A DNA stretch of 64,000 nt from NCBI RefSeq assembly GCF_027922005.1, contig NZ_BSEV01000008.1:62001-126000 (forward strand). Reading direction: 5' to 3'. Shown here piece by piece: positions 1 to 64,000 of this stretch. Source of the stretch: Streptosporangium carneum (GTDB lineage: Bacteria; Actinomycetota; Actinomycetes; Streptosporangiales; Streptosporangiaceae). How positions within the stretch are numbered: position 1 is the stretch's first letter; each line of letters opens with the position of its first letter. Below the pieces are notes generated by a model, which saw only the letters and a list, made by a program, of their open reading frames with translations, was not told the origin of the DNA and did no database searches. The translations under genes were made by a program, and so were the position numbers.

Positions 1-134
1 CGCCATACGTACGACGAAGTCGGGTTGCCGTGAAGAAAGACAATCGGATCACCTTCTCCCTCCTCGACGTATGCCATTTCAAGCCCATCGACCTCAATAC
101 GACGCTTCCGATATCGTTCCTCAGTCGAGATCAT
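1..134 (-). CDS. Haloalkane dehalogenase-like alpha/beta hydrolase, 5' end only (runs off the window)
   Basis: The minus strand from an ATG at 134 reads 44 codons without a stop to the window edge. The protein begins [20 protein letters not shown] and reaches [12 protein letters not shown]. The HGNPTSSY oxyanion-hole motif and the preceding strand are typical of the haloalkane dehalogenase/epoxide hydrolase branch of alpha/beta hydrolases. A GAGGA sequence sits about five bases before the ATG; a second in-frame ATG at 146 is a less likely start. The catalytic nucleophile, acid and histidine lie outside the window, so activity cannot be judged. Hydrolytic dehalogenation is the family role, not shown here. 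Confidence 0.75.
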
Positions 135-420
135 GACTTTCCTCATTTCCGCGGGTTCTTGCTTCGGTCGGAGATTCTGCAGCACGACCCGGGTCTTGCC
201 ACAAGCCCCCCGGTGCGCCATAGTGTGCGACCGCTGTCAGCCTTGGCCTCACGAGGACCCGGCGACCTTCGAGGCACTGTTCCAGGCCGCGGCTGACAAC
301 GTGCACCGCGAGGAGTTCCTGCGCGACGTCTTCGAAGCACGCCCTGGAGCCGGGCGACCGGCGCGACCAGACAGGAGTGCGACCGGCATCGCGTTCTTCG
401 CCGGATCGTCCCGGCTGTTC

Positions 421-927
421 TCAGGCTGTGTGCCGGTAGGCGGTGTAGGTGAGACAGCCGGCATCCTGGCCGGAGCGCTCGGCACCGGCAGGCTGCCCGT
501 CCGCGTCACGCCCAGAGCTGTCCTGACTACCGGCCTGGCCCTTGGCGCGCTGGGCATGAGCGGGCTGGCCACCGTCGAGCCCCGTACCGGCTACGCCGTC
601 CTGCTGATCGCCCAACTTGTGGTCGGTCTCGGGGTGGGCACCGCGCTCACGACGATCGTCGTCGTCACCCTGCAGGACGTCCTGCCCGACGACAGCGGTG
701 TCGCCAGCGCGCTGACCAACGCCACCCAGCAGATCGGTGGGGCCGTGGGGATCTCGATCCTCAACGCACTCGCCCTGGCCGTCACCGGTGCCGCCGCGGA
801 TCCCCGATCGGCCTCGGCCCTCACCGGCGGTTACTCGGCTGCGTTCCTGACCGGCGTCGGGTTGCTGGCCGCTGCCGCCCTGATAGCTCTTGTCACTCTT
901 CGCAGCTCCGATACTCAACAGCGGTGA
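421..927 (+). pseudogene. C-terminal relic of an MFS (DHA2/EmrB-QacA type) drug transporter
   Basis: An open frame ending at 927 encodes the last membrane segments of a 14-helix major facilitator transporter. Recognisable pieces include RVTPRAVLTTGLALGALGM, a hydrophobic helix with GLGVGTALTTIVVVTLQDVL, the DSGVASALTNATQQIGGAVG stretch typical of the DHA2 family just before its penultimate helices, and a final helix ending VTLRSS. The frame is open upstream to 133 but that part (to about 420) shows no transporter similarity and no membrane segments. DHA2 transporters are about 450-500 residues, so roughly two thirds are missing. I read this as a decayed remnant, not a working pump. Confidence 0.75.
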
Positions 928-970
928 CAAAGAGCGCCCTCATCTCCAGGTCCACTCCCCATGTAGCGGA

Positions 971-1090
971 TCAAAGCTGGCCGAGCAGTTCCTGCATCTC
1001 CTTGATCTCCGCCTGCTGAGTTGTCTCGATGGTCTTGGCGAGTTCCTTGGCCTGCGGATTGCTTCCTTCGGAATCGAAGACCCCTGGCGG
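971..1090 (-). pseudogene. DUF305 C-terminal relic
   Basis: The minus strand reads FDSEGSNPQAKELAKTIE followed by TTQQAEIKEMQELLGQL and a stop at 971-973. This is the end of a DUF305 (ferritin-like, copper-associated) domain, where NPxxKxLAxxIxxxQxxEIxxM is the family signature. An in-frame stop at 1091-1093 lies just upstream, so only about 39 codons of a normally 180-220 residue secreted protein remain. There is no start codon. It is a fragment lying between the MFS relic and the CHAP gene. Confidence 0.72.
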
Positions 1091-1209
1091 TCAAGCGCTC
1101 GCCCTCGTGGACCGAAGCGGAACCAGAACCCCAGCGGCCGAGGCGGGTGGCGGGCTGTCGTCGAAACCGGCTCGGACCGAAGGAGAGCGGAACGAGAGGC
1201 GTGAACATG

Positions 1210-1244
1210 CCGAAGGGGCACGGCGTGTGCCGTGCCCCTTTCGG
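1210..1244 (-). terminator. Rho-independent-like terminator after the CHAP gene
   Basis: A 15-16 bp inverted repeat with a four-base GTGT loop (arms 1210-1224 and 1229-1244, one bulged base) starts about 12 bases beyond the stop of the CHAP-domain gene on the minus strand. There is no long U tract, which is usual for high-GC actinomycete terminators. Confidence 0.75.
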
Positions 1245-1255
1245 TGGCTGTGCCG

Positions 1256-1951
1256 TCAGGCCTTGTACTGCGGGTATCCGTAGCCCACGACCTGTGACTT
1301 CGGACGGACGCGCTGCTCGACCTTGCCGTTGCCGGTGTTGCCTTCGATCGTGGTGATCGTGCCGTCGCCGTTGTCCTTCTTCACCAGGCCCACGTGGTCG
1401 ATGCTGCTGATGCTCTTGGCGTCCCAGGAGAAGAACACCACCGCGCCGGGCTTGGCCGTGTTGCCCCAGCGTTGCTCGTTCTCAAACCACTTGGCCCAGG
1501 TGACGGTGTAGGCGTCCCAGCCCATCGAGGGCCGGACACCGGCCTTCTCGCCGACCCAGGAGACGAACATCGCGCACCAGGGGGCGTTTGCGTAGGCCTG
1601 CAGGTTTCCGCCGTCGCGGGCCAGGGTCTGCTGGGCGCGAGGGGAGGCCATGTACCACTTGTGGAACGGGGTGCCGCCACCGGCGGCGTTCTCGGTCACG
1701 CCCACCTGCTGCTCGGCCACGCGCAGCACGGTCTGCGCCGTTCCCCGGCGCAGCTGCTGTTTGTCGGCCGCGACCTGCGAGGTGTCGGCGGCGCGGGTGG
1801 TGCCGACCTGGCTGTGGTCGGCGTGGTCGGCGAAGGCGGGGGTACCGGTGGCAAGAGCACCGGCCAGGACGGTGGCGCTGACGGTGGCGCCGACGGCAAG
1901 ACGCGACAGGTTGGCAGGCATGCGGAAAGAGGGGAAGGGGCGCATGGTCAT
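1256..1951 (-). CDS. Secreted CHAP-domain peptidoglycan hydrolase
   Basis: 231 residues. An N-terminal signal peptide (basic start, hydrophobic core about residues 17-40, AFA-type cleavage near 41) is followed by a short linker and a CHAP (cysteine/histidine amidohydrolase/peptidase) domain from about residue 75. Catalytic Cys is in APWCAMFVSWV and catalytic His in SSIDHVGLV, with the polar third residue in TIEGNTGNG. CHAP enzymes cut peptidoglycan cross-links or amide bonds outside the cell. Start: ATG at 1951 with AGGAG ten bases upstream; an ATG two codons later is also possible. The leader carries a c-di-AMP riboswitch, so expression is probably switched by c-di-AMP, as for other actinobacterial wall hydrolases. 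A terminator follows. Confidence 0.9.
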   Translation of the reverse strand: MTMRPFPSFRMPANLSRLAVGATVSATVLAGALATGTPAFADHADHSQVGTTRAADTSQVAADKQQLRRGTAQTVLRVAEQQVGVTENAAGGGTPFHKWYMASPRAQQTLARDGGNLQAYANAPWCAMFVSWVGEKAGVRPSMGWDAYTVTWAKWFENEQRWGNTAKPGAVVFFSWDAKSISSIDHVGLVKKDNGDGTITTIEGNTGNGKVEQRVRPKSQVVGYGYPQYKA

Positions 1952-1974
1952 GCGGGGTTTACTCCTTGCTTCGC

Positions 1975-2125
1975 TTCCATGCCGCCTACCGGGTTAGCTG
2001 ACGGGTTCGGGCGTGGAAGTGCCCTACGGCACGCCGCCGCATGGCGGGCGCGCCGATTCACCCCAACAGAGGATTCACCTCGGACAGAGTGGGTCCCCGG
2101 CTCCGCAAGATCGCGAATTCGGCGG
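1975..2125 (-). ncRNA. c-di-AMP (ydaO-yuaA) riboswitch
   Basis: On the minus strand upstream of the CHAP gene the leader contains the conserved blocks of the actinobacterial ydaO-yuaA class in the right order: GCGGAGCCGGGGACCCA (about 2091-2107), GGGGTGAATC (about 2053-2063), then CCCGAACCCGTCAGCTAACC followed by CGGTAGGC (about 1984-2011). These blocks form the two pseudosymmetric c-di-AMP pockets in known structures. The family is classically found before cell-wall hydrolase genes in actinobacteria and turns them off at high c-di-AMP. The element ends about 25 bases before the start codon. Exact ends are estimates from the conserved blocks. Confidence 0.9.
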
Positions 2126-2689
2126 CCGTTTCCCCCTGCGGGAACAGATGCCTGCAGGTGGGGCACGGTCTCGGCAATGTGCGGCATACGTGGCGCGTCC
2201 CGCGCATCAGGTGTATGCCTTAGGTGATTTGAAGGTAAGCGAATAGGCCAACTAGTGGCAAGTAGTACAAAAGGGATCTTTACGCAATCCCCTGCGCAGT
2301 AGGAGTTCCGCCCCCGAAAGCTTTACCTTTCGCCGTGCCCGCCCAGCACTTCACCAGCCTGCGGCGCACCCGTGGCGCACTCCTTGCCACGGGGGACAGC
2401 AGAGAGGATGATCATGGACCGCCCGAAGACGCCGCGCCGTATCGGCATCTGCCATCCCGGGCGAATTGTCCTATTGGGAGCTTGCGCAGGCTTGTCACCA
2501 TGGCTCGACGGCTGTCGCCCACGCGACGGCGCGCAGCCGCGCCCACCTCGTCCACCGAGCCGGGCACCCACCGCGGAGCCGACCGTCTCCGTCGCCGGAC
2601 GGTACGTCGATGATCTTCATCTCGCTTCGGAAAGAACGCAATCCGCTCCGGTAAGCAAGCTTGGAAGCCGCCGTCGGAGACGGGTGATC

Positions 2690-2714
2690 CCCGCATTGCG
2701 TCGCGCGATGCGGG
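2690..2714 (-). terminator. Hairpin after the NlpC/P60 gene
   Basis: Arms CCCGCATTGCG and CGCGATGCGGG around a three-base loop form an 11-bp stem with one wobble pair, 10 bases after the stop codon of the NlpC/P60 gene on the minus strand. Another hairpin (CCCGTGGC/GCCACGGG, 2369-2393) lies further down in the otherwise gene-free stretch 2250-2690. Confidence 0.6.
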
Positions 2715-2724
2715 CATGGCCTGG

Positions 2725-3726
2725 TCAGGGTCGGACAGCCCCGGCAAGACGTCCCCACCAGTAGTCGTCGAGATCGACGATCTTGATGACGTCGCCGGTT
2801 CGCGGGGCATGCACCATCTTGCCGCCGCCCGCGTACATGCCCATGTGTCCCAGTCCTTTGCTGAACAGCAGATCGCCGGGCTGGAGTTGGTTCAGGTCCA
2901 ACGGCACCCGCCGGCTGACACCCCAGCTCCATTGTTCCCAGGTGGTACGAGGAATGGTGATCCCGGCACGGGCCCAGGCGGCCTGGGTCAGGCCCGAGCA
3001 GTCATACCCCCCGGGCCCTTCGCCGCCCCACTGGTACGGCTTGCCGATCTGGGCGTAGGCGAACTGCAGCGCGGCCCGGGCGTTGCCGGACGCCGGACCC
3101 GTGTAGGTGATGCCGGTGCTGTTCGGGTCGCCGGCGCGAAAGGCACCCAGCCTGCGCAGCAGTTTCGTCTGCTCGGCGATCAGACGCTTGGTCTTCGCCT
3201 TCTCCGCGGCCAGGGTGTCTCGAGTCTTGTCCGCTTCGGTCAGTGCCTCCCTGGCCTGTTCGTGCTGTTCCTTCAGTGTCTGGTTGGCGGCGTCGAACGC
3301 GCGCAGCGACTGCGCGTGCCCGGCCGATATCTGATCGAGCGCGGCCATACCGCTCAGGAGAGCCTGGGGATCGTCGCTGCTCAACAGTCCCGCTCCACCG
3401 CTCAACCCGCCGAACTGGTAGGTGCCGACGGCGACGGTGATGAGACTGCGCCTCAGGTCGTCAACGGTCTCCCGCTGCCGGCCGTAGGCCTTGTTCAGGT
3501 CCTCGTAGCGCTTCTTGGCCTTCTTCCAGCGCTCGTCGGCCAGGTTGTAGCGGTCGACGACCTTACCCGCCAGGTCGTTGAGCTTCTTCAGCTTCGCCTT
3601 GGCCTGCGAGAGGGTGGGTCTCGGTTCGGCGACCGCGCTGTCGAGTGGCAGGAGGAGGGCCATGATGGCGAGCACCACCGCCCCAGGTATCCGCCCCAAC
3701 TTCACCAGCATGCCCGCCACGGCCAC
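2725..3726 (-). CDS. Secreted NlpC/P60 endopeptidase with coiled-coil N-terminal region (RipA-like)
   Basis: 333 residues from a GTG at 3726, chosen because GGGAAGG lies seven bases upstream and because it puts a clean signal peptide (cleavage near SAVA-EP) at the N terminus; the frame is open further to 3786. Residues about 40-200 are heptad-rich and Lys/Glu-rich, a long coiled coil. The C-terminal NlpC/P60 domain (about 215-333) has catalytic Cys in GGYDCSGLTQ, His in KGLGHMGMYAGG and a further His in KMVHAPRTGD. Such enzymes cut the D-Glu to diaminopimelate bond of stem peptides and act in daughter-cell separation or spore wall remodelling. The coiled coil probably inhibits or positions the catalytic domain. 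Confidence 0.9.
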   Translation of the reverse strand: MAVAGMLVKLGRIPGAVVLAIMALLLPLDSAVAEPRPTLSQAKAKLKKLNDLAGKVVDRYNLADERWKKAKKRYEDLNKAYGRQRETVDDLRRSLITVAVGTYQFGGLSGGAGLLSSDDPQALLSGMAALDQISAGHAQSLRAFDAANQTLKEQHEQAREALTEADKTRDTLAAEKAKTKRLIAEQTKLLRRLGAFRAGDPNSTGITYTGPASGNARAALQFAYAQIGKPYQWGGEGPGGYDCSGLTQAAWARAGITIPRTTWEQWSWGVSRRVPLDLNQLQPGDLLFSKGLGHMGMYAGGGKMVHAPRTGDVIKIVDLDDYWWGRLAGAVRP

Positions 3727-3786
3727 TGTGACGCCTTCCCGTCGATCAGATGTCGGGCGAAATGCTACAGAAGCGGCATGCTTCAT

Positions 3787-4337
3787 TTAACCCGTTGCTT
3801 CGTAGTCACACCGACAGGAGTCAATGATCACGAGTAGTCCCATTGATCAAGGGGGCACAGTGATCGCCGCGGGAGTGGCCGAACTCCCTGGTCAGAAGGA
3901 GGTCGACGCGGCCGCAGCGCACGTGTCGGCCGCCGAGGAGACGGGTGTCGGGATGAGGAATCGTCACTATGAGATCTAGTAGATGAGGGGTCACCTCGAT
4001 GATCACCGAGCTTGTGGCACCCGACCGACGCCGGGATCGATCGCCGACACGTCGGCACCTGTGACACGTCGATCGCCGCTCTTGCCTTCTTGGAACCGCT
4101 GGGCCTCAAGCCGCCGGCCTGCTTGACGGCATCGGCTTGGCCGGTCGCGTCGCCCCGGAGCCGACGAGGATGTGGACCGGCCGCCTCTGGAGGCGGCCCT
4201 GTCGCACAAACCGTAATGATCGACTCCGGTATGGCGGTGCGTCCCGGCCTCGGACGGAGAATCTGAGCTGGTTTCTTCACGCCGACGTGTGCGGCAGTCC
4301 GAAGGCGTGTGAACTCATGGCCGCCGACGGGCCCGTG
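3787..4337. other. Gene-poor interval
   Basis: Between the NlpC/P60 and DUF4396 genes I see no convincing protein of normal length on either strand. The only candidate is the 51-codon ORF at 3824-3979. The minus strand is open from 4280 to 3828 but its product is Arg/Pro/Ser-rich, has no recognisable motif, and resembles chance GC-rich coding. Confidence 0.5.
3824..3979 (+). CDS. Possible 51-residue ORF, unknown
   Basis: An ATG at 3824, three bases after CAGGAG, opens 51 codons ending at TAG 3977-3979. The product begins MITSSPIDQGGTVIAAGVAE and ends RNRHYEI. Codons in the middle part mostly end in G or C, but the two ends do not. The Shine-Dalgarno spacing is unusually short. I recognise no family; it could be a small protein, a fragment of a larger lost gene, or chance. 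Confidence 0.25.
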   Translation: MITSSPIDQGGTVIAAGVAELPGQKEVDAAAAHVSAAEETGVGMRNRHYEI

Positions 4338-4883
4338 TCAGTGGTGGTAGGCATGGACGACCGCGTGTCCCCGCCCCTTGCCGATGATCCACTTGTTGAT
4401 CGGTGTGGTCACCAGGAACGCCACCAGCAGGGAGAACGCCAACGCCCCCCAGAACAGCCCCGAGGTGAGCCCGGCATCCATGGCGCCGGGGATGACCAGC
4501 ATCACGCCGTTGTCCACGACCTCCATCACGATGATCGACACCGTGTCGGCCGCCAGGGCCAGCTTGATCGCCTCTTTCCAGCCCACCCCGGCCCGGCGAA
4601 GCGGGATGAGGGTGAGCAGATAGCCGAAGAAGAAGGCGAGCGCGACGGCCAACGCGATGGACGGGAACGCGTGCCAGCCCAGCGCGGTGGCGATCACCAG
4701 CCCGAGCACCTCGCCGATGGCGCACCCGGTCAGGCAGTGCAGCGTCGCCGAGGCCGCCATCCGCCAGGTGACCTTGCCGTGGCCGGCGTGCGCGTGCTGG
4801 TGGTGGTCATGGTGGCCCGCGTGCTCATGCTCCGCCCGCTCAGCCGTGCCGTGCTGGCTGTGATCGTGATGCTGCTCGGCCAT
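4338..4883 (-). CDS. DUF4396 membrane protein with His-rich N terminus
   Basis: 181 residues from ATG 4883, preceded by TGGAG at about six bases. The first 35 residues are extremely His-rich (AEQHHDHSQHG and similar HxH repeats), a likely metal-binding tail. The rest is a DUF4396 domain with four to five membrane segments: CAIGEVLGLVIATALGW, a long helix ending FFFGYLLTL, LALAADTVSIIVMEVVDN, and SGLFWGALAFSLLVAFLV. DUF4396 proteins often sit in copper-efflux loci. The CsoR-like operator just upstream supports a role in copper handling. Molecular function is not established for the family. Confidence 0.82.
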   Translation of the reverse strand: MAEQHHDHSQHGTAERAEHEHAGHHDHHQHAHAGHGKVTWRMAASATLHCLTGCAIGEVLGLVIATALGWHAFPSIALAVALAFFFGYLLTLIPLRRAGVGWKEAIKLALAADTVSIIVMEVVDNGVMLVIPGAMDAGLTSGLFWGALAFSLLVAFLVTTPINKWIIGKGRGHAVVHAYHH

Positions 4884-4928
4884 GGGAACTCCAGGTCTTT
4901 CGTACTTCTTTCTGCTTTCACAGAACAT

Positions 4929-4945
4929 ATACCCCCCATGGGTAT
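4929..4945. promoter_or_regulatory. CsoR-like copper operator
   Basis: ATACCC-CCCAT-GGGTAT, a perfect 6-bp inverted repeat with a five-base spacer, 45 bases upstream of the DUF4396 start. It fits the G/C-tract pseudo-palindrome bound by CsoR copper sensors of actinobacteria. No csoR gene is in this window. Confidence 0.6.
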
Positions 4946-5178
4946 GTGACAAGCAGAGAGGTGCTCCTGTCCCGAGGAGACGTCACGCGACACCTGGCCT
5001 CAGACTTCCCCCACCTCTCCGACAGCGGAAGTCGACGCTCGGCCTCACGAGCAAGCACACCTTCCTGCACGTCGCACGACCTGTTCGCGCTGCGCGAGGC
5101 GGCCGGCCGCATCCTGCGGTTGCCGAAAGACTTCAAGTACCTGGCGGGCTCGTTCGACTTCGGCGGTGCGACGAAGGG

Positions 5179-5220
5179 CTGACGGTCGTGCCCGGCCTGA
5201 TGGCCGGGCACGACCGTCAG
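5179..5220. terminator. Strong bidirectional hairpin terminator
   Basis: A perfect 19-bp stem with a four-base TGAT loop (arms 5179-5197 and 5202-5220). It abuts the 3' end of the minus-strand beta-propeller gene and overlaps the stop of a short plus-strand open frame (4946-5182) whose last residues (LRLPKDFKYLAGSFDFGG) look protein-like but which I cannot assign. Confidence 0.8.
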
Positions 5221-5221
5221 G

Positions 5222-6862
5222 TCACTTGACCGTGATCTGGTAGGTGGCCTTGGCCGGCCCGGCCGTGGTCTCCCCTGACCACAACGCGAGGTAGCTGTAC
5301 CTCCCGGCGACGGCGGGCGTGTCGGTGAACGTGTACGTGCCATCGGCGTTCACGCTCACCGGCGGCAGCTTGACGCTTCCATCGCTGACGTTGTCGACGT
5401 ACACGCTGCGCTGCACGGTGAGCGTGGCCCCTGGCGAGACCGGCTTGCCACCCGCCGTCAGCACGCCGGTCAGCTTCATGGCCGTGCCGACGACGCCTGA
5501 CTGCGGCCCGTCCATGGTGAGGGTGGATCTGTGCCTGACCGTCACGGTGACGGAGGCGCTGCTTCGGCGGTAGTGGTCGTCGCCGTCCCAGAACACCAGG
5601 TAGGTCACCTCGCCGATGTCCGGCGGCGTGTCCTTGAAGGTGAACGTGCCGTTCTTCTGCGTCGTCACGCCGGTGATCGGCTCTTTCGTCCCGTCGAGCA
5701 GGCGACGGGTCACCGCGAGCGGCTTGAGCCCGAGCGCCTTGCCGTCGGTGCGGGTGAGCCGCCCCTCGACGGTGACCGGCGAGCCGACGTACGCGTGCGC
5801 CGGGGCCGTCACCGTCAGATTGGATGCCGGCAGCGCGGTGCCCGTCACCCGCCACAGCAGCAGCCGGTCCGTGGAGCTCCGCAGCAGCACGAAGACGTCC
5901 AGGCCGGAGAACGCGACGCCGTCCGGGAGCAGTTCGGCGTCCGGCTGGTCGGCCGCGAACATCGCCGCACCGGTCCTGGCGTCGTAGAGCGTGAGGTCGG
6001 TGCCGCCCCACTGGCGTCCCGCGGCGACGTAGGCGCCGTCTGAGCTGAGCGCCACGGCCGACGGATACCCGTCCCAGCCGTCACCGTAGGTGCCGGTCGC
6101 CGCCAGGGTCCTGGTGTCGTACCTGGTGAAGTGACCGGGGGTGTCGGCCGCGGAGAACAGGGTGGTGCCGTCGGAGGTCAGGGCGAGGTCGCGCAGGTAG
6201 TCCATGCGCCACTGCTTGCCGTCGATCGTGCCGCGCGGTTGCGGGGTGCCGCCGCCGACGTCGTAGACCAGCATGTCGGCGTGGTGCAGGCTGGTTCGGC
6301 CGACCACGAGCGTGTCGCCGGCGGCTGCGAGCACGGGAGCGCGCAGGTGCTCGCCCCCGACCGCCACCGGCGCCGGTGTGGCCGCGCTCAGATCCAGGCC
6401 GACGACGCCACCGGGGCCGTTGTCGCACCCGTGCCCCACCCACAGCCGCTCGCCCAGCAATGCCAGGGTGGAAGGGCACGGATGGGCCGACAGGTCGATC
6501 CGCCGGATGACGGCGAGGCTCGCGGTGTCGATCTCGGCCACCTCGTTCGAACCGGCAAGCGCCGCGTACAGGCGGGTGTCGTCCGCGTTCATGGCCAGCT
6601 CGCGGACGCCGGACAGGCCGGTGACGCCGCCGCCGGTGAGGTTTCCATCGGTGTCGGCCACGATGATGCGGTCGTCGGCGGCGGCGACGAACACCCGGCC
6701 GCCGCCGACAGCCAGGTCGGCGGTGTAGGAGTCGAAGGTCACCCCGAGGTCGGTCGTGGTGTCGGCCGCCGAGGCGGTGGGAGCCGCAACAGTGAGCAGG
6801 CCGGTGATCAAGCCGACGGCGCCGCAGTGAGCGGCTAATCGGCGAACCAGCGAGTGGCGCAC
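5222..6862 (-). CDS. Secreted beta-propeller protein with two Ig-like domains
   Basis: 546 residues from a GTG at 6862, which has GGAGGAGG five bases upstream. A signal peptide ends near TASA-ADT. Residues about 35-340 are YncE/WD-like blades with repeated motifs such as DTRLYAALAGSNEV, GERLWVGHGCDN and SDGTTLFSAADTPG. Two Ig-like repeat domains follow (about 350-450 and 450-546), each ending in a strand with YLVFWDGDDHY or YLALWSGETT. No catalytic residues are evident; a wall-associated or extracellular binding or adhesion role is the usual guess for this architecture. A 12-bp palindrome just upstream suggests control by a TetR-type repressor not present here. Confidence 0.82.
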   Translation of the reverse strand: MRHSLVRRLAAHCGAVGLITGLLTVAAPTASAADTTTDLGVTFDSYTADLAVGGGRVFVAAADDRIIVADTDGNLTGGGVTGLSGVRELAMNADDTRLYAALAGSNEVAEIDTASLAVIRRIDLSAHPCPSTLALLGERLWVGHGCDNGPGGVVGLDLSAATPAPVAVGGEHLRAPVLAAAGDTLVVGRTSLHHADMLVYDVGGGTPQPRGTIDGKQWRMDYLRDLALTSDGTTLFSAADTPGHFTRYDTRTLAATGTYGDGWDGYPSAVALSSDGAYVAAGRQWGGTDLTLYDARTGAAMFAADQPDAELLPDGVAFSGLDVFVLLRSSTDRLLLWRVTGTALPASNLTVTAPAHAYVGSPVTVEGRLTRTDGKALGLKPLAVTRRLLDGTKEPITGVTTQKNGTFTFKDTPPDIGEVTYLVFWDGDDHYRRSSASVTVTVRHRSTLTMDGPQSGVVGTAMKLTGVLTAGGKPVSPGATLTVQRSVYVDNVSDGSVKLPPVSVNADGTYTFTDTPAVAGRYSYLALWSGETTAGPAKATYQITVK

Positions 6863-6883
6863 GAGGACCTCCTCCATAGATGG

Positions 6884-6895
6884 GAACGTACGTTC
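6884..6895. promoter_or_regulatory. Palindromic operator candidate upstream of the beta-propeller gene
   Basis: GAACGTACGTTC is a perfect 12-bp palindrome 22 bases before the GTG start. This size and sequence resemble TetR-family operators in actinomycetes. The stretch from here to 7171 holds no other recognisable feature. Confidence 0.45.
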
Positions 6896-7171
6896 TAATA
6901 ACGTCCCATGGGCGCTCCTCCGTCAAGATCGGCAGATCGCGCGACACCAAACCGTGATCAAGAACCGGCCGGAGAGACCGAAGAAGCCCAGTCGAACTCA
7001 AGGGCTATCAGTCACAAGGTCGACACAGCCCCAACAGGCCTGACACTTCCGATCAGGATGGGGCCATTTCAAGCCGTCGCCTTTTCATCCAGTGATCAAC
7101 AAATGGGTCCGGCTCAAGCCGCCGACCGGGGCCAGACGAAGCCGTCCCGGCCAACCGGTCGAGGCGCTTCT

Positions 7172-7759
7172 CTAGACGACCGTGGCCGTGACTGGCCATG
7201 CCCCGCGGCCCAACAGATCGAGAACGAGTGCCGCGATGTTCCACGCGTCGTCCTCGCCGCGGTGATGGCGTCCCTCGAGCGGCAGCCCGGCGATCTGTAG
7301 AGCGTGGCCCATGCCGGGTTTCCTGCGCAGCCCGTACGCCGCGGCGAATACGGCCTTGGCATTGGTGTGCGTGCGTTCCGTTGGATACCCGAACGGGTAG
7401 GCCACCCCGTCGGCCTGACTCTGTCGAGCGAATTGCCGACGGTCGTACTCGCCCCAGCTCGCCCAGGGGCGCCTCCCGGCCTCGTGCTCCTCGACGAGGA
7501 TCCGGCATGCCTCGGCGAAGGTGACGCCCCGTTCCACCTCGGCTTGCGTCAGGCCGGTCAGTTCAGTGCAGAAGTCACTCACCGCCGACCGGACAGGGCG
7601 GACCAAGACACGGTGCCGGGACACGCGGCGCCGTGCCGACACGTCCACGACGGTGAGACCGATCTCGATGATCTCGTTCACAGAGCCAGGCGGCGGCTGT
7701 CCGTCCCAGCAGGTGGCCTCCACATCGATGACGTTCAGCAGGGCGGATTCGTGGCGCAT
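7172..7759 (-). CDS. 3'-5' exonuclease, DEDDh family (ERI-1/KapD-like)
   Basis: 195 residues from ATG 7759. The exonuclease core is complete: ExoI motif in NVIDVEATCWDG (Asp, Glu), ExoII Asp around WGEYDRRQF, and ExoIII in HHRGEDDAWNIA giving the DEDDh set. The layout, with a Trp after the first Glu and the long insert before ExoII, resembles the ERI-1/KapD group that trims RNA or DNA 3' ends. No clear Shine-Dalgarno is seen. The gene ends at the gene-free stretch before the beta-propeller gene and has no operon partners, so its substrate is not known. Confidence 0.82.
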   Translation of the reverse strand: MRHESALLNVIDVEATCWDGQPPPGSVNEIIEIGLTVVDVSARRRVSRHRVLVRPVRSAVSDFCTELTGLTQAEVERGVTFAEACRILVEEHEAGRRPWASWGEYDRRQFARQSQADGVAYPFGYPTERTHTNAKAVFAAAYGLRRKPGMGHALQIAGLPLEGRHHRGEDDAWNIAALVLDLLGRGAWPVTATVV

Positions 7760-7797
7760 GGGGCCGAGGGTAAGGATGCGCGCCCGGTTCTGGCACC

Positions 7798-8200
7798 TCA
7801 ATTTCCACATGCCCACACCGAGACCACCTCAGCAGGTCTCCCCTCCCGGCCGACCAGCCGTCGTCGGAGGAACGCCTTGGTCTTCGAGGCCAGGCCGAGC
7901 AGGGGCGCGATCCGGTTGGACACGGTCACGGCCGCGGCTTCGACCACATCACCGGGAGAGTCACTCTCCGGGGCGGTCAGGTACGCCTGACCGGGCCGGG
8001 GCCGTTCCACCGAGGCGACTGCCGGACGGCCACGCACGAACCGGCCCTTGCCCCGCTGGGAGTCGGTCCAGCCCTGTTCGCGCGGCACCCGCGGTGCGGC
8101 GACCACGGTGGGCGAGACGCCGAACTCGTCGATGAGCTGGGCCTCGCTGGGCACCAGGGAGCCCGGAGGGCAGTCCCCCGAGTGAAACCCCTCAACCGAG
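7798..8200 (-). pseudogene. Degenerate GntR/HutC-type regulator relic
   Basis: The minus strand reads CPPGSLVPSEAQLIDEFGVS, then a damaged recognition helix and EQGWTDSQRGKGRFVRGRP, which is the winged-helix part of a GntR regulator. Key residues of the usual MTVRRALxxLxxEG helix are lost. About 70 residues follow with no full UTRA domain before the stop at 7798. No start or Shine-Dalgarno precedes it. I take it as a truncated, decayed regulator. Confidence 0.6.
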
Positions 8201-8239
8201 CCATGGCGGACGCACAGCCCGAGCGGTACTGCCCGACGA

Positions 8240-8698
8240 TCAGAGGGTGTCTCCGTACTCGTCAACGTCGAGTTCCGCCCGAGTGGTCTGCAAGAAGTCG
8301 AGGACACGGCGATCAAGATGCCAGCCCAGCGGCCGAGGCGGAGCCTCTGTTGTTCGCTCTTCCTCGGAGCCCTCCTCGTCATCGTCACCGAAGAAGCGAA
8401 CCACTTGCAGGACGGCGGTGTGTCCAGGCTCATGCCGGTCCAGCTCATCGGCGAGCGCTCCGATCGCCGATGCGTATGGCTCCAATCGGTCAACCAAAAC
8501 CGTGATCATGTCGTCAACGGGCAGGCTCGATCTGGGAACGTTGATCCGCCAGATGTGAACCGCTGGACGAGGAGGTTCGAGTCTCTTACTGGCTCGAATC
8601 GTGACCTCGTCCGCCTCAAGACCCAATCGCGTGGCCATCTCCTCTGCGGACATGCGTTCGCTCTTGAGGGCGAAGTACACATACTGATCCACTTCCAT
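8240..8698 (-). CDS. DUF4279 domain protein
   Basis: 152 residues from ATG 8698. The N-terminal stretch VDQYVYFALKSERMSAEEMA, then a GLEADEVTIRASKR motif and HIWRI strand, match the DUF4279 family, small acidic proteins of unknown function common in actinomycetes and often near toxin/immunity loci. The middle contains an acidic run (GDDDEEGSEEE) and the C terminus LGWHLDRRVLDFLQ. It is a stand-alone gene flanked by relics. An immunity-type role is possible but unproven. Confidence 0.68.
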   Translation of the reverse strand: MEVDQYVYFALKSERMSAEEMATRLGLEADEVTIRASKRLEPPRPAVHIWRINVPRSSLPVDDMITVLVDRLEPYASAIGALADELDRHEPGHTAVLQVVRFFGDDDEEGSEEERTTEAPPRPLGWHLDRRVLDFLQTTRAELDVDEYGDTL

Positions 8699-9105
8699 GA
8701 GACGACTCTAAACAGCCGAGAACCTCCGACTCGCTCAAACGTCCCGGAAAGATCAGGCTCCCCACTGCCGTGCCTTCGGGTGGCACCGCACTCATACCGC
8801 CCTACGATCGCCTGGCGGTGACTGATCTCCGTACCGGGCTGGGGGCGATCGACGGTCCGGGGTTTCGTGCCTCACCCCCGCCTGCCGAGCACCAGGGCGA
8901 CGGAGACGAAGACGCTCCCGTGTTCCTCGCGGGCCCGTTGCGTGCCCGTCAGGAGGGTGATCAAGGGGGGACTCACGGGGAACCACGGGCACTCGATCCG
9001 CTCCCCCGCGGATCGGCGTCCTCCCAGCTCAGCGGCCAGGCGCGATGGAGACTTCCCAAGCAGATAATTCAGATCGCTCTGTTCCGCACCAGCCTGCCCA
9101 GATCG
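8699..9105. other. Intergenic interval with an att-like degenerate repeat
   Basis: No gene seen. Bases 8972-8999 and the following CTCCCAGCTCAGCGGC (about 9021-9036) resemble 9734-9800, the sequence just before the tRNA-Gly relic (shared CGGGGAACCACGG and TCCCAGCT elements). This suggests a second, decayed copy of the tRNA-proximal region. Confidence 0.4.
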
Positions 9106-9615
9106 TTACGAGTTCAGCCAGTATTGAAACAACGAACTCGTAGATTTGAGCACGACGGGATCGCATGGCGGCTCAGGCCAGATCTGCAGGAAATAGTGCT
9201 CAGTCGCGTCCAAGCTCTCCTCTTCATCCATTCCCCTGGCGTGGTATCGCAACCGATATGTTCCGGGACCGGCAGGCAGCCGAGGAAGAGTATGGGCCCT
9301 CCCCCCTTCCCACTCCTCAAGGGAAAGCCGGCCCGATGGGGACTCGTAGCTGATCTCGACGATGTCTTCGTAGCCGTCGAAGTCGGCGCCCGGATCCCGA
9401 TCGGCGACAGCCACCGTGAACCCCACCGTTCCCCACTGAGGGGCCACGGTCAGGAGGGCACTGCCTTTCTTCACTTGGATGATCCCAACGGGGTGGCCCG
9501 GCACGTCGTCAAAACCACCCGCGCTACATCCCTCGTCCACAAGATAGGCCTGGTGGTAATCCACCTCCACATCCAGCTGCTTGACCTGCACGACAGGGGT
9601 TTTATCTCTGGTCAC
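9106..9615 (-). CDS. Hypothetical protein, 169 residues
   Basis: Starts at a GTG (9615) without an obvious Shine-Dalgarno. The product is acidic with beta-strand patterning: VVQVKQLDVEVDYHQAYLVD, then FTVAVADRDPGADFDGYEDI, YRLRYHARGMDEEE and YFLQIWPEPP near the end. The last motif recurs in uncharacterised actinomycete proteins I have seen annotated only as hypothetical. No membrane segment or signal peptide. It sits between two copies of an att-like sequence, so it may be cargo of a small integrated segment. An immunity function is possible but not supported directly. Confidence 0.6.
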   Translation of the reverse strand: MTRDKTPVVQVKQLDVEVDYHQAYLVDEGCSAGGFDDVPGHPVGIIQVKKGSALLTVAPQWGTVGFTVAVADRDPGADFDGYEDIVEISYESPSGRLSLEEWEGGRAHTLPRLPAGPGTYRLRYHARGMDEEESLDATEHYFLQIWPEPPCDPVVLKSTSSLFQYWLNS

Positions 9616-9820
9616 GGGCGGGAAGCATAGACTTCGCCACCGACAGGATCGGCTGTCAGAGGCGGCGCGATCAGGTTGCCGTCAAGTGATGGACGACGAG
9701 CGAGTTTCCCGTGCCTGACGCGTGCCAGAACAGGCGGGGAACCACGGTCACTCACGGGGACTCGACCCGCCCTGACCTGCACCCCCGTTTTCCCAGCTGA
9801 AGGCGGCGAGGTCAGTGGAT

Positions 9821-9866
9821 GATTCCCAGGCTGACAGCGCGGGTTCGATTCCCGTCACCCGCTCCA
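9821..9866 (+). tRNA. 3' half of tRNA-Gly(CCC) (relic or attachment site)
   Basis: From the anticodon loop (TTCCCAG) through the 3' strand of the anticodon stem (GCTGA), the variable bases, a complete T arm (GCGGG-TTCGATT-CCCGT), acceptor 3' strand CACCCGC, discriminator T and encoded CCA. The 5' half (acceptor, D arm, 5' anticodon stem) is absent: the preceding bases cannot pair. A tRNA 3' half alone is the typical product of integrase-mediated insertion. The downstream bases 9867-9911 resemble the usual tRNA-following hairpin. Confidence 0.7.
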
Positions 9867-9973
9867 AGAGCGAAGGCCCGGGTCAGGGACAGGTTTCCGA
9901 GCTGGGCCTGGATGGTTTTCAGCGTCCTTCGTTCCTGCTTCGGTGATCCATGGTCTGGAAACGCCTCTGATGA

Positions 9974-10273
9974 TCAGCTTGCTTCCTGCAGTGGCTGGAA
10001 CTGGACGCTCAGCCGCATCTCCAGGGCCTCCGCGAGTCGCTCCAGCGTCGGGATGGTCGGCATCGTCCCACCCGCCTCGAACCGTGCCACCGCCGGCTGC
10101 CTCAACCCTGTACGCTCGGCCAGCTCGCTCTGGGTCAGACCGAGCTGCTCACGGCGCAGCCGTACCGCCTCCCCCAGCTCAAAACGGATCCTGGCCGCTT
10201 CATGTGCCGCTCCAGCCTCCGGACGGCTCATGATCTCAGCCCGCCTGGTACCCCAGCTTTTGTGCTCGCCCAT
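9974..10273 (-). CDS. XRE-family antitoxin (HigA-like)
   Basis: 99 residues from ATG 10273, with GAGGAG nine bases upstream lying in the end of the toxin frame. A helix-turn-helix is clear: LRREQLGLTQSELAERTGLR followed by QPAVARFEAGGTMPTIPTLE. Such proteins neutralise RelE/HigB RNases and repress their operon. It follows the toxin frame with a three-base gap, the reversed (toxin first) order of HigBA systems. The toxin is N-terminally truncated, so the antitoxin now probably stands alone. An internal ATG at residue 15 could also be used. Confidence 0.8.
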   Translation of the reverse strand: MGEHKSWGTRRAEIMSRPEAGAAHEAARIRFELGEAVRLRREQLGLTQSELAERTGLRQPAVARFEAGGTMPTIPTLERLAEALEMRLSVQFQPLQEAS

Positions 10274-10276
10274 CGC

Positions 10277-10478
10277 TCACTCCTCATCTGCCGTGTGCGC
10301 CTCAGCGATGCACGGCCGCACGACCCGCCACACCCGCTCGATCTCGGCCGACTCGCGCATCCGCTGCTTACGGGGCACCGTCAGCATGATGACCCGCCGA
10401 CCCGGGACGGTCCAGTAGGTAATCCATGCCAACGCGCCCGCGTCCGTGGCGATCGTCCGGCGATCATCACGAGCCCGC
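10277..10478 (-). pseudogene. RelE/HigB-type toxin, N-terminally truncated
   Basis: The minus strand reads about 66 codons ending RMRESAEIERVWRVVRPC then IAEAHTADEE and a stop at 10277-10279. Preceding strands (LAWITYWTVPGRRVIMLTVP) match the C-terminal half of RelE/ParE-type toxins paired with XRE antitoxins. Family members have about 110-120 residues; here no start codon exists before the frame breaks near 10480, where the MarR promoter begins. The RNase is therefore probably dead. Confidence 0.65.
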
Positions 10479-10482
10479 TGGT

Positions 10483-10498
10483 TGTTGATGATGCAACA
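10483..10498. promoter_or_regulatory. Candidate MarR operator in its own promoter
   Basis: TGTTG-ATGATG-CAACA, a perfect 5-bp inverted repeat 28 bases upstream of the MarR start. The same arms recur at 11015-11031 in front of the CoA ligase unit, which suggests autoregulation plus target control. Confidence 0.5.
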
Positions 10499-10526
10499 TA
10501 GACCCTCTGCCGACTACGATCTCCCC

Positions 10527-11012
10527 ATGTCCGAGCGCGCGAATGTCAGTGATCTCGTCCCGATCGCCGAGTTGCTGTCCTATCGCCTGTCACGCACATC
10601 GGCGGCCCTCTCCCGCAGTGCGGCCCTGCGCTACCGCCGCGAGTTCGACGTCACCCTCGGCGAGTGGCGGGCGATCGCCCTGATCGCGTCCGATCCGACG
10701 CTCACCCTGAACCGGCTGGCCCGGCGCGCGGGCCTCGACAAAGCGCAGATGAGCCGTGTCGTGACCAAGCTGACAGAACGGGGCCTGGTCAGCCGGACCG
10801 CGGGGTCAGGACGGACATTCCAGCTGGCGCTCACCGAGACGGGCATAGAGGTCTACCGTGGCCTCATACGCGCGGCGAACGAGCGCGATGCGACGTTCCT
10901 CGCCGTCCTGTCCCCGGAGGAGCGAGAGGTGCTGGTGCGCGCGCTCGACAAGCTCGCCGATCTCGCACTGGACGTGGAACGCCAGGAACGCGACCACACA
11001 AGCAATCTCTAG
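10527..11012 (+). CDS. MarR-family transcriptional regulator
   Basis: 161 residues from ATG 10527; an upstream extension to 10446 looks non-coding. The winged helix-turn-helix is clear: TLNRLARRAGLDKAQMSRVV then TKLTERGLVSRTAGSGRTFQ with the wing. MarR proteins bind short palindromes as dimers and are released by aromatic or thioester ligands. The gene lies directly upstream of an acyl-CoA ligase/nitronate monooxygenase pair on the same strand. Matching TGTTG/CAACA palindromes occur before it and between it and the ligase unit. I infer that it represses that pair and responds to its substrate or the CoA thioester. Confidence 0.87.
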   Translation: MSERANVSDLVPIAELLSYRLSRTSAALSRSAALRYRREFDVTLGEWRAIALIASDPTLTLNRLARRAGLDKAQMSRVVTKLTERGLVSRTAGSGRTFQLALTETGIEVYRGLIRAANERDATFLAVLSPEEREVLVRALDKLADLALDVERQERDHTSNL

Positions 11013-11014
11013 AG

Positions 11015-11031
11015 TGTTGACAACGTCAACA
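11015..11031. promoter_or_regulatory. MarR-type operator before the CoA ligase unit
   Basis: TGTTGAC-AAC-GTCAACA, a perfect 7-bp inverted repeat with a three-base spacer, immediately after the MarR stop codon and 41 bases before the leader ORF start. Confidence 0.62.
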
Positions 11032-11071
11032 GATTTGCGTACTCCTAGAGCCAGCACGAGGAGGTGGCTCT

Positions 11072-11158
11072 ATGGCCGACGCGATCATGATCTGCGCGTA
11101 CGTCGCCCCGGGCGGACCACAGGTCCGGCGCACCGGATCCGGGACGGAGAAAGCTTGA
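11072..11158 (+). CDS. 28-codon leader ORF coupled to the CoA ligase
   Basis: ATG at 11072 with a strong GAGGAGG seven bases upstream opens 28 codons (MADAIMICAYVAPGGPQVRR...). Its TGA overlaps the ATG of the ligase (TGATG), the arrangement of translational coupling. The peptide matches no family I know. It may be a coupling leader, or the N-terminal stub of a deleted gene: the first residues vaguely recall thiolase N termini, but this is too short to assert. The strong ribosome site makes translation likely. Confidence 0.45.
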   Translation: MADAIMICAYVAPGGPQVRRTGSGTEKA

Positions 11159-12786
11159 TGGATCTCAGAACGGCGTGTCCTGTCACCGCGCACGAGGCGC
11201 TGGACCGCGCCGCGCTGCTCGCTCCCGACGTCGAGGCGGTAGTCACCGCCGATGACCGAATCACCTACGCCGAGCTGGCCCAGGAGGTCGCCCGCATCCG
11301 CGCGGCTCTCACCGCCGCCGGCATCGGGCACGGTGACCGGGTCGGCGTCTGTCTCGGCAACGAGCCACGCTGGGTCGCCCTGTTCGTCGCCCTCGGGAGC
11401 GTCGGAGCCGTCACCGTCCCGGTGAACACCCGCTTCACCGCCGGCGAGGTGGAGTACACCCTGCACCACGCCCGCGTCTCCACCCTGTTCGTGGCGGACC
11501 GGGTCCTGCGCGTGGATTTCATCGCGATGCTGCACGAGCTCGGCATCGGTCACGCCGGAACCCCGACCTGCCCGACCCTGCCCGAGCTCACGTCGGTCGT
11601 CGTGCTCGGCGACAACGTCCCCGGCTGGGCGACCGCGTGGTCGGACTTCGTCGACGCGGGGAGCGATGTGGGCGCCGTGCCGCCCGCCGCCGATCCGGAC
11701 GACGTCCTGCTGGTCCAGTACACCTCCGGCACCACCTCGCGACCGAAGGGCGTGCTGCTCACCCATCGCAGCATGTGCGCCGACGCCTTCTTCGCCGGGG
11801 TACGCCTCGGCCTGCGGCCGGGCGATCGCTACCACAGTGCGCGGCCGTTCTTCCACGTCGCGGGGAGCACGCTCTCGGTGCTCGCATCGATCCAGCACGC
11901 CACCACACTGGTGACCATGCCCCGCTTCGAGCCCGCCGAGGCGCTGCGCCTGTTCGAGGCGGAACGGTGCACGCACTTCTCCGGCAACGACACCATCGCG
12001 CTGATGCTGCTCAACCACCCCGACCGCGCCCGGCGGACGCTGCACCTGCGGGGAGCCTGGGTCGCGGCGTCCCCCACCGTGATCCGGCGCGTGATCGACG
12101 AACTCGGCGCCACCGAGTGTGTCGCCGCCTACGGCCTGTCCGAGGCCTCCCCCAACGTCTCGTTGTCCGCCTGGTGGGAGGACGAGGACGTACGGGCCTC
12201 CGGCGCGATGCGCATCCAGCCGGGTGTCGAGGTCCGGATCCGCGCTCTCGACGACAGTCATGACTGCGCCCCCGGCGAACCGGGCTCGATCCTCGTCCGC
12301 GGCTGGAACGTCATGCGGGGCTACCTCGACGACGCCGAGCAGACCGCCGCAACCATCGACGCTGACGGATGGCTGTTCACCGGCGACATCGGCATCCTCG
12401 ACGAGGCCGGGCGCCTGCACTTCGTCGGACGCACGAAGGACATCATCAGAGTCGGTGGGGAGAACGTCGCACCCGCCGACGTCGAGGATGCCCTGCACCG
12501 CCATCCCCGCGTCCATCAGGCCTCCGTGGTCGGGGTCCCCGACGAGCGGTTGATCGAGGTTCCCTTCGCGTTCGTCGTGCTCAACGAAGGCGGTGACGCC
12601 ACCGAGGAGGAGTTGCTCGACTGGTCCCGCGCGCACCTCGCCGGGTTCAAGGTCCCCCGTTACCTTCGCATCGTGGAGGGGTTCGAGGACATCGGGATGA
12701 CCGCGAGCTCGAAGGTGCAGAAGAACCAGCTCGCGGCCCACGCGCGCAAGCTGCTCGAGCAGGACCGCAGCGAGGTGGGAGCGTGA
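11158..12786 (+). CDS. Acyl-CoA synthetase (AMP-forming, ANL family)
   Basis: 542 residues from ATG 11158, with GGAGAAAG upstream. Complete ANL adenylate-forming fold: P-loop A3 motif YTSGTTSRPKGVLLTH, A5 AAYGLSEASP, A7 DGWLFTGDIG, hinge FVGRTKDIIRVGGENV and C-terminal catalytic Lys region ASSKVQKNQL. It activates a carboxylic acid to its acyl-AMP and then CoA thioester in the cytoplasm. The HSARPFFHVAGS motif resembles medium/long-chain and cyclohexane- or steroid-type acyl ligases, but the substrate cannot be read. It overlaps the nitronate monooxygenase gene by four bases (GTGA), so both are made together under MarR control. Confidence 0.9.
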   Translation: MDLRTACPVTAHEALDRAALLAPDVEAVVTADDRITYAELAQEVARIRAALTAAGIGHGDRVGVCLGNEPRWVALFVALGSVGAVTVPVNTRFTAGEVEYTLHHARVSTLFVADRVLRVDFIAMLHELGIGHAGTPTCPTLPELTSVVVLGDNVPGWATAWSDFVDAGSDVGAVPPAADPDDVLLVQYTSGTTSRPKGVLLTHRSMCADAFFAGVRLGLRPGDRYHSARPFFHVAGSTLSVLASIQHATTLVTMPRFEPAEALRLFEAERCTHFSGNDTIALMLLNHPDRARRTLHLRGAWVAASPTVIRRVIDELGATECVAAYGLSEASPNVSLSAWWEDEDVRASGAMRIQPGVEVRIRALDDSHDCAPGEPGSILVRGWNVMRGYLDDAEQTAATIDADGWLFTGDIGILDEAGRLHFVGRTKDIIRVGGENVAPADVEDALHRHPRVHQASVVGVPDERLIEVPFAFVVLNEGGDATEEELLDWSRAHLAGFKVPRYLRIVEGFEDIGMTASSKVQKNQLAAHARKLLEQDRSEVGA

Positions 12787-13736
12787 TCTCCACCTCGGTC
12801 ACCCGCCTGCTCGGAATCGACCTGCCGATCATTCAGGGCGGCATGGCCTGGGCCTCGTCCAGCTCCGCCCTGCCGCTCGCCGTGAGCCGGGCCGGTGGAC
12901 TCGGCGTCGTCGCCGCAGGCCCGATGCGACTCGCCGACCTCACGCGCACGCTCGACGAGATGGCCGCCGGGACCGACCGGCCGTGGGCCGTCAACCTTCC
13001 CCTCTACCGGCGGGGCGCCGACGAGGTGATCGACCTCCTCCTCCAGCGCAGACCACCGGTCCTGATCGCATCCCAGGGCGGGCCGCGGCGCTACCTCGAG
13101 CGCTTCCGCGACGTCGGCACCACGTGCCTGCACGTCGTCGCCGGCACCGAGCACGCCCGCAAGGCCGCGGCGGCGGGCGTCGACGGGCTCGTCGTCGTCG
13201 GCGCCGAAGCGGGCGGCCACCCGCCACCCGCCATGGTCACCACGCAGGTCCTCGTGCGCGCCGTCGTCACCGAGGTCCCCGACATCCCCGTCATCGCCTC
13301 CGGCGGCGTCGCCGACGGCGCGGGCCTCGCCGCGATGCTCGCCCTCGGGGCCGACGCCGCGCAGTTCGGCACCCGATTCCTCGCCAGCCACGAGGCGAGC
13401 GTCCACCCGAACTACAAGGAGGCCGTCCTCGCGGCGACCGTCGACGGCACCCGCGCCGTCGGACGCGAGCTCGGCGTCACCCGCGCGCTCGCGAACGAGT
13501 TCACCGCCCGCATGACCGAACTCGAAGAGTCCAACGCGGACCTCGACGTGCGCCGCAAGGCGTTCCAGGCCTCGACGCTGAGGGACGCCGCGCTGTACGG
13601 CGACGTCACCTGGGGCAAGGTCGAGGCTGGTCAGTCCGCCGGACTCATCCACTCGGTGCTCCCGGCGGCCGAGATCGTCGAGCGGATCGTCGCGGAGTAC
13701 GTCGGCGCCCTTGAGCGGCTCCGCCCACCTCGGTAG
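12783..13736 (+). CDS. Nitronate monooxygenase-like flavin oxidoreductase (NMO/2-nitropropane dioxygenase family)
   Basis: 317 residues from a GTG overlapping the ligase stop. A TIM-barrel FMN protein with LPIIQGGMAWASSSSALPLA at the N terminus, GGLGVVAAG, GLVVVGAEAGGH (phosphate/His region), VIASGGVADGAGLAAMLALG and GADAAQFGTRFLAS. The family contains true nitronate monooxygenases but also reductases that act on acyl-CoA pathway intermediates (for example IpdC in steroid ring degradation). Since it is co-translated with an acyl-CoA ligase, a role on a CoA-pathway intermediate seems more likely than nitroalkane detoxification. This is inference. Confidence 0.85.
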   Translation: MISTSVTRLLGIDLPIIQGGMAWASSSSALPLAVSRAGGLGVVAAGPMRLADLTRTLDEMAAGTDRPWAVNLPLYRRGADEVIDLLLQRRPPVLIASQGGPRRYLERFRDVGTTCLHVVAGTEHARKAAAAGVDGLVVVGAEAGGHPPPAMVTTQVLVRAVVTEVPDIPVIASGGVADGAGLAAMLALGADAAQFGTRFLASHEASVHPNYKEAVLAATVDGTRAVGRELGVTRALANEFTARMTELEESNADLDVRRKAFQASTLRDAALYGDVTWGKVEAGQSAGLIHSVLPAAEIVERIVAEYVGALERLRPPR

Positions 13737-13770
13737 CGGTCGCCCGGCGCGCTTCGGAGCCTGTCGTCGA

Positions 13771-13804
13771 GCATCGGATCTGGGGCGATCACCCGATCCG
13801 ATGC
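13771..13804 (+). terminator. Hairpin after the nitronate monooxygenase gene
   Basis: Arms GCATCGGATC and GATCCGATGC, extended by an inner GGG/CCC pair after one unpaired base, 35 bases past the stop codon. No U tract. Confidence 0.5.
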
Positions 13805-13890
13805 CGGCTCGAGGCACCTTGACAGCACCCGACCTGTCGGGATCCGATATGGGATCAGCAAGCTTTGCCCTTGAGGCAAGGGAGGTAAGT

Positions 13891-13910
13891 CTTGAACGAT
13901 ACTGTTCAAG
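13891..13910. promoter_or_regulatory. Palindrome over the start codon of the AraC relic
   Basis: CTTGAAC-GATACT-GTTCAAG, a perfect 7-bp inverted repeat. It covers the TTG start at 13892, a position where a bound repressor would block initiation. Confidence 0.45.
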
Positions 13911-14020
13911 AAACGCGGATCGGCCACGTCACCACGGCGTTCGCCCATGACTTCGCCGAGTTCCACCACGCCTTCTCCGCCTCGTTCATCCCACTCCACG
14001 TGACCAGCGTCGCACCTGAC
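13892..14020 (+). pseudogene. N-terminal relic of an AraC-family regulator
   Basis: A TTG start at 13892 with GGAGG six bases upstream reads DTVQETRIGHVTTAFAHDFA then EFHHAFSASFIPLHVTS. The DFxEFxxAxSxSFxPLxVTS pattern is typical of the N-terminal ligand-binding domain of AraC-type regulators (AraC_binding_2). After about residue 45 similarity is lost, although the frame stays open to 14185. The helix-turn-helix part of the roughly 320-residue protein is missing. The strong ribosome site suggests the start region is intact but the gene is a stub. Confidence 0.5.
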
Positions 14021-14177
14021 GATCGGCGCACAGCCGCGCGCCTACTGACAGACCAGAGTCCGCCGCTGCGGGCGAAACCGAGCTTGATGAGCCGAACGGG
14101 AGTCGCAGGCGCTGCCTCATCCGCGCCCGCGGCGTCCTCGCTTGCCCTCGCCTCGTCTCCCTCCGGTGAGGAGAACC

Positions 14178-15002
14178 ATGATTAGCGATCTTTCCGAAGT
14201 CTCGATCCGTCGCCCCCTCCACGGACTTCTCGGGGCCGTGGACATCGGCCTCACCAGAACCGGTCCGCCGTCCGCCCTCGTCGGCCGCGTGGTCGTGCTC
14301 TACGACGACCACGGCACCCGCATCACGCACCGTTTCGGCACGGACACCGTCACGTGGACGCGTAGCCCGGGGCGCGAAGACGACGTCTCGGCCTCAGGAA
14401 AGGGTCGCTATGAGGCGTTCCGGATCGCGGACGATCTCTTCTACGTGCAGTTCCACCACACGCAGACGCCGGCGGAGTCCGTAAGCCTCGCGCTCGACTT
14501 CACGAGCGGGCACGCGCTGTCGGTGATCACCCTGATCGGCGACCCCTCACCGGGCCGGCCTCGGGTCCGGCAGCGCTTCACGACGGCGCGGATCGAAGGC
14601 ATCGAGTCGACCATGCTTCCACCCGCGCCGTCCACCGCGCTCACCGGCCGCCGTGTGCTGTGGGAGTACGGCCCCGACCGCGTGTACGAGCACATCTACC
14701 TCGGGCCGCGACAGTACACCTGGCAGTGCCTGGCCGGTTCGGAGGAAGGGCTCGCGGACACCGACGAGTGCACCGCCTACGAACTGCGCCCCGGCATCTT
14801 CCTGTTCGCCTGGCGGGAGAAGACGCTCCCCTGCGCGGCGGTGACGGTCGCCGACCACCGCGACATCCGCAGCATCCGTTCGCGGGGCGTGCTGTTCGGG
14901 CTCGACGAGTCCCGGCAGGTTCTCGCTCATTTCACGCTCGACGGATTCGGCAGGCTGATCGGCACGACGGTCTATCCCGCCGAGTTCGACCCGGCGCGTT
15001 AG
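14178..15002 (+). CDS. MoaF-family protein
   Basis: 274 residues from ATG 14178, with GAGGAG five bases upstream. Two lipocalin-like halves: the N-terminal half includes FGTDTVTWTRSPG and DDLFYVQFHHTQTPAESVSL; the C-terminal half has VYEHIYLGPRQYTWQCLAGS, ADTDECTAYELRPGIFLFAW and REK. The YTWxCLxG...ADTD...W.E signature is that of MoaF (annotated molybdenum cofactor biosynthesis protein F), although true involvement in Moco synthesis is doubtful and MoaF-like proteins occur in catabolic clusters. Here it stands before a terminator and near the esterase and cupin. A ligand-binding or accessory catabolic role is my inference. Confidence 0.78.
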   Translation: MISDLSEVSIRRPLHGLLGAVDIGLTRTGPPSALVGRVVVLYDDHGTRITHRFGTDTVTWTRSPGREDDVSASGKGRYEAFRIADDLFYVQFHHTQTPAESVSLALDFTSGHALSVITLIGDPSPGRPRVRQRFTTARIEGIESTMLPPAPSTALTGRRVLWEYGPDRVYEHIYLGPRQYTWQCLAGSEEGLADTDECTAYELRPGIFLFAWREKTLPCAAVTVADHRDIRSIRSRGVLFGLDESRQVLAHFTLDGFGRLIGTTVYPAEFDPAR

Positions 15003-15012
15003 ACCTGGCTTC

Positions 15013-15046
15013 CCCGGGCCGGACGGCATACGCCGTCCGGCCCGGG
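15013..15046 (+). terminator. Terminator after the MoaF-like gene
   Basis: A perfect 15-bp GC-rich stem (arms 15013-15027 and 15032-15046) with loop ATAC, starting 11 bases after the stop codon. Confidence 0.75.
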
Positions 15047-15070
15047 TGCCCGCACCACCCAACCCCAGGG

Positions 15071-15088
15071 CTGATACATCACGTCTAG
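15071..15088. promoter_or_regulatory. GntR-type operator copy A (divergent form)
   Basis: CTGATACATCACGTCTAG lies 17 bases before the start of the solute-binding-protein relic. It resembles the operator copies at 16569, 29025 and 39687 but is two bases shorter between the half sites. Confidence 0.4.
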
Positions 15089-15104
15089 TATACACAAAAA
15101 CAGG

Positions 15105-15290
15105 GTGAACAACGGCAGAGCGAGGACCGTGCTCATCCTCGGAACGGCGGCCGCGCTGACGGGCGCGGCCGCGTGCGCCGGCGAAGGCTGCGACGCCACC
15201 GGAGAAGACGTACGACCGACGATCCGCTACGGGATCACGCCCCGGGGCTTCACGTCGACGGATCCGCTCCAGGCGCCGCAGCGTGCCGCC
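15105..15290 (+). pseudogene. N-terminal relic of a family 5 solute-binding lipoprotein
   Basis: A GTG at 15105 opens MNNGRARTVLILGTAAALTG followed by a lipobox-like AAACAGEGC. Then comes RPTIRYGITPRGFTSTDPLQ. The latter is closely similar to RPTIRWGVATEGITSMDPVR of the intact solute-binding protein at 23.1-24.7 kb. After about residue 60 the similarity stops and the frame runs into unrelated sequence. This is the stub of a second copy of the transporter's binding protein, still carrying a related operator upstream. It shows that the cluster once had another transporter arm here or that a duplication was deleted. Confidence 0.7.
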
Positions 15291-15498
15291 CCCAAGCGGC
15301 CGTCGTTCGCCACCGGCTGCACCGATCCCCGCGACTCCGGGCGCCGCCCCACGCTCACAAGACCGGGCAAGGCTTGGTTTCACCTCAACCGGCACCGGCG
15401 GCGCCGTCGCTCTTGCTCGCTCTCTCGCATCAGAACATCACGACCGGTCAGCGGATGCTGCCGTTTCCCCTGTTCGACACCCAAAGGAGTAGCCACCG

Positions 15499-16536
15499 AT
15501 GACCGTGACACCCGTCCCGTTCGACCCCGACCTCCTGCCCGTCTACCAGGCGCTCCACACCGGTGGGGGGCCGCCGCTCGGCCCGGAGACCGTACGCGCG
15601 CAGCGCGACGGCGGCGGGTCGATGACCAGGCCCGTCGAGGAGATCCTCGGCGGCCGCCCGGTGGAGTTCGAGGACCGGGTGATCCCGGGCCCGGCCGGAG
15701 CCCCGGACCTCACCGTCTCCATCCTGCGCCCGAAGGGCGGGGTCACGACTCCGGCCGCGCTGTACAACATCCACGGCGGCGGGATGTGCATGGGCAACCG
15801 GTTCTGGTCCATGGAGAGCTTCGTGGAGCTCGTCGACGTCTACGGGCTCGTCGCTGTCTCGGTCGAGTACCGGCTCGCCCCCGAACACCCGCACCCCGCG
15901 CCGGTCGAGGACTGCTACGCAGGCCTCGTCTGGGTCTCCGAGCACGCCGACGAGCTGGGCTTCGACCCGGGACGGATCGTCGTGATGGGGCGCAGCGCGG
16001 GCGGCGGCCTCGCCGCGGGCGTGTCGCTGCTGGCGCGCGACCGGGGTGGGCCCGCCATCGCCGGGCAGGGGCTGTACTGCCCGATGATCGACGACCGGAA
16101 CACCACGGCGTCGAGTCACCAGTACGACGGGATCGGCTGGTGGGACCGCAACAGCAACCTCTGGGGCTGGCGTTTCCTGCTGGGTGACGACGCGGGCGGC
16201 CCGGAGGCGTCTCCGTACGCCGCGCCGTCGCGGGCGACCGACCTGTCCGGTCTCCCGCCCGCCTACATCGACGCGGGCGCCTGCGAGGTGTTCCGCGACG
16301 AGGCCGTCGACTACGCGACACGCATTTGGGCGGTCGGCGGCCAGGCCGAGCTGCACATCTGGGCGGGGGCGTTCCACGGCTTCACGGAGCAGGCTCCCGA
16401 CGCCACGGTCAGCCGGGCCTCGAAGGCGGCCCGCGACTCCTGGCTCGAGCGTGTCCTCACTCTCCCCCGCCCGACCGCCCGGGAGGCCAAGAGCGGCCGG
16501 CAGGCCGGCACGCCGATCGGCGGGGCGCACGGATGA
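15499..16536 (+). CDS. HSL-family alpha/beta hydrolase (esterase/lipase)
   Basis: 345 residues from ATG 15499, preceded by AAGGAG at about nine bases. Family IV (hormone-sensitive lipase-like) features: oxyanion motif HGGGMCMG, nucleophile elbow MGRSAGGG (Ser), acid in DAGACEVFRDE, and His in GAFHGF. VEYRLAPEHPHPAPVEDCYA is the classical sequence between them. It hydrolyses carboxylic esters, probably in the cytoplasm, since no signal peptide is visible. Located between the transporter relic and the cupin and outside the main operons, it could open an ester or lactone of the substrate. The substrate is unknown. Confidence 0.9.
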   Translation: MTVTPVPFDPDLLPVYQALHTGGGPPLGPETVRAQRDGGGSMTRPVEEILGGRPVEFEDRVIPGPAGAPDLTVSILRPKGGVTTPAALYNIHGGGMCMGNRFWSMESFVELVDVYGLVAVSVEYRLAPEHPHPAPVEDCYAGLVWVSEHADELGFDPGRIVVMGRSAGGGLAAGVSLLARDRGGPAIAGQGLYCPMIDDRNTTASSHQYDGIGWWDRNSNLWGWRFLLGDDAGGPEASPYAAPSRATDLSGLPPAYIDAGACEVFRDEAVDYATRIWAVGGQAELHIWAGAFHGFTEQAPDATVSRASKAARDSWLERVLTLPRPTAREAKSGRQAGTPIGGAHG

Positions 16537-16568
16537 CGACGACCACCGCCCCTGGCATGCACCAGATT

Positions 16569-16586
16569 TGACGTGTAATATATCAG
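16569..16586. promoter_or_regulatory. GntR-type operator copy B
   Basis: TGACGTGTAATATATCAG, identical at 15 of 18 positions to the copy between the two gntR genes (29025-29042, read on the minus strand). It lies 102 bases before the cupin start. Confidence 0.6.
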
Positions 16587-16688
16587 GGGTAGAATTCAAA
16601 AAAGACTTCACGCAGCGCCGTCGTCATCGGCCCCGGCGAGGACCGGGGCCAGGCCGTCCGGCGATCCAGACGAAGTGAGGAGCGATCC

Positions 16689-17054
16689 ATGACGATGAAC
16701 TTCCGCCCCGAAGAGCTCGACCTGAGCGAGGCGAAGCAGCGGCCGCTCGTGCCGCCGAGCGCCACGCCCATCGAGCCGGCCGAGATTCTCACCCGCAACC
16801 GCGTCCTGCACATGAGCGAGGACAAGAAGTTCATCATCGGCCACTGGGAGTGCGCGCCGGGCTCGTCCCGTTGGGAGTACCCCAACCGGGAGGAGTCCAT
16901 CTACGTGCTGTCCGGCAGCATGACCGTGCAGGAGGACGGCGGCGAACCCGTCAAGCTCACGCCCGGGGCGAGTGCGGTTTTCCCGGTCGGCTGGAAGGGC
17001 ACCTGGACCGTCCACGAGACCTTCCAGAAGGTGTACCACATCTACCGCCTCTAG
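16689..17054 (+). CDS. Cupin-domain protein (DUF861-like)
   Basis: 121 residues from ATG 16689. Single cupin barrel with APGSSRWEYPNREESIYVLS then GSMTVQEDGGEPVKLTPGAS and FPVGWKGTWTVHETFQKVYH. The usual metal-binding His of motif 1 is replaced by Trp/Glu, and motif 2 ends in WTVHE, which is typical of the cupin_3 (DUF861, ureidoglycolate-lyase-like or small-molecule-binding) group. The catalytic role is unknown. A perfect bidirectional terminator follows, and a regulon-type operator precedes it, so it probably belongs to the same regulon as the large cluster. Confidence 0.82.
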   Translation: MTMNFRPEELDLSEAKQRPLVPPSATPIEPAEILTRNRVLHMSEDKKFIIGHWECAPGSSRWEYPNREESIYVLSGSMTVQEDGGEPVKLTPGASAVFPVGWKGTWTVHETFQKVYHIYRL

Positions 17055-17069
17055 GTTCTGGCGCGTAGA

Positions 17070-17101
17070 AAGGCCCGGAAGCCGTACGGCTTCCGGGCCT
17101 T
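17070..17101. terminator. Bidirectional terminator between cupin and ABC operon
   Basis: Perfect 14-bp stem (arms 17070-17083 and 17088-17101) with self-complementary GTAC loop, T-rich ends on both strands. It serves the plus-strand cupin and the minus-strand transporter operon. Confidence 0.82.
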
Positions 17102-17136
17102 CCGCGTTGTGCGCCCGGCACGGGGAAAGTCCCCTC

Positions 17137-18150
17137 CTACTCGCGGGCGGGAAAGTGGCAGGCGTTGAGTGCGCCGAGCCCGGTGCGGTCGAGCAGTGCG
17201 GGTTCCTCCTCCGCGCACACGTCGGCGGCCTTCCAGCACCGGGTGCGGAACCGGCAGCCGCTCGGCGGATCGGTCGGGCTGGGGACGTCGCCCTCAAGGA
17301 TGATCTCTTTCCTGGAGCCGCGGGAGCCGACCTCGGCCGAGGGGATGGCGCTCAGCAGCGCCTGCGTGTACGGGTGGCCGGGGTCGGACAGCACCTCCGG
17401 CCCTGCCTCGACGATCCGGCCCAGGTACATCACCAGCACGCGGTGGCTAACGGCGCGCACAACGGCCACGTCGTGCGCGATGAGCAGGTAGGACAGTCCC
17501 AGCTCGTCCTGCAGGTCCATGAGCAGGTTGATGATCTGGGCCTGGATCGACACGTCGAGCGCGGAGATCGGCTCGTCGAGCACCAGCACCCGCGGCTTCA
17601 GCGCGAGCGCGCGCGCGATGCCGATGCGCTGCATCTGCCCGCCGGAGAACTCGTGCGGGAACCGGTTCGCGTACACGGGCTGGAGCCCGACCATCTCCAG
17701 GAGCTCTTCGGCCACGTACTTGTCCCGGGCGATCCCCTGCACGCGGAGGGGCTCCTCGATGATGTCCCGCACCCGCATCCGCGGGTTGACCGACGCGAAC
17801 GGGTCCTGGAAGACGATCTGCACCTCCCGCCGCAGCATCCGCATCTGGTTCCGGCTCGCGGTCCTCAGATCCATGCCCTTGTACCGGATGGACCCGGCGG
17901 TCGGGCGGACCAGCCCGACGAGCGACCGTGCGACGGTCGACTTGCCGCACCCCGACTCCCCGACGAGCGAGACGGTCTGGCCCTTGTCCAGGGTGAAGTC
18001 CACTCCGTCGACGGCGTACACCGTCTCGGCGTACTGGCCGCGTCTGCGCCTGCCGAGCGGAAAGTGGATCTTAAGTCCCTCGATCCGCAGCAGCTCCTCG
18101 CCGACCGGTTCCGTGGGATCCACCACGTCTTGCTGTGTGCTGTGGAACAT
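17137..18150 (-). CDS. Peptide/nickel-type ABC transporter ATP-binding protein (DppF/OppF-like)
   Basis: 337 residues from ATG 18150, with GGTGAGGAG upstream. ABC ATPase with Walker A GESGCGKST, Q loop VFQDPFASVNP, signature FSGGQMQR, Walker B VLVLDEPISALD and switch His IAHDVAVV. The C-terminal oligopeptide-transporter motif CRFRTRCWKAADVC with conserved cysteines is present. It is the second ATPase of the importer and last gene of the operon (binding protein, enoyl-CoA hydratase, LLM oxidoreductase, two permeases, two ATPases). It powers import at the cytoplasmic face. Confidence 0.93.
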   Translation of the reverse strand: MFHSTQQDVVDPTEPVGEELLRIEGLKIHFPLGRRRRGQYAETVYAVDGVDFTLDKGQTVSLVGESGCGKSTVARSLVGLVRPTAGSIRYKGMDLRTASRNQMRMLRREVQIVFQDPFASVNPRMRVRDIIEEPLRVQGIARDKYVAEELLEMVGLQPVYANRFPHEFSGGQMQRIGIARALALKPRVLVLDEPISALDVSIQAQIINLLMDLQDELGLSYLLIAHDVAVVRAVSHRVLVMYLGRIVEAGPEVLSDPGHPYTQALLSAIPSAEVGSRGSRKEIILEGDVPSPTDPPSGCRFRTRCWKAADVCAEEEPALLDRTGLGALNACHFPARE

Positions 18151-18193
18151 GAGCTCAGACTCCTCACCGTCGAGCACGAGCGCAGGGGCACGC

Positions 18194-19252
18194 TCAGGGG
18201 GTGACCTCTTCAAGGAAGTGGCATGCGGACCGGTGGTCGTCCGTCGGCGCCGGGCGCAGCTCCGGCTGTTCCAGGAGGCACCGCTCCCGGTCGCCGCGGA
18301 GCTCGCACCTGGGCGCGAAGGAGCATCCGGGGGGCAGGTCCGTCGGATTGGGCGGAAGGCCGTGGATCGGCGTGAGCCGCCGCCGGACGGAGTCCGCCGG
18401 CAGCCGGCTCGGCGTGCACCGGAGCAGGCCGACGGTGTAGGGGTGCTTGGGGTTTCCGAGCACCTCCTCAACGGTGCCCATCTCGACCACCCGCCCCGCG
18501 TACATGACCATGACGCGGTCGACGTTCTGCGCCACCAGGCCGATGTCGTGGGTGATCAGCATGATCCCGACGTTGGTGCGCCGCTGCACCTCGCGCAGCA
18601 GCCGCATGATCTGCGCCTGGATCGTGGCGTCGAGCGCGGTGGTCGGCTCGTCGGCGATGAGCACCTTCGGGTCGCAGCTCATGGCCATGGCGATCATCAC
18701 CCGCTGCCGCATGCCGCCGGACAGCTCATGTGGATACTGCCGGGCGCGCCGCTCCGGCGCCGGCACCCCGACGGCCGCGAGCAGTTCGACGGCCCGGCGC
18801 CGGGCCGCCTCCTTGTCGGCCTTCGACGGCCTGCGCTGATGGGCCAGGATCCCCTCGGCGATCTGCGCTCCGATCCGATGGACGGGGTTGAGCGAGGTCA
18901 TCGGGTCCTGGAAGATCATCGCTACGTCCGACCCGCTCGCCGCCCGCAGGCTGCGGCGGTCGAGCGCCAGCAGGTTCTTTCCGTCCACCCGGATCTCGCC
19001 GGACACGACCTTGCCCGGGGGCCGCGGGATCAGCCCGAGGATCGACATCGCGGTCACGCTCTTGCCCGACCCGGACTCACCGACGATCCCCAGCGTCTCC
19101 CCGGCACGCAGGTCGAAGTTCACATCGGTCACCGCGGCCACGGTCCCGCGCTTGGTGGTGAACACCGTCGTCAGGTTCCGCACGGACAGGCATCCGTCCG
19201 ACGCCGGGGTCTGCGGACGTTCTTGGATTTCGGACTCGGTCACGTCGGTCAT
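18194..19252 (-). CDS. Peptide/nickel-type ABC transporter ATP-binding protein (DppD/OppD-like)
   Basis: 352 residues from ATG 19252 (GAAGG eight bases upstream). Walker A GESGSGKSV, Q loop IFQDPMTSLNP, signature LSGGMRQR, Walker B VLIADEPTTALD and switch ITHDIGLV are all intact, with the C-terminal PPGCSFAPRCELRGDRERC cysteine motif of OppD/DppD proteins. It pairs with the downstream ATPase (43-base gap) to drive the importer. An N-terminal extension of about 30 residues (TDVTESEIQERPQ...) precedes the ABC domain and is not conserved in the family. Confidence 0.93.
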   Translation of the reverse strand: MTDVTESEIQERPQTPASDGCLSVRNLTTVFTTKRGTVAAVTDVNFDLRAGETLGIVGESGSGKSVTAMSILGLIPRPPGKVVSGEIRVDGKNLLALDRRSLRAASGSDVAMIFQDPMTSLNPVHRIGAQIAEGILAHQRRPSKADKEAARRRAVELLAAVGVPAPERRARQYPHELSGGMRQRVMIAMAMSCDPKVLIADEPTTALDATIQAQIMRLLREVQRRTNVGIMLITHDIGLVAQNVDRVMVMYAGRVVEMGTVEEVLGNPKHPYTVGLLRCTPSRLPADSVRRRLTPIHGLPPNPTDLPPGCSFAPRCELRGDRERCLLEQPELRPAPTDDHRSACHFLEEVTP

Positions 19253-19286
19253 CGACACACCTTCGGGTCGGCCGGTCTCCGGCAGG

Positions 19287-20198
19287 TCAACTGTTCGCGG
19301 TCCGGGGATCCAGGGCATCCCGCAGTCCGTCACCGAGGAGGTTGAAGCCCAGGGCGGCGACGAAGATCGCCAGTCCGGGCACCAGCGAGAACAACGGGTC
19401 TGTCTGCAGGTAGGTGGTGCCGTCGCGGAGCATTCCACCCCACGTGGCCGTGGGCGGCGGCAGGCCGAGGCCGAGGAAGCTCAAGCCCGCCTCGATCCGG
19501 ATCGTCACGGCCGCGGTCATGCTGGCGATGACCACCATCTCGCTGCGCAGGTTGGGCCAGATGTGCTTGTACAGGATCCACGGCGCCCGCGCGCCGAACA
19601 CGATGCTGCTCTTGACGAACTCCCGCTCCCGGAACGCCAGGGCGGGACCGTGCGCGAGCCGCGCGAACACCGGGATGATCCCGATCACGATCGCCAGCGT
19701 GATGTTCCAGGTGCTCTGCCCGAACAGGGCGACGAAGAGCAGGGCGAGGACGAGCCCGGGGAACGCCATCTTCACGTCGACGATCCACATGATCACGCGC
19801 TCGGTCTTCCCTCGGAAGTAGCCGGCGATCATCCCGATCGGGACACCCACGGCCATCCCCAGCAGCACCGACGACACCCCGATGACCATCGAGACCTGAG
19901 TGCCGTAGATCAGCCGCGCATAGATGTCCCGGCCGAACTGGTCGCGGCCGAGCCAGTGTTCGGCGCTCGGCGGCTCCAGCTGGGCCGCCACATCCTGGCG
20001 CGCCGGGTCCTGAGAGGTGAACAGGGTCGGAAAGAGCGCGACGAGCACCAGAAAGGCGATTATCAGCCCGCCGATGACCAGCAGCGGATTGAGCCGGCGC
20101 ACTCCCCTCCTCCGGGGCTGCGAGACATCTCGTGAGCCGCCCTTGCCCGGCGGGGGGACGGCGGCGGTCACCACCGCTCCCGAGTCGTTCGTCGTCAT
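19287..20198 (-). CDS. ABC transporter permease (DppC-like)
   Basis: 303 residues from ATG 20198. Six membrane segments, beginning with PLLVIGGLIIAFLVLVALFP; the OppC N-terminal region with HWLGRDQFGRDIYARLIYG; the EAA-like cytoplasmic loop around REREFVKSSIVFGARAPWIL; and the terminal FNLLGDGLRDALDPR that marks DppC/OppC proteins. It forms the translocation pore with the DppB-like permease. There is a 94-base gap to that gene. Confidence 0.93.
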   Translation of the reverse strand: MTTNDSGAVVTAAVPPPGKGGSRDVSQPRRRGVRRLNPLLVIGGLIIAFLVLVALFPTLFTSQDPARQDVAAQLEPPSAEHWLGRDQFGRDIYARLIYGTQVSMVIGVSSVLLGMAVGVPIGMIAGYFRGKTERVIMWIVDVKMAFPGLVLALLFVALFGQSTWNITLAIVIGIIPVFARLAHGPALAFREREFVKSSIVFGARAPWILYKHIWPNLRSEMVVIASMTAAVTIRIEAGLSFLGLGLPPPTATWGGMLRDGTTYLQTDPLFSLVPGLAIFVAALGFNLLGDGLRDALDPRTANS

Positions 20199-20292
20199 GC
20201 TCGCACCGGCATTCGTGTCGTCTCGACGTCACTCGGGCGCCGAGGGCTGTGGATACAGAGCGGCCGGAGGCTTGTCGGATCCATGGAGGACC

Positions 20293-21231
20293 TCACACCG
20301 TCTTGGTTCGGGGGTCGAGGACGTGGTAGAGGGCGTCGACGGCCGCGTTCACGAGGACGATCACCGTGGTGATCACGATGATGCAGCCCTGCACGGTCGT
20401 GTAGTCACGTGCCTGCATGGCGCTGACCATCAGGCTGCCCAGCCCCGGGCGGGCGAACACCGTCTCGATGAGCACCGCGTCCCCCACCAGGGTGATGAAC
20501 GAGATGCCGGCGATCGGGACGAGCGGAAGCGAGCCGGGCTGGAGCACGTGGCGCACCAGGACGCGGCCCTCCCGCACCCCTTTCGCCCGCGCCGTACGGA
20601 CGTGGTTCTCCCCGATGATCTCGACCATGAGCGAGCGGGTGATCCGGGAGGTGTAGGCCGTGCTCACGATCCCCATGGCCAGCGCGGGCAACAGGACGCG
20701 TTGCAGGTTCGAGCCGGGCTCCGTGAAGGGGGCGACCCCGTTGGTCGGCAGACCGAGCGGCAGCGCGATGAACAGGATCAGCAGCACGGCGACGAAGAAG
20801 CTCGGGAAGGACAGCCCGACCAGCGACAGGACCCGCCCGACGACGTCGGGCGACCTGTCCTTCCACACCGCTTCCACGATGCCGAGGGTGATCCCGCCGA
20901 GCATGCCGATGGCGAGCCCCGCCACAGCGAGCTCGAGCGTGTGCGGGAGCACGCCCAGGATCGTCTCGCTCACCGACAGGCCGTTGGTGAGCGACTCGCC
21001 GAGGCTGCCCTGGGCGAGCTGCGCCAGGAACTTCCAGTACTGCAGGAGCAGCGGGTCGGTGAGCCCGAGCTTCTCGTTGAGCCGCGCCACCGCGTCCGGG
21101 GACGCGTCCTGGCCCAGCATGGCCACGGCGGGACCGCCGGGGGTGAGCCGGATCAGGAAGAAGACGGCGGTGGAGACCACCGCCAGGGTCAGCAGCAGCC
21201 GCCCGGACAGCTTCAGGAAGTAACGCGCCAT
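20293..21231 (-). CDS. ABC transporter permease (DppB-like)
   Basis: 312 residues from ATG 21231, whose first base is shared with the stop of the LLM gene (TGATG), meaning translational coupling. Six membrane segments starting RYFLKLSGRLLLTLAVVSTA, the DppB hallmark FFLIRLTPGGPAVAMLG near the N terminus, the EAA loop ARAKGVREGRVLVRHVLQPG and C-terminal LVNAAVDALYHVLDPR. Larger open frames upstream overlap the LLM gene and are rejected. Confidence 0.93.
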   Translation of the reverse strand: MARYFLKLSGRLLLTLAVVSTAVFFLIRLTPGGPAVAMLGQDASPDAVARLNEKLGLTDPLLLQYWKFLAQLAQGSLGESLTNGLSVSETILGVLPHTLELAVAGLAIGMLGGITLGIVEAVWKDRSPDVVGRVLSLVGLSFPSFFVAVLLILFIALPLGLPTNGVAPFTEPGSNLQRVLLPALAMGIVSTAYTSRITRSLMVEIIGENHVRTARAKGVREGRVLVRHVLQPGSLPLVPIAGISFITLVGDAVLIETVFARPGLGSLMVSAMQARDYTTVQGCIIVITTVIVLVNAAVDALYHVLDPRTKTV

Positions 21232-22289
21232 CAGCCGTTCTCCGCTCGTGAGGCCACAGGTGCGCCGCAGGCGGCTCGCGATGCCGCGAACACGTCGGCG
21301 AGCACGGGAAGGTTCTGCACGGAGGTCCGCGCGATGAGCGTCGTGGCGATGCAGTCGTGCCACCGCGTCTCGAGGTCCCGCTGGACTTTCTCGGGTGGGC
21401 CGACCAGCGCGATCGCCTCGACCATCTCCGTGGGCACGGCGGCCGCCATGCCCTCGCGGTCACGGGCCTTGAACCGCTCGATGATCTCCTTGCACGGCTC
21501 CTCGAAGCCGAGCCGGACGATGGAGTTGTAGTGGAAGTTCATGCCTTCTGCGCCGTTGGCCGCGACCTGGAAGGCGATGCCCGGCCTGAGCTGGTCGGCG
21601 GCCGACTCGACGTCCGGACCGAACGCGACGAACACGCCGGGAGCCACCTCGAAGTTCTCGGGGCGCCCCCCGGGCCTGCGGCGGAAACCGATCTCGAGGC
21701 GCTCCCGGTACCAGTGGTCGAACTCCGGGGAGAAGTTCGTCGGCAGCCAGCCGTCGGCGATCTCGGCGGCCAGCGAGATGTTCTTCGGCCCCTCCGCGCC
21801 CAGGTAGATGGGGATGTCGGTGCGGGCGTCCCGGATGCCCGTGCGGATCGAACGCCCCAGCCCGGTTCCGCCGGTCACCGGGAGCTTGTAGATCTCGCCC
21901 TGGTGGGCGACCCGCTCCCGCGCGAACGTGTCGCGCATGATCGTGACGTACTCGCGGGTCCACTGCAGCGGCCGTTCGAAGGGCATCCCGTACCACCCCT
22001 CGACCACCTGCGGGCCGGACAACCCCAGGCCGACGACCACGCGCCCGCCGGAGAGCCGGTCCAGCGTCATGGCGGCCATCGCGGTCGCGGTCGGGGCGCG
22101 GGCCGCCATCTGCGCGACGCCCGTGCCGAGGCGCATCGTCCGGGTCTTGGCGCCCCACCAGGCCAGGGGGGTGAAGGAGTCGGTGCCGTACGACTCCGAC
22201 GTCCACCCCGACTCGTAACCCGCGGCCTCGGCGACCTCGGCGGCGTCGGCGCCCAGCGTGTAGATCGAGCAGGCGAGCTTATCGATCAC
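21231..22289 (-). CDS. LLM-class F420-dependent oxidoreductase (copy 1)
   Basis: 352 residues from a GTG at 22289 with GGAG about eight bases upstream. Bacterial luciferase-like TIM barrel: GYESGWTSESYGTDSFTPLA, LGTGVAQMAARAPTATAMAA, VVGLGLSGPQVVEGWYG, PIYLGAEGPKNISLAAEIAD and GWLPTNFSP. The layout is that of F420-dependent LLM enzymes (mer/adf4 group), which move hydride between F420 and small organic substrates. A very similar paralogue is at 31.5 kb. The gene sits inside the transporter operon, so it probably acts early on the imported compound. F420 rather than FMN dependence is inferred from the subfamily. Confidence 0.88.
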   Translation of the reverse strand: MIDKLACSIYTLGADAAEVAEAAGYESGWTSESYGTDSFTPLAWWGAKTRTMRLGTGVAQMAARAPTATAMAAMTLDRLSGGRVVVGLGLSGPQVVEGWYGMPFERPLQWTREYVTIMRDTFARERVAHQGEIYKLPVTGGTGLGRSIRTGIRDARTDIPIYLGAEGPKNISLAAEIADGWLPTNFSPEFDHWYRERLEIGFRRRPGGRPENFEVAPGVFVAFGPDVESAADQLRPGIAFQVAANGAEGMNFHYNSIVRLGFEEPCKEIIERFKARDREGMAAAVPTEMVEAIALVGPPEKVQRDLETRWHDCIATTLIARTSVQNLPVLADVFAASRAACGAPVASRAENG

Positions 22290-22328
22290 TTGATGCTCCT
22301 TCCGGCCCGGCCACCACCCGCGGCGTGG

Positions 22329-23072
22329 TCACCACTGGAAGTTCGCCCCGTTTTCCCGCCTCGCCAGCTGCGCGGTGCGCATGACCCGGTAGCCCGCCTG
22401 GACGGCGGCGCCGTAGGGGATCTCGGCGGACTCGTAGAAGAACCTCTTCGCCATGTGCACCGCGTAGGTCGGGTTCGCCGCGATCTGCCGCGCCACCTCC
22501 ATGGCACGTTCCTCGAGCCGCTCAGCGGGCACGACCTCGTTCGCGAGGCCGATCCGCAGGGCCTCGTCCGCCGGCACGCGCCGACCGGTGACGAGCAGCG
22601 ACATCGCCGCCCGCGTGCCGACGACCTCGCGCAGCCGCGGGATGCCGTTGCCCTGGACGAGGCCGTGCGTGACCTCCGGGTGCCCGAACACGGCGTCCTC
22701 GCTCGCGATCACGAGGTCGGTGAGGTTCGCGACCAGCGTCCCGAGACCCAGCGCGTAGCCCTGCACCGCCGCGATGATCACGGGCCGTGCGTACCGGAAG
22801 TTGTGCGACATCTCGCTGCCGGTGGACACCTCGAACGAGGGCGTCCGGCTCTGCCCCAGCTGGTTGCCCAGCTCGCTGAGGTCGGTGCCGCCGCAGAACG
22901 CCCGGCCCTCGGCCCGCAGCACGACCGCGCGGCAGTCCTGCAGCTCGTCGCCGGTGAGCACCGCCGCCAGCTGCCGGTGCATCTCGAAGTTGAACGCGTT
23001 GAGCTTCTCCGGCCGATTCAGCGTGATGACGCCGACGCCATCGGTCACGACCTGGAACTCGACCTCAGCCAC
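22329..23072 (-). CDS. Enoyl-CoA hydratase/isomerase family protein (copy 1)
   Basis: 247 residues from a GTG at 23072 following GAGAGGTG. Crotonase fold: VITLNRPEKLNAFNFEMHRQ, oxyanion motif AEGRAFCGGTDLSE, second loop AAVQGYALGLGTLVANLTDL, and FGHPEVTHGLVQGNGIPRL where the Glu of HPEV stands at a catalytic position. The C-terminal part lacks the usual KP-rich tail. It hydrates or isomerises 2-enoyl-CoA, or acts on a related thioester. It follows the binding-protein gene by 30 bases within the transporter operon. Confidence 0.88.
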   Translation of the reverse strand: MAEVEFQVVTDGVGVITLNRPEKLNAFNFEMHRQLAAVLTGDELQDCRAVVLRAEGRAFCGGTDLSELGNQLGQSRTPSFEVSTGSEMSHNFRYARPVIIAAVQGYALGLGTLVANLTDLVIASEDAVFGHPEVTHGLVQGNGIPRLREVVGTRAAMSLLVTGRRVPADEALRIGLANEVVPAERLEERAMEVARQIAANPTYAVHMAKRFFYESAEIPYGAAVQAGYRVMRTAQLARRENGANFQW

Positions 23073-23102
23073 TACAGCACCTCTCTTCCGCACAGCACGG
23101 GA

Positions 23103-24749
23103 TCAGCAGTCGTTCGCTCGGGCGTCGACGGTGGCCTTGTAACTCGGCTGCCAGTTGCCGGGGATCGCGGTCGGCGGCTCGACGCCGCCCATGGTGAACC
23201 CGCAGACCGCGCCGTACGCCTGGTAGGACATGAAGAGCGGCTTCGCCGCGGCGTCCTCGAGGATCTTGTCGTTGATCTCCTGCCACAGCCGCGCCTGCTC
23301 CTCGGAGTCGGACGACTGGGACGCCTTCTCGATCAGGGCGTCGGCCCCGTCGTATCCGCCGAAGTTCTGCGCCGGGTGCTTGCCGCCCCGTACGGCTGAG
23401 GGGCCGTAGAAGAAGTCCGTGTACGGGATCTGCGGTGTGGGCCGGTAAGAGATGAGGGTGAGCATGAGCGGCTCCTGGCCGGTCATGATCGCCGACTGCC
23501 AGGTGGGCAGGTCCACGGTCTTGATCTTGACGTTGACGCCGATCTCCTTCATCTGGGCCTGAAGGATCTGGAAGAAGGTCACGTTGCTGGGCGCGGTGAC
23601 GGTGACGTCGAAGCCGTTGGGATATCCCGCCGCCGCGAGCATCTGACGCGCCTTCGCCACGTCGAAGTCGTACGCCAGGCCGGCCTGCTGCACGTGCGAG
23701 TCGGGGATTCCGCCCGGCAACTGGGCCCCCCACACGCTGAGCGTCGGCTTCGCGGTCCGCTGCCCGGCCGAGGCCACGTAGTCGGCGCGGTTCACCGCGT
23801 ACGCCAGCGCCTTGCGCACCTCCGGCTTCGCGGTCGGGCCGACCTTCGCGTTGAACAACAGGTACCAGGTGCCGAAGAGCGGAGCCTGGACGACCTTGAA
23901 CCCCTTCCGGGAGTCGATGACCTCGAGGCCCTTGTCGCCGGTCGCGGTGGGCGGCGCGACGTCGAGGTCGCCGCCGAACAGGGCGGCCTGCCGGGCCGTG
24001 TCGTCCGGCATGAACCGGATGTCCCACCCGGCGGACAGCGGCTTGCCCAGGTAGTAGTCGTCGTTCGCCAGCAACTTGATGCGCTGGCCCGGGGTCCAGC
24101 TCTCGAACTTGAACGGCCCCGGCCCCACCGGGTGCTTGCCGAAGTCCTCGCCTTCGGCTTCCACCGCCTTCTTGCACACCACGAGCCCGCCCTGCCAGTT
24201 CGAGATCGTCGGCAGGAACGCGGCGGGCGACACCGGCTGCTTCATCGTCACCTTCACGGTGCCGGCGTCCACCGCCTCGACCGTGTCATAGGCGGTGAAC
24301 ACCGAGGCGAACGTCGACTTGTCGGGGTCGGCCGCCCGCTTCAGCGAGAACACCACGTCGTCGGACGTCAGGTCGTACGCCGGGGTCTTCTGGCCGGCGG
24401 GGCACTTCACGCCCGTGCGGAGCGCGATCGTCCAGACCTGCTTGCCGTCCTGCGTCGCGGCCTGTGGGATCTCCTTCGCGATCCCCGGCTCGAACGGCGC
24501 CGTCGCGTTGCCCGGCTGATAACGGACGAGGCCGTCGAACAACATCATCGACAGAGTGCGGTCGACCGGCTGTACGGCACGGACCGGGTCCATCGACGTG
24601 ATGCCCTCGGTGGCCACGCCCCATCGGATGGTCGGCCGCTCGTTCGTCGCCGAACCGCTGCCACCGCTGCCACCGCAGCCGGCGGCCGCCAACACCGCGA
24701 CGAGCGCGGCAGGGGCCACCATACGGGCCTGAACCCCGCATATCTTCAT
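23103..24749 (-). CDS. Family 5 extracellular solute-binding lipoprotein
   Basis: 548 residues from ATG 24749 with GGGAG seven bases upstream. Signal peptide ending in lipobox LAAAGC (Cys 25), so it is anchored outside the membrane. Then RPTIRWGVATEGITSMDPVR, typical cluster C (DppA/OppA) structure with PVGPGPFKFESWTPGQRIKL and YPNGFDVTVTAPSNVTFFQI. It is the first gene of a seven-gene importer operon whose other members include an enoyl-CoA hydratase and an LLM oxidoreductase, so the ligand is more likely a catabolic substrate than a peptide. A looser GntR-type operator lies upstream. The N terminus has a truncated second copy at 15.1 kb. Confidence 0.92.
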   Translation of the reverse strand: MKICGVQARMVAPAALVAVLAAAGCGGSGGSGSATNERPTIRWGVATEGITSMDPVRAVQPVDRTLSMMLFDGLVRYQPGNATAPFEPGIAKEIPQAATQDGKQVWTIALRTGVKCPAGQKTPAYDLTSDDVVFSLKRAADPDKSTFASVFTAYDTVEAVDAGTVKVTMKQPVSPAAFLPTISNWQGGLVVCKKAVEAEGEDFGKHPVGPGPFKFESWTPGQRIKLLANDDYYLGKPLSAGWDIRFMPDDTARQAALFGGDLDVAPPTATGDKGLEVIDSRKGFKVVQAPLFGTWYLLFNAKVGPTAKPEVRKALAYAVNRADYVASAGQRTAKPTLSVWGAQLPGGIPDSHVQQAGLAYDFDVAKARQMLAAAGYPNGFDVTVTAPSNVTFFQILQAQMKEIGVNVKIKTVDLPTWQSAIMTGQEPLMLTLISYRPTPQIPYTDFFYGPSAVRGGKHPAQNFGGYDGADALIEKASQSSDSEEQARLWQEINDKILEDAAAKPLFMSYQAYGAVCGFTMGGVEPPTAIPGNWQPSYKATVDARANDC

Positions 24750-24875
24750 CGTTCGCTCCCATGTCCCGGGCACAGACCCGATTCCGAAAGTCCAAGGAAT
24801 TTATTGATACGGGTCGTGCCGAGACGGCGGCGATCCCGTCCCCGAGTGGTAGACACCGCGCTGGGCTGATCCGCT

Positions 24876-24914
24876 TGCAGTGTAGTACTGAATGTTACAC
24901 CTGAAATATCACAT
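24876..24914. promoter_or_regulatory. Operator region C upstream of the transporter operon
   Basis: Overlapping matches to the regulon motif: on the minus strand GTACTACACTGCAAG (compare GTACTACATGTCAAG at 29030) and TGTGATATTTCAGGTGTA; on the plus strand CTGAATGTTACACCTGA. It is the only AT-richer segment between the enoyl-CoA hydratase 2 stop and the binding-protein start, 127 or more bases upstream of the latter. Confidence 0.4.
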
Positions 24915-24923
24915 ACGCAATGG

Positions 24924-25727
24924 TCATTCCGTCGCGGTGTCCACCGCCCGGTTCCCCGGGCCGGCCGGCGCCCCTGTCGCCCCGAGGCCGCCGGACATCG
25001 CCTCGCGGGTCATCAGGCTGACGTCGCGGGCGTACTCGAAAGCGTGGTCGTAATCGAGCTCCTGGACGGCCCGGAAGATCCGCTTGGTGAGGCGGATCGC
25101 GGTCGGCGACTTCTCCGCCAGGGCCTGCGCGTAGCCGACGGCCTCGGTCATCAGGTCGGCGGCGGGAACGATCCGGGTGACCATGCCCATCGCGTGGGCC
25201 TCGGCCGCCTCGACGAACCGGCCGGACAGCAGCAGGTCGAGGGCCTGGAGGCGCCCGACCACGCGGCTCAGGCCGACCGCCACCGTGACCGGGGCGATTC
25301 CGTGGTTGGTCTCGGGATAGCTGAAGCGCGCCGTGTCGGCCGCGATGACGACGTCGCACGACACCGCGAGCGCGCAACCGCCGCCCACGGCGAACCCGTT
25401 GACCGCGGCGATCACCGGCTTCGGCACCCGCGACAACCGCTCGTAGATCCGGTCGTTGTCGACCGCCTGCGCGTACCGGCCCCACAGGTCGTCAGGGCGG
25501 GGGCTCGTGCCGGCCTCCTTGAGGTCGGCGCCCGCCGAGAACGCGGGGCCGTTGCCGGTGATGACGATCGCGCCCACATCCGGGTCGGCGACGGCGTCGT
25601 CCACCGCCTGATGGAAGAGCCGCATCAGCTCGCTGTTCAGCGCGTTGCGGACCCGGGGACGGTTGAGGGTGATGACGCGCACCCGGCCGTCGGTCCGGCA
25701 CAGCACCACCTCGGCGTTGTCAGCCAC
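24924..25727 (-). CDS. Enoyl-CoA hydratase/isomerase family protein (copy 2)
   Basis: 267 residues from a GTG at 25727 with GGAGAAAGC upstream. Crotonase motifs VITLNRPRVRNALNSELMRL, GNGPAFSAGADLKEAG (oxyanion), AAVNGFAVGGGCALAVSCDV, and SYPETNHGIAPVTVAVGLSR, where a Glu is present in the first catalytic region (PET). The C-terminal helix has EKSPTAIRLTKRIFRAVQEL. It closes the gntR1 operon, 61 bases after the phosphotriesterase-like gene, and probably hydrates an unsaturated CoA thioester made after the CoA-transferase step. Confidence 0.88.
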   Translation of the reverse strand: MADNAEVVLCRTDGRVRVITLNRPRVRNALNSELMRLFHQAVDDAVADPDVGAIVITGNGPAFSAGADLKEAGTSPRPDDLWGRYAQAVDNDRIYERLSRVPKPVIAAVNGFAVGGGCALAVSCDVVIAADTARFSYPETNHGIAPVTVAVGLSRVVGRLQALDLLLSGRFVEAAEAHAMGMVTRIVPAADLMTEAVGYAQALAEKSPTAIRLTKRIFRAVQELDYDHAFEYARDVSLMTREAMSGGLGATGAPAGPGNRAVDTATE

Positions 25728-25788
25728 TCGCTTTCTCCTGACGTCGATGGGACATGGGTGGAATGGGGAATCGGATGGATCGGCGCGG

Positions 25789-26718
25789 TCAGGAGCCGAC
25801 GAGAAGACGCACGGGGTTGTCCACCATGATGGATTCGACGACCTCGTCGGGAACCCCGGCCTCCCGCAGATCGGGCACGACCTGCTTCAGCACGTACGCG
25901 TATCCGGGTCCGCCCGCACTGCCGCGATCCCCCGGAATGCACACGTCATGGGAGATCAACAGGTGCGACGCCCAGCCCCGGCGGATGAACTCCACCATGT
26001 TGCGGATGCGCCGTTCCTGCTGGTGGGGGTTGCGGGGGCCGTTGCGGTCGTAGCTCACCAGCGCGCCGCGTTTCGCGAGCAGCTCGTGGTAGTCGAGGTA
26101 GGGATACATGTCGCAGTGGGCCACGGCGACCCGCCGCAGGTCGCAGCCCTCCTCCTCGAGCACGTCGAGCTGCCATCTCCCGACGTCGCTCTTGACCGCG
26201 TGCAGGACGAGCCCGAGACCGGTCTCCTTCTGGGCCCTGGCCGCGGCGCGCAGCACCCGCTCCTCGGCCGCGGACAGGTAGCCGTGGTCGGCCCCGATCT
26301 CCCCGATCACACCCGGCCGGATGCCGTGCACCCCGGTCCTGATGTCCTCGAGCAGGACCTCGGTCAGCTCAGCGACGCTGACCTTGTTCATGTCCTCCTC
26401 GTAGAAGGACTCGCGGTACCAGCCGCAGCCCATCACGATGTGCACGCCGGTCTGCTCCGACACCGAGCGCAGCAGACCCGGGTTCCTCCCCAGGCCGTTG
26501 TTCGTGCAGTCGATGATCGTGCCGCCGCCCGCCGCCTTGAACTCCTTGAGGTCGGGCACGGCGTCCTCGGACTCGTCCAGGGTGGGATCGGGCCGCGGCC
26601 GGTCCTTGATGAGGTCGCAGACCACGTGTTCGTGCGGCAGGATCCGCCCCAGCTCCGACACCGGGACCGGGCCGCGCACGGTCTCGACGGTCCGGCCGCC
26701 CGCTACGCCGCGGTCCAC
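25789..26718 (-). CDS. Phosphotriesterase-like lactonase (amidohydrolase fold, copy 1)
   Basis: 309 residues from a GTG at 26718 overlapping the CoA-transferase beta stop by 16 bases. Metal ligands of the phosphotriesterase family are all visible: HEH in GRILPHEHVVCD, a Glu in PGVIGEIGAD at the position of the bridging carbamylated Lys (as in E. coli PHP), His in LVLHAVKSD, His in VAVAHCDMY and Asp in LISHDVC. Family members hydrolyse lactones more often than phosphotriesters. A paralogue with the same ligands is at 34.5 kb. Context (CoA-transferase, enoyl-CoA hydratase) argues for opening a lactone or similar ring in a catabolic route. Confidence 0.87.
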   Translation of the reverse strand: MDRGVAGGRTVETVRGPVPVSELGRILPHEHVVCDLIKDRPRPDPTLDESEDAVPDLKEFKAAGGGTIIDCTNNGLGRNPGLLRSVSEQTGVHIVMGCGWYRESFYEEDMNKVSVAELTEVLLEDIRTGVHGIRPGVIGEIGADHGYLSAAEERVLRAAARAQKETGLGLVLHAVKSDVGRWQLDVLEEEGCDLRRVAVAHCDMYPYLDYHELLAKRGALVSYDRNGPRNPHQQERRIRNMVEFIRRGWASHLLISHDVCIPGDRGSAGGPGYAYVLKQVVPDLREAGVPDEVVESIMVDNPVRLLVGS

Positions 26719-27419
26719 AGGTCATCCCTGTCGCTCTTGAGCGTCACCTCGGCGATGCCCTCCGGCGCGGCCACGAGCTCCACCTCGGTGACCCGCTGGG
26801 CGTCCTCGAGGCTCCAGCCGGGCACGAGCTCGCGTACGATCGCCCTGCCGTCCTCCAGGTCGATCACGCCGATGTCGGTGACCAGCCGGTCGACGCAGCG
26901 CGGCGCGGTCATCTCCAGGTCGAGCCGGTTGACGAACCGCCGCGGGCGCGGCAGCAGCTGCATGGCGACGACCACCCGCCGGGCGCAGAACGCGAGGTCC
27001 TGGGCGCCGCCGATCGCGCCCGCTATCGCCCCGGGCAGCCAGAAGTTGGCGAGGTCGCCCTGCACGCTCACCTGGAACGCTCCCAGGATCGTCGCGTCGA
27101 GGTGGCCGCCCCGGATCAGGGCGAAGGACTCCGCGTGGTCCATGACGACCATCCCGGGACGGGGGATGATCGGCTGCCGGCCCGCCGTGGCCAGCGACGG
27201 GTCGACCTCGTCCTGGGTGCGGGCCGTCCTGCCGTGCCCGAGGACGCCGTGCTCGCTGTGCAGGAAGATGTCGTCCTCGTCCTCGATGAAGAGGCTGCAC
27301 AGCATGGGCACGCCGACGCCCAGGTTGATGACGTCTCCCTCACGGAAGTCCTGTGAGATGCGTCGCGCGATTCCGACCCTGCTCAGGGATGGCGCGGAGG
27401 GGTGTTGAGCTGGCGTCAT
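26703..27419 (-). CDS. CoA-transferase subunit beta
   Basis: 238 residues from ATG 27419. The frame is open back to a GTG at 27530 that overlaps the alpha stop, which would add 37 Pro/Ser/Gly-rich residues with no counterpart in the family; I prefer the later start but the coupled GTG cannot be excluded. Motifs: RRISQDFREGDVINLGVGVP, catalytic Glu in FLHSEHGVLGHG, GGHLDATILGAFQVSVQGDL and DLAFCARRVVVAMQ. With the alpha subunit it transfers CoA between acids, in the manner of 3-oxoacid CoA-transferases. Together they likely activate the substrate acid or recover CoA from the product. Confidence 0.87.
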   Translation of the reverse strand: MTPAQHPSAPSLSRVGIARRISQDFREGDVINLGVGVPMLCSLFIEDEDDIFLHSEHGVLGHGRTARTQDEVDPSLATAGRQPIIPRPGMVVMDHAESFALIRGGHLDATILGAFQVSVQGDLANFWLPGAIAGAIGGAQDLAFCARRVVVAMQLLPRPRRFVNRLDLEMTAPRCVDRLVTDIGVIDLEDGRAIVRELVPGWSLEDAQRVTEVELVAAPEGIAEVTLKSDRDDLWTAA

Positions 27420-27526
27420 AGCCTGGCCGGGGGTCCGGGCGCAGTGTCCCCCGAACTCCTTTCCCGAGGATGGATTCACCCGAGGCCGCCCGACCGCCTC
27501 GGTCCTGGAACTCGCTGGAGCGCTGG

Positions 27527-28282
27527 TCACCTCACCATGAGGCGCCTGTCGCTCAGGACGATCCGGTCCACGTACGGACTGGGAGTGACGATGTGCTGCG
27601 GGTCCAGATAGTCGACGACCTCCTCGACCTCCACGATCGTCACCTTGCCGCTGCCGGCCACGACGGGGTTCGTCGTCCGGGCGCCGTGCCGGTAGATGAG
27701 GTTGCCGAACCGGTCGGCCTGGTATGCGGAGATGATGGCGAAATCGGGGCGGAGCGCCGTCTCGAGAAGGTGCGGCACGCCGTCGAAATAACGGACGTCC
27801 TTGCCCTCACCGATCTTCGTGCCCACGCCGACCGGCGTGTAGACGCCGCCGAGACCCGCGCGCCCGCAGCGCAGCCGCTCGCACAGGCTGCCCTGCCCGA
27901 TCAGCTCGATCTCCACGTCGCCCCGCCGGACGCCCGCCTCCAGCGGCCCGTCGAAGTTCGGGTTGTTGAGCGAGGAGAAGGTGGTGATCGCCTTGCGCAC
28001 CTGGCCGAGCTCGGCGAGGTATCCGACGGGGTAGACGCCGTCCTCCGGCTCCGGGATGTACGGCTGGTTGCCGCCGCCGGCCCCGTACGACTGCGCGCCG
28101 GCGCGGCCGCGCCCTGACTCGCACGCGATGATCGTCAGGTCGCTCAGGCCGCGCTCGGCGATTGCCTTGATCAGCGTGCTCGGGACACCGGGCACGCCGA
28201 CAAAGCCGCCGAAAGCAATCATGGCGCCGCTTCCGATGTCGGCGACGGCCTCGGCCGCCGACTCCACGACCTTGTTGATCAT
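27527..28282 (-). CDS. CoA-transferase subunit alpha
   Basis: 251 residues from ATG 28282, which overlaps the gntR1 stop (ATGA). N terminus MINKVVESAAEAVADIGSGA leads to the glycine-rich IAFGGFVGVPGVPSTLIKAI of class I CoA-transferases, then GQGSLCERLRCGRAGLGG, the oxyanion-type GVYTPVGVGT region, and AYQADRFGNLIYRHGARTTN. Similar in layout to ScoA/AtoD-type subunits. It is co-translated with the regulator, an unusual but informative coupling that ties this enzyme to the regulator's ligand. Confidence 0.9.
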   Translation of the reverse strand: MINKVVESAAEAVADIGSGAMIAFGGFVGVPGVPSTLIKAIAERGLSDLTIIACESGRGRAGAQSYGAGGGNQPYIPEPEDGVYPVGYLAELGQVRKAITTFSSLNNPNFDGPLEAGVRRGDVEIELIGQGSLCERLRCGRAGLGGVYTPVGVGTKIGEGKDVRYFDGVPHLLETALRPDFAIISAYQADRFGNLIYRHGARTTNPVVAGSGKVTIVEVEEVVDYLDPQHIVTPSPYVDRIVLSDRRLMVR

Positions 28283-29007
28283 CTCTCACCTTCCGTGCGT
28301 TTCGACAACTTTGAGTAGGCGGTGGGCGCCGGGTCGCCGTTCGGCTGCGCCGTCACCACGAGAAGGCGCACCCGTGCGGTGGCGTCCAGCATGTGGTCCC
28401 GCATGGCGATGTAGGCGGCTTCGGGGTCACCGGCCTCGATTGCCTCCGCGATGGAACGGTGCTGAGCCGCGGACTCGGTGAGCCTGCCGGGCTGGCTGAG
28501 GTTGCGGAACCGCAGCAGGCGCACGCGCCCGTCGAGCACCGCGAACGAATCCCGCAACCCGTCGCTCCGGGCCATCGCGAGCAGGGCTTCGCGGCGTTCT
28601 TCCAGCGCCCGCACATATTCCTGGACGTCGTTGGAGTGAGCCAGCCGTTCGAGCTCGTCGAAGGTCCCGCGAAACGCGGCACGTTGTTCCGGGGTGCCGC
28701 GTACGGCGGCCCACGCGGCCATCATGGGTTCCAGGGCGGTCTTGATCTGGTAGACGTCGGTGATCTCCTGCGGGCTGATCTCCCGGACGAAGACGCCGAC
28801 GCGCGGGGTGATGGTGACGAGACCCTCCACGCTCAACTGCTGCAGAGCGTCACGCACCGGTGTCCGGGACACGCCGAACCGTTCGGCGAGGTCGTCGGTC
28901 GAGATCCGCTCACCGGAGGTCACCGTGCCGTTGTGGATCAACGCGCGGATCTCTTCGATGACGACGTCCTTCGCCGAGAGAACACGGAGTCTCAGGGAAG
29001 TGCGCAC
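28279..29007 (-). CDS. GntR/FCD-family transcriptional regulator (paralogue 1)
   Basis: 242 residues from a GTG at 29007, chosen by alignment with the paralogue at 29,155; the frame continues to a TTG at 29043. The winged helix-turn-helix reads GERISTDDLAERFGVSRTPV then RDALQQLSVEGLVTITPRVG, and an FCD ligand domain follows (EISPQEITDVYQIKTALEPM onward, His in the AQHRSIAEAI helix). FCD regulators sense carboxylates or CoA thioesters. It heads the operon gntR1-ctfA-ctfB-phosphotriesterase-hydratase. An 18-bp operator and an 11-bp inverted repeat lie just upstream, so it is likely autoregulated jointly with its divergent paralogue. Confidence 0.9.
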   Translation of the reverse strand: MRTSLRLRVLSAKDVVIEEIRALIHNGTVTSGERISTDDLAERFGVSRTPVRDALQQLSVEGLVTITPRVGVFVREISPQEITDVYQIKTALEPMMAAWAAVRGTPEQRAAFRGTFDELERLAHSNDVQEYVRALEERREALLAMARSDGLRDSFAVLDGRVRLLRFRNLSQPGRLTESAAQHRSIAEAIEAGDPEAAYIAMRDHMLDATARVRLLVVTAQPNGDPAPTAYSKLSKRTEGER

Positions 29008-29020
29008 AAACTCAAGTGTG

Positions 29021-29144
29021 AGCGCTGATGTACTACATGTCAAGGATCAGCATCCCAGCGCCGCTCGATGATGTCCTCGGATCTCCATTGGCCGGCCCTG
29101 TCGTGCGGCTACGATTACTTCAGGGGGTTCTGCACATCAGCGCT
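29021..29144. promoter_or_regulatory. Shared divergent operator region of the gntR pair
   Basis: AGCGCTGATGT at 29021-29031 and its exact reverse complement ACATCAGCGCT at 29134-29144 form an 11-bp inverted repeat, one arm just before each divergent start (13 bases before 29007, 10 bases before 29155). The left arm runs into CTGATGTACTACATGTCA (29025-29042), operator copy D, which fits the FCD-type consensus GT-N3-AC flanked by A/T. Two regulator dimers could bind symmetrically. Confidence 0.65.
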
Positions 29145-29154
29145 AATGGAGTAG

Positions 29155-29919
29155 GTGAAATCGTTGGATTCACAGGTCCGGATCCTCTCGGCCAAGGATG
29201 TGGTCGCCGAGGAGATCCGCGCGCTGATCTACAACGGCACGATGGCCTCCGGTGAGCGGATCTCGACCGACGACCTCGCCGAGCGGTTCGGCGTGTCCCG
29301 GACACCGGTGCGTGACGCTCTGCAGCAGTTGAGCGTGGAGGGTCTCGTCACCATCACCCCGCGCGTCGGCGTCTTCGTCCGGGAGATCAGCCCGCAGGAG
29401 ATCAGCGACGTCTACCAGATCAAGAGCGCGCTGGAACCCATGATGGCCGCGTGGGCCGCCGTGCGCGGCACCGTGGAGCAGCGCAGCGCTCTGCTGCGGT
29501 CGGTGACCGATCTGGAGCGGGTGGCCGAGGCCGAGGATGTCCCCACGTATGTCCGCATGATCGAGGAAAGACACGAGGAGATGCTGACGATGGCCGGGAG
29601 CGGCGGGTTACGCGACGCGCTGGGCGTTCTCGACGGCCGCGTGCGTCTGCTGCGCTTCCGCAACCTCAGCCAGCCCGGCAGTCTCGCCGAATCCGTCGCG
29701 GGACACCGCGCGGTCGCCGAAGCGATCGCCGCCGGCGACCCGCAGGCGGCGTACAACGCGATGCAGGCCCACAAGGCGCATTCGACCGCGAAGGTCGAGG
29801 CGCTGATGCCGACGACCGACGGCGACACGCCGTCGATCACTCAGTTGGCGGCGGGCCGGCGCGGGACGTCCCGGTCGACGCGCGGGTCCCGAAAGCGCTC
29901 GTCTCCGGCCTCGACGTAG
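29155..29919 (+). CDS. GntR/FCD-family transcriptional regulator (paralogue 2)
   Basis: 254 residues from a GTG at 29155 (GGAG about six bases upstream). Nearly the same DNA-binding domain as paralogue 1: ISTDDLAERFGVSRTPVRDA and LQQLSVEGLVTITPRVGVFV are identical in both. The FCD domain is clearly related but more divergent (for example SLAESVAGHRAVAEAIAAGD), and the C-terminal 35 residues are Arg/Ser-rich and unlike the paralogue. Identical recognition helices mean both proteins should bind the same sites while sensing different ligands, or form heterodimers. It is transcribed alone and convergent with the aldehyde dehydrogenase operon. Confidence 0.9.
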   Translation: MKSLDSQVRILSAKDVVAEEIRALIYNGTMASGERISTDDLAERFGVSRTPVRDALQQLSVEGLVTITPRVGVFVREISPQEISDVYQIKSALEPMMAAWAAVRGTVEQRSALLRSVTDLERVAEAEDVPTYVRMIEERHEEMLTMAGSGGLRDALGVLDGRVRLLRFRNLSQPGSLAESVAGHRAVAEAIAAGDPQAAYNAMQAHKAHSTAKVEALMPTTDGDTPSITQLAAGRRGTSRSTRGSRKRSSPAST

Positions 29920-29972
29920 GCCCGCGTCAGGCCGGGCGGGTCCCCCGATATCCCTCCGATATCCCTCGTTCG

Positions 29973-30012
29973 CGACGACCCGCCGCCTGCCCTCGTTCAC
30001 CGGGGGTCGTCG
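29973..30012. terminator. Possible terminator between gntR2 and the aldehyde dehydrogenase gene
   Basis: Arms CGACGACCC (29973-29981) and GGGTCGTCG (30004-30012) with a 22-base loop lie between the convergent stops. A tandem 11-bp repeat (CCGATATCCCT twice, 29947-29968) precedes it. Confidence 0.35.
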
Positions 30013-30050
30013 GCCCGGCCGACCGTGCGTGTCACGAGTGGTGGCCGTGC

Positions 30051-31478
30051 CTACCCGCCACTCGCGCTCTTTCCGATCCGGACCGACACGAACTTCGACT
30101 GGGTGTAGTGCCGCAGCGCCTCGACACCCTTCTCCCGGCCGTGGCCGCTGTTCTTGTAGCCGCCGAACGGGCCCTCGATCAGCCCGGCCGTCCACTCGTT
30201 GACGTAGACCTGTCCCACCTGCAGGGCGGCCGCGACGCGGTGAGCCCGGCCGAGGTCCGCCGTCCAGAGGCCCGCCGCGAGACCGTAGTCGGAGTCGTTG
30301 GCCTTGGCGACGGCGTCGTCCTCGTCGTCGAACGGGATGACCGCCAGGACCGGGCCGAAGATCTCCTCGCGAGCGATCCGCATCTCGTTCGTCACCCCGG
30401 TGTAGATCGTCGGTTCGATCAACCACCCGTCGCCGGTGGACCGCCCGCCCGTGGCCAGCGTGGCGCCCTCCTGGCGCGCGACGTCGAAGTAGGACAACAC
30501 CTTCTCGAACTGGTCCTTCGTCGTCTGCGACCCGTAGTCCTCGCCCGGTTTCACCGTCCGCACCCGTTCGACCAGTCGCGCCACGAACGTGTCGTGGATC
30601 TCGCGGGCCAGCAGCAGACGGGTGCCGTTCGAGCAGACCTGCCCGGCGTTCCCGACGAACGCCCTCGTCGCGCCGGCGACGGCGGCGTCGAGGTCGGCGT
30701 CGGCGAACACGATGTTCGGCGACTTCCCGCCCAGCTCGAGCGTGACAGGGATGATCTTCTCAGCGGCGGCCCGGCCGACTATGCGGCCTGCGCGCACCGA
30801 ACCCGTGAACGCGACCTTCCGGACATGCGGGTGCTCGACGATCGCGCTGCCCACGACGTCGCCCAGGCCGGTCACCACATTGAGCACCCCCGGCGGCAGC
30901 CCGGCCTCGGCGGCGATCCGCCCGAGCTCCAGCGTGGTCGACGACGTGAACTCCGACGGCTTGCAGACCACGGCGTTGCCGACCGCCAGCGCCGGAGCCA
31001 CCGCCCTGGCCGCCTGGTTGAGCGGGACGTTCCACGGGGTGATGACCCCGACCACGCCGAACGGCTCGTGCCGCGTGTATCCGTGGTAGCCGTCGCCGAG
31101 ATCGAGGATCTCCCCCGCCGGCACGTTGACCAGGCCCGCGTAGAACTCGAAGAACGCCGCCGCGCCTCTGATCTCGACGTCCGCCTGCCGCAGCGGCTTG
31201 CCGGTCTCGGCGGCCTCCAGCTCGGCGAGCCGCTGCCGCTCGCGCCGCAACCCCGCCGCGATGCCCATCAGGACCCGGCCGCGGCGGATCGGTTTCTCCG
31301 CCGCCCACCCGGCGAAGGCGGCGTTCGCAGCGGCCACCGCCCGGTCGGCGTCCTCCCGGGTGCCCAACGGGATCTCGCACACGACCTCGTCCGTACCGGG
31401 CCTGGTCGACGTGAGCCACTCTCCACTCGCCGACGGCTCCGGCTTGCCGTTGATCCAGTGCTCGTACCTAATCACCAT
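30051..31478 (-). CDS. NAD(P)-dependent aldehyde dehydrogenase
   Basis: 475 residues from ATG 31478 with GAGGAG seven bases upstream. Classical ALDH motifs: PWNVPLNQAARAVAPALAVG, FTGSVRAGR (cofactor loop), catalytic Glu in VTLELGGKSPNIVFADAD, catalytic Cys in NAGQVCSNGTRLL, and EEIFGPVLAVIPFDDE. The C-terminal PFGGYKNSGHGREKG is complete. It oxidises an aldehyde to the acid in the cytoplasm. It is the last gene of the right-arm operon, 36 bases after the LLM gene, so it may oxidise an aldehyde released by the retro-aldol or LLM step. Confidence 0.93.
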   Translation of the reverse strand: MVIRYEHWINGKPEPSASGEWLTSTRPGTDEVVCEIPLGTREDADRAVAAANAAFAGWAAEKPIRRGRVLMGIAAGLRRERQRLAELEAAETGKPLRQADVEIRGAAAFFEFYAGLVNVPAGEILDLGDGYHGYTRHEPFGVVGVITPWNVPLNQAARAVAPALAVGNAVVCKPSEFTSSTTLELGRIAAEAGLPPGVLNVVTGLGDVVGSAIVEHPHVRKVAFTGSVRAGRIVGRAAAEKIIPVTLELGGKSPNIVFADADLDAAVAGATRAFVGNAGQVCSNGTRLLLAREIHDTFVARLVERVRTVKPGEDYGSQTTKDQFEKVLSYFDVARQEGATLATGGRSTGDGWLIEPTIYTGVTNEMRIAREEIFGPVLAVIPFDDEDDAVAKANDSDYGLAAGLWTADLGRAHRVAAALQVGQVYVNEWTAGLIEGPFGGYKNSGHGREKGVEALRHYTQSKFVSVRIGKSASGG

Positions 31479-31514
31479 TTGCGAACTCCTCACCGACCAA
31501 ACCGGTCGTACGAA

Positions 31515-32579
31515 TCAGGCGGGCTGCCGTTGCGCGGCGCCCGTGGTTGTGCGGAACACCTCGGCCAGCTGGAGCAGGTCGTCGAAGCCCGCCCGGGCGA
31601 TCAGGCTCGTCGCGACGCACCTGTTCCACTTCGTCTCCAGGTCAGCCCGGATCTTCTCCGGCGGCCCGACCAGCGCGACCGCCTCGACCATCTCGGTCGG
31701 CACCGCGGCCACCATGCCTTCGCGGTCCCGTTCGAGGAACTTGGCCTGGATCTCACGGCAGGGCTCCTCGAACCCGAGCCGCGCGACGGCGTTGAGGTGG
31801 AAGTTCATGTTCGCCGCCCCGTTCGCCCCGATCTGGTAGGCGATGAACGGGCGGATCCGGTCAGCGGCGGACTCAAGGTCCGGGCCGAACGCCACCGACA
31901 CCGCGGGTGCGATCTCGAAGTTCTCCGGCCGGCCGCCGGGCCGGCGGGCGAAGCCCAGCTCCAGCCGCTCCCGGTACCAGTCGTCCGCGCTGGGCGAGAA
32001 GTTCGTCGGCAGCCAGCCGTCGGCGATCTCGGCCGTCAGCGAGACGTTCTTCGGCCCCTCCGCGCCCAGGTAGATCGGGATGTCGGTACGGCCGCCACGC
32101 AGCGTGGAGCGGATCGGGCGGCCCAGCCCCGATCCTCCCTCCGCCGGAAGCCGGTACGTCTTGCCCTCGTACGCGACGCGCTCCCCGGCGATGGCCGCGC
32201 GCATGATCGCGACGTACTCCCGGGTCCAGCCCAGCGGGCGTTCGAAGGGCATCCCGTACCACCCTTCGACGACCTGCGGGCCGGAGAGCCCAAGCCCGAT
32301 CACGGCCCGCCCTTCGGACAGCTGGTCGAGGCTCATCGCGGCCATCGCCATCCCCGTCGGGGGGCGCGCCGCCATCTGGGCGATGTCGGTGCCGAGCCGC
32401 ATCGTGCGCGTATGCGAGCCCCACCAGGCCAGCGGCGTGAAGCAGTCGGCGCCGAACGCCTCATAGGACCACGCCGACTCGTAGCCCGCATCCTCGATCG
32501 TCCGCACCATCGCGGCGACGTCCCCCGGGTGTTCCGGGTTGGCCAGCCCGCCGATAGCGCATCCCAACCTTTCGATCAC
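31515..32579 (-). CDS. LLM-class F420-dependent oxidoreductase (copy 2)
   Basis: 354 residues from a GTG at 32579 with AAAGGA seven bases upstream. Paralogue of the enzyme at 21.2 kb, with the same core motifs (DCFTPLAWWG, LGLSGPQVVEGWYG, PIYLGAEGPKN, GWLPTNFSP) but a longer N-terminal region (GLANPEHPGDVAAMVRTIED). The pair probably performs successive or parallel redox steps on related substrates, since each lies in a different arm of the cluster. F420 dependence is inferred from the subfamily. Confidence 0.88.
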   Translation of the reverse strand: MIERLGCAIGGLANPEHPGDVAAMVRTIEDAGYESAWSYEAFGADCFTPLAWWGSHTRTMRLGTDIAQMAARPPTGMAMAAMSLDQLSEGRAVIGLGLSGPQVVEGWYGMPFERPLGWTREYVAIMRAAIAGERVAYEGKTYRLPAEGGSGLGRPIRSTLRGGRTDIPIYLGAEGPKNVSLTAEIADGWLPTNFSPSADDWYRERLELGFARRPGGRPENFEIAPAVSVAFGPDLESAADRIRPFIAYQIGANGAANMNFHLNAVARLGFEEPCREIQAKFLERDREGMVAAVPTEMVEAVALVGPPEKIRADLETKWNRCVATSLIARAGFDDLLQLAEVFRTTTGAAQRQPA

Positions 32580-32593
32580 CGTGCATTCCTTTC

Positions 32594-32662
32594 GTCACCG
32601 GCCTCGTCACCGGCCTGTCATTGACCTCGTCACCGGCCTCGTCACCGGCCTCGTCACCGGCC
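32594..32662. repeat. 12-bp tandem repeat
   Basis: About six units of GTCACCGGCCTC (third unit degenerate: TCATTGACCTC), spanning the last three codons and stop of the third enoyl-CoA hydratase gene and most of the gap to LLM copy 2. Several units carry TGA on the minus strand. Confidence 0.85.
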
Positions 32663-33451
32663 GCGGAAGCGCGCCGGTCGGCCCTCGCGCGCCGCGGCCA
32701 GCCCTTCGAGCCGGTCCGTGCTCGTGAGGAGCCGCTCGTACAGCTCGGCCTCCAGTTCGACCCCGCTGTCGATCTCCAGCTGGCTGGACAGGTCGATGGC
32801 GCGCTTGGCCTGCGCGACCGCCAGCGGTGCCGCCGCGCTGATCTCGGCGGCGAGCGCGTCCACCGTGGCCTCGAGGTCGGCGGCGGGCACCGCGTGGTTC
32901 ACCAGCCCCCACTGCCGGGCCTCGGCGCCGGTGAACCGACGGCCGGTGAAGATCAGCTCCTTCGCCCTGGGGATGCCCACGAGCCGCGGGAGCAGCTGCG
33001 TGCCGCCGCCCGCCGGCATGCTGCCGAGGGTCGTCTCGACGAGCCCCATGACGGCGTCCTCGGCGGCGACCACGAGGTCGCAGCTGAGCGCCAGCTCGAG
33101 ACCGCCGCCCAGTGCGTAGCCCTGCACCTGTGCGATCACGGGGCGCGAGCAGTGGTACATCGCCGAGAACACCCGGGGCACGAGCCTGCGCCTGCGCCGC
33201 AGGTCGTCGACCGTCATCGTGGCGCGTTCGGTCCGATCCGCGCCGACGCTGAAGGCTCTGCCCCGCCCGCGCACCACGACGCACCGGACGTCCGCCTCAT
33301 CCTCGATCTTCGCGAAGGTCGCGAGCAGGCACCGGTACATCGGCGTGCTGACCGCGTTGAGCACGTCGGGCCGGTCGAGCGTCACGGTCGCGACGTGACC
33401 CGCGATTCTCAGATCCACGGGCTCTTCGGCCCCGGTGCCTGCCGCTTCCAT
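32654..33451 (-). CDS. Enoyl-CoA hydratase/isomerase family protein (copy 3)
   Basis: 265 residues from ATG 33451, three bases after the stop of the Tat hydrolase gene. Crotonase motifs: TVTLDRPDVLNAVSTPMYRC, GRGRAFSVGADRTERA (oxyanion), AQVQGYALGGGLELALSCDL, and catalytic Glu in GLVETTLGSMPAGGGTQLLP. This is the most canonical of the three crotonases in the cluster (it keeps the GGGTQxLPR loop). It likely hydrates a 2-enoyl-CoA in the right-arm pathway. Its stop codon lies in the 12-bp tandem repeat, which may have altered the original C terminus. Confidence 0.9.
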   Translation of the reverse strand: MEAAGTGAEEPVDLRIAGHVATVTLDRPDVLNAVSTPMYRCLLATFAKIEDEADVRCVVVRGRGRAFSVGADRTERATMTVDDLRRRRRLVPRVFSAMYHCSRPVIAQVQGYALGGGLELALSCDLVVAAEDAVMGLVETTLGSMPAGGGTQLLPRLVGIPRAKELIFTGRRFTGAEARQWGLVNHAVPAADLEATVDALAAEISAAAPLAVAQAKRAIDLSSQLEIDSGVELEAELYERLLTSTDRLEGLAAAREGRPARFRGR

Positions 33452-33454
33452 GGC

Positions 33455-34432
33455 CTACCGCCGGTGCTTGCCGAGGAACGACAGCACGGTCTCGTTGAAC
33501 TCGCGGTAGGACTCCCAGTGCGGGGCGTGCCCCGCCTCGCTGAAGATCGCCACCTCGGCGTTCCGGACGTGGCTCGCCATCTCACGCAGGCGCGTCGGCG
33601 GGAGGTACAGGTCGCAGTCGCCGGTGAGCAGGAGCGTCGGCGTCCTGATCGACTCGATCGCCGGCCACAGCAGCTTGTTCTGCGGGGGCTGCTGCACGGT
33701 CGTGACCGGCAGCTTCGTGTGCTCGATCCACGTCGTCATCGCCTGCGGCCTCGCGGCCCGGTAGGACGGGCCGAGCTCGCGGAACGTCTCGGGCAGCGCG
33801 AACCAGCCCTCCGGCAGGATCGCCGTGGTGCCCTCGTTCCACGACGGCTCCTGGATCCCCCCCAGCGTCGCGCCCACCGTGGAGCTCAGCAGCCGGTCCG
33901 GGACCGACAGGCCGGCGTCGAACGCCGCGAACGCGCCCGCGGCCAGGCCGACCAGGTGGAACTTTCCGACGCCGAGCGCGTCCATCAGGGCCGTCAGGTC
34001 TCCGACCATCGTGCCGGGCCGCTCCGCAGGCCCGGCCTCCGACCCGTGGTATCCCCGCCGTGAGTAGCTGATCACCCGGTAGCCCGCGGCGGCGAACGCG
34101 GCCTGCTGGTAGCCCCACGAGCCGCCGTTCCCGGTGTGCGGGTGCATGAGCACCACGGTCTGGCCCCTGCCCGGGCCCCTGCCTCCGTCGCCGGTGTCCC
34201 AGACCGCCAGCCGCACGTCGGGGATCTGCACCTGCTTCCTGCCGGTCATCGCGGGCACCGGGTCCCACGACGTCTGCGCGGGCAACACGGTCTCGCGCCC
34301 GCCCCGCTTCGGGCCGCGCGCCCGCTCCCCCGCCGCGAACGCGGCCGACGGGGCGAACGCGACGATACCGGCCCCCGCCGCCCCGGCGAGCATGCGGCGT
34401 CGATTGATTGTCCGACCGGTCCTGTCGTTCAT
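33455..34432 (-). CDS. Tat-exported alpha/beta hydrolase with Ser-to-Ala nucleophile elbow
   Basis: 325 residues from ATG 34432 (GAGGA six bases upstream). A twin-arginine signal (TINRRRMLAGAAGAG) with AFAA cleavage site is clear. The mature part is an alpha/beta hydrolase: LMHPHTGNGGSWGYQQAAF (HP oxyanion loop), the elbow LVGLAAGAFAAFD where GxSxG reads GLAAG, acid in LLLTGDCDLYLPP, and His in SEAGHAPHWESYREF. With Ala in place of the nucleophile Ser, ordinary ester hydrolysis is not expected. It may act like cofactor-free alpha/beta-fold oxygenases or lyases, or simply bind a ligand outside the membrane. Located between phosphotriesterase copy 2 and hydratase copy 3. Confidence 0.85.
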   Translation of the reverse strand: MNDRTGRTINRRRMLAGAAGAGIVAFAPSAAFAAGERARGPKRGGRETVLPAQTSWDPVPAMTGRKQVQIPDVRLAVWDTGDGGRGPGRGQTVVLMHPHTGNGGSWGYQQAAFAAAGYRVISYSRRGYHGSEAGPAERPGTMVGDLTALMDALGVGKFHLVGLAAGAFAAFDAGLSVPDRLLSSTVGATLGGIQEPSWNEGTTAILPEGWFALPETFRELGPSYRAARPQAMTTWIEHTKLPVTTVQQPPQNKLLWPAIESIRTPTLLLTGDCDLYLPPTRLREMASHVRNAEVAIFSEAGHAPHWESYREFNETVLSFLGKHRR

Positions 34433-34529
34433 GGCATCCTCACACTTTCTTGGAACTTGACAGAACAGACACCAATGCATCCGGCAGCGGTCGTCCCTCG
34501 CACGTTCGGGCCGGGAGAAAAGGCGTTCC

Positions 34530-35462
34530 TCAGTTGTCGCCCGGGCGGTGCCCGGCGAGCAGTTGCAGCGGGTTCTCGCGGAAGATCGTCTCCACGACAT
34601 CCTCGGGAACCCCGGCCGCGATCAGGTCGGGGCCGACCTGCCGCAGCACGTACGAGTAGCCCGGCCCACCGCGGCGCTCGCGCATCCCCAGCACGCAGAC
34701 GTCGTGGGACAGCAGCAGGCTCTTGGCCCATCCGCGGCGGATCAGCTCGACCGCGTTCGCGATCCGCTGCTCCTGGAGCAGCGGGTCACCCGGGCCGTTG
34801 CCGTCGTACATCACCATCGCGCCGCGCTCAGCCAGCCGCTCGTGGTAGTCGACGTCCGGATACGTGTCGCAGTGGCCGACCGCGACCCGGCTCAGGTCGC
34901 AGCCCTCGTCCTCGAGCACGTCGAGCTGCCAGGCGCCGACCTCGCTCTTGACCGCGTGCAGGATCAGCCCGAGACCGGTCTCCTTCTGGACGCGGGCGGC
35001 GGCGCGCAGCACCCGCTCCTCGACCCCGGACACCCACTCGCGGTCGGCGCCGATCTCGCCGATCACTCCCGGCCGCACGCCGTCCTCGCCCTCGAAGTAG
35101 TCGATCAGCAGGCGATCGGTCAGCTCGGCCGTGCTCACCTTGTTCATGTCCTCTTCGTAATAGGGCTCCCGGTACCACCCGCAGCCCATGACGATGTGCA
35201 CGTCGGCGCGTTCGGACACCGACCGGAGCACGCCGGGCTTACGGCCGAGCCCGCCGCTGGTGGCCTCCACGAGGGAGCCGCCGCCGAGCTCCTTGAAGAC
35301 CTTCAGGTCCCGGACCGCCTCGTCCGGGTCGTTCAACGCGGCGAGACCCATCTGTCGTGTCACTCGGAACAGGTCGCACGCCACATGCTCGTGCGGCAGC
35401 ACGCGTCCGAGTTCGGACACCGCGACCGGTCCGCGTACCGTCTGCACCGTCAGCTCAGCCAC
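34530..35462 (-). CDS. Phosphotriesterase-like lactonase (copy 2)
   Basis: 310 residues from a GTG at 35462 that overlaps the MaoC gene by 13 bases. Paralogue of the protein at 25.8 kb with the same ligand set: LPHEHVACD, PGVIGEIGAD, LILHAVKSE, VAVGHCDTY and LLSHDVC. It shares the long common segment VHIVMGCGWYRE then EEDMNKVS. The two are clearly products of duplication but differ in the first loop (DLFRVTRQMGLAAL here), so they may take different substrates. Lactone hydrolysis is the likely chemistry. Confidence 0.87.
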   Translation of the reverse strand: MAELTVQTVRGPVAVSELGRVLPHEHVACDLFRVTRQMGLAALNDPDEAVRDLKVFKELGGGSLVEATSGGLGRKPGVLRSVSERADVHIVMGCGWYREPYYEEDMNKVSTAELTDRLLIDYFEGEDGVRPGVIGEIGADREWVSGVEERVLRAAARVQKETGLGLILHAVKSEVGAWQLDVLEDEGCDLSRVAVGHCDTYPDVDYHERLAERGAMVMYDGNGPGDPLLQEQRIANAVELIRRGWAKSLLLSHDVCVLGMRERRGGPGYSYVLRQVGPDLIAAGVPEDVVETIFRENPLQLLAGHRPGDN

Positions 35463-36316
35463 TGTCCGTCCTCTCCTTCGCTTCTCTCGATCACCGCACG
35501 GCCGACGGTGCTGACCACGCCGTCAGCGGAGACGCCGTACAGCGTGAGACGACGCGAGGACCCGTCCCCGGCGTCGTCGTCCGGCCGGGCGAGCACGCGG
35601 AAGGGCGCACCGACCCGGTCCATCCCCCGGTAGGAGGCGCTCAGCTCCCGCACGAACGTCCCGCGGCCGCCCCACTGCACGGCGGCACGCGCCAGGTAGG
35701 CGAGCTTGAGCAGGCCGTGGGTGATCGTCCCCGGCAGACCCCTCGCCTGCGCGAACGCGTGGTCGTAGTGCACTTCGTAGAAGTCGTCGGTGGCCGCGGC
35801 GTACCGCACGACCTCGCGACTGCTCGGGACGACCTCGATGACCGGCACGGCGTCGGCGGGCGGCTCCGTGTGATGCCCGGAACCGCCGCGACCCTGCCGG
35901 GCGCCCGTGCGGATCGTCGTCGTGGACGTGCGCGCCACCACGTCGCGCGTCATGCGGCGCCGGTACGTCGTCGCGAGCCGGTAGAACGTCAGGTCGCTGT
36001 CTCGACCCGGCTTCGTGGTGACCGACTCGATCACCGTGCGCCGCTCCAGGATCTCACCCGGCATCACGGGCGCCTCCCACCGGCACCAGTTGCCGGCGTT
36101 GAGCCGGACCGGTGCGTCCGGGACGCCCATGGCCGCCGGGTCGGTCCGATGGGCCACCAGGAACGTCGGGGGCAGCAACGCGGGGCAGGGCGCGTGACCG
36201 TCGGCGTACGGCGGGCCGTTCAGGCCTGTGATCTCCTGTAGCACCCGCGCCCGCCACTCGTCGCAGACGAAGATCTCCCAGCCCGGTTCCGGCTGCGGCT
36301 CCACGACCTCCGACAC
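35450..36316 (-). CDS. MaoC-like double hot-dog hydratase
   Basis: 288 residues from a GTG at 36316, four bases after the stop of the citryl-CoA-lyase-like gene and with GGAGG in its end. Two hot-dog halves: an N-terminal FAS1-type domain (PPTFLVAHRTDPAAMGV, NWCRWEAPVMPGEILERRT) and a C-terminal MaoC domain with the R-hydratase motif DDFYEVHYDHAFAQARGLPG then TITHGLLKLAYLAR, giving the Asp/His pair. Such proteins hydrate 2-enoyl-CoA to R-3-hydroxyacyl-CoA (mesaconyl- or steroid-type hydratases). It lies next to a citryl-CoA-lyase-like enzyme that could cleave the hydroxyacyl-CoA. Confidence 0.87.
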   Translation of the reverse strand: MSEVVEPQPEPGWEIFVCDEWRARVLQEITGLNGPPYADGHAPCPALLPPTFLVAHRTDPAAMGVPDAPVRLNAGNWCRWEAPVMPGEILERRTVIESVTTKPGRDSDLTFYRLATTYRRRMTRDVVARTSTTTIRTGARQGRGGSGHHTEPPADAVPVIEVVPSSREVVRYAAATDDFYEVHYDHAFAQARGLPGTITHGLLKLAYLARAAVQWGGRGTFVRELSASYRGMDRVGAPFRVLARPDDDAGDGSSRRLTLYGVSADGVVSTVGRAVIERSEGEDGQWLS

Positions 36317-36319
36317 CGC

Positions 36320-37105
36320 TCACACCTCCGGTTCGATGCGGCTCGCGGCCCGCAGCGCGGCGCGCACCGCGGGGGTGATGGGCGATTCGAGCTCCTCACC
36401 GACGTGCGCGACCAGGCCGGCCGTACGGCTCATCAGGGCGAAACCGCGGTGCAGCCGCCAGGGCACACCCACCTCGAGCAACAGCGCGGCGGCGGCGCCC
36501 GTCGCGTTGAGCGGGAGTGCCTTGCCGGTGAGCGCGGCGGCCCGCTCGACGACGAGCTCGAGGTACTCGACGTGCTGCGCTGCGACCTTCTGGTCGCGCG
36601 CGACGCCGAGCAGCCTCCTGGCGCGCGGGTCACCGTCGCGGTGCAGGCTGTGGCCGAGGCCGGGGATCCGCTCGCCCGCGTCCACGATGGCGCGCAGCCG
36701 CGTGTCCACCGCGTCGCGGGCCACGGCACCGGCGGCGACATCGCCGGCGATGTCCGTGAGCAGGCGCCCACAGCCCTCCATCGAACCGAGCAGCACGCTT
36801 CCCGCGCCGAGCAGACCGGCCGCGACGGCGCCCTGGATCGCCTCCGGAGCCACCCAGAACGTCAGTCGCGCGGCGAGCGCGCTGGGCGTCAGCCCGTGGT
36901 CGAGCAGGCTCACCAGCACCGCGTCGACCACCTTGGCCTCGGCGGGGGTCGGCCTGCGGCCGGTCACCGCGAGCAGCGTGACCTCGGTGTAGGTCAGCTC
37001 GCCGATCAGGTCGTCGACGAGATCCAGTCCGCGCACCTGCACGTGGTGCTCGTCCGCCGCTCCTATGGCGGTGCCGATCTCCAGCGGCACGCTGCGCCCG
37101 CTCAC
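36320..37105 (-). CDS. Citrate synthase/citryl-CoA lyase-like protein
   Basis: 261 residues from a GTG at 37105 (GAGGAGG seven bases upstream) that overlaps the stop of a 35-codon ORF. Short citrate-synthase fold: LTYTEVTLLAVTGRRPTPAE, then GLGHSLHRDGDPRARRLLGV, which has the catalytic His region (GxGHxxHxxxDPRA), and VPWRLHRGFALMSRTAGLVA. At 261 residues it matches citryl-CoA lyase-type proteins, not full citrate synthases of about 370-430. These cleave or form tertiary or branched hydroxyacyl-CoA by aldol chemistry. In this operon a retro-aldol cleavage producing acetyl-CoA or a similar unit is likely. Confidence 0.85.
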   Translation of the reverse strand: MSGRSVPLEIGTAIGAADEHHVQVRGLDLVDDLIGELTYTEVTLLAVTGRRPTPAEAKVVDAVLVSLLDHGLTPSALAARLTFWVAPEAIQGAVAAGLLGAGSVLLGSMEGCGRLLTDIAGDVAAGAVARDAVDTRLRAIVDAGERIPGLGHSLHRDGDPRARRLLGVARDQKVAAQHVEYLELVVERAAALTGKALPLNATGAAAALLLEVGVPWRLHRGFALMSRTAGLVAHVGEELESPITPAVRAALRAASRIEPEV

Positions 37106-37209
37106 CGCGCCACCTCCTCGGCGCGCGTGGCGGAGCACGCGAGCCCGTCCCGGATGGCGGCTGGATCGTGCGGATCGTGCGGGGAGCTCGCTGTCGGCCG
37201 AGCGTTCAT
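37102..37209 (-). CDS. 35-residue ORF coupled on both sides
   Basis: ATG at 37209 overlaps the SDR stop (ATGA) and the TGA overlaps the GTG of the citryl-CoA-lyase-like gene (GTGA). GGGAG lies eight bases upstream. The peptide is MNARPTASSPHDPHDPAAIR then DGLACSATRAEEVAR. I do not recognise it. The exact four-base overlaps at both ends argue that it is translated. It may be a small subunit, a translational linker or the shortened stub of a former gene. Confidence 0.55.
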   Translation of the reverse strand: MNARPTASSPHDPHDPAAIRDGLACSATRAEEVAR

Positions 37210-38144
37210 GTTCCGTCTCCCACCCCGAGGATGTCCGTGGTCTGGTGGTCGGACGCGGCCGGCGTCGGCAGCCCGAGCGCCGCGAACCGGCGAAGCGGCG
37301 TGGCTCCGAGCCGCTGCCGGACCGCGTCGGTCACGTCGGAGTATGTGAACTCGTCGGCGAGGCGCACGCTCTCGTGTTCCTGAGGAGGCTCCCACCGGGC
37401 GAGCCTGCGGCCGGCCGCTGTGAAGGTCTGCCCGGTGATGTGGCGGTTGGCCGGGTCGAGCAGCGCGCGTATGAGCTCGGCGACCAGTTCGGGGCCCTGT
37501 CGCTCGGCGTCGGGCCTGCTGGCCTGCATCTGATCGGTGAGCCGCGAGGTCATGCGCGTCGCCGCGGAGGGGACGACGCAGTTGACGTTGACGCCGTAGC
37601 GTCCCATCGCCAGCGCCGTGCTCTGGGCGAGGCCCACGATGCCCGCCTTGGCCGCCGCGTAGTTGGCCTGTGCCGGGCTGCCCTCCAGGCCCGCCGCCGA
37701 GCTCAGCACCACGATGCTTCCGCCGCGCTGGCGGCGCATCTGCTCCGTGGCGAAGCGCACGCAGTTGAACGTGCCCTTGAGATGCACGGCGACGACCGAG
37801 TCCCACTCGTCCTCCGTCATGTTGAAGATCATGCGCTCGCGCAGGATGCCGTGGCAGGTGACAAGGCCGGCGAGCGAACCGAACTCCTCGACCGCGCGCC
37901 GGACCAGGTCTGCCGCCGCGTCGAACGAGACGACGTCGTGCTGGTGGGCCACGGCGCGGCCGCCTCGGGCCCGGATCGCCTCGACCACGGACTCCGCCAC
38001 CTGCCGGTCCGGGTCGCGGCCGTCGACGGACACCCCCAGATCGCTGACGACGACGCCGTAGCCCGCGGCGGCGACGCACTCGGCCACCGCGGCTCCGATG
38101 CCTCCACCCGCACCGGTAACGATTACTCCGCCAGGCACAGCCAC
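37206..38144 (-). CDS. Short-chain dehydrogenase/reductase
   Basis: 312 residues from a GTG at 38144. Rossmann motif VIVTGAGGGIGAAVAECVAA, NNAG-equivalent region VTCHGILRERMIFN (the NAG is replaced by CHG), catalytic Ser in IVVLSSAAGLEG and Tyr/Lys in YAAAKAGIVGLAQSTA. A C-terminal extension of about 60 residues (RLARWEPPQEHESVRLADEF...) is longer than in simple SDRs and resembles type found in multi-domain 3-hydroxyacyl-CoA dehydrogenases without the extra domain. It probably oxidises a hydroxyacyl intermediate with NAD(P). It directly follows the FAD dehydrogenase gene. Confidence 0.9.
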   Translation of the reverse strand: MAVPGGVIVTGAGGGIGAAVAECVAAAGYGVVVSDLGVSVDGRDPDRQVAESVVEAIRARGGRAVAHQHDVVSFDAAADLVRRAVEEFGSLAGLVTCHGILRERMIFNMTEDEWDSVVAVHLKGTFNCVRFATEQMRRQRGGSIVVLSSAAGLEGSPAQANYAAAKAGIVGLAQSTALAMGRYGVNVNCVVPSAATRMTSRLTDQMQASRPDAERQGPELVAELIRALLDPANRHITGQTFTAAGRRLARWEPPQEHESVRLADEFTYSDVTDAVRQRLGATPLRRFAALGLPTPAASDHQTTDILGVGDGT

Positions 38145-38145
38145 C

Positions 38146-39651
38146 TCACGCGCTCACCGACGACGCGGCGGAGCGGTCGAGCGCGCCCGAGGCCGCCGAC
38201 CCTGCGATCCGCCCGAACACCGAGCCCGCTGTGAGCCCGCTGCCCCCCGGGTAGTTGAAGTAGAAGATCCCGCCGACGATCTCCCCGCACGCGTACAGCC
38301 CGGGAATGGGCTCTCCGGTGACGTCGATCACGCGCGCCGACGTGTCGATCTTCAGACCGCCGAAGGTGAACGTGATTCCGCACGTCACCGCGTAGGCCTC
38401 GTACGGTGGCGAATCGAGGGTGTTGGCCCAGTTCGACTTCGGCACCGCCAGCCCGGAGGTGCCCCGCCCGTCCTTGACGTTGGGGTTGAACGGGACCGAC
38501 TGGTCGACCGCCGCGTTGTAGTCGCCGACCGTCCGCAGGAACTGCTCCGCGTTGATGCCGTCCATCCGCCGGACGAGTTCCTCCAGGGTCGGCGCCACGA
38601 TCTTCGTGACCTGCCGGATCCGGTACTCGTCGCGCAGCAGGTGGCTCACCTTGCTGTCGAAAACCTGCCAGGCGATCTGCCCCGGCTGCTTCAGGACCTC
38701 CTGGCCGTACTTCGCGTAGGTGTAGTTCCGGAAATCCGCGCCTTCGTCGACGAACCGCTCGCCGCGGCTGTTGACGATGATCCCGAAGGGATAGCTGTGC
38801 TTCTGGAACCCGTCACCGACCAGGCGGTCACCGAACGCGGGCGCGTTGCTGTCCCAGCCCACCGCGTGGCAGCCCGACCAGTTGCCCCACGACATGGCGC
38901 CGATGTCCATCGCCATGCGATGTCCGTCGCCCACGTCGAACTGGGTGCCGCGGACCTTGGCGAACTCCCACCCCGGCCCCAGGTAGCGGGTGCGCCACTC
39001 CGCGTTGGCCTGGAATCCGCCGCAGGCCAGCACGACGGCGTCAGCGGAGATCGTCCGGATCTCCCCGCCGGCCCGGACCACGACGCCGCTCACCTTGCCG
39101 CCGTCCTCGGTGAGGCCGATGGCGCGGTGGCCGTAGAACACCTTGCCGCCCGCCGACTCGAACGCGGCGAACAACGAGTCGACGAGCCCGGGGCCGCCTC
39201 CGTTGGCCTCCAGCGTCAGGCCTCCCCAGAAGGTGAACTTCCCGTCCACCTGGAACGCCTGACGGCCGTAGATCGGCAGGAACCGCACTCCCTTGTCGCG
39301 CATCCACTTCAACGTGTCGAAGCTGCGCGTCACGAGCAGATCGACCAGGTCGGGGTCGCAGCGGTACTGCGTGACCCGGGCCATGTCGTCGAAGAACTGC
39401 TCCTGCGAGTAACTGCCGAAGTCGGTCTTCGCGAGCTGCTCTTCCGACAGGTCGGGGACGAGCTGGACGATGTCCTCCCTGCCGTCGTAGGCGAAACGCA
39501 TGGCCCCTGCGGTGAATCCGGAGTTCCCGCCACGCTCGGGCTCCGGGGCGGCTTCGAGCAGTGTCACCTCGGCCCCGCCTTCGAGGGCGGCCAACGCGCT
39601 ACACAAGCCGGCGTTACCGCCGCCGATGACGACAACTCGACTCTGACCCAT
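38146..39651 (-). CDS. FAD-dependent dehydrogenase (fumarate reductase/TcuA/ketosteroid-dehydrogenase type)
   Basis: 501 residues from ATG 39651 with AGGAGAGG upstream. Dinucleotide-binding motif VVVIGGGNAGLCSALAALEG, then EAAPEPERGGNSGFTAGAMR (the GGNS loop for FAD), ADAVVLACGGFQAN, and C-terminal GLYACGEIVGGIFYFNYPGG then SGLTAGSVFGRIAG. The closest named family in layout is the tricarballylate dehydrogenase TcuA and flavocytochrome-c-type fumarate reductases, which insert or remove a C=C next to a carboxylate. It opens the ten-gene right-arm operon, with an operator 36 bases upstream. I infer dehydrogenation of the carboxylate or CoA substrate as the first step of this arm. Confidence 0.88.
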   Translation of the reverse strand: MGQSRVVVIGGGNAGLCSALAALEGGAEVTLLEAAPEPERGGNSGFTAGAMRFAYDGREDIVQLVPDLSEEQLAKTDFGSYSQEQFFDDMARVTQYRCDPDLVDLLVTRSFDTLKWMRDKGVRFLPIYGRQAFQVDGKFTFWGGLTLEANGGGPGLVDSLFAAFESAGGKVFYGHRAIGLTEDGGKVSGVVVRAGGEIRTISADAVVLACGGFQANAEWRTRYLGPGWEFAKVRGTQFDVGDGHRMAMDIGAMSWGNWSGCHAVGWDSNAPAFGDRLVGDGFQKHSYPFGIIVNSRGERFVDEGADFRNYTYAKYGQEVLKQPGQIAWQVFDSKVSHLLRDEYRIRQVTKIVAPTLEELVRRMDGINAEQFLRTVGDYNAAVDQSVPFNPNVKDGRGTSGLAVPKSNWANTLDSPPYEAYAVTCGITFTFGGLKIDTSARVIDVTGEPIPGLYACGEIVGGIFYFNYPGGSGLTAGSVFGRIAGSAASGALDRSAASSVSA

Positions 39652-39686
39652 TGCCTGCCCCTCTCCTTGCATGTGCAACGTAAACT

Positions 39687-39704
39687 CTAATATATCAGAT
39701 GTCA
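39687..39704. promoter_or_regulatory. GntR-type operator copy E
   Basis: Read on the minus strand: TGACATCTGATATATTAG. It matches copy D (TGACATGTAGTACATCAG) at 13 of 18 positions and shares TGATATATTA with copy B read on the opposite strand. It lies 36 bases upstream of the FAD dehydrogenase start, where it would overlap the promoter of the right-arm operon. Confidence 0.55.
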
Positions 39705-39905
39705 ATGCTCCGGCAAGGCGGCCCCGCTGTGCCCGAGGAGGTCGGCCGGCGCCAGAAGCCCACGGGGTAGGTCAAGCGCCTGAGCGGGCTCGCGGGGTGA
39801 GACTCGTCTATCCAGCCGGTTACACATGGGCACCCCACCGAACTGCCACCATGCGCATGCCCTGGCATTCACCTCGCCGGGAAGTCAGATCGATCGGAGG
39901 AGCAC

Positions 39906-40313
39906 GTGGCGGACGGAGCGCTCTATGTCAGGTTCCAGGGCACCGACCTCGATCGGCGCGGACGCTTCCCCGGCGTGTTCGGCCTGGTCAACGTCCTGGC
40001 AGCCGCAGGGAAGCTGACGGCGGAGCAGGAGCGTTTCAGGCAGGCGAACAACGCCTGGTACGACGCGAACTTCACCAACCCCTCGGACGTCGACCCCACG
40101 GTCTACGACCACGACCTGAACCCGGGCGCCGCCGCCTGGTTCAAAACGTCGGCGCACCCGCTCGTCGAACGCGTCGCGGGCTACCTGGAGATCCTCACCG
40201 CCCACGGCGTCGGCCACGAAGCGGTGCGCTCCTCAGACCCAGGAAGGATCGTCTACGAAGACGACCACCAGATCGTCGTGGTCCCCCACCGGCACGGCAA
40301 GACAGCGTCGTAG
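39906..40313 (+). CDS. Conserved hypothetical protein, 135 residues
   Basis: GTG start at 39906 with GGAGGAG five bases upstream. The sequence YVRFQGTDLDRRGRFPGVFG, ANNAWYDANFTNPSDVDPTV, and PGRIVYEDDHQIVVVPHR is a pattern I recognise from uncharacterised proteins widespread in Streptomyces relatives. No signal peptide or membrane segment. Function unknown. It stands alone, followed by relics of a GntR regulator and a glycosyltransferase. Confidence 0.78.
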   Translation: MADGALYVRFQGTDLDRRGRFPGVFGLVNVLAAAGKLTAEQERFRQANNAWYDANFTNPSDVDPTVYDHDLNPGAAAWFKTSAHPLVERVAGYLEILTAHGVGHEAVRSSDPGRIVYEDDHQIVVVPHRHGKTAS

Positions 40314-40314
40314 G

Positions 40315-40424
40315 TCACGCGATCGGGTAGACGTCCCCCAACTCATGGCGGTCGGCCGGGAGCAGCACCTCCGCCACGGCCAACACCCGCCCCGAGGCGT
40401 CCCGGACCGCGCCGTAGACCGGCA
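40315..40424 (-). pseudogene. C-terminal relic of a GntR/UTRA regulator
   Basis: The minus strand ends PVYGAVRDASGRVLAVAEVL then LPADRHELGDVYPIA and a stop at 40315-40317. This is the end of a UTRA ligand domain (pattern YDAVRDxDGxVLxVxExxLPADRHEL). The rest of the regulator is missing; the fragment abuts a glycosyltransferase fragment on the other strand at about 40425. Confidence 0.62.
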
Positions 40425-40425
40425 G

Positions 40426-40689
40426 CACATCGAGTACGTCATCGGTTTCAACCTCGACCGCCGCGCCTTCGACCTGCTGGGCTGCACGCCCACCGCGCCG
40501 GGGGCGATCGGGGCCTTCCGCCGCTCGGCGCTGCAGGCACTCGGCGGCGTCAGCGTCGACACCCTGGCCGAGGACACCGATCTGACCATGGCGCTGTGCC
40601 GGGACGGCTGGAGGGTGGTCTACGAGGAGCAGGCGCTGGCGTGGACCGAGGCGCCGACCTCGCTCAGGCAACTGTGGCGCCGGCGTTGA
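40426..40689 (+). pseudogene. Glycosyltransferase family 2 relic
   Basis: The plus strand reads HIEYVIGFNLDRRAFDLLGC, PGAIGAFRRSALQALGG, DTLAEDTDLTMALCRDGWRV, and EAPTSLRQLWRRR followed by a stop. The EDTDLTMAL and SLRQLWRRR (QxxRW) motifs belong to membrane GT2 synthases of the PgaC/hyaluronan type. Both the N-terminal nucleotide-binding half and the C-terminal membrane part are missing, and no start codon of its own is visible. Confidence 0.65.
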
Positions 40690-40800
40690 GGACTCGACCA
40701 CCGTAGACCCAGGGTGGCGTTTCCCCGGCTCAGAGTGCGTGATCTTGAAGACTTCCCGCGCCGACAACAGGGGTGGCCGCTTTTCCTTGGCCAAGGCCGG

Positions 40801-41637
40801 CTACAGCACATCGAGACTGACCGGAACAACGAACTCCACACCCGGCACGTCACCAAGCGTGCTCTTCAACGTCCTGACCGCACCGAGAACGTCGGTCTTG
40901 ACGTAGAGGGTCTCCTGCTCGACCGGACCTGGATCGAAAGCACACAGCCGGTCAGGACAGTAGAAGGCGTTGACCTTCGTCGCGAAGGCGCTGTCCTCGT
41001 AATAGATCTTTTCGACGTCCACCGCCTGCCGGATCTTCTCGGTGATGATCTCTCTGTCATCCTTCGTCGCCGCACGGGCCCCCTCCTTTTCGAGCTGGAG
41101 AGAGGGAGAGCCCGGGCCGGTCAATATGATCCGCACGTCTGCCTTGCCCGCCCAGAAGTTGGACGGCAGCCGTACCAGCCTTACGGAGGCCGGTGACTTC
41201 GCGATCTCCTCTGCGATCTTCGGGATGTCACTCACATCGCGGGCGGTGCCCACAAAATGCGCCTGGACGCCGCAAACATTGCGAGTCCCCAGCGGTCCTT
41301 CCTCCATCTGCAGTTTGCTGTAGGCGGTGAGGCTCTCGATCTCCGGCAAGGCACGGAGAAACCTCTCAACAGCCGGCTGGGTCTCCGGTGTCAGCCCTTC
41401 CTTCGAGCACTGCAGAACCATGAACCCACGCTGCTCAGGCCATGGACCGTCCGGCGGCGCAAGAACATCGTGTGAACCTCCCCCGACGAACCAGGCAGCG
41501 CCTGCTCCACCGACGACGAGAAGTGCAAGCACGGTCGCCACGGCTGCCCGCAGCCGTGGGCGTGGCTTGGACACACCTTCGCGGGGGACCACTTCGGCTG
41601 CTGATTCGTCGTTCGACGGGGACACGCGGATGACCAT
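40801..41637 (-). CDS. Membrane-anchored protein with FtsX-extracellular-domain-like region
   Basis: 278 residues from ATG 41637. A cytoplasmic basic start and one transmembrane helix (about residues 31-52, AVATVLALLVVGGAGAAWFV) precede an extracellular region. Two repeated alpha/beta units follow: EIESLTAYSKLQ... and a second with VEKIYYEDSAFATKVNAFYC. Strands such as VRIILTGPG match the permease-like FtsX extracellular domain as annotated in actinomycetes, but the four-helix FtsX permease part is absent. Four cysteines (CSKEG, NVCG, CPDRLC) suggest disulfides. Function unknown; a wall- or division-linked sensor is possible. Confidence 0.65.
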   Translation of the reverse strand: MVIRVSPSNDESAAEVVPREGVSKPRPRLRAAVATVLALLVVGGAGAAWFVGGGSHDVLAPPDGPWPEQRGFMVLQCSKEGLTPETQPAVERFLRALPEIESLTAYSKLQMEEGPLGTRNVCGVQAHFVGTARDVSDIPKIAEEIAKSPASVRLVRLPSNFWAGKADVRIILTGPGSPSLQLEKEGARAATKDDREIITEKIRQAVDVEKIYYEDSAFATKVNAFYCPDRLCAFDPGPVEQETLYVKTDVLGAVRTLKSTLGDVPGVEFVVPVSLDVL

Positions 41638-41851
41638 CTCCTATGGTCGATTCCCACGTCAAGATCAGGTTGTGCGGCGTACGCGGCGCTGTCGGAGCGA
41701 CGCAAGACACGCCTCGTCCGCACCGATCCGCCGGTTCGCCCTGGACGGCGGCTCGTGATCCGCGCCCGTACGAGGCCGCGCGGACGGATCTCAGGCGGTT
41801 GTGCGAACAATTCACATGACGACCCACGTGAGGATCGACTAGGGATACCTC

Positions 41852-42307
41852 ATGCCGATTCATGTGCGCCTTGAGGACCTGTGCCGGGAGACCTGGGAGG
41901 ACGTGGCCGACCTGACGGTGGCCGACGACCAGCGCGACCTCGTCGCGTCAAACCTGTACTCGATCGCCGAAAGCCGCTTTCTGCCGGGCTTCGTGACCCG
42001 GGCGGTGATGCACGGCGAGTGCGCCGTGGGCTTCGCGATGTACGGTCCCGATCCCGACGACGGCCACGTGTGGCTGTACCGCTTGATGATCGACAAGTCT
42101 CACCAGGGCAAGGGCCTGGGCCGGGCCGCCCTCCGGCAGATCGTCGCGCATGTGCGGGACGGGCTCGGCGCGCCGGTGCTGCGGCTGGGCGTACGCGCCG
42201 ACAACGTCGTGGCCAAGGCTCTCTACACCTCTGCCGGATTCGCCCCCACCGGGCAGACCTTCGGCGAGGAGGAGATCCTGGAACTCCGCCTGTCCGCCGA
42301 CGGCTGA
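41852..42307 (+). CDS. GNAT N-acetyltransferase
   Basis: 151 residues from ATG 41852. GNAT fold with the acetyl-CoA loop IDKSHQGKGLGRAALRQIVA and the C-terminal RADNVVAKALYTSAGFAPTG. The N-terminal WEDVADLTVADDQRDLVASN resembles spermidine/spermine-type (SpeG, Bacillus PaiA) acetyltransferases. Acetylation of a polyamine or related amine is plausible but the substrate is not fixed by the sequence. Stand-alone gene; nothing else is seen in 42308-42451. Confidence 0.87.
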   Translation: MPIHVRLEDLCRETWEDVADLTVADDQRDLVASNLYSIAESRFLPGFVTRAVMHGECAVGFAMYGPDPDDGHVWLYRLMIDKSHQGKGLGRAALRQIVAHVRDGLGAPVLRLGVRADNVVAKALYTSAGFAPTGQTFGEEEILELRLSADG

Positions 42308-42451
42308 GCCCGTCGGGGACCTCCCGCCGTGACGGCTCAGGGCTGCGGCCCCGCGAGCGGAACCTGAGCCTGCTCGACATCGCCCCCGGCCCCACCGCTC
42401 CTGCGACCATCTTGCGATGGATGATCACCGCACAGGGCCCGTCGCCGGGCG

Positions 42452-42991
42452 TTACTCCCCGGTCTCCCCGTCCACCGACTCTCGGAGGAGATCGGCGTGA
42501 CCGTTGTGGCGCGCGTACTCCTCGATCATGTGGACCACGATCCACCGTAGGGACGGCGTCTCGCCGCCGGGCCAGGACCGCTGGGCCAGACGGTCCAGGC
42601 CGCCGTCGTCCAGCGCCTCAGCGACCGCCTCACGGGAGCGGTCCACAGTCTTCTCCCACAACGCGAACAGCTCCTCCGGGGAGTCGTCGGCGGCGGAGTT
42701 CCACTCCCAGTCCCTGTCGGCGCGCCAATCCACGGTGTTCCACGGCGCGGATCGGTCCCGCCCGTGCAACCGGTGGGAGAACCAGTGGTCTTCCACGTAT
42801 GCCAGATGCTTGAGCAGCCCGCCCAGCGTCATCGACGAGGCACCCACCGTTGCCGTCAGCCCCGCGGCGCCGAGACCCCGGCACTTCCACGCCAATGTCG
42901 CGCGATGGTAGTCGAGGAACCCCAGGAGGGTCGCCGTCTCGTCACCCGCGACAGGCGGCTCGGGTCGACCGTGCTCGTCCACATCAGTCAT
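42452..42991 (-). CDS. DinB-family protein (DUF664)
   Basis: 179 residues from ATG 42991. Four-helix DinB fold: LLGFLDYHRATLAWKCRGL, metal-binding His in LGGLLKHLAYVEDHWFSHRL, and the C-terminal pair in WIVVHMIEEYARHNGHADLL. Members bind a divalent metal; the DUF664 group includes mycothiol-dependent enzymes in actinobacteria. A mycothiol S-transferase-like function is possible. Nothing in the neighbourhood specifies the substrate. Confidence 0.85.
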   Translation of the reverse strand: MTDVDEHGRPEPPVAGDETATLLGFLDYHRATLAWKCRGLGAAGLTATVGASSMTLGGLLKHLAYVEDHWFSHRLHGRDRSAPWNTVDWRADRDWEWNSAADDSPEELFALWEKTVDRSREAVAEALDDGGLDRLAQRSWPGGETPSLRWIVVHMIEEYARHNGHADLLRESVDGETGE

Positions 42992-43019
42992 GAACGGCAA
43001 GCGTAGCGACTGCGATCAC

Positions 43020-43385
43020 CGGTGGTCAGGGAAACACTCGGCTCCGTGTTCCGGGGACGTGACGAGCCCGGTCTGACCGCTGCCAGACGTGGTTCGGCGG
43101 TGTGGAGCTCGCCGTTGGCGTCTCGCGACCAGTCTCGTAACCAGAGGTGGTCCAGGTCGGACGGCATCTCGGTAACGGTGATCTCGCCAGGTTCCGCTTC
43201 GGTGGCGGTACGACGGATCAGTTGTCCGGGCCGTTGCGGCAGATCGCCCAGGACACCTCGACCGGGCCGATCCGGTGGCCGCCGTGAACACCGCCGCCGG
43301 CCTGCACCGCCTGCTCTGCGTCATCACAGGCGGCCAGGCGCCCTCGGTGGAGAACGTCGAAACCGGGACCGCAGAATTGCTCCAT
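43020..43385 (-). pseudogene. Frameshifted gene of unknown family
   Basis: From ATG 43385 the minus strand reads a protein-like 55 codons (MEQFCGPGFDVLHRGRLAAC, then GGGVHGGHRIGPVEVSWAIC) ending at a TGA (43218-43220). The next frame continues without loss of coding character (QLIRRTATEAEPGEITVTEM then PSDLDHLWLRDWSRDANGEL). This looks like one protein broken by a one-base frameshift near 43220. I do not recognise the family. Confidence 0.45.
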
Positions 43386-43545
43386 ATCCTGCCATGAAGG
43401 TGTGAACTCCCATTTCTGCGATTTAGGTTGGCCAGGCGATCAGGCATCTGTCACCCCTGGCCTGGCCCACCGAACAGCCGGGTGTGGCACCGTAGTCAGG
43501 CGCGAGGTCGGCATCAGCCGATCCCGGGTGCGCTCATGTCAGACT

Positions 43546-43908
43546 TCAGCGCCGCGCCAGCGCCAGCACGCTCAGCCCGAACATCAGGACGCCCAGCGGG
43601 AGATGGACCGACGGTACGTGCGCGATGCCGAGCACGACCTGGACGGAGGCGAGGACAAGGAAGCCGGACGCGTGCCAGATGGGCCGGGGCGAGCCGCCGC
43701 CCGGCTTCCATGCCAGCACCGCCGCGAGCACGTACAGCACTGACGCCCCGTACATCACGCGGGCTCCGGCACTGTGCAGCGTCTCTCCGTAGGGCGAGGT
43801 CAGCAGCAGTCCGGCGGAGACCGCTTGAAGGAAGATGGTCAGGGTCTGCAGGGTGATCGCGATCCGCAGAAACGAGAAGCTGCGCTGTGCCGTCGCCTGG
43901 GTGGCCAT
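43546..43908 (-). CDS. Four-helix integral membrane protein
   Basis: 120 residues from ATG 43908 with AGGAGG eight bases upstream. Four hydrophobic segments: IAITLQTLTIFLQAVSAGLL, the SAGARVMYGASVLYVLAAVL stretch, ASGFLVLASVQVVLGIAHV and LPLGVLMFGLSVLALARR. Conserved His residues (LHSAG, WHASG, VHLPLG) are suggestive of a heme-binding or quinone-type small membrane protein. It is divergent from the ECF41 sigma factor with a 104-base shared promoter region, so it is the likely main target of that sigma factor. Confidence 0.78.
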   Translation of the reverse strand: MATQATAQRSFSFLRIAITLQTLTIFLQAVSAGLLLTSPYGETLHSAGARVMYGASVLYVLAAVLAWKPGGGSPRPIWHASGFLVLASVQVVLGIAHVPSVHLPLGVLMFGLSVLALARR

Positions 43909-44012
43909 GTCACGGTCCTCCTGTTCCGCCCCGGGGGGCAGTGGATCGATAAGGTCTCACCAGCCCGACGACGCGGGCCTGCGAAAGGTAAGGTGAGAAG
44001 GCGGTCGGGAGC

Positions 44013-44912
44013 ATGGGGATGGCTGGGACGAGCACCGATGAGATAGCCGGCGAGCGGCGCCAGCTGATCAATGTCGCCTACCGGTTGCTCGGTTCACTGG
44101 CCGAGGCCGAGGACGCCGTCCAGGAGGCCTACGCGCGCTGGTACGCGCTGCCACGAAGTCGGCAGGAGGAGATCACGTCCCCTGGCGCGTGGCTGACGAC
44201 GGTGACCGGCCGCGTCTGCCTGGACGTGCTCGGCTCGGCGCGGGCCCGGCGCGAACGCTATGTCGGCGCGTGGCTGCCCGAGCCGCTGCCCGACCGCGCC
44301 GAGTGGGACCACGGCCATGGCGCCGACCCCGCCGACCAGATGGTCCTGGACGAATCGGTGACCATGGCCTTCCTCGTCGTCCTGGAGTCGATGACGCCCG
44401 CCGAGCGGGTGGCGTTCGTCCTGCACGACGTCTTCCGTTACCCCTTCGCCGAGATCGCCGGCGTCCTCGGCCGGACCTCTGCGGCCTGCAAGCAACTGGC
44501 GGCCTCCGCCCGGCGGCGGGTGGGCGGCGCGCGCGCTCCGGTGACGGCGGCCGGGCAGGCCGACACGGTGCGGCATGTCAAGAAGGCATGGGAGACGAAG
44601 GACATCGCGGCCCTCGTCGACCTCCTCGACCCGGCCGCCGTGATGACCGCCGACGGCGGCGGCGTGGTCGGTACCGTCCTGCGCCCGATCGAAGGCGGCG
44701 CGCGCGTCGCCCGGTACATGGTCGCCATCGCCGGCAAGGCTCCGGGGCTCGAACTCCTGGAACGGTCGGTCAACGGTGTGCCGGGCCTGGTGGCCCAGCG
44801 TGACGGCGTCGTCATGACCGTAGCCTCGTTCGATGTCGCCGACGGCCGCGTCACCCGGATCTGGGTGGTCCGCAATCCGGAGAAGCTGCGGCCGTGGGCG
44901 CGAGGCCGCTGA
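44013..44912 (+). CDS. ECF41-type RNA polymerase sigma factor (SigJ-like)
   Basis: 299 residues; ATG 44013, or more likely ATG 44019, which has GGGAG seven bases upstream. Sigma-2 (LINVAYRLLGSLAEAEDAVQ) and sigma-4 (PAERVAFVLHDVFRYPFAEI) regions are followed by a SnoaL-like C-terminal extension ending in NPEKLRPW, the hallmark of the ECF41 group. In this group the fused SnoaL domain modulates activity instead of an anti-sigma factor. It is divergent from a small four-helix membrane protein, which differs from the usual COE (oxidoreductase/carboxymuconolactone decarboxylase) partner genes. Confidence 0.9.
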   Translation: MGMAGTSTDEIAGERRQLINVAYRLLGSLAEAEDAVQEAYARWYALPRSRQEEITSPGAWLTTVTGRVCLDVLGSARARRERYVGAWLPEPLPDRAEWDHGHGADPADQMVLDESVTMAFLVVLESMTPAERVAFVLHDVFRYPFAEIAGVLGRTSAACKQLAASARRRVGGARAPVTAAGQADTVRHVKKAWETKDIAALVDLLDPAAVMTADGGGVVGTVLRPIEGGARVARYMVAIAGKAPGLELLERSVNGVPGLVAQRDGVVMTVASFDVADGRVTRIWVVRNPEKLRPWARGR

Positions 44913-44987
44913 CGGGTCGCCGCACGACACGGCTCATGCGGAAGGCCGCGTCGGCGTCGGGGGGCCGCCGTGCCGCCGGTCGCGGGC

Positions 44988-45656
44988 TCAGAGGTCGCGC
45001 TCCTGGTCGTTGAGAATGGCGAGCGCGATCGTGACCGCGCCGGCCGCGTCGCCGACCTCGATCGCCTCGTACAGGTCCTGGTGGGTGGAGTCGGAGCCGA
45101 GCCCCGCACGTTCCATGCAGTGATCACGGCGGACCGTGTCGCGCACCGCCTCGCTCATGCCGCGATACAGGTCCAGCAACACGGGGTTGTGCGAGGCCGC
45201 GGCGATGGACAGGTGGAAGTCCACGTCGGCGTCGGCGAACGCGTCGAGGTCCGCGGCCTGGTGAGCGGCGGTGCGCCGCTCCAGCGCCTCCCTCAGTTCG
45301 TCGAGGTCCGCCGGCTTGCGTCGTTCGGCGGCGAGCCTGGCCGCCACGAGGTCCAGGCCGCGCCGCACGTCGATGATGTCCATCGTGGCCGCGCGGTCCA
45401 GGCGGCGCTTGAGCGCCACCTCGCTCTCGTCGGTCGCGGTGACATAGGTTCCGTCGCCTTGACGAGTGGTGAGCAGGCCGGCGTGGACCAGCACGCGGAC
45501 GGCCTCGCGTACCGACAACCTGCTCATGCCCAGCGCCTCGGCCAGCTGGCCCTCTGTAGGGATCTTGGTGCCGACCGGCCAGACGCCGCTCGCGATCTCC
45601 TGGCGAAGCTCGCGGATGGCGGAGTCAACGAGGGAGGTCCGGCCCACATGCCGCAT
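44988..45656 (-). CDS. GntR/FadR-FCD transcriptional regulator of the ureide operon
   Basis: 222 residues from ATG 45656 (AGAGGA upstream). Winged helix: IPTEGQLAEALGMSRLSVRE then AVRVLVHAGLLTTRQGDGTY. FCD domain with metal-ligand pattern DVDFHLSIAAASHNPVLLDL and DSTHQDLYEAIEVGDAAGAV. It is divergent from the ureide (allantoin) catabolic operon with a 76-base intergenic region holding a palindromic site. It likely represses that operon and itself, with an allantoin-pathway ligand as inducer. It is not closely related to the gntR pair at 29 kb. Confidence 0.87.
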   Translation of the reverse strand: MRHVGRTSLVDSAIRELRQEIASGVWPVGTKIPTEGQLAEALGMSRLSVREAVRVLVHAGLLTTRQGDGTYVTATDESEVALKRRLDRAATMDIIDVRRGLDLVAARLAAERRKPADLDELREALERRTAAHQAADLDAFADADVDFHLSIAAASHNPVLLDLYRGMSEAVRDTVRRDHCMERAGLGSDSTHQDLYEAIEVGDAAGAVTIALAILNDQERDL

Positions 45657-45671
45657 TTGTCCTCTTCTCTA

Positions 45672-45689
45672 ATCATCTGATGTCTGATA
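45672..45689. promoter_or_regulatory. Operator candidate between GntR regulator and ureide operon
   Basis: ATCATCTGATGTCTGATA contains the palindrome CATC-T-GATG within a larger ATCA/TGAT framework, about 20 bases before the GntR start and about 45 bases before the amidohydrolase start. Confidence 0.42.
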
Positions 45690-45732
45690 ATCCTATGCCA
45701 CTGTTGCCCTCAGGTTAAGGGGATCAGCCGGT

Positions 45733-46863
45733 ATGGCTCAGATTCTGTTCACCGATGTCCGCCCCCACGATGTCCTGGTCGAAGACGGCCGCCTCGTCCC
45801 CCTGGAACGCAGAACGGAAGGGTGCGAGGTGGTGGAAGCGGGCGGGCTGCTCGCCCTGCCCGCCCCGGTCGACGCGCACGTCCATCCCGACAAGACCACC
45901 TGGGGACAGCCCTGGCTGAGCCGTACTCCGGCTCGGACGCTGCGTGACCTGATCGAGGGCGACGTCGCGGCGCGGGCGGGAATGACCGCGCCGGTCGCCG
46001 CGCGGGCCGCGGCGCTCATGGACCACGCGATCGCACGCGGTACGCGGGCGTGGCGGGCGCACGTGGACGTCGCCCCGGTGTACGGGCTGAGCAACGTGCA
46101 CGGCGTGCGGGAGGCGGCTCAGGCGCGCGAGGACCTGCTGGACGTGCAGATCGTCGCCTTTCCCCAGCTCGGGCTGCTCTCGGCGCCGGGGACGGCGGAG
46201 CTGATGGAGCAGTCGCTGAAGGAGGGCGCGGACATCGTCGGCGGCCTCGACCCCGTGGGCGTCGACGGCGACCTGCACGGACACCTCGACCTGCTGTACG
46301 GCATGGCCGAGCGGCACACCGTACCCGTCGACATCCACCTGCACGACGGCGGCGAGCAGGGGGTCGCGCAGGTGCTCGAGATCGCTCGCAGGGCGAGGTC
46401 CAGCGGTGTGCCGACCACGATCAGCCACGCCTTCTGCCTGGCCGACCGCGAGGACCTGGCCGAGACGCTGGCCGAGGCGAAGGTCGCGCTGACCACCTGC
46501 GCGCTCGGCGCGGACCCGGTCCTGCCCGTCAGGTCGCTGCTCAAGGCCGGAGTGCTGGTTGGCCTCGGATCCGACGGGGTACGGGATCCGTGGACGCCGT
46601 TCGGCGACGGCGACATGATCAACCGCGCGCACCTGCTCGCCTACCGCACCGACGCCCGCACCGACGAGGAGCTGGCCACGTGCTACGAGGTCGCGGCGCA
46701 CGGCGGCGCCGCCCTGCTGGGCCTGGAGCCGGCTCGGCTGCAGGCCGGCGACCCCGCCGACTTCATCCTGGTTCGCGCCGAGTCCGTGGCCCAAGCGGTC
46801 GTGGACAAGCCCACCCCCCAGTTCGTCGTCCGCAACGGACGCGTTCGCGAAAGGTCCTGTTGA
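45733..46863 (+). CDS. Amidohydrolase (cytosine deaminase-like)
   Basis: 376 residues from ATG 45733. Amidohydrolase TIM barrel with the HxH site in PAPVDAHVHPDKTTWGQPW, a second-half His in PVDIHLHDGGEQGVAQVLEI, His in TTISHAFCLADREDLAETLA and Asp in GLGSDGVRDPWTPFGDGDMI. This pattern matches the cytosine deaminase/atrazine-chlorohydrolase-like branch that deaminates or opens N-heterocycles. First gene of the ureide operon. With allantoinase downstream it may act on a related heterocycle (for example a hydantoin or pyrimidine-type intermediate), but the substrate is unproven. Confidence 0.85.
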   Translation: MAQILFTDVRPHDVLVEDGRLVPLERRTEGCEVVEAGGLLALPAPVDAHVHPDKTTWGQPWLSRTPARTLRDLIEGDVAARAGMTAPVAARAAALMDHAIARGTRAWRAHVDVAPVYGLSNVHGVREAAQAREDLLDVQIVAFPQLGLLSAPGTAELMEQSLKEGADIVGGLDPVGVDGDLHGHLDLLYGMAERHTVPVDIHLHDGGEQGVAQVLEIARRARSSGVPTTISHAFCLADREDLAETLAEAKVALTTCALGADPVLPVRSLLKAGVLVGLGSDGVRDPWTPFGDGDMINRAHLLAYRTDARTDEELATCYEVAAHGGAALLGLEPARLQAGDPADFILVRAESVAQAVVDKPTPQFVVRNGRVRERSC

Positions 46864-46900
46864 TGATCCGTCGAGCCATACCTGTGGCCACCGCTCCGGC

Positions 46901-47185
46901 GTGCCGGTGCTGCGTGCCGACGGCGGCGAGGACGTGCGCCGGGAGCCCGAGCTCGGCGAGAAGGGGCTCGCCGACGTGATCCGCATGCGGGGGTCGACGG
47001 AGCTGCGGCTGCTGCGCGATCGGTACGGCCGGCACCCGCTGGACGTGCTGGAGGAGCCGGTGCGGTTCCGCGCGCGGACCTGCTTCGAGACGATGAAGGC
47101 CGCCTGCTCCGAGCGTGACCGCATGCGCCGCGACCCGGCGCTGCCGTTCCCCGCCTCCTTCCGCGTCGTCGAGGCCGGCCCATGA
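46901..47185 (+). CDS. Unidentified 94-residue ORF, possibly a C-terminal fragment
   Basis: The frame runs from about 46862 to a TGA at 47183-47185 and overlaps the next start (ATGA). A GTG at 46901 is the first usable start but lacks a Shine-Dalgarno. The sequence is protein-like: VPVLRADGGEDVRREPELGE, ADVIRMRGSTELRLLRDRYG, RFRARTCFETMKAACSERDR. Coding character begins right after the amidohydrolase stop, so this may be the C-terminal remainder of a deleted gene retained in the operon. I do not recognise the family. Confidence 0.5.
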   Translation: MPVLRADGGEDVRREPELGEKGLADVIRMRGSTELRLLRDRYGRHPLDVLEEPVRFRARTCFETMKAACSERDRMRRDPALPFPASFRVVEAGP

Positions 47186-48453
47186 GCGGCACCGGACGCT
47201 TCACCGAGCTCAGCGCCGACCTCGCCGCCGAGCTCGACACCCGGCTCGCCGCGGCGGACGAGCGGCTGCGTACGGCCTACCCCGGTGAGCCGTCCGGCCG
47301 GCAGCCGGTGCACACCGTCTACGTCCCGGCCGACCGCTACACGCCGGACACCGTACGAACATGGGGCCGAAGGGCCCGGGCGGCGCTGGCCGAGCACGGC
47401 CGGACCGCCATGGAGTTCGCCGACGCGCTCGACCTGCCGCCGCGGACGGCGGCGGAGGTGTATGACCTGGTCCGGGCCAAGCTGGAGCGCGAGCCGGTCG
47501 AGGACCTGAGGATCGACTTCGAGGACGGCTACGGCAACCGCTCGGACGCCGAGGAGGACGCCGCCGCCCGGACCGCCGCGAAGGCCCTCGCCGCCGCTGT
47601 CGCCGCCGGCGACGGCTCGCCCTTCTGCGGAATCCGGTTCAAGAGTTTCGAGGCGCCGACCCGGCGGCGCGGCCTGCGCACCCTGGCGCTCTTCCTGGAG
47701 ACCCTCGGCCCGCCGCCCGGCGGCTTCGTCGTCACGCTCCCGAAGGTGACGTCCGTCGAGCAGGTGGAGGCGATGGTGCTGACCGGCGAGCGGCTGGAGG
47801 CGGCGTACGGGCTGGAAGCCGGGAGCCTGCGGTTCGAGATCCAGGTGGAGACACCGCAGGCGATCCTCGGCACGGACGGCGTCTCGCCGCTGGCGCCGAT
47901 GATCCGCGCCTCGGCCGGACGCTGCACGGGCCTGCACTACGGCACCTACGACTACTCGGCGGCGCTCGGGGTGTCGGCGGCGTACCAGAGCGTGGAGCAT
48001 CCGGTCGCCGACCACGCCAAGGCGGTGATGCAGGTCGCCGCCGCCGGCACCGGCGTACGCGTCTGCGACGGCTCGACCAACGTGCTCCCGGTCGGCGACG
48101 GTGACGCGGTCCGCGCCGCTTGGAGGCTGCACGCGCGCCTGGTCCGGCGCGCCCTGGAGGGCGGCGTCCACCAGGGCTGGGACCTGCATCCGGCCCAGCT
48201 TCCGAGCCGGTACGCCGCCGTCTACGCCTTCTTCCGGGAAGGACTGCAGGCCGCGGCCGCCCGGCTACGCGGCTATCTCGAACGCGAGGAGTCCGGCTTC
48301 CTCGACGAGCCCGCGACCGCCCGGGCGATGGCCGGGTTTCTCGCCCGAGGTCTCGACTGCGGCGCCGTCGGCGAAGCCGAGCTCCACGCCCTCGTCGGCA
48401 TCGCCCCACCCGAACTACGTGCCGTGCGCGTCGGCGGCAGGACAGGGGGCTGA
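47182..48453 (+). CDS. DUF6986-family aldolase/lyase-like protein
   Basis: 423 residues from ATG 47182 (overlaps the upstream ORF). A TIM-barrel layout like CitE/HpcH or malate synthase: LRIDFEDGYGNRSDAEEDAA, FVVTLPKVTSVEQVEAMVLT, acidic metal-site strand LRFEIQVETPQAILGTDGVS, LHYGTYDYSAALGVSAAYQS and VHQGWDLHPAQLPSRYAAVY. The family sits in actinobacterial allantoin clusters, where a malate-synthase-like step on glyoxylate would be sensible, since allantoicase/ureidoglycolate cleavage yields glyoxylate. That role is inferred from context and fold only. Confidence 0.8.
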   Translation: MSGTGRFTELSADLAAELDTRLAAADERLRTAYPGEPSGRQPVHTVYVPADRYTPDTVRTWGRRARAALAEHGRTAMEFADALDLPPRTAAEVYDLVRAKLEREPVEDLRIDFEDGYGNRSDAEEDAAARTAAKALAAAVAAGDGSPFCGIRFKSFEAPTRRRGLRTLALFLETLGPPPGGFVVTLPKVTSVEQVEAMVLTGERLEAAYGLEAGSLRFEIQVETPQAILGTDGVSPLAPMIRASAGRCTGLHYGTYDYSAALGVSAAYQSVEHPVADHAKAVMQVAAAGTGVRVCDGSTNVLPVGDGDAVRAAWRLHARLVRRALEGGVHQGWDLHPAQLPSRYAAVYAFFREGLQAAAARLRGYLEREESGFLDEPATARAMAGFLARGLDCGAVGEAELHALVGIAPPELRAVRVGGRTGG

Positions 48454-48454
48454 C

Positions 48455-49237
48455 ATGCGCATCCTGATCGTGAACGTGAACACCACCTCGTCGATGACCG
48501 ACACGATCCGTGCCCAGGCCGCGGCGCACGCGTCGCCGGGCGTCGAGATCGTCGGCCTCACCCCGTCGTTCGGGCCCGAGTCGGTGGAGGGGAACTTCGA
48601 GAGCTATCTGGCGGCGGTCGCCGTGATGGACCGGGTCGTCCGATACGACGAGCCGTACGACGCGGTGATCCAGGCCGGGTACGGCGAGCACGGCCGCGAG
48701 GGGCTGCAGGAGCTGCTCGACGTCCCCGTGGTGGACATCACCGAGGCGGCCGCACAGGTCGCGATGCTGATCGGACGCACGTACTCGGTCGTCACCACGC
48801 TGGACCGTGCCGTACCGCAGATCGAGGACAGGCTGCGGCTCGCCGGGCTGACCGGCCGGTGCGCGTCGGTCCGGGCCAGCGGGTTGTCGGTTCTCGAGCT
48901 CGAGAGGGACCCCGCCCTGGCCGTCGACGCGATCGTCGCCCAGGCCCGCGAAGCCGTCGTCGACGACCGGGCCGAGGTGATCTGCCTCGGGTGCGGCGGA
49001 ATGGCCGGCCTCGACCGGGAGATCACCGCCGCCACCGGGGTACCCGTCGTCGACGGCGTCGCCGCCGCGGTCGCCCTCGCCGAAGGGCTCGTCCGGCTCG
49101 GCCTCACCACGAGCAAGGTACGCACCTACGGGACGCCGCGCCCCAAGGCCGTGACCGGGTGGCCGATCACCACCGGGACCGCGACCGGCGTCCGGTCGAC
49201 CGACGCGGGACGGCGAAGCCGTGGAGGTGACGCCTGA
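48455..49237 (+). CDS. Aspartate/glutamate/hydantoin racemase family protein
   Basis: 260 residues from ATG 48455, one base after the previous stop. Two-domain racemase with [20 protein letters not shown], the first Cys-equivalent region around [20 protein letters not shown] (the N-terminal catalytic Cys is replaced by Tyr/Gly context), and a clear second Cys in [20 protein letters not shown]. The family includes allantoin and hydantoin racemases. In this operon an allantoin racemase that supplies S-allantoin to allantoinase is likely; the N-terminal Cys should be checked, since it may have been lost. Confidence 0.82.
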
Positions 49238-50577
49238 TGGCCGGGCTGGACCTGCTGTTCAGGGCCCGTCGAGTGGTCACCGCCGACGGAGAGGCGGCAC
49301 GCAGCGTCGGCGTACGGGGCGGGACGGTCGTCGCGGTCGAGCCGCTGGACGCCGGTCTCGACGCCGCCGAGGTCATCGAGCTCGGCGACGACGAGGTGCT
49401 GCTGCCCGGCCTCGTGGACAGTCACGTGCACGTGAACGACCCCGGCCGGACCGAGTGGGAGGGATTCGGGACCGCCACCCGGGCGGCCGCGGCCGGCGGC
49501 GTCACGACGATCGTCGACATGCCGCTGAACAGCGTCCCGCCCACCGTCGACGCGGCGGCGCTGCGGGTGAAGCGGGAGGCCGCCGAGGGGCGGGTGCACG
49601 TCGACGTCGGCTTCTGGGGCGGCGCCGTACCGGGCAACCTGCGCGAGCTGCGCGGGCTCCACGACGCGGGCGTGTTCGGGTTCAAGTGCTTCCTGCTGCA
49701 CTCGGGCGTGGACGAGTTCCCCCATCTGGAGCCGGGCGAGCTGGCGGACGCGCTCCGGGAGATCAGGGCGTTCGACGCGCTGATGATCGTGCACGCCGAG
49801 GACCCGCACGTGATCGACCACGCCCCGCCCGCGCACGGCGCGAGCTACCGGGACTTCCTGCGCTCCCGGCCGCGCGACGCGGAGAACCTCGCGGTCGCGC
49901 GCGTCATCGAGCTGGCCCGCCGGACCGGCTGCCGGGTGCACATCCTGCACCTGTCCAGCTCGGACGCGCTGCCGATGATCCGCTCCGCCCGGCACGACGG
50001 CGTCCGGATCACCGTGGAGACCTGCCCGCACTACCTGACGTTCAGCGCCGAGGAGATCACCGAGGGAGCCACCCAGTTCAAGTGCTGCCCGCCGATCCGC
50101 GAGGCGGCCAACCGCGAGTCGCTCTGGCAGGGACTCGCCGACGGCACGATCGACTGCGTGGTCTCCGACCACTCGCCGTGCACACCGGAGCTCAAGCGGT
50201 TCGACACCGGTGACTTCGGCGCCGCCTGGGGCGGCATCGCGTCACTGCAACTCGGCCTGCCCGCGGTGTGGACCGAGGCCGGACGCCGCGGCCACACGCC
50301 GGCCGACGTGGTGCGCTGGATGGCCGAACGCCCCGCGGAGGTGGCGGGACTGTCCCGCAAGGGCCGGATCGCGCCGGGCTACCAGGCCGACTTCTGCGTG
50401 TTCGCGCCCGACCAGGCGTTCACGGTCGACAGGGACCGGCTGCACCACCGCAACCCCGTGACGCCCTACCACGGCCGCAGGCTCACCGGCGTGGTCCGCG
50501 GCAGCTGGCTGCGCGGCGTACGGATCGACATCGACGGCCCGCCGCGGGGCCGGCTGCTCAACCGAGGAGAAATATGA
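49237..50577 (+). CDS. allB: Allantoinase
   Basis: 446 residues from ATG 49237, sharing one base with the racemase stop (TGATG). Dihydroorotase/allantoinase-type amidohydrolase: [20 protein letters not shown] (HxH; allantoinase-specific [11 protein letters not shown]), [20 protein letters not shown], bridging Lys in [20 protein letters not shown], His in VHAEDPHVI and [10 protein letters not shown], Asp in [13 protein letters not shown]. It opens the hydantoin ring of allantoin to allantoate in the cytoplasm. It overlaps allantoicase by four bases. Confidence 0.93.
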
Positions 50578-51716
50578 CTTTCACCCGCTTTCCGGACCTG
50601 GCCTCGCGTGCGCTGGCCGGCAGTGTCGTGTATGCCAACGACGAGTTGTTCGCCGAGCGCGAGAACCTGATCAAGGCCGGTCCCGCGGTGTTCTCGGCGG
50701 AGGACTTCGGCCACAAGGGCAAGGTGTACGACGGCTGGGAGACCCGTCGCCGGCGCGAGCCCGGGAACGACTGCGCGATCGTCCGGCTCGGCGTCCCCGG
50801 CGTGGTGCACGGTGTGGTGATCGACACCGCCTGGTTCAAGGGCAACTATCCGCCGTACGCCTCGGTGGAGGCGACCAGCGTCGAGGGAGCGCCGTCACCG
50901 GCCGAGCTGGAGCGGGCGAGCTGGGAGACGATCGTCGGGAAGAGCGCGATCAAGGGCGACGCCGAGAACGCGTTCGAGGTGGCGGACCGGCGGCGCTGGA
51001 CGCATGTCCGGCTGAGCATCTACCCCGACGGCGGGGTGGCCCGGTTCCGGGTGCACGGCGAGCCGGTGCCGGACCCGCGGTTCCTGGACGGCACCATCGA
51101 CCTGGCCGCGCTGGAGCACGGCGGGGACGTGGTGGACTGCTCGAACACGTTCTACTCCTCGCCGGTGCAGCTGCTGCTGCCCGGCAGGGCCAGGATCATG
51201 GGCGACGGCTGGGAGAACGCCCGCCGCCGCGACGGCGGCAACGACCATGTGTCGATCAGGCTGGCGGCCCGTGGGCGGGTCCGCCGGGTGGAGATCGACA
51301 CGTCGTACTTCGTCGGCAACGCGGCAGGCTGGGCCTCGCTGAGCGGGACCGACGCCGACCGTCCGGACGAGGACGCGCAGTGGTTCGACCTGGTTCCGAA
51401 GACCCGGCTGCAGCCGGACACGCGTCACTTCTTCCGCTCGGTGTCGGCCGCGCCCGTGACGCACGTCCGCCTCGACGTCTTCCCCGACGGCGGTCTGGCC
51501 AGGCTCAGGGTGCACGGTGAGCTGGTCGCCGACGCCCACCGGGCGGCCGTGCTCCGCTGGCTCGACCTGCTCCCCGCCGGACACGCCGTCCAGGTGATTC
51601 ACGGGGCCGGCGTGCCCCGTCGATCCGCCGAGGAGCTCCTTCGCCGACGGCCGTTCGCCGACGGCGGCGTACTGCCCTCAGCGGTTCTCTCCGCCCTCCT
51701 GGGAGAACCCCGGTAA
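50574..51716 (+). CDS. alc: Allantoicase with truncated OHCU-decarboxylase-like tail
   Basis: 380 residues from ATG 50574 (GAGGAG six bases upstream; overlaps the allantoinase stop). Two allantoicase repeats: [20 protein letters not shown] with [19 protein letters not shown], and [20 protein letters not shown] with [17 protein letters not shown]. It hydrolyses allantoate to ureidoglycolate and urea. The last about 45 residues ([19 protein letters not shown]... then [20 protein letters not shown]) resemble the N terminus of OHCU decarboxylase, an earlier enzyme of uric acid degradation, cut off by the stop. This could be a fusion relic. Allantoicases usually have about 330-345 residues, so the tail is extra. 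Confidence 0.92.
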
Positions 51717-51752
51717 GTTCAGGGTCTCCGGCTTCACGCACGAGAAGGCGGC

Positions 51753-51844
51753 GCCTTCGATTGCGTCGGCGGCACCGTGCTGCTGACCGCGGACGGCCCG
51801 GAGGAGCTCAACACCGTCCCGAACCGGCTGAACGTCGTCGACTG
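51753..51844 (+). pseudogene. Short C-terminal relic (glycosidase-like)
   Basis: The plus strand reads GGAFDCVGGTVLLTADGPEE then LNTVPNRLNVVD and TGA (about 51842-51844). The LTAxxPxxxNTxxxPxRV pattern recalls the end of GH51 alpha-L-arabinofuranosidases, but the piece is too short to be sure. No start, no upstream domain. Confidence 0.3.
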
Positions 51845-51852
51845 ATCCCGCT

Positions 51853-51883
51853 GGGCGCCGCGGCCTGTCAGACCGCGGCGCCC
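51853..51883 (+). terminator. Terminator after the ureide operon
   Basis: 11-bp GC-only arms (51853-51863 and 51873-51883) with a nine-base loop, followed by GCTTTCG. It lies about 135 bases after the allantoicase stop, beyond the short glycosidase-like relic. Confidence 0.65.
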
Positions 51884-51919
51884 GCTTTCGTCGACGGGTG
51901 AGAACCCTCTCGCCCGTCC

Positions 51920-51944
51920 GGTTCGACTCCCGCCACCCGCTCCA
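51920..51944 (+). tRNA. tRNA 3'-end relic
   Basis: GGTTCGACTCCCGCCACCCG followed by CTCCA, the T loop through CCA of a tRNA like the tRNA-Gly relic at 9.8 kb. The 5' T-stem strand no longer pairs properly and no 5' half exists. The next about 45 bases (AAGCAAGAAGGCCCAGGTCA...) match the sequence after the 9.8-kb relic. Confidence 0.5.
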
Positions 51945-52024
51945 AGCAAGAAGGCCCAGGTCAGGAGCGGTTCCGAGCCCGGGGCGGCAAGGATCCGACC
52001 GCCTCGATGTGGCACGATGCCTGC

Positions 52025-52471
52025 ATGCAGCTTGATCAAACCCTTGTCGACGCGGCCGTCGCACAGATGGATCGGCGATGGCCGGCTGATGAGCCGGGCG
52101 GCGCCGCGGCCGTCTACCTGGAGGACGGGCAGATCCTCACCAGCGTCGGCCTGGACAATCTCAACGGCGGAGTGTCCCTGTGTCATGAGACTGGCGCCAT
52201 CTGCCAGGCCTACACGCTCAACAAGAAGATCACCGCCTCCGTGTGCGTCTATCGGGCCTCCGAACGTGACCGCGTCCTCGTCCTTCCTCCGTGCGGCATC
52301 TGCCAGGAGCGCTTGGCCTTGTGGGGGCCTGACGTACAGGTCGGGGTGCCTGACGACTCCACCGTGACGGGGTGGGGCGTTCGCACTCTTCGCGACGTGA
52401 ACCCGTTCTACTGGGGATCGCAGTTCACCGAAGACGGCGCCTGGCCTTCCCCTGAAGTCCACTCCTCCTGA
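52025..52471 (+). CDS. Cytidine deaminase-like enzyme (blasticidin-S-deaminase type)
   Basis: 148 residues from ATG 52025 (a GTG at 52007 is a possible alternative). Zinc deaminase motifs: first ligand and catalytic Glu in VSLCHETGAICQA (CxE), second pair in VLVLPPCGICQERLALWGPD (PCxxCxE). The preceding VYLEDGQILTSVGLDNLNGG is the strand that typically carries the nucleoside-binding Asn in the cytidine and blasticidin-S deaminase group. At 148 residues it fits the tetrameric CDA family. Substrate may be cytidine or an antibiotic nucleoside. Stand-alone gene; 52472-52596 holds nothing recognisable. Confidence 0.82.
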   Translation: MQLDQTLVDAAVAQMDRRWPADEPGGAAAVYLEDGQILTSVGLDNLNGGVSLCHETGAICQAYTLNKKITASVCVYRASERDRVLVLPPCGICQERLALWGPDVQVGVPDDSTVTGWGVRTLRDVNPFYWGSQFTEDGAWPSPEVHSS

Positions 52472-52596
52472 CAGACAGGCCCCGGCCCACAAGGGCGTCG
52501 GCGACGGCCCGGCCCCTCCCGCGGGCGACCGCGCGGCGGGCGGCGCCGAACGCCGCCGGAAGCACCCCCCGGCCGCCGGTACCCGCTCTCCGCCTC

Positions 52597-54540
52597 TCAG
52601 TCGCCGTGGTGACAGTGCCCGCCACGGTGCTCGGCCTCGTTGGCGGGCACGTTGAGCGTGGGGTTGCGGTCGAAGAACCCGTACGGCGTCAACGAGAACC
52701 CGACATGGTCGACCGGCATCACCGGCCAGTCCTCGGGCCGCGGGAAGTGGGTCACGCCGAAGGTGTGCCACAGCACGACGTCCTCGCCGTCCAGGGGCCG
52801 GTCACCCGCGACGTACGCGGGCAGACCGTCGCCGCCCGGGTTCTGGTTGACGAACTCGCCGGCCGGGTACCGCTCCTCAGGCGTGTACCGGGTGATCCAC
52901 AGATCCCGGGTGGTGAACGCCGCCCGCGCGGCGATCGACGACGACGGGTCCGCCAGCAGGGTCGGGTTCTGCTCGGCGCGCAGCACGTAGCCGGTCGGCT
53001 GACCGAGCCGGTTGGTGCGCTCGGTGCTCACCACGTGCCAGGTCCGCCCGACCGAGGCGTCCGCACTGCGCACCCCCTCGGCCTCGCTCGCGATCCGGGT
53101 CCGGGCGTAGCTGAAGGCGTTGCCGTACGGGTTCTCCGGCGAGACCGGCACCCGGACCGCGTCGACCTCGTCGACCGCGTTCCGGAGGCCGTCGACCATC
53201 ATGTCGAGGCGCGCGCTGAACAGGTGCTGGTGGAACGGGGCGGCCAGGCCCGGAGCCACCTCGCTGGCGTAGGGCCATTCTTCCAGCCCGCGGTAGGCCG
53301 AGGCGAAGAGGATGCCGGTGAGCTTGGCCTCGCACTCGATCCTGCCGTCGAGGTAGAGGTACCAGTAGAAGCCGTAGTCGTAGTTGCCGACCGTGGTGAA
53401 GAACGAAATCACCAGGCGGCGCTGGCGGCGGACCTCGGCCGAGTTCGGGGTGTAGATGTCGGTGTGCTTCCAGAGCGTGCCGTAGTCCTCCTCGTGCAGG
53501 CAGATCGCGTTGGGGATCCGCCGCACGTCCCCGGCCTCGTCGGCCAGGTCGACATCGACGTAGTGGATCTCGCCGAGGCAGTCGCAGCCCAGGGTGAGCG
53601 AGTTCGCGAACCGGCCGAAGAGGTATTCACCGGTGTCGAAGTAGTTCTGCCAGAACCGGACCGGCGCCGGGTCGCCGTACGGCACCACCATCTCGGCGAT
53701 GGAGGCGCGGTAGACGACCGGCCGGAGCTCGCCGTCGTGGTCGGGGTCGGCGTAGGCCAGCTGGTGGAGCACCAGGCCCTCGCGGGCGTCGAACCCGAAG
53801 TGGAAGGACCAGTTCGCCCAGGTGATCTGGTCGCCCTCGACCTGGAACGACGGCCCGTCGGGCTGGGTTATCTCGATGGGTCTCAGGGTCTCCAGCGGCG
53901 CCGGGCGCCCCTGCGGGAGGTGGAACCTGCTCGGCTCCTCCGGCAGCGGGAAGACGCCGATGTCGACGATCTCGGTCGCCTTCTTCTCGATCAGGTCGAC
54001 GTAGGCGCTCAGCCCGTCCACCGGGTGCGCCCAGACGTGACCGTCGGGGTCGGCCGCGGCGAAGCAGAGCACCCGGATGATCCGCCTGCCCTTCTCGCCG
54101 GGCAGGTCGAAGACGCCGGCGGAGAGCGGCGCGCATCTCACCTGCTCCGCGGTCAGACCGCGCTTGGCCAGCGCGTCGACCCAGGCCGGCTCCTGGGCGA
54201 GGATCCCGTCGACCGACATGAACTCCTCGACCAGGACCGGCATCCCGCCCTGGGAGCCGTCGACGTCGACGATCGCGGCCACCGCGTCGGCGGTGAGGTC
54301 GACGGTCACGTCCCGGGCGTCGCCGGTCGCGGTGTCGAGCAGCAGCACCCGCGCCCGGCGGTCGGGCCTTGGCCCGGTGCCGGCCTGGAACGCGAGCACC
54401 TCCTGCTTGTGCGGCTCGAGCAGGCCGACGTAGACGAAGCGGACGCTCTCGCCGGCCAGGCCGGCCTCGCGTACCAGGGCGGCGGTCCGCTCGATCTCGG
54501 TCGCGGTGAGGCTGGAAACCGGGGTGGTCAGGGTGGTCAT
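52597..54540 (-). CDS. Copper-containing primary amine oxidase
   Basis: 647 residues from ATG 54540. Copper amine oxidase with the self-processed topaquinone Tyr in TTVGNYDYGFYWYLYLDG (N-Y-D), copper His pair in AAPFHQHLFSARLDMMVD and third His in GVTHFPRPEDWPVMPVDHVG, followed by FSLTPYGFFDRNPTLNVP. The catalytic-base Asp region is around RFWQNYFDTGEYLFGRFANS. It oxidises primary amines to aldehydes with release of ammonia and hydrogen peroxide. No signal peptide is seen. The C-terminal HRGGHCHHGD may bind metal. It stands alone; a large preceding open frame is GC-rich noise. Confidence 0.93.
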   Translation of the reverse strand: MTTLTTPVSSLTATEIERTAALVREAGLAGESVRFVYVGLLEPHKQEVLAFQAGTGPRPDRRARVLLLDTATGDARDVTVDLTADAVAAIVDVDGSQGGMPVLVEEFMSVDGILAQEPAWVDALAKRGLTAEQVRCAPLSAGVFDLPGEKGRRIIRVLCFAAADPDGHVWAHPVDGLSAYVDLIEKKATEIVDIGVFPLPEEPSRFHLPQGRPAPLETLRPIEITQPDGPSFQVEGDQITWANWSFHFGFDAREGLVLHQLAYADPDHDGELRPVVYRASIAEMVVPYGDPAPVRFWQNYFDTGEYLFGRFANSLTLGCDCLGEIHYVDVDLADEAGDVRRIPNAICLHEEDYGTLWKHTDIYTPNSAEVRRQRRLVISFFTTVGNYDYGFYWYLYLDGRIECEAKLTGILFASAYRGLEEWPYASEVAPGLAAPFHQHLFSARLDMMVDGLRNAVDEVDAVRVPVSPENPYGNAFSYARTRIASEAEGVRSADASVGRTWHVVSTERTNRLGQPTGYVLRAEQNPTLLADPSSSIAARAAFTTRDLWITRYTPEERYPAGEFVNQNPGGDGLPAYVAGDRPLDGEDVVLWHTFGVTHFPRPEDWPVMPVDHVGFSLTPYGFFDRNPTLNVPANEAEHRGGHCHHGD

Positions 54541-55091
54541 GGGATCCTCTCTCGGGTGGGCCGCGTCGAGCCGCTCGACTCGACGCTCTTGAGACCGTCG
54601 TGCAGGCCATGGGCCGCCGGGGTGCGCCGCCGTAAGGGCATGACGAAGCGAACGGCGGACGCATGGATCTCCCTCATCGAGACGAAAGTCAGCAGGTCGC
54701 ACGGGATGGCGTCCTCACACGCCCGGGGATTCCCCGTCCACCCCGCCCGCGCCGGAAGCGGCTCTGAAACAGGCGGCACAGTGCTCGTCGTGGCCGCTGA
54801 CGCGCGGCCGAATCGCGCCACGTGACCATCCGTTCTCGAAACGTGAGGGAGACCTTGAGTTGACCATGACCGCACCGGCGGGGCAATCCCCACCTTGACC
54901 GTGCATCCGCCCCCGACAGGAGTGGCGCCGACGCGAGGGAAGCAGACCGCGGGCGACAGCGCGCGTTCGTGCTGGTCGCGGCACCCGCTGCGTGGACTCC
55001 CTGCCGGGCAGGCCGATGGTGATCGACGGCGAACTGGCCACAATCGGCCACAACGGCGGCCACAACACCGCCGCCGAACACCAGACGACGC
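54541..55091. other. Gene-poor interval
   Basis: No supported gene. A plus-strand segment near 55000 reads VDSLPGRPMVIDGELATIGH then NGGHNTAAEHQ, which looks coding-like and may be a short C-terminal relic, but I cannot name it. Confidence 0.45.
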
Positions 55092-55535
55092 CTAGGCGAC
55101 CGGTTTGCCCATGTCGGTCCTGCGGGTGTTCTGCAACGACGTGAAGCGCCACGCGTCCGGCTGTCTCACCGCGGTGAGCGTGATGACGGAGTTCCGGCTC
55201 GGATCCGGCTTCTCACCGAGAGACGAGTTGCCGGTGGAGATCACGAGGGCGACGTCGGGCCGGAGGAACCGGATCGACAGGGCGGTCTCTCCGGTCCCGC
55301 CCGTGAGCCGGGACCCCTTCAGCGGACCGTCGAAGAGCGCACGATGTCCCTCCTCGATCGCCGCGCGGCCCTTGACGTGCATGCCGAAGAAGGTGATGTA
55401 GTCGGCGTCCTCGGTGAACTGCGCGGCGTAGGCGGTGGCGTCCCCCGCGTTCCATGCCTCCGTCATGCGGTCGAGCAACTCGCGGATCTGGCGAACGTCG
55501 ACGGTTTCCGTGGTCTGTCCGGTTCCCGCAGTCAT
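55092..55535 (-). CDS. SnoaL-like/DUF4440 protein (SgcJ/EcaC type)
   Basis: 147 residues from ATG 55535 (GAGGAAC upstream). Cone-shaped alpha+beta SnoaL fold: VDVRQIRELLDRMTEAWNAG, TAYAAQFTEDADYITFFGMH, GRAAIEEGHRALFDGPLKGS, then FLRPDVALVISTGNSSLGEK and a final TLTAVRQPDAWRFTSLQNTR. The SgcJ/EcaC subgroup lacks fixed catalytic residues and includes polyketide accessory proteins of unclear function. Convergent with nothing; probably monocistronic. Confidence 0.82.
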   Translation of the reverse strand: MTAGTGQTTETVDVRQIRELLDRMTEAWNAGDATAYAAQFTEDADYITFFGMHVKGRAAIEEGHRALFDGPLKGSRLTGGTGETALSIRFLRPDVALVISTGNSSLGEKPDPSRNSVITLTAVRQPDAWRFTSLQNTRRTDMGKPVA

Positions 55536-55761
55536 GAGGTTCCTCTCTATTTAGATGCAAAACTCTCTATTGCAGCCTGCACTATAGAAACGTGCATGTC
55601 TACATCGCCCGGAATCATGGCCGCCCCGACCGCGAGAACCCGTGGACGTTCGCGGTCAGGTCATGGAGTCAAGAAGGAGGGTCATGAGACAGCCGGTGTC
55701 GTGAGCGGCGAGCGCCTGCGTGGGATCCGCGCGAGCGTGCGTCGCGACGGTGTTCCGAACG

Positions 55762-56742
55762 TCATGCCTTGGCGAAGCGGCGGGCCAGGCGGGCGAAGGT
55801 GTCCTTGAGCTCGGCCGGGCCGACGACCTCGATGTCGGCGTCGAACCTGCAGATGGCGGACGCCAGGCCGATCCACGACCATGACCCCAGGACGAGCCTG
55901 CAGCGGTCGGGGCCGAGCTCTTCGACGACTCCTTCGCGGGTGTAGCGGGACACGACGGCGGCGGGCAGGTCGAGGATCACCTCGCCGCGGCACGACCAGT
56001 CGGCGGAGGAGCCGTCGGAGCCCCTGAACCTGGCGGTCACGAAGGCGGCCACCGTGCCCCCGGGCAGCTCTCGCGGTGTGAAGCGGGGCCCGGTGGGGGT
56101 GCGCGGGGTGATCCGGTCGACGCGGAAGGTGCGCCAGTCCTCGCGGTCGAGGTCCCAGGCGACGAGGTACCAGCGCCCGCCCCAGGTGACGAGGTGATGG
56201 GGCTGCGCCCGGCGCGGCGGGGCCGGCGCGCCGCCGTCGTCCGCTCCTGACGCGTAGTCGAAACGCAGTTCCTCGTGGACGTGGACGGCGGCGCTGAGCG
56301 CCATGAGCACGCCACTGTCGACCGGCGGGTCCGGCCGGAGCTCCGGCCGCTCGACGGCGGTGACCTGGAGGGTGTCGACGCGGTGGCGCAGCCGTGCGGG
56401 CATGACCTGGCAGACGGTGTGCAGGGCGCGCGCCGCGCCCTGCTCGATGGCGGCGCCGCTGGTGGTGGCGAGCCGCAGGGCGATGGCCAGGGCGACGGCC
56501 TGCTCGTCGTCGAACAGCAGCGGGGGCAGCTCCGAGCCGGCGTCGAGCCGGTACCCGCCGTCGGGCCCTTTGAAGGCCGTGATGGGGTAGCCGAGCTCGC
56601 GCAGGCGGTCGACGTCACGGCGTACGGTGCGGGGGCTGACGTCCAGCCGCTCGGCCAGCAGCGCTCCCGGCCAGTCCCGGCGGGTCTGGAGCAGCGAGAG
56701 CAGCGCCAGCAGCCGCGCTGAGGTTTTCGGCATGGCATCCAT
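55762..56742 (-). CDS. WYL-domain transcriptional regulator (DeoR-like HTH)
   Basis: 326 residues from ATG 56742 (or ATG 56733, three codons later). HTH_11 domain: TSARLLALLSLLQTRRDWPG then LLAERLDVSPRTVRRDVDRL; then the WYL domain around RWYLVAWDLDREDWRTFRVD and RITPRTPTGP. Such proteins sense small ligands or DNA ends and often control a neighbouring gene. It is divergent from the VOC/AKR chimeric relic, which was probably its target gene (PhnB-type VOC). Confidence 0.88.
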   Translation of the reverse strand: MDAMPKTSARLLALLSLLQTRRDWPGALLAERLDVSPRTVRRDVDRLRELGYPITAFKGPDGGYRLDAGSELPPLLFDDEQAVALAIALRLATTSGAAIEQGAARALHTVCQVMPARLRHRVDTLQVTAVERPELRPDPPVDSGVLMALSAAVHVHEELRFDYASGADDGGAPAPPRRAQPHHLVTWGGRWYLVAWDLDREDWRTFRVDRITPRTPTGPRFTPRELPGGTVAAFVTARFRGSDGSSADWSCRGEVILDLPAAVVSRYTREGVVEELGPDRCRLVLGSWSWIGLASAICRFDADIEVVGPAELKDTFARLARRFAKA

Positions 56743-56868
56743 CTTGCCGGAAGAAGAGGACACATCCTGGCCGCTTTGCCTGCGACTGTTGTCCCCAGCC
56801 GAGCAAGTCCGCCGGCCGGGCGCGCCTGACGGCGTCCGGAGACGATGAGCAGAAATCAGGGGTCGAAC

Positions 56869-57351
56869 ATGTCCGTCAAGTCTGTGGCGCATGTGAACTT
56901 CCGGGGTGACGCCCGTGCGGCACTGGAGTTCTATCAGTCCGTGTTCGGCGGCGACGTCGCCGTCGTCACGTACAAGGACTCGGGAGACGTGCAGGACCCC
57001 GCCGAGGCGGATCAGGTGATGTGGGGCCAGCTGACCGCCGGCAACGGCTTCCACGTCATGGCGTACGACGTGCCCTCACGGTTGCCCCCGTCTTCGCCGG
57101 CCTTCCGTCGATCGAAGCGAAGGGAACACCCCACAATGAGAACGCGCCCCCTGGGCCGGACCGGGACACCGGTCAGCCCCTCCCGCATGGGCACCGTGAT
57201 GTTCGGCCGGGTCGGCGGTCCCGGCCACGACGGCTGCGTGCGCACCGTCCACCGGGCCGTGGACGCGGGGATCGACGTCGTCGACACCGCCGACGTGTCC
57301 TGCGACCCGCCGGCCATCACGCGGGCGGCCGGCGGGCGGGCCGCGGCGTGA
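56869..57351 (+). pseudogene. Chimeric relic: truncated PhnB-like VOC domain joined to truncated aldo/keto reductase
   Basis: One open frame contains two gene stubs. From ATG 56869, SVKSVAHVNFRGDARAALEF and YQSVFGGDVAVVTYKDSGDV then GNGFHVMAYDVPSR is the first about 74 residues of a PhnB-like VOC protein (normally about 140). After an unrelated join, MRTRPLGRTGTPVSPSRMGT (ATG 57135) and HRAVDAGIDVVDTADV is the N terminus of an aldo/keto reductase (normally about 330 residues), which ends 14 residues later in Ala/Arg-rich sequence. At least two deletions are needed to explain this. Confidence 0.72.
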
Positions 57352-58451
57352 CCCCGACGACCGTTCTGGACACCCGGGCGCTCAACCGCGCGACGCTGGC
57401 CCGGCAACTGCTGCTCGACCGCGCCGACGTGCCGGTGCTCGACGCCGTCGCACACCTGTGCGGCATGCAGGCGCAGGAACCCCAGGAGCCGTTCGTCGGA
57501 CTCTGGTCACGGCTGCGCGCGTTCGACCCGGCGGTGCTGTCGGAGCTGCTGGTCGGGCGCGGAGTGGTGCGCACCCACCTCATGCGCCGCACCGTCCACC
57601 TCCTGACCACCGAGGACGTGCTGGCCTGGCGGGCCCGCCACGACCTCATGCTGCGCCAGCGGGTGCTCGGGACCTACCGTCGCGAGCTGGCCGGGGTGGA
57701 TCTCGACGGGCTCGCCGCGGCGGGCCTGGCGGTGATGGCCGACGGCGAGCCCCGCTCGATGGCCGAGCTCGTACGGGCGCTGGCCGACCGCTGGTCAGGG
57801 CCGGGGCCGCGGGCGCTGGGAGAGATGCTGATCCCGGCCCTCGTCCCGGCGGCGCAGCTCCCGCCGCGCGGGCTGTGGCGGGCGAAGGGAGGAGTGCGCA
57901 ACGTGCTGCTCTCCGCCTGGCTGGGGCGCGACGTCGACCCGCCGGCGCAGGACGGCTCCGACCCGGTGGGGCAGGAGCTGGCACGGCGCTACCTGGCGGC
58001 GTTCGGTCCCGCGGCCGTGGCCGACCTGCGTGCCTGGTCCGGCCTGACCGGGCTGCCCGCCGCGGTGGCCGCGATCCGGGACGAGCTGGTCGCCTTCCGC
58101 GACGAGCGGGGCCGGGAGCTGCTCGACCTGCCCGGCGGGCCGCGGCCCGACCCGGACACGCCCGCGCCGGTACGGTTCCTGCCGGCGTTCGACAACGCGA
58201 TCCTCGGCTACCACGACCGCGGCCGGATCATCGACGACGCCCACCGCGGCCTGTCGGTCGCCGGCGCTCGCGTCGTCCTGGTCGACGGCCGGGTGGCCGG
58301 CACCTGGACCGTCGAGACCGGCACCGTGGTCGTCGCCCCGCTGAACGGCTTCTCCCCCGCCGACCGTACGGCGGTGGCCGAGGAGGGGAGCGCGCTGGCT
58401 TCGTTCCTCTCCGACGGAGACAGCGATCGCGTGCGGATCACCCCTCGGTGA
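57348..58451 (+). CDS. Winged-helix DNA-binding domain protein (HTH_42/DUF1006 type)
   Basis: 367 residues from a GTG at 57348, overlapping the chimeric relic's stop (GTGA). Recognisable HTH_42 landmarks: LDTRALNRATLARQLLLDRA, AVAHLCGMQAQEPQEPFVGL, LWSRLRAFDPAVLSELL, RTHLMRRTVHLLTTEDVLAW, FGPAAVADLRAWSGLTGLPA and FLPAFDNAILGYHDR. The family is related to the YcaQ DNA glycosylases and includes crosslink-repair enzymes and proteins of unknown function. It is complete, unlike the upstream relics. Confidence 0.85.
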   Translation: MTPTTVLDTRALNRATLARQLLLDRADVPVLDAVAHLCGMQAQEPQEPFVGLWSRLRAFDPAVLSELLVGRGVVRTHLMRRTVHLLTTEDVLAWRARHDLMLRQRVLGTYRRELAGVDLDGLAAAGLAVMADGEPRSMAELVRALADRWSGPGPRALGEMLIPALVPAAQLPPRGLWRAKGGVRNVLLSAWLGRDVDPPAQDGSDPVGQELARRYLAAFGPAAVADLRAWSGLTGLPAAVAAIRDELVAFRDERGRELLDLPGGPRPDPDTPAPVRFLPAFDNAILGYHDRGRIIDDAHRGLSVAGARVVLVDGRVAGTWTVETGTVVVAPLNGFSPADRTAVAEEGSALASFLSDGDSDRVRITPR

Positions 58452-58588
58452 GCGGGCCGACAGGCAACAAGGCCCTGCGCACCTCTCACGCGCGGCGACA
58501 TCGGCCGGCGGGTCGGGGCCGGGCGGAGCCGGCGGCGCTCCACGGCTTGTGGGTCAGTGGTAGGTGACCGGCCCGCCCGGCTGCGCCC

Positions 58589-59026
58589 TCAGTCCAGTGA
58601 GCGGGTGCGGTCCCACGTCGACATGACGATGAGCGTCTTGGTGCCGGCCACGATCCCCGTGCGCCGGATGGCGTTGACCACCTGCTGCAGGTGGTCGACG
58701 TTGCGGACCCGGAACCGCACGAGGGCGTCCGGGTCGCCGGCGATCGTGTAGTACTGCTGGACCTCCGGGACCTGGCGCGCGATCTCCTCGATCTCCCGGG
58801 TGTCGGTGTCCCCGGTGAGGCGGATCTCGGTGAAGGCGTCGAGTTCGCCCACCGCCGCGTCGCTGACGAGCGCGACGTAGCCCTGGATGACCCCGTCCGC
58901 CTCCAGTCGCTCGATGCGCCGCGAGACGGGGGCTCCGGACAGGCCGACGCGTCGCGCGATCTCGCTGACCGGCATGCGCGCGTTGGTGCGGAGAAGGTCC
59001 AGGATCTGTCGGTCGATGCTGTCCAT
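58589..59026 (-). CDS. Lrp/AsnC-family regulator of branched-chain oxoacid catabolism
   Basis: 145 residues from ATG 59026 with AAGGAGG five bases upstream. Helix-turn-helix: DSIDRQILDLLRTNARMPVS then EIARRVGLSGAPVSRRIERL, followed by a RAM/Lrp effector domain (EIRLTGDTDTREIEEIARQV, QQYYTIAGDPDALVRFRVRN). Typical BkdR-like arrangement: divergent from the E1-alpha gene of a branched-chain 2-oxoacid dehydrogenase operon, with a shared 166-base promoter region. It probably activates that operon with a branched-chain amino acid as effector. Confidence 0.9.
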   Translation of the reverse strand: MDSIDRQILDLLRTNARMPVSEIARRVGLSGAPVSRRIERLEADGVIQGYVALVSDAAVGELDAFTEIRLTGDTDTREIEEIARQVPEVQQYYTIAGDPDALVRFRVRNVDHLQQVVNAIRRTGIVAGTKTLIVMSTWDRTRSLD

Positions 59027-59192
59027 CACGCCTCCTTGAGTGCGAAAGAACATGCCGCACCACGCGCGATTATAGGGATTTGTTCCGAGACAGACGCATA
59101 ATGTCAGCGTCTTACGCTCATCTTGCACTCATTGATTGCGTTCTGGATCCAGCTGTTGCGAAAGTGCTCCGCACGACGATTCAGGGAGCACC

Positions 59193-60311
59193 ATGACCTC
59201 CGCGACTCCAACGACCGAGCCCTGGTCGGTCCTCGACGCAGCGGGCAGGCTGCGCCAGGACGACCGCGTCCCCTTTGGCGCCGACGCCTTGGACCTGCGG
59301 GCCGCCTACCGTGACATGGTCCTGGCCCGGCGCGTCGACACCGAGGCGATCGCGCTGCAGCGGCAGGGAGAGCTCGGGCTGTGGCCCTCGATGCTGGGCC
59401 AGGAGGGCGCCCAGGTCGGCGCGGGTTCCGCGCTGCGGGCGCAGGACGTGGTGTTTCCCACCTACCGCGAGCACGCGGTGGCCTGGTGCTTCGGCGTCGA
59501 CCCGGTCCAGCTGCTGGGGCTCTTCCGCGGCACCACGATGGGCGGCTGGGACCCGCGGGAGCGTAACTTCAACCTGTACACCCTGGTCATCGGCGCCCAG
59601 ACCCTGCACGCCGTCGGCTACGCGATGGGCATCGTGCGTGACGGCGACGTCGGCACCGGCGACCCTGACCGGGACCGAGCGGTGCTGGTCTTCCTCGGCG
59701 ACGGAGCGCTCAGCGAGGGCGAGACCAACGAGGCGTTCGTGTGGGCCGCCGCGCAGAACCTGCCGGTGGTGTTCTTCTGCCAGAACAACCAGTGGGCGAT
59801 CTCGGCGCCCTTCTCGGTGCAGAGCCGCGTTCCCGCGGCCGAGCGCGCCCGGGGTTTCGGCTTCCCGGGGGTGCGGGTCGACGGCAACGACGTCATCGCC
59901 TGTCACGCGGTGACCCAGGCGGCGCTTGCGAACGCCCGCGCCGGTGGCGGCCCGACCCTGATCGAGGCGGTCACCTACCGCCGGAACCCGCACACCACGT
60001 CGGACGACGACCTGCGCTACCGGGCGGGCTCGGAGAACGACGAGTGGGCGACCCGCGACCCGATCGACCGGCTCCGTGCCCTCCTGACCGGCGGTGACCA
60101 CTCGCCGCAGATCGACGAGGCGTTCCTGGCCGACCTGGCCCGTGAGGAGGAGGAGCTGGCCGAGCGTCTGCGCGGCGGCTGCCGTGCCCTCCCCGTGCCC
60201 GCGGCGGGCGATCCGTTCCTCCACTCCCTCGGGAGCATGCCGCGCGACCTTGAGCGGCAGATGAACGAGCACCTGGCCTTCGTGGCCGCAGCCGAAGGAG
60301 ACCACTCGTGA
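59193..60311 (+). CDS. bkdA: Branched-chain 2-oxoacid (or pyruvate) dehydrogenase E1 component, alpha subunit
   Basis: 372 residues from ATG 59193 (GGGAG six bases upstream). Thiamine-diphosphate motif FLGDGALSEGETNEAFVWAA then PVVFFCQNNQWAISAP (GDG...NN), LWPSMLGQEGAQVGAGSALR near the N terminus, VVFPTYREHAVAWCFGVDP and phosphorylation-loop-like TYRRNPHTTSDDDLRYR. With E1 beta it decarboxylates 2-oxoacids. The Lrp neighbour and the acyl-CoA dehydrogenase downstream favour branched-chain substrates over pyruvate. Confidence 0.9.
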   Translation: MTSATPTTEPWSVLDAAGRLRQDDRVPFGADALDLRAAYRDMVLARRVDTEAIALQRQGELGLWPSMLGQEGAQVGAGSALRAQDVVFPTYREHAVAWCFGVDPVQLLGLFRGTTMGGWDPRERNFNLYTLVIGAQTLHAVGYAMGIVRDGDVGTGDPDRDRAVLVFLGDGALSEGETNEAFVWAAAQNLPVVFFCQNNQWAISAPFSVQSRVPAAERARGFGFPGVRVDGNDVIACHAVTQAALANARAGGGPTLIEAVTYRRNPHTTSDDDLRYRAGSENDEWATRDPIDRLRALLTGGDHSPQIDEAFLADLAREEEELAERLRGGCRALPVPAAGDPFLHSLGSMPRDLERQMNEHLAFVAAAEGDHS

Positions 60312-61279
60312 GCACCGCGATGGCGCACGCCCTCAACGCGAGCCTGCGCGACGCGATGAGGGCCGACGACAAGGTGCTCCTCATCGGCGAGGACATCGGC
60401 CCGCTCGGCGGCGTCTTCCGCGTCACCGACGGCCTGCAGAAGGACTTCGGCGACGACCGCGTCGTCACCTCGCCCCTGGGCGAGGCCGGCATCGTCGGCA
60501 GCGCGATCGGTCTCGCCCTGGCCGGGTACCGGCCGGTGTGCGAGATCCAGTTCGACGGCTTCGTCTTCCCGGCGATGAACCAGATCGTCACCCAGCTCGC
60601 GAGGTACCGCCACCGCTCCGAGGGCCGGATCTCGCTCCCCGTCGTCATCCGCATCCCCGTCGGCGGCGGCATCGGCGCGATCGAGCACCACAGCGAGTCG
60701 CCCGAGGCCTACTTCGCGCACACCCCCGGACTGCGCGTGCTCTGCCCGTCCGACGCGCAGGAGGCCTACGACCTGCTCGGCCAGGCGATCCGGTGCGACG
60801 ACCCGGTCATCTTCCTTGAGCCCAAGAGGTCCTACTGGTCCAAGGGAGACGTCGACCCGTCGGCCCCGGCGGTCGACATGGAGCGCGCCCGGATCGTGCG
60901 GCCCGGGGACGCCCTGAGCCTGGTCGCCTACGGCGCCCTGGTGCCGGTCGCGGTCAAGGCCGCCGGGGTGCTGGCGGAGGAGGGACGCGAGGTCGAGGTC
61001 ATCGACCTGCGCTCGCTCTCGCCCATCGACGACGCCACGGTCGTCGAGTCCGTACGACGGACCGGCCGCCTCGTCATCGCCCACGAGGCCTCCCAGACCT
61101 GCGGCATCGGCGGCGAGCTCGCCGCCCGGGTGCAGGCCCAGGCGTTCTACGAGCTCGAGGCGCCGATCCTGCGGGTCACCGGGTACGACACGCCGTACCC
61201 GGCGAGCCGCCTCGAGGAGGAGTGGCTGCCGAACGTCGACCGGATCCTCGAGGCCTGCGACCTCAGCCTGAGCCACTGA
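60308..61279 (+). CDS. bkdB: Branched-chain 2-oxoacid dehydrogenase E1 component, beta subunit
   Basis: 323 residues from a GTG at 60308 that overlaps the alpha stop by four bases. Transketolase-like fold: LNASLRDAMRADDKVLLIGE, DIGPLGGVFRVTDGLQKDFG, VTSPLGEAGIVGSAIGLALA, GYRPVCEIQFDGFVFPAMNQ, IPVGGGIGAIEHHSESPEAY and FLEPKRSYW, with C-terminal VIAHEASQTCGIGGELAARV. It carries the ThDP-activating Glu (PLGEAG) and channels acyl groups to E2. Confidence 0.92.
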   Translation: MSTAMAHALNASLRDAMRADDKVLLIGEDIGPLGGVFRVTDGLQKDFGDDRVVTSPLGEAGIVGSAIGLALAGYRPVCEIQFDGFVFPAMNQIVTQLARYRHRSEGRISLPVVIRIPVGGGIGAIEHHSESPEAYFAHTPGLRVLCPSDAQEAYDLLGQAIRCDDPVIFLEPKRSYWSKGDVDPSAPAVDMERARIVRPGDALSLVAYGALVPVAVKAAGVLAEEGREVEVIDLRSLSPIDDATVVESVRRTGRLVIAHEASQTCGIGGELAARVQAQAFYELEAPILRVTGYDTPYPASRLEEEWLPNVDRILEACDLSLSH

Positions 61280-61325
61280 CGCCATCCCGAGACAGCCCCA
61301 TCCGTTCTGCCCGCAGGAGCACACC

Positions 61326-62657
61326 TTGACCACCGCGACTGCACAGACCTTTCTGCTGCCCGATGTCGGTGAGGGCCTCACCGAGGCCGACATCGTCGTC
61401 TGGCGCGTCGCCGTCGGCGACACGGTCACCGTCAACCAGATCATCGTCGACATCGAGACCGCCAAGTCCGTGGTCGAGCTGCCCTCGCCGTACGCCGGCG
61501 AGGTCGTCGAGTTGCTCGCCGCCGAGGGCCAGGTCGTGGCCGTCGGCTCGCCGATCATCGCCATCCGCACCGCCGACGCGCAGGCAGCCGCTCCGGCCGC
61601 TCCCGCCGAGGGCGAGGCCGGCGGGCCGGAGCCCAAGCTGCTGGTGGGCTACGGCGCCAGGGACGCCGGCCGCAGCCGGCGCCGCCGTGGCGCCGCCCCG
61701 AGCGGCGCGGCCGCCCCCGCGGTCACGCCGCCCGCCGCCCCCGCGGTCACGCCGCCCGCCGCTCCCAGCCGGGACAGGCCACGGGCCAAGCCTCCGGTCC
61801 GCAAGCTGGCGAAGGTCCTCGGGGTGGACCTCGCCGCGGTCGAGCCGACCGGCCCGGACGGGACCGTCGTACGCGCCGACGTGCTGCGGGCCTCGGAGTC
61901 CGGCGGCCGGCCTGCGTCGGCGGACCCGGCCCCCGCCGTGGCCGCCGACGGCTCGGAGACCCGGATCCCGATCAAGGGGGTGCGCAAGCACACCGCGGCC
62001 GCGATGGTCGCCTCCGCCTTCACCGCACCGCACGTGACCGAGTTCGTCACCGTCGACGTGACGAAGACCCTGGAACTGCGCGAGCTGGTCCAGCGGCGCC
62101 GCGAGTTCCGCGACACCAAGCTCACGCCCCTGGCGTTCGTCGCCCGCGCCTACCTCCGCGCCCTGGCCCGGATCCCGACGGCGACCGCGCGCTGGGACGA
62201 GGCCGCCCAGGAGATCGTCGTCCCCGCCGGCGTCAACCTCGGCTTCGCCGTCGCCACTCCACGTGGCTTGATGGTGCCGAACGTCAAGGACGCGCACACC
62301 CTCGGCCTGCTCGACCTCGCCAACGCGATCAATGAGCTCGCCGCCACCGCCCGCGCCGGCAGGACCACGCCGGAGGCGATGGCGGGCGGCTCGACGACCA
62401 TCACCAACGTCGGCGTCTTCGGCGTCGACACCGGCACCCCCATCCTCAACCCGGGCGAGACGGCGATCCTGGCCGTCGGCGCCATCCGTCGGCAGCCCTG
62501 GGTCGTCGAGGACGCCGCCGGTGAGAGGATCGAGCCCCGCTCGATCCTCCAGCTCGCGCTCTCCTTCGACCACCGCGTGCTCGACGGCGCCGAAGGATCC
62601 CAGGTCCTCGGCGACACCGCCGCCCTGCTCGCCGAGCCGGGACTGGCGGTGCTGTGA
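61326..62657 (+). CDS. bkdC: 2-oxoacid dehydrogenase E2 (dihydrolipoyl acyltransferase)
   Basis: 443 residues from a TTG at 61326 with AGGAG six bases upstream. One lipoyl domain (LPDVGEGLTEADIVVWRVAV; lipoylated Lys in VDIETAKSVVELPSPYAGEV), an Ala/Pro-rich linker with a 24-bp DNA repeat, a peripheral-subunit-binding domain (AKPPVRKLAKVLGVDLAAVE then PTGPDGTVVRADVL) and the catalytic domain ending in LALSFDHRVLDGAEGSQVL (HxxxDG). It forms the core of the complex and passes the acyl group to CoA. No E3 gene follows; a lipoamide dehydrogenase must be encoded elsewhere. Confidence 0.92.
   Translation: MTTATAQTFLLPDVGEGLTEADIVVWRVAVGDTVTVNQIIVDIETAKSVVELPSPYAGEVVELLAAEGQVVAVGSPIIAIRTADAQAAAPAAPAEGEAGGPEPKLLVGYGARDAGRSRRRRGAAPSGAAAPAVTPPAAPAVTPPAAPSRDRPRAKPPVRKLAKVLGVDLAAVEPTGPDGTVVRADVLRASESGGRPASADPAPAVAADGSETRIPIKGVRKHTAAAMVASAFTAPHVTEFVTVDVTKTLELRELVQRRREFRDTKLTPLAFVARAYLRALARIPTATARWDEAAQEIVVPAGVNLGFAVATPRGLMVPNVKDAHTLGLLDLANAINELAATARAGRTTPEAMAGGSTTITNVGVFGVDTGTPILNPGETAILAVGAIRRQPWVVEDAAGERIEPRSILQLALSFDHRVLDGAEGSQVLGDTAALLAEPGLAVL
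61718..61765. repeat. 24-bp tandem repeat in the E2 linker
   Basis: CCCGCGGTCACGCCGCCCGC plus CGCC/CGCT occurs twice in tandem and encodes the AAPAVTPPAAPAVTPPAAP part of the flexible linker. It is a length-variable hinge, in frame. Confidence 0.7.
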
Positions 62658-62717
62658 TGACGAACCAGGTCGCCGTCACCACCATCCACCACCCCCAGAA
62701 CTCCAGGAGAACCGCCG

Positions 62718-63893
62718 ATGTCGGCCCGACGTACCTTCCGCTCGGCTGAGCACGCCGACCTGATCCAGCTCGTCCGCACGATCGCCGCCGACGAGCTCGC
62801 GCCCCGAGCGGCGCAGGCCGAGGCCGACGAGGAGTTCCCCCGCGACGTCTTCCGCATGCTCGGCGAGGTCGGCATCCTCGGCCTGCCCTACCCGGAGGAG
62901 GTCGGCGGGTCCGGTCTCCCGTACGAGGTCTACCTCCAGGTGCTGGAGGAGATCGGAGCGGTGTGGGCCTCAGTCGGTGTCGGCGTCTCCGTCCACGCGC
63001 TGTCCTGCTTCGGCCTCGCGACGCGCGGCACTCCGGAGCAACAACAGCGCTGGCTGCCCGAGATGCTCGGTGGCGAGCTCCTCGGCGCCTACTGCCTCTC
63101 CGAGGCGCACGCCGGCTCGGACCCCGCGGCCATGACCGCGACGGCCCGCCGCGACGGCGACGGCTACGTGCTCAACGGCGCCAAGGCCTGGGTCACCCAC
63201 GGCGGCCAGGCCGACTTCTACAAGATCATGGCGCGCACCGGCGCCGTCCAGGGCGACCGCCACGGCATCTCCTGTTTCCTCGTCCCCGCGGACACGCCCG
63301 GCCTGGTCGCGGACGTACCGGAGCGGAAGATGGGCCTCACCGGCTCGACCACCGCCGCCCTGCGGCTCGAAGGGGTCCGGGTGCCGGTGGAACGGCGGCT
63401 GGGCGCGGAGGGTGACGGTCTCAAGATCGCCCTCGCCGGTCTCGACGCGGGCAGGCTCGGCATCGCCGCGGTCGCGACCGGTCTCGCCCAGGGGGCTCTC
63501 GACGCCGCTCTCGCCTACGCCCAGCAGCGCCACACCTTCGGACGGCGGATCATCGACCACCAGGGACTCGGCTTCGTACTTGCCGACATGGAGGCCGCCG
63601 TCGTCTCCGCGCGTGCGACATTGCTGCACGCGGCACGGCTCAAGGACGCCGGCCTCCCGTTCGGCCGCGAGGCGTCGATCGCCAAGCTCGTGGCGACCGA
63701 CAACGCGATGAAGGTGACCACGGACGCCGTCCAGGTCCTCGGGGGTGCGGGCTACACCCGGGAGTTCCCGGTGGAGCGCTACATGCGCGAGGCCAAGGTC
63801 ATGCAGATCTTCGAGGGCACCAACCAGATCCAGCGCATGGTCATCGGACGGCACCTTGACCGCGACAACGCCGGCGCGATCACCCGGCTCTGA
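62718..63893 (+). CDS. Acyl-CoA dehydrogenase (short/branched-chain type)
   Basis: 391 residues from ATG 62718 with AGGAG six bases upstream. Standard three-domain ACAD: N-terminal ADLIQLVRTIAADELAPRAA, flavin region YCLSEAHAGSDPAAMTATAR, GYVLNGAKAWVTHGG, and C-terminal YAQQRHTFGRRIIDHQGLGF, DAVQVLGGAGYTREFPVERY then MREAKVMQIFEGTNQIQRMV. The catalytic Glu is the one in IFEGTNQ (position as in short/branched-chain and isovaleryl types). It follows E2 by about 60 bases, so it oxidises the branched-chain acyl-CoA made by the dehydrogenase complex. Confidence 0.93.
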   Translation: MSARRTFRSAEHADLIQLVRTIAADELAPRAAQAEADEEFPRDVFRMLGEVGILGLPYPEEVGGSGLPYEVYLQVLEEIGAVWASVGVGVSVHALSCFGLATRGTPEQQQRWLPEMLGGELLGAYCLSEAHAGSDPAAMTATARRDGDGYVLNGAKAWVTHGGQADFYKIMARTGAVQGDRHGISCFLVPADTPGLVADVPERKMGLTGSTTAALRLEGVRVPVERRLGAEGDGLKIALAGLDAGRLGIAAVATGLAQGALDAALAYAQQRHTFGRRIIDHQGLGFVLADMEAAVVSARATLLHAARLKDAGLPFGREASIAKLVATDNAMKVTTDAVQVLGGAGYTREFPVERYMREAKVMQIFEGTNQIQRMVIGRHLDRDNAGAITRL

Positions 63894-63926
63894 CCAGGAG
63901 ATCGGACCGTCGCCGACGGGTACTGC

Positions 63927-64000
63927 CTAGCCGCGGCCGTTCGAACGGCCGTTGCCGTTCGAACGGCCACGGTCACCGCCGGGACCGTTGTCGCCGTCAG
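63927..64000 (-). CDS. C-terminal tail of a protein running off the window
   Basis: The minus strand reads DGDNGPGGDRGRSNGNGRSN then GRG and a stop at 63927-63929. The Gly/Asn/Arg low-complexity tail resembles the ends of penicillin-binding proteins and some secreted proteins. The two GGCCGTTCGAACGGCC palindromes here come from repeated GRSNG codons. The frame is open to the window edge. Identity cannot be judged. Confidence 0.4.
   Translation of the reverse strand, partial: DGDNGPGGDRGRSNGNGRSNGRG

Follow-up and report, generated by a model that had tools for sequence, protein, structure and literature searches.

A candidate mobile catabolic island of 28 genes in Streptosporangium carneum and its relatives

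Do two neighboring arms of catabolic genes in Streptosporangium carneum serve a single pathway, and what might that pathway degrade? The window analyzed here is a 64-kb stretch of the genome. Between its positions 17137 and 39651, an earlier note had listed a complete importer, two LLM oxidoreductases, two PTE-family enzymes, three crotonases, a CoA-transferase, an FAD dehydrogenase, a MaoC hydratase, an SDR, a 'citryl-CoA lyase'-like enzyme, an aldehyde dehydrogenase (ALDH) and divergent regulators. This inventory was confirmed, the importer being of the Dpp type (SBP_bac_5, two permeases, two ATPases), the CoA-transferase having subunits A and B and the two divergent regulators being GntR/FCD proteins, and the gene pairs are real paralogues with 67% (LLM), 67% (PTE) and 73% (GntR) identity. 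A second alpha/beta hydrolase had been missed, and the right arm, which was thought to start at the regulators, instead begins with a TcuA-like gene, runs leftward and ends convergently with GntR2.

The conserved block is larger than first described, covering 10.5-39.7 kb (29 kb, 28 genes; Table 1). Its left boundary was set at 10527 because gene order agrees with four other genomes throughout the block but not in the flanks; the added part encodes a MarR regulator, an AMP-ligase, an NMO-type protein, MoaF, an HSL-family esterase and a cupin. All 28 genes are kept in the same order in 4/4 further Streptosporangiaceae, with protein identities of 85-97%, and chance is not the explanation. Compared with another genus, the island is 94.0-94.4% identical in nucleotides; within the genus the figure is 92.9%, whereas the gyrB loci give 83.8% and 91.9%, respectively. 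With 94% identity in the island against 84% in the gyrB region, the island has moved horizontally between actinomycete genera.

Table 1. Features of the island, in window coordinates
Feature	Position	Strand	Evidence
MarR-family regulator, conserved left edge of island	10527..11012	+	Pfam MarR; 88-93% identity in 4/4 further islands
AMP-forming acyl-CoA ligase	11158..12786	+	PF00501; FadD3 model 404 bits, below cut-off 657
NMO/FabK-like FMN protein	12783..13736	+	PF03060; FabK 258 bits, below cut-off 453
MoaF-family protein	14178..15002	+	PF17409, PF10703; start approximate, from conserved ATG; also P. acaciae contig C7
Operator-like TGATACATCA, promoter of SBP2 remnant / esterase	15072..15081	.	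Same position in 4/4 further islands
Second solute-binding protein gene (SBP2), remnant	15105..15325	+	tblastn 66-75% over residues 1-59; further short nucleotide matches
HSL-family esterase	15499..16536	+	PF07859; Ser motif GRSAGG present
Operator-like site, cupin promoter	16576..16585	.	TTGAC precedes site
EutQ-like cupin	16689..17054	+	PF05899; 68-69% in P. limicola
Dpp/Opp ATPase 2	17137..18177	-	PF00005, PF08352
Dpp/Opp ATPase 1	18194..19258	-	PF00005, PF08352
Permease C	19287..20102	-	PF00528, PF12911
Permease B	20293..21231	-	PF00528, PF19300
LLM oxidoreductase 1	21231..22289	-	TIGR03559 353.0 bits, cut-off 335
Crotonase-fold protein ECH1, first catalytic Glu lost	22329..23072	-	PF00378; residues in 7/7 homologues
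Solute-binding protein (SBP_bac_5)	23103..24722	-	PF00496
One-mismatch operator-like site, upstream of solute-binding protein	24902..24911	.	Conserved in 5/5 islands
Crotonase-fold protein ECH2, first catalytic Glu lost	24924..25727	-	Residues in 7/7 homologues
PTE-family metallohydrolase 1 (PTE1)	25789..26718	-	PF02126; H-x-H, Glu, His, His, Asp
CoA-transferase subunit B	26703..27419	-	PF01144; catalytic Glu in SEHG kept
CoA-transferase subunit A	27527..28282	-	TIGR02429 187.9 bits, cut-off 128.5
GntR/FCD regulator 1 (GntR1)	28279..29007	-	PF00392, PF07729
One-mismatch operator-like site, divergent GntR1/GntR2 promoter	29026..29035	.	Beside TTGACA; conserved in 5/5 islands
GntR/FCD regulator 2 (GntR2)	29155..29919	+	PF00392, PF07729
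Aldehyde dehydrogenase (ALDH)	30051..31478	-	PF00171
LLM oxidoreductase 2	31515..32579	-	TIGR03559 353.0 bits, cut-off 335
Crotonase ECH3 (enoyl-CoA hydratase)	32654..33451	-	PF00378; both catalytic Glu
Alpha/beta hydrolase, probably exported (Tat-like signal)	33455..34432	-	PF12697; Ala instead of Ser at nucleophile position
PTE-family metallohydrolase 2 (PTE2)	34530..35462	-	PF02126
MaoC / FAS1-like hydratase	35450..36316	-	D..H motif kept; weak match to itaconyl-CoA hydratase 8khg, E 2.3e-5
Citrate-synthase-fold 'citryl-CoA lyase' homologue (CCL)	36320..37105	-	NF004868 279 bits, cut-off 193; without catalytic His and Asp
SDR dehydrogenase	37206..38144	-	PF00106; YxxxK region; full frame
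TcuA-type FAD dehydrogenase, first gene of right arm	38146..39651	-	NF006130 548.7 bits, cut-off 369; TIGR02485 230.5, cut-off 372.55
Operator-like TGATATATTA, TcuA promoter	39688..39697	.	Immediately behind -35-like TTGACA

Diverged and rearranged versions of the island were found in Phytoactinopolyspora limicola and Pseudonocardia acaciae. The genes of both arms are intermingled in one cluster of P. limicola, assembled as two contigs with 183 identical bases common to both at the break; this version has one GntR, one LLM and two PTE genes. P. acaciae keeps 23 of the 28 genes in the stretches read, spread over three contigs; each of the two main ones starts inside a GntR gene, and 136 bases there are identical. 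Here there are two GntR, two LLM and a single PTE of the island type. Because these copy numbers vary independently, the suggestion that the duplications reflect a pair of related substrates or one symmetrical compound is weak. The AMP-forming ligase was seen only in the five Streptosporangiaceae islands, and the SBP2 gene is intact in two genomes (G333, G256) and in P. acaciae.

Exact copies of the palindrome TGATRYATYA lie in three promoters, which serve the right arm, the esterase and the cupin. The left arm's two promoters, those of the solute-binding protein and of GntR1/GntR2, each carry a version with one mismatch. The window holds three exact sites, every one intergenic and inside the island; counted on strands, there are 4 matches versus a shuffle mean of 0.08, and 0/100 shuffles reached 4. 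The whole 9.84-Mb genome has 8 exact sites, including the 3 in the island, which makes up 0.3% of it. Each of the four further islands also has 3 exact sites, as do the P. limicola stretches; P. acaciae has 1, and 194 kb of background sequence has none. TTGAC lies within 12 nt of the palindrome at 16/30 sites. Because about half of the sites thus sit just behind a -35-like TTGAC, we infer that the GntR/FCD pair acts by repression and would bind TGATRYATYA until a substrate-derived ligand releases it; the position and conservation of the sites point to such binding. No palindrome site belongs to the MarR-ligase-NMO block or to MoaF; the near match found at 10489 is contained in a different, GTTG-CAAC palindrome, maybe that of MarR.

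Could two independent pathways merely lie side by side? In P. acaciae the TcuA, CCL and MaoC genes occupy a separate contig (C13) beside a different ABC importer, with no intergenic palindrome at up to one mismatch, and this module can therefore work apart. The left-arm contig of the same species (C39) likewise has no palindrome at up to one mismatch, its GntR promoter lying beyond the contig end. However, the palindrome common to both arms, the mixed order in P. limicola and the joint transfer make a chance neighborhood of two pathways highly improbable, and the first two also argue, on the level of sequence, against independently expressed, unrelated arms, the outcome that the earlier note had named as fatal to its proposal. 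The island is very probably one co-regulated, mobile catabolic unit. Its coherence had been proposed before, and the portions of the literature covered by our search gave no published assignment for it.

How the pathway begins depends on the LLM enzymes. Both pass the model of the F420-dependent Rv3520c subfamily (TIGR03559), as does the LLM of P. limicola (357.1 bits, cut-off 335), which is 74% identical to the island LLM. Among solved structures, F420-dependent Mer proteins are nearest by sequence, and FGD is also a relative. A cofH/fbiC gene was matched in two of the three hosts searched, the window genome and P. acaciae; one search of the draft genome of P. limicola gave no match, possibly owing to a gap, and G515, evidently the same genome judging by contig and coordinates, is listed as 99% complete. 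Because P. limicola carries the LLM yet gave no such match, the F420 dependence first proposed is doubtful, even though TIGR03559 is passed.

Two openings compete here. An F420-dependent, FGD-like LLM might act as a dehydrogenase on a lactol or alcohol, giving a lactone or aldehyde; PTE hydrolysis and ALDH would come next. The TIGR03559 match of both copies, the kinship with Mer and FGD, cofH in the window genome and P. acaciae, and the adjacency of LLM2 and ALDH in P. limicola, P. acaciae and the five islands favor this scheme. The missing cofH match in P. limicola counts against it, and overall it is unlikely. Alternatively, an FMN-dependent LLM resembling type II Baeyer-Villiger oxygenases might convert a cyclic ketone to a lactone that PTE would then open, with SDR and ALDH yielding a diacid for activation and degradation. 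Cyclic-ketone catabolism employs a Baeyer-Villiger oxygenase (class I BVMO), a lactonase, and alcohol and aldehyde dehydrogenases. In the island the enzyme classes allow the same succession (oxygenase, hydrolase, SDR, ALDH, ligase), and this classical ring-opening order, with LLM in first place, counts for the ketone scheme, as does the P. limicola LLM in a nearly complete genome giving no cofH/fbiC match. Type II Baeyer-Villiger enzymes are indeed FMN-dependent members of the LLM superfamily, according to PMC6279831. On the other hand, the island has an LLM and a Glu-type PTE homologue instead of a class I BVMO, no flavin reductase family was matched among its genes by Pfam, the LLM lies nearest F420-dependent Mer and above the F420 subfamily cut-off, and the negative cofH/fbiC result comes from that one draft-genome search. 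This second opening is likewise unlikely.

PTE and PLL lactonases have a binuclear metal site bridged by a carboxylated Lys. In PTE1 and PTE2 the His/His/His/Asp metal ligands are kept, and the bridging residue is Glu (GEIG) in all 12 aligned sequences that cover the site, a 13th beginning after it. Membership in the lactonase class, as claimed in the earlier note, is thus not supported, since bridging Glu is what PTER and 3k2g have. PTER (9efa), the second-best solved relative, is an N-acetyltaurine hydrolase whose substrate contacts are R204, R233 and H300, according to PMC11374699. None of the three is identical in PTE2 (Lys, no Arg and Cys, respectively), which speaks against an N-acetyltaurine hydrolase. 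Lactone hydrolysis by the island enzymes is possible.

For the final cleavage, the earlier note had envisaged CoA activation, desaturation and hydration to a tertiary hydroxyacyl-CoA that would be split in a retro-aldol step, here taken as retro-Claisen cleavage by a true citryl-CoA lyase. TcuA, SDR, CCL and MaoC genes are indeed neighbors. The supposed 'CitE-like' protein, however, has the citrate-synthase fold (PF00285) and does not belong to the HpcH/HpaI family of CitE. Its model (pLDDT 86.8) matches Hydrogenobacter citryl-CoA lyase 6hxp (Foldseek E 1.5e-15, TM 0.78; 36% identity in the structural alignment), and the second His and two Arg are retained. The catalytic His and Asp of citryl-CoA lyase, the equivalents of H274 and D375, are replaced relative to 6hxp: they are Leu and Thr in 7/7 island homologues and Phe and Ala in 25/25 generic homologues examined. 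Hence all 32 aligned homologues lack both, including the three scanned members, which pass NF004868. The Asp presumably corresponds to D541/D1026 of ATP-citrate lyase; PDB titles list D541A and D1026A variants with bound citryl-CoA or substrates, and one D1026A entry with products. Given these replacements, cleavage by the citryl-CoA lyase mechanism is not supported, and the route built on it is quite unlikely.

Other enzymes hint at the substrate. The TcuA-type dehydrogenase passes NF006130 and fails the stricter TIGR02485. Tricarballylate utilization is encoded by tcuRABC, and no MFS-type citrate symporter or TcuB-like electron-transfer partner was matched by Pfam among the 28 genes. Of the models for 3-oxoacid CoA-transferases (ScoAB/PcaIJ), CoA-transferase A passes TIGR02429; subunit B stays below its model (TIGR02428, 196.6 bits versus 243.55) and keeps the catalytic Glu in 7/7 homologues. 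Enoyl-CoA hydratases use two catalytic Glu; both are present in ECH3, and the first is absent from ECH1 and ECH2 (7/7 homologues each). From the TcuA-type dehydrogenase and the likeness of MaoC to itaconyl-CoA hydratase there is a hint that the substrate could be a substituted succinate or a carboxylate. Such a succinate might be degraded by a route of the itaconate/methylsuccinate type. The citramalyl-CoA lyase of that route is of the HpcH/HpaI type. The Cupriavidus and Pseudomonas cluster (PMC12290011) resembles the island in directing a CoA-transferase, dehydrogenase, hydratase and lyase at a branched dicarboxylate, but differs by an acyl-CoA dehydrogenase, an MmgE/PrpD isomerase and the citramalyl-CoA lyase, families unmatched by Pfam among the 28 genes. 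Moreover, the island adds LLM, PTE, three crotonases, ALDH, SDR and importer, and the LLM, PTE and Dpp importer would not be needed there. Judged by the Pfam matches, the island is not a cluster of this kind; the weak MaoC match speaks for a route of that type, which is very unlikely all the same.

We favor one horizontally mobile catabolic island with the following route, an overall explanation to which we assign a probability of roughly 0.5. The Dpp-type importer would bring in an ester, lactone or cyclic compound, which would be opened by LLM and PTE-type enzymes together with the HSL esterase; SDR and ALDH would oxidize alcohol and aldehyde groups, and the CoA-transferase or acyl-CoA ligase would activate the acid. 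The TcuA-type flavoprotein might then desaturate a succinate-like carboxylate, and MaoC and ECH3 hydrate the product. Final C-C cleavage, for which the island offers no thiolase, may fall to the non-canonical enzyme of citrate-synthase fold, to the two crotonases with a single Glu, or to both; none of the 28 genes matched a Pfam model of a thiolase or of an acyl-CoA dehydrogenase. The order of reactions is an inference, and the reaction class is tentative. Among candidate substrates, a substituted lactone, ketone or carboxylate is the likeliest, and any specific compound would be a very improbable guess. It is conceivable, if on the doubtful side, that this is an undescribed aerobic pathway with new chemistry twice: ring opening by LLM and Glu-type PTE, working also in a host without cofH/fbiC, and thiolase-free cleavage by a His/Asp-replaced citrate-synthase-fold enzyme assisted by the single-Glu crotonases.

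In conclusion, the name 'citryl-CoA lyase' attached to the database model NF004868 extends to proteins in which the lyase's catalytic residues are missing, and one genome that yielded no match to an F420 synthesis gene encodes a member of an 'F420-dependent' LLM subfamily. The island itself is movable, has defined limits and comprises 28 genes; since a regulator pair and an operator are predicted for it, its inducer could be sought with a simple reporter.

Gene prediction on the window, with a Pfam scan covering all 28 island genes and an NCBIfam scan covering 22 of them (MarR, two ATPases, two permeases and GntR2 were left out), bore out the gene list of the earlier note. That list had overlooked an alpha/beta hydrolase gene (AbH1) and a whole plus-strand block to the left of the importer genes. 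When translated window genes were compared with G013, a genome of the same genus, a collinear block ran from the MarR gene to the TcuA-like gene, with no conservation outside it. An identical order of 28 genes was found in G333, G256 and G261. Island proteins share 87-97% identity by tblastn, and as little as 85% when full frames are compared by blastp. The set is thus present in four further Streptosporangiaceae, and in diverged form in P. limicola and P. acaciae. G333, G256 and P. acaciae have an intact gene for a second solute-binding protein (SBP2), of which the window, part of a 9.84 Mb draft genome, retains only a remnant. To the right of the island lies a separate purine-type cluster encoding a GntR/FCD regulator, an amidohydrolase family protein (allantoinase-like by eye), a DUF6986/HpcH-like protein and an allantoicase.

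Features of the window and their coordinates
Feature	Coordinates	Remark
Near match to the palindrome	10489-10498	part of GTTG-N6-CAAC, upstream of MarR
Start of MarR gene	10527	left end of collinear block
Plus-strand block	10527-17054	overlooked in the earlier note
SBP2 remnant (second solute-binding protein gene)	15105-15325	promoter palindrome still there
Left end of the importer genes (ATPase 2)	17137	
Right part of island	25789-39594	compared with plasmid records
AbH1	33455-34432	overlooked in the earlier note
Start of right arm (TcuA)	39651	genes run leftward
Purine-type cluster	44988-51716	separate from the island

Homologues of the island's citryl-CoA lyase-like (CCL-like) protein reach E <= 1e-20 in 169 of 341 family genomes; close copies occur in only five, the host included, and the next best match stands at 44%. 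In a sample of the order (n=200) three genomes were hit, all within these five, and in a sample of the class (n=394) the only hit besides the host was a second entry of the P. limicola genome. A search with the crotonase ECH1 through the family of P. acaciae returned P. acaciae itself and no other of 390 genomes. With the phosphotriesterase-like pair (PTE1 and PTE2) as query against genome contigs, 78 loci were kept, and between 50 and 90% identity only P. acaciae (79%) and P. limicola (68%) appeared. Six loci with CCL homologues at 40-45% carry no other island gene, and no island surrounds a PTE at 45% in another genome, G004. Two other arrangements were seen. Three of the six CCL loci, in Streptosporangiaceae (L143, L144 and L146), share, by eye, a recurrent cluster of a CaiB-type CoA-transferase, a CCL-like protein without the catalytic His and Asp, a class III extradiol-dioxygenase-like protein (scoring under the NCBIfam cut-offs in L143), a LigA-like protein and an IclR regulator. 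Caldilineaceae metagenome assemblies (L062, L064, L065 and L068) have two PTE-family genes adjoining two sets of Dpp-type permeases.

At the nucleotide level, the island of the window is 94.0 and 94.4% identical to those of G256 and G261, which belong to another genus, and 92.9% identical to that of G013. The gyrB loci show the opposite order (83.8% to both G256 and G261 and 91.9% to G013), as does a second gyrB-family locus (80.5% to both and 89.8%). On the simple reading of these values, the island has moved horizontally from one genus to another. No tRNA gene was found in the window. A plasmid origin was rejected: only 7 of 72,556 plasmid records matched, in no case covering above 2% of the island's right part, and plasmid-borne PTE relatives (148 records) were all below 60%.

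Whether the two arms serve one pathway can be approached through the diverged versions. In P. limicola, which has counterparts of 21 of the 28 window genes at 51-81% identity, two permease genes (permB and permC), two ATPase genes and one GntR gene are followed by ECH2 and TcuA on the opposite strand, and then by SDR, an acyl-CoA synthetase of ADP-forming type, CCL, MaoC, CoA-transferase A and B, two PTE genes, AbH1, ECH1, ECH3, the solute-binding protein (SBP), LLM, ALDH and cupin. By this order, read across two joined contigs, the arms are intermixed. The contig break falls inside the second PTE gene, where both contigs have 183 identical bases; the join could be ambiguous if tandem PTE copies cause the overlap. 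P. acaciae retains 23 of the 28 genes in the stretches read, over three contigs. Its two main contigs each start within a GntR gene and have 136 identical bases, which fits the divergent GntR pair of the window. The third, C13, carries GntR, SDR, ADP-forming-type acyl-CoA synthetase, CCL-like, LLM, MaoC, ABC importer, PanE-like, GntR, TcuA-like and isocitrate-dehydrogenase-like genes; TcuA, CCL and MaoC are here accompanied by another SDR, synthetase, LLM and importer. C13 presents the TcuA module in self-contained form, a point in favour of its being separable. In trees, the P. limicola pair joins PTE2 (99/98), and P. acaciae joins LLM2 with moderate support (87/99); the branching of GntR has no resolution. 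Since P. limicola has one GntR and one LLM, and copy numbers vary independently, the symmetrical substrate once offered to explain the duplicates is not needed.

Conservation extends to the promoters. In an alignment of five islands, promoter blocks are better conserved than their surroundings, and the palindrome TGATRYATYA is common to the TcuA, cupin and SBP2/esterase promoters; those of GntR1/GntR2 and SBP in the left arm have it with one mismatch. Three exact sites occur in the window, all intergenic and within the island. With both strands counted there are four matches, against a shuffle mean of 0.08, and none of 100 shuffles reaches four. Genome-wide there are eight distinct exact sites (one for the backward control pattern); the five outside the island adjoin unrelated genes without a shared theme. 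Because the island promoters themselves yielded the motif, the independent tests lie in its occurrence in P. limicola and P. acaciae and its lack elsewhere. The four other islands have three exact sites apiece, and so does P. limicola (a pair in the divergent promoter between TcuA and SDR, and one upstream of SBP), P. acaciae has one, upstream of SDR, and 194 kb of background (ten loci, two taking in an island's left edge) has none. Against the palindrome as an operator counts P. acaciae, where the left-arm contig, C39, has no site at up to one mismatch and C13 only a genic one. Over ten stretches, sites with at most one mismatch number 39 intergenic and 5 genic. Thirty of the 39 were kept for a search for TTGAC; those dropped were four near matches before MarR, two sites in G256, one in G261 and two in P. 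limicola (one of which is 210 bases upstream of permB). At 16 of these 30 sites a TTGAC is no more than 12 bases away, suggesting that at least those promoters are repressed. The near match upstream of MarR may belong to MarR's own operator. A FadR-type operator (TNGTNNNACNA) was represented by scattered sites only.

Several island enzymes depart from their families at the active site. In fold the CCL-like protein matches citryl-CoA lyase, and it keeps H152, R161 and R227; the catalytic His and Asp are replaced by L105 and T202. This pattern holds in all seven island homologues, as against Phe and Ala at the two replaced positions in 25 of 25 generic homologues. ECH3 has both catalytic Glu residues of the crotonases, and ECH1 and ECH2 lack the first. 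In AbH1 the nucleophilic Ser is replaced by Ala in 7/7 homologues, with Asp and His kept; a twin Arg in a signal-like N-terminus, again in 7/7, indicates that the protein is probably exported in a Tat-like manner (its predicted model is poor, pLDDT 46). TcuA scores above the cut-off of one TcuA model and below that of another, and MaoC bears a weak resemblance to itaconyl-CoA hydratase.

PTE1 and PTE2, previously called lactonases, retain their metal ligands, with Glu as the bridge (GEIG) in all 12 sequences covering the site. Their closest solved relatives are 3k2g and PTER, the latter an N-acetyltaurine hydrolase with E169 at the metal (PMC11374699). None of the PTER residues R204, R233 and H300 named there is conserved in PTE2. 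Both proteins are therefore predicted hydrolases of an ester, lactone or amide, with lactonase activity as one possibility. LLM1, LLM2 and the P. limicola LLM all pass TIGR03559, an F420 subfamily. A cofH/fbiC match was found in the host genome and P. acaciae and none in P. limicola, where either F420 is not the cofactor, or it is taken up, or the gene is absent from the draft. Relatives of LLM include FMN-dependent type II Baeyer-Villiger monooxygenases, according to PMC6279831.

A working scheme would begin with uptake through the Dpp-type importer and opening of the substrate by LLM and PTE, with oxidation by SDR and ALDH. CoA activation would fall to the transferase or to a ligase (AMP-forming in five islands, of ADP-forming type in P. 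limicola and P. acaciae). The TcuA-type enzyme would desaturate, MaoC and ECH3 would hydrate, and a thiolase-free cleavage would follow through the CCL-like enzyme or ECH1/ECH2. From the enzyme families, our guess at the substrate is a substituted lactone, ketone or succinate. The closest described logic is that of an itaconate/methylsuccinate cluster, whose lyase and acyl-CoA dehydrogenase families are not matched in the island (PMC12290011).

In the literature searched, available in part and mostly outside subscription papers, there was no cluster of the island's make-up, nor, in keeping with the proposal of an undescribed pathway, any homologous cluster assigned to a known compound. In the same sources nothing links tricarballylate dehydrogenase to citryl-CoA lyase or the LLM class, or MoaF to F420; one paper applies the name citryl-CoA lyase to citE, in another context. 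In conclusion, the unit, its conservation, its promoter motif and its transfer can be considered established at the level of sequence, and we regard the island as an undescribed catabolic set whose enzymes come from known families and in some cases have changed active sites.
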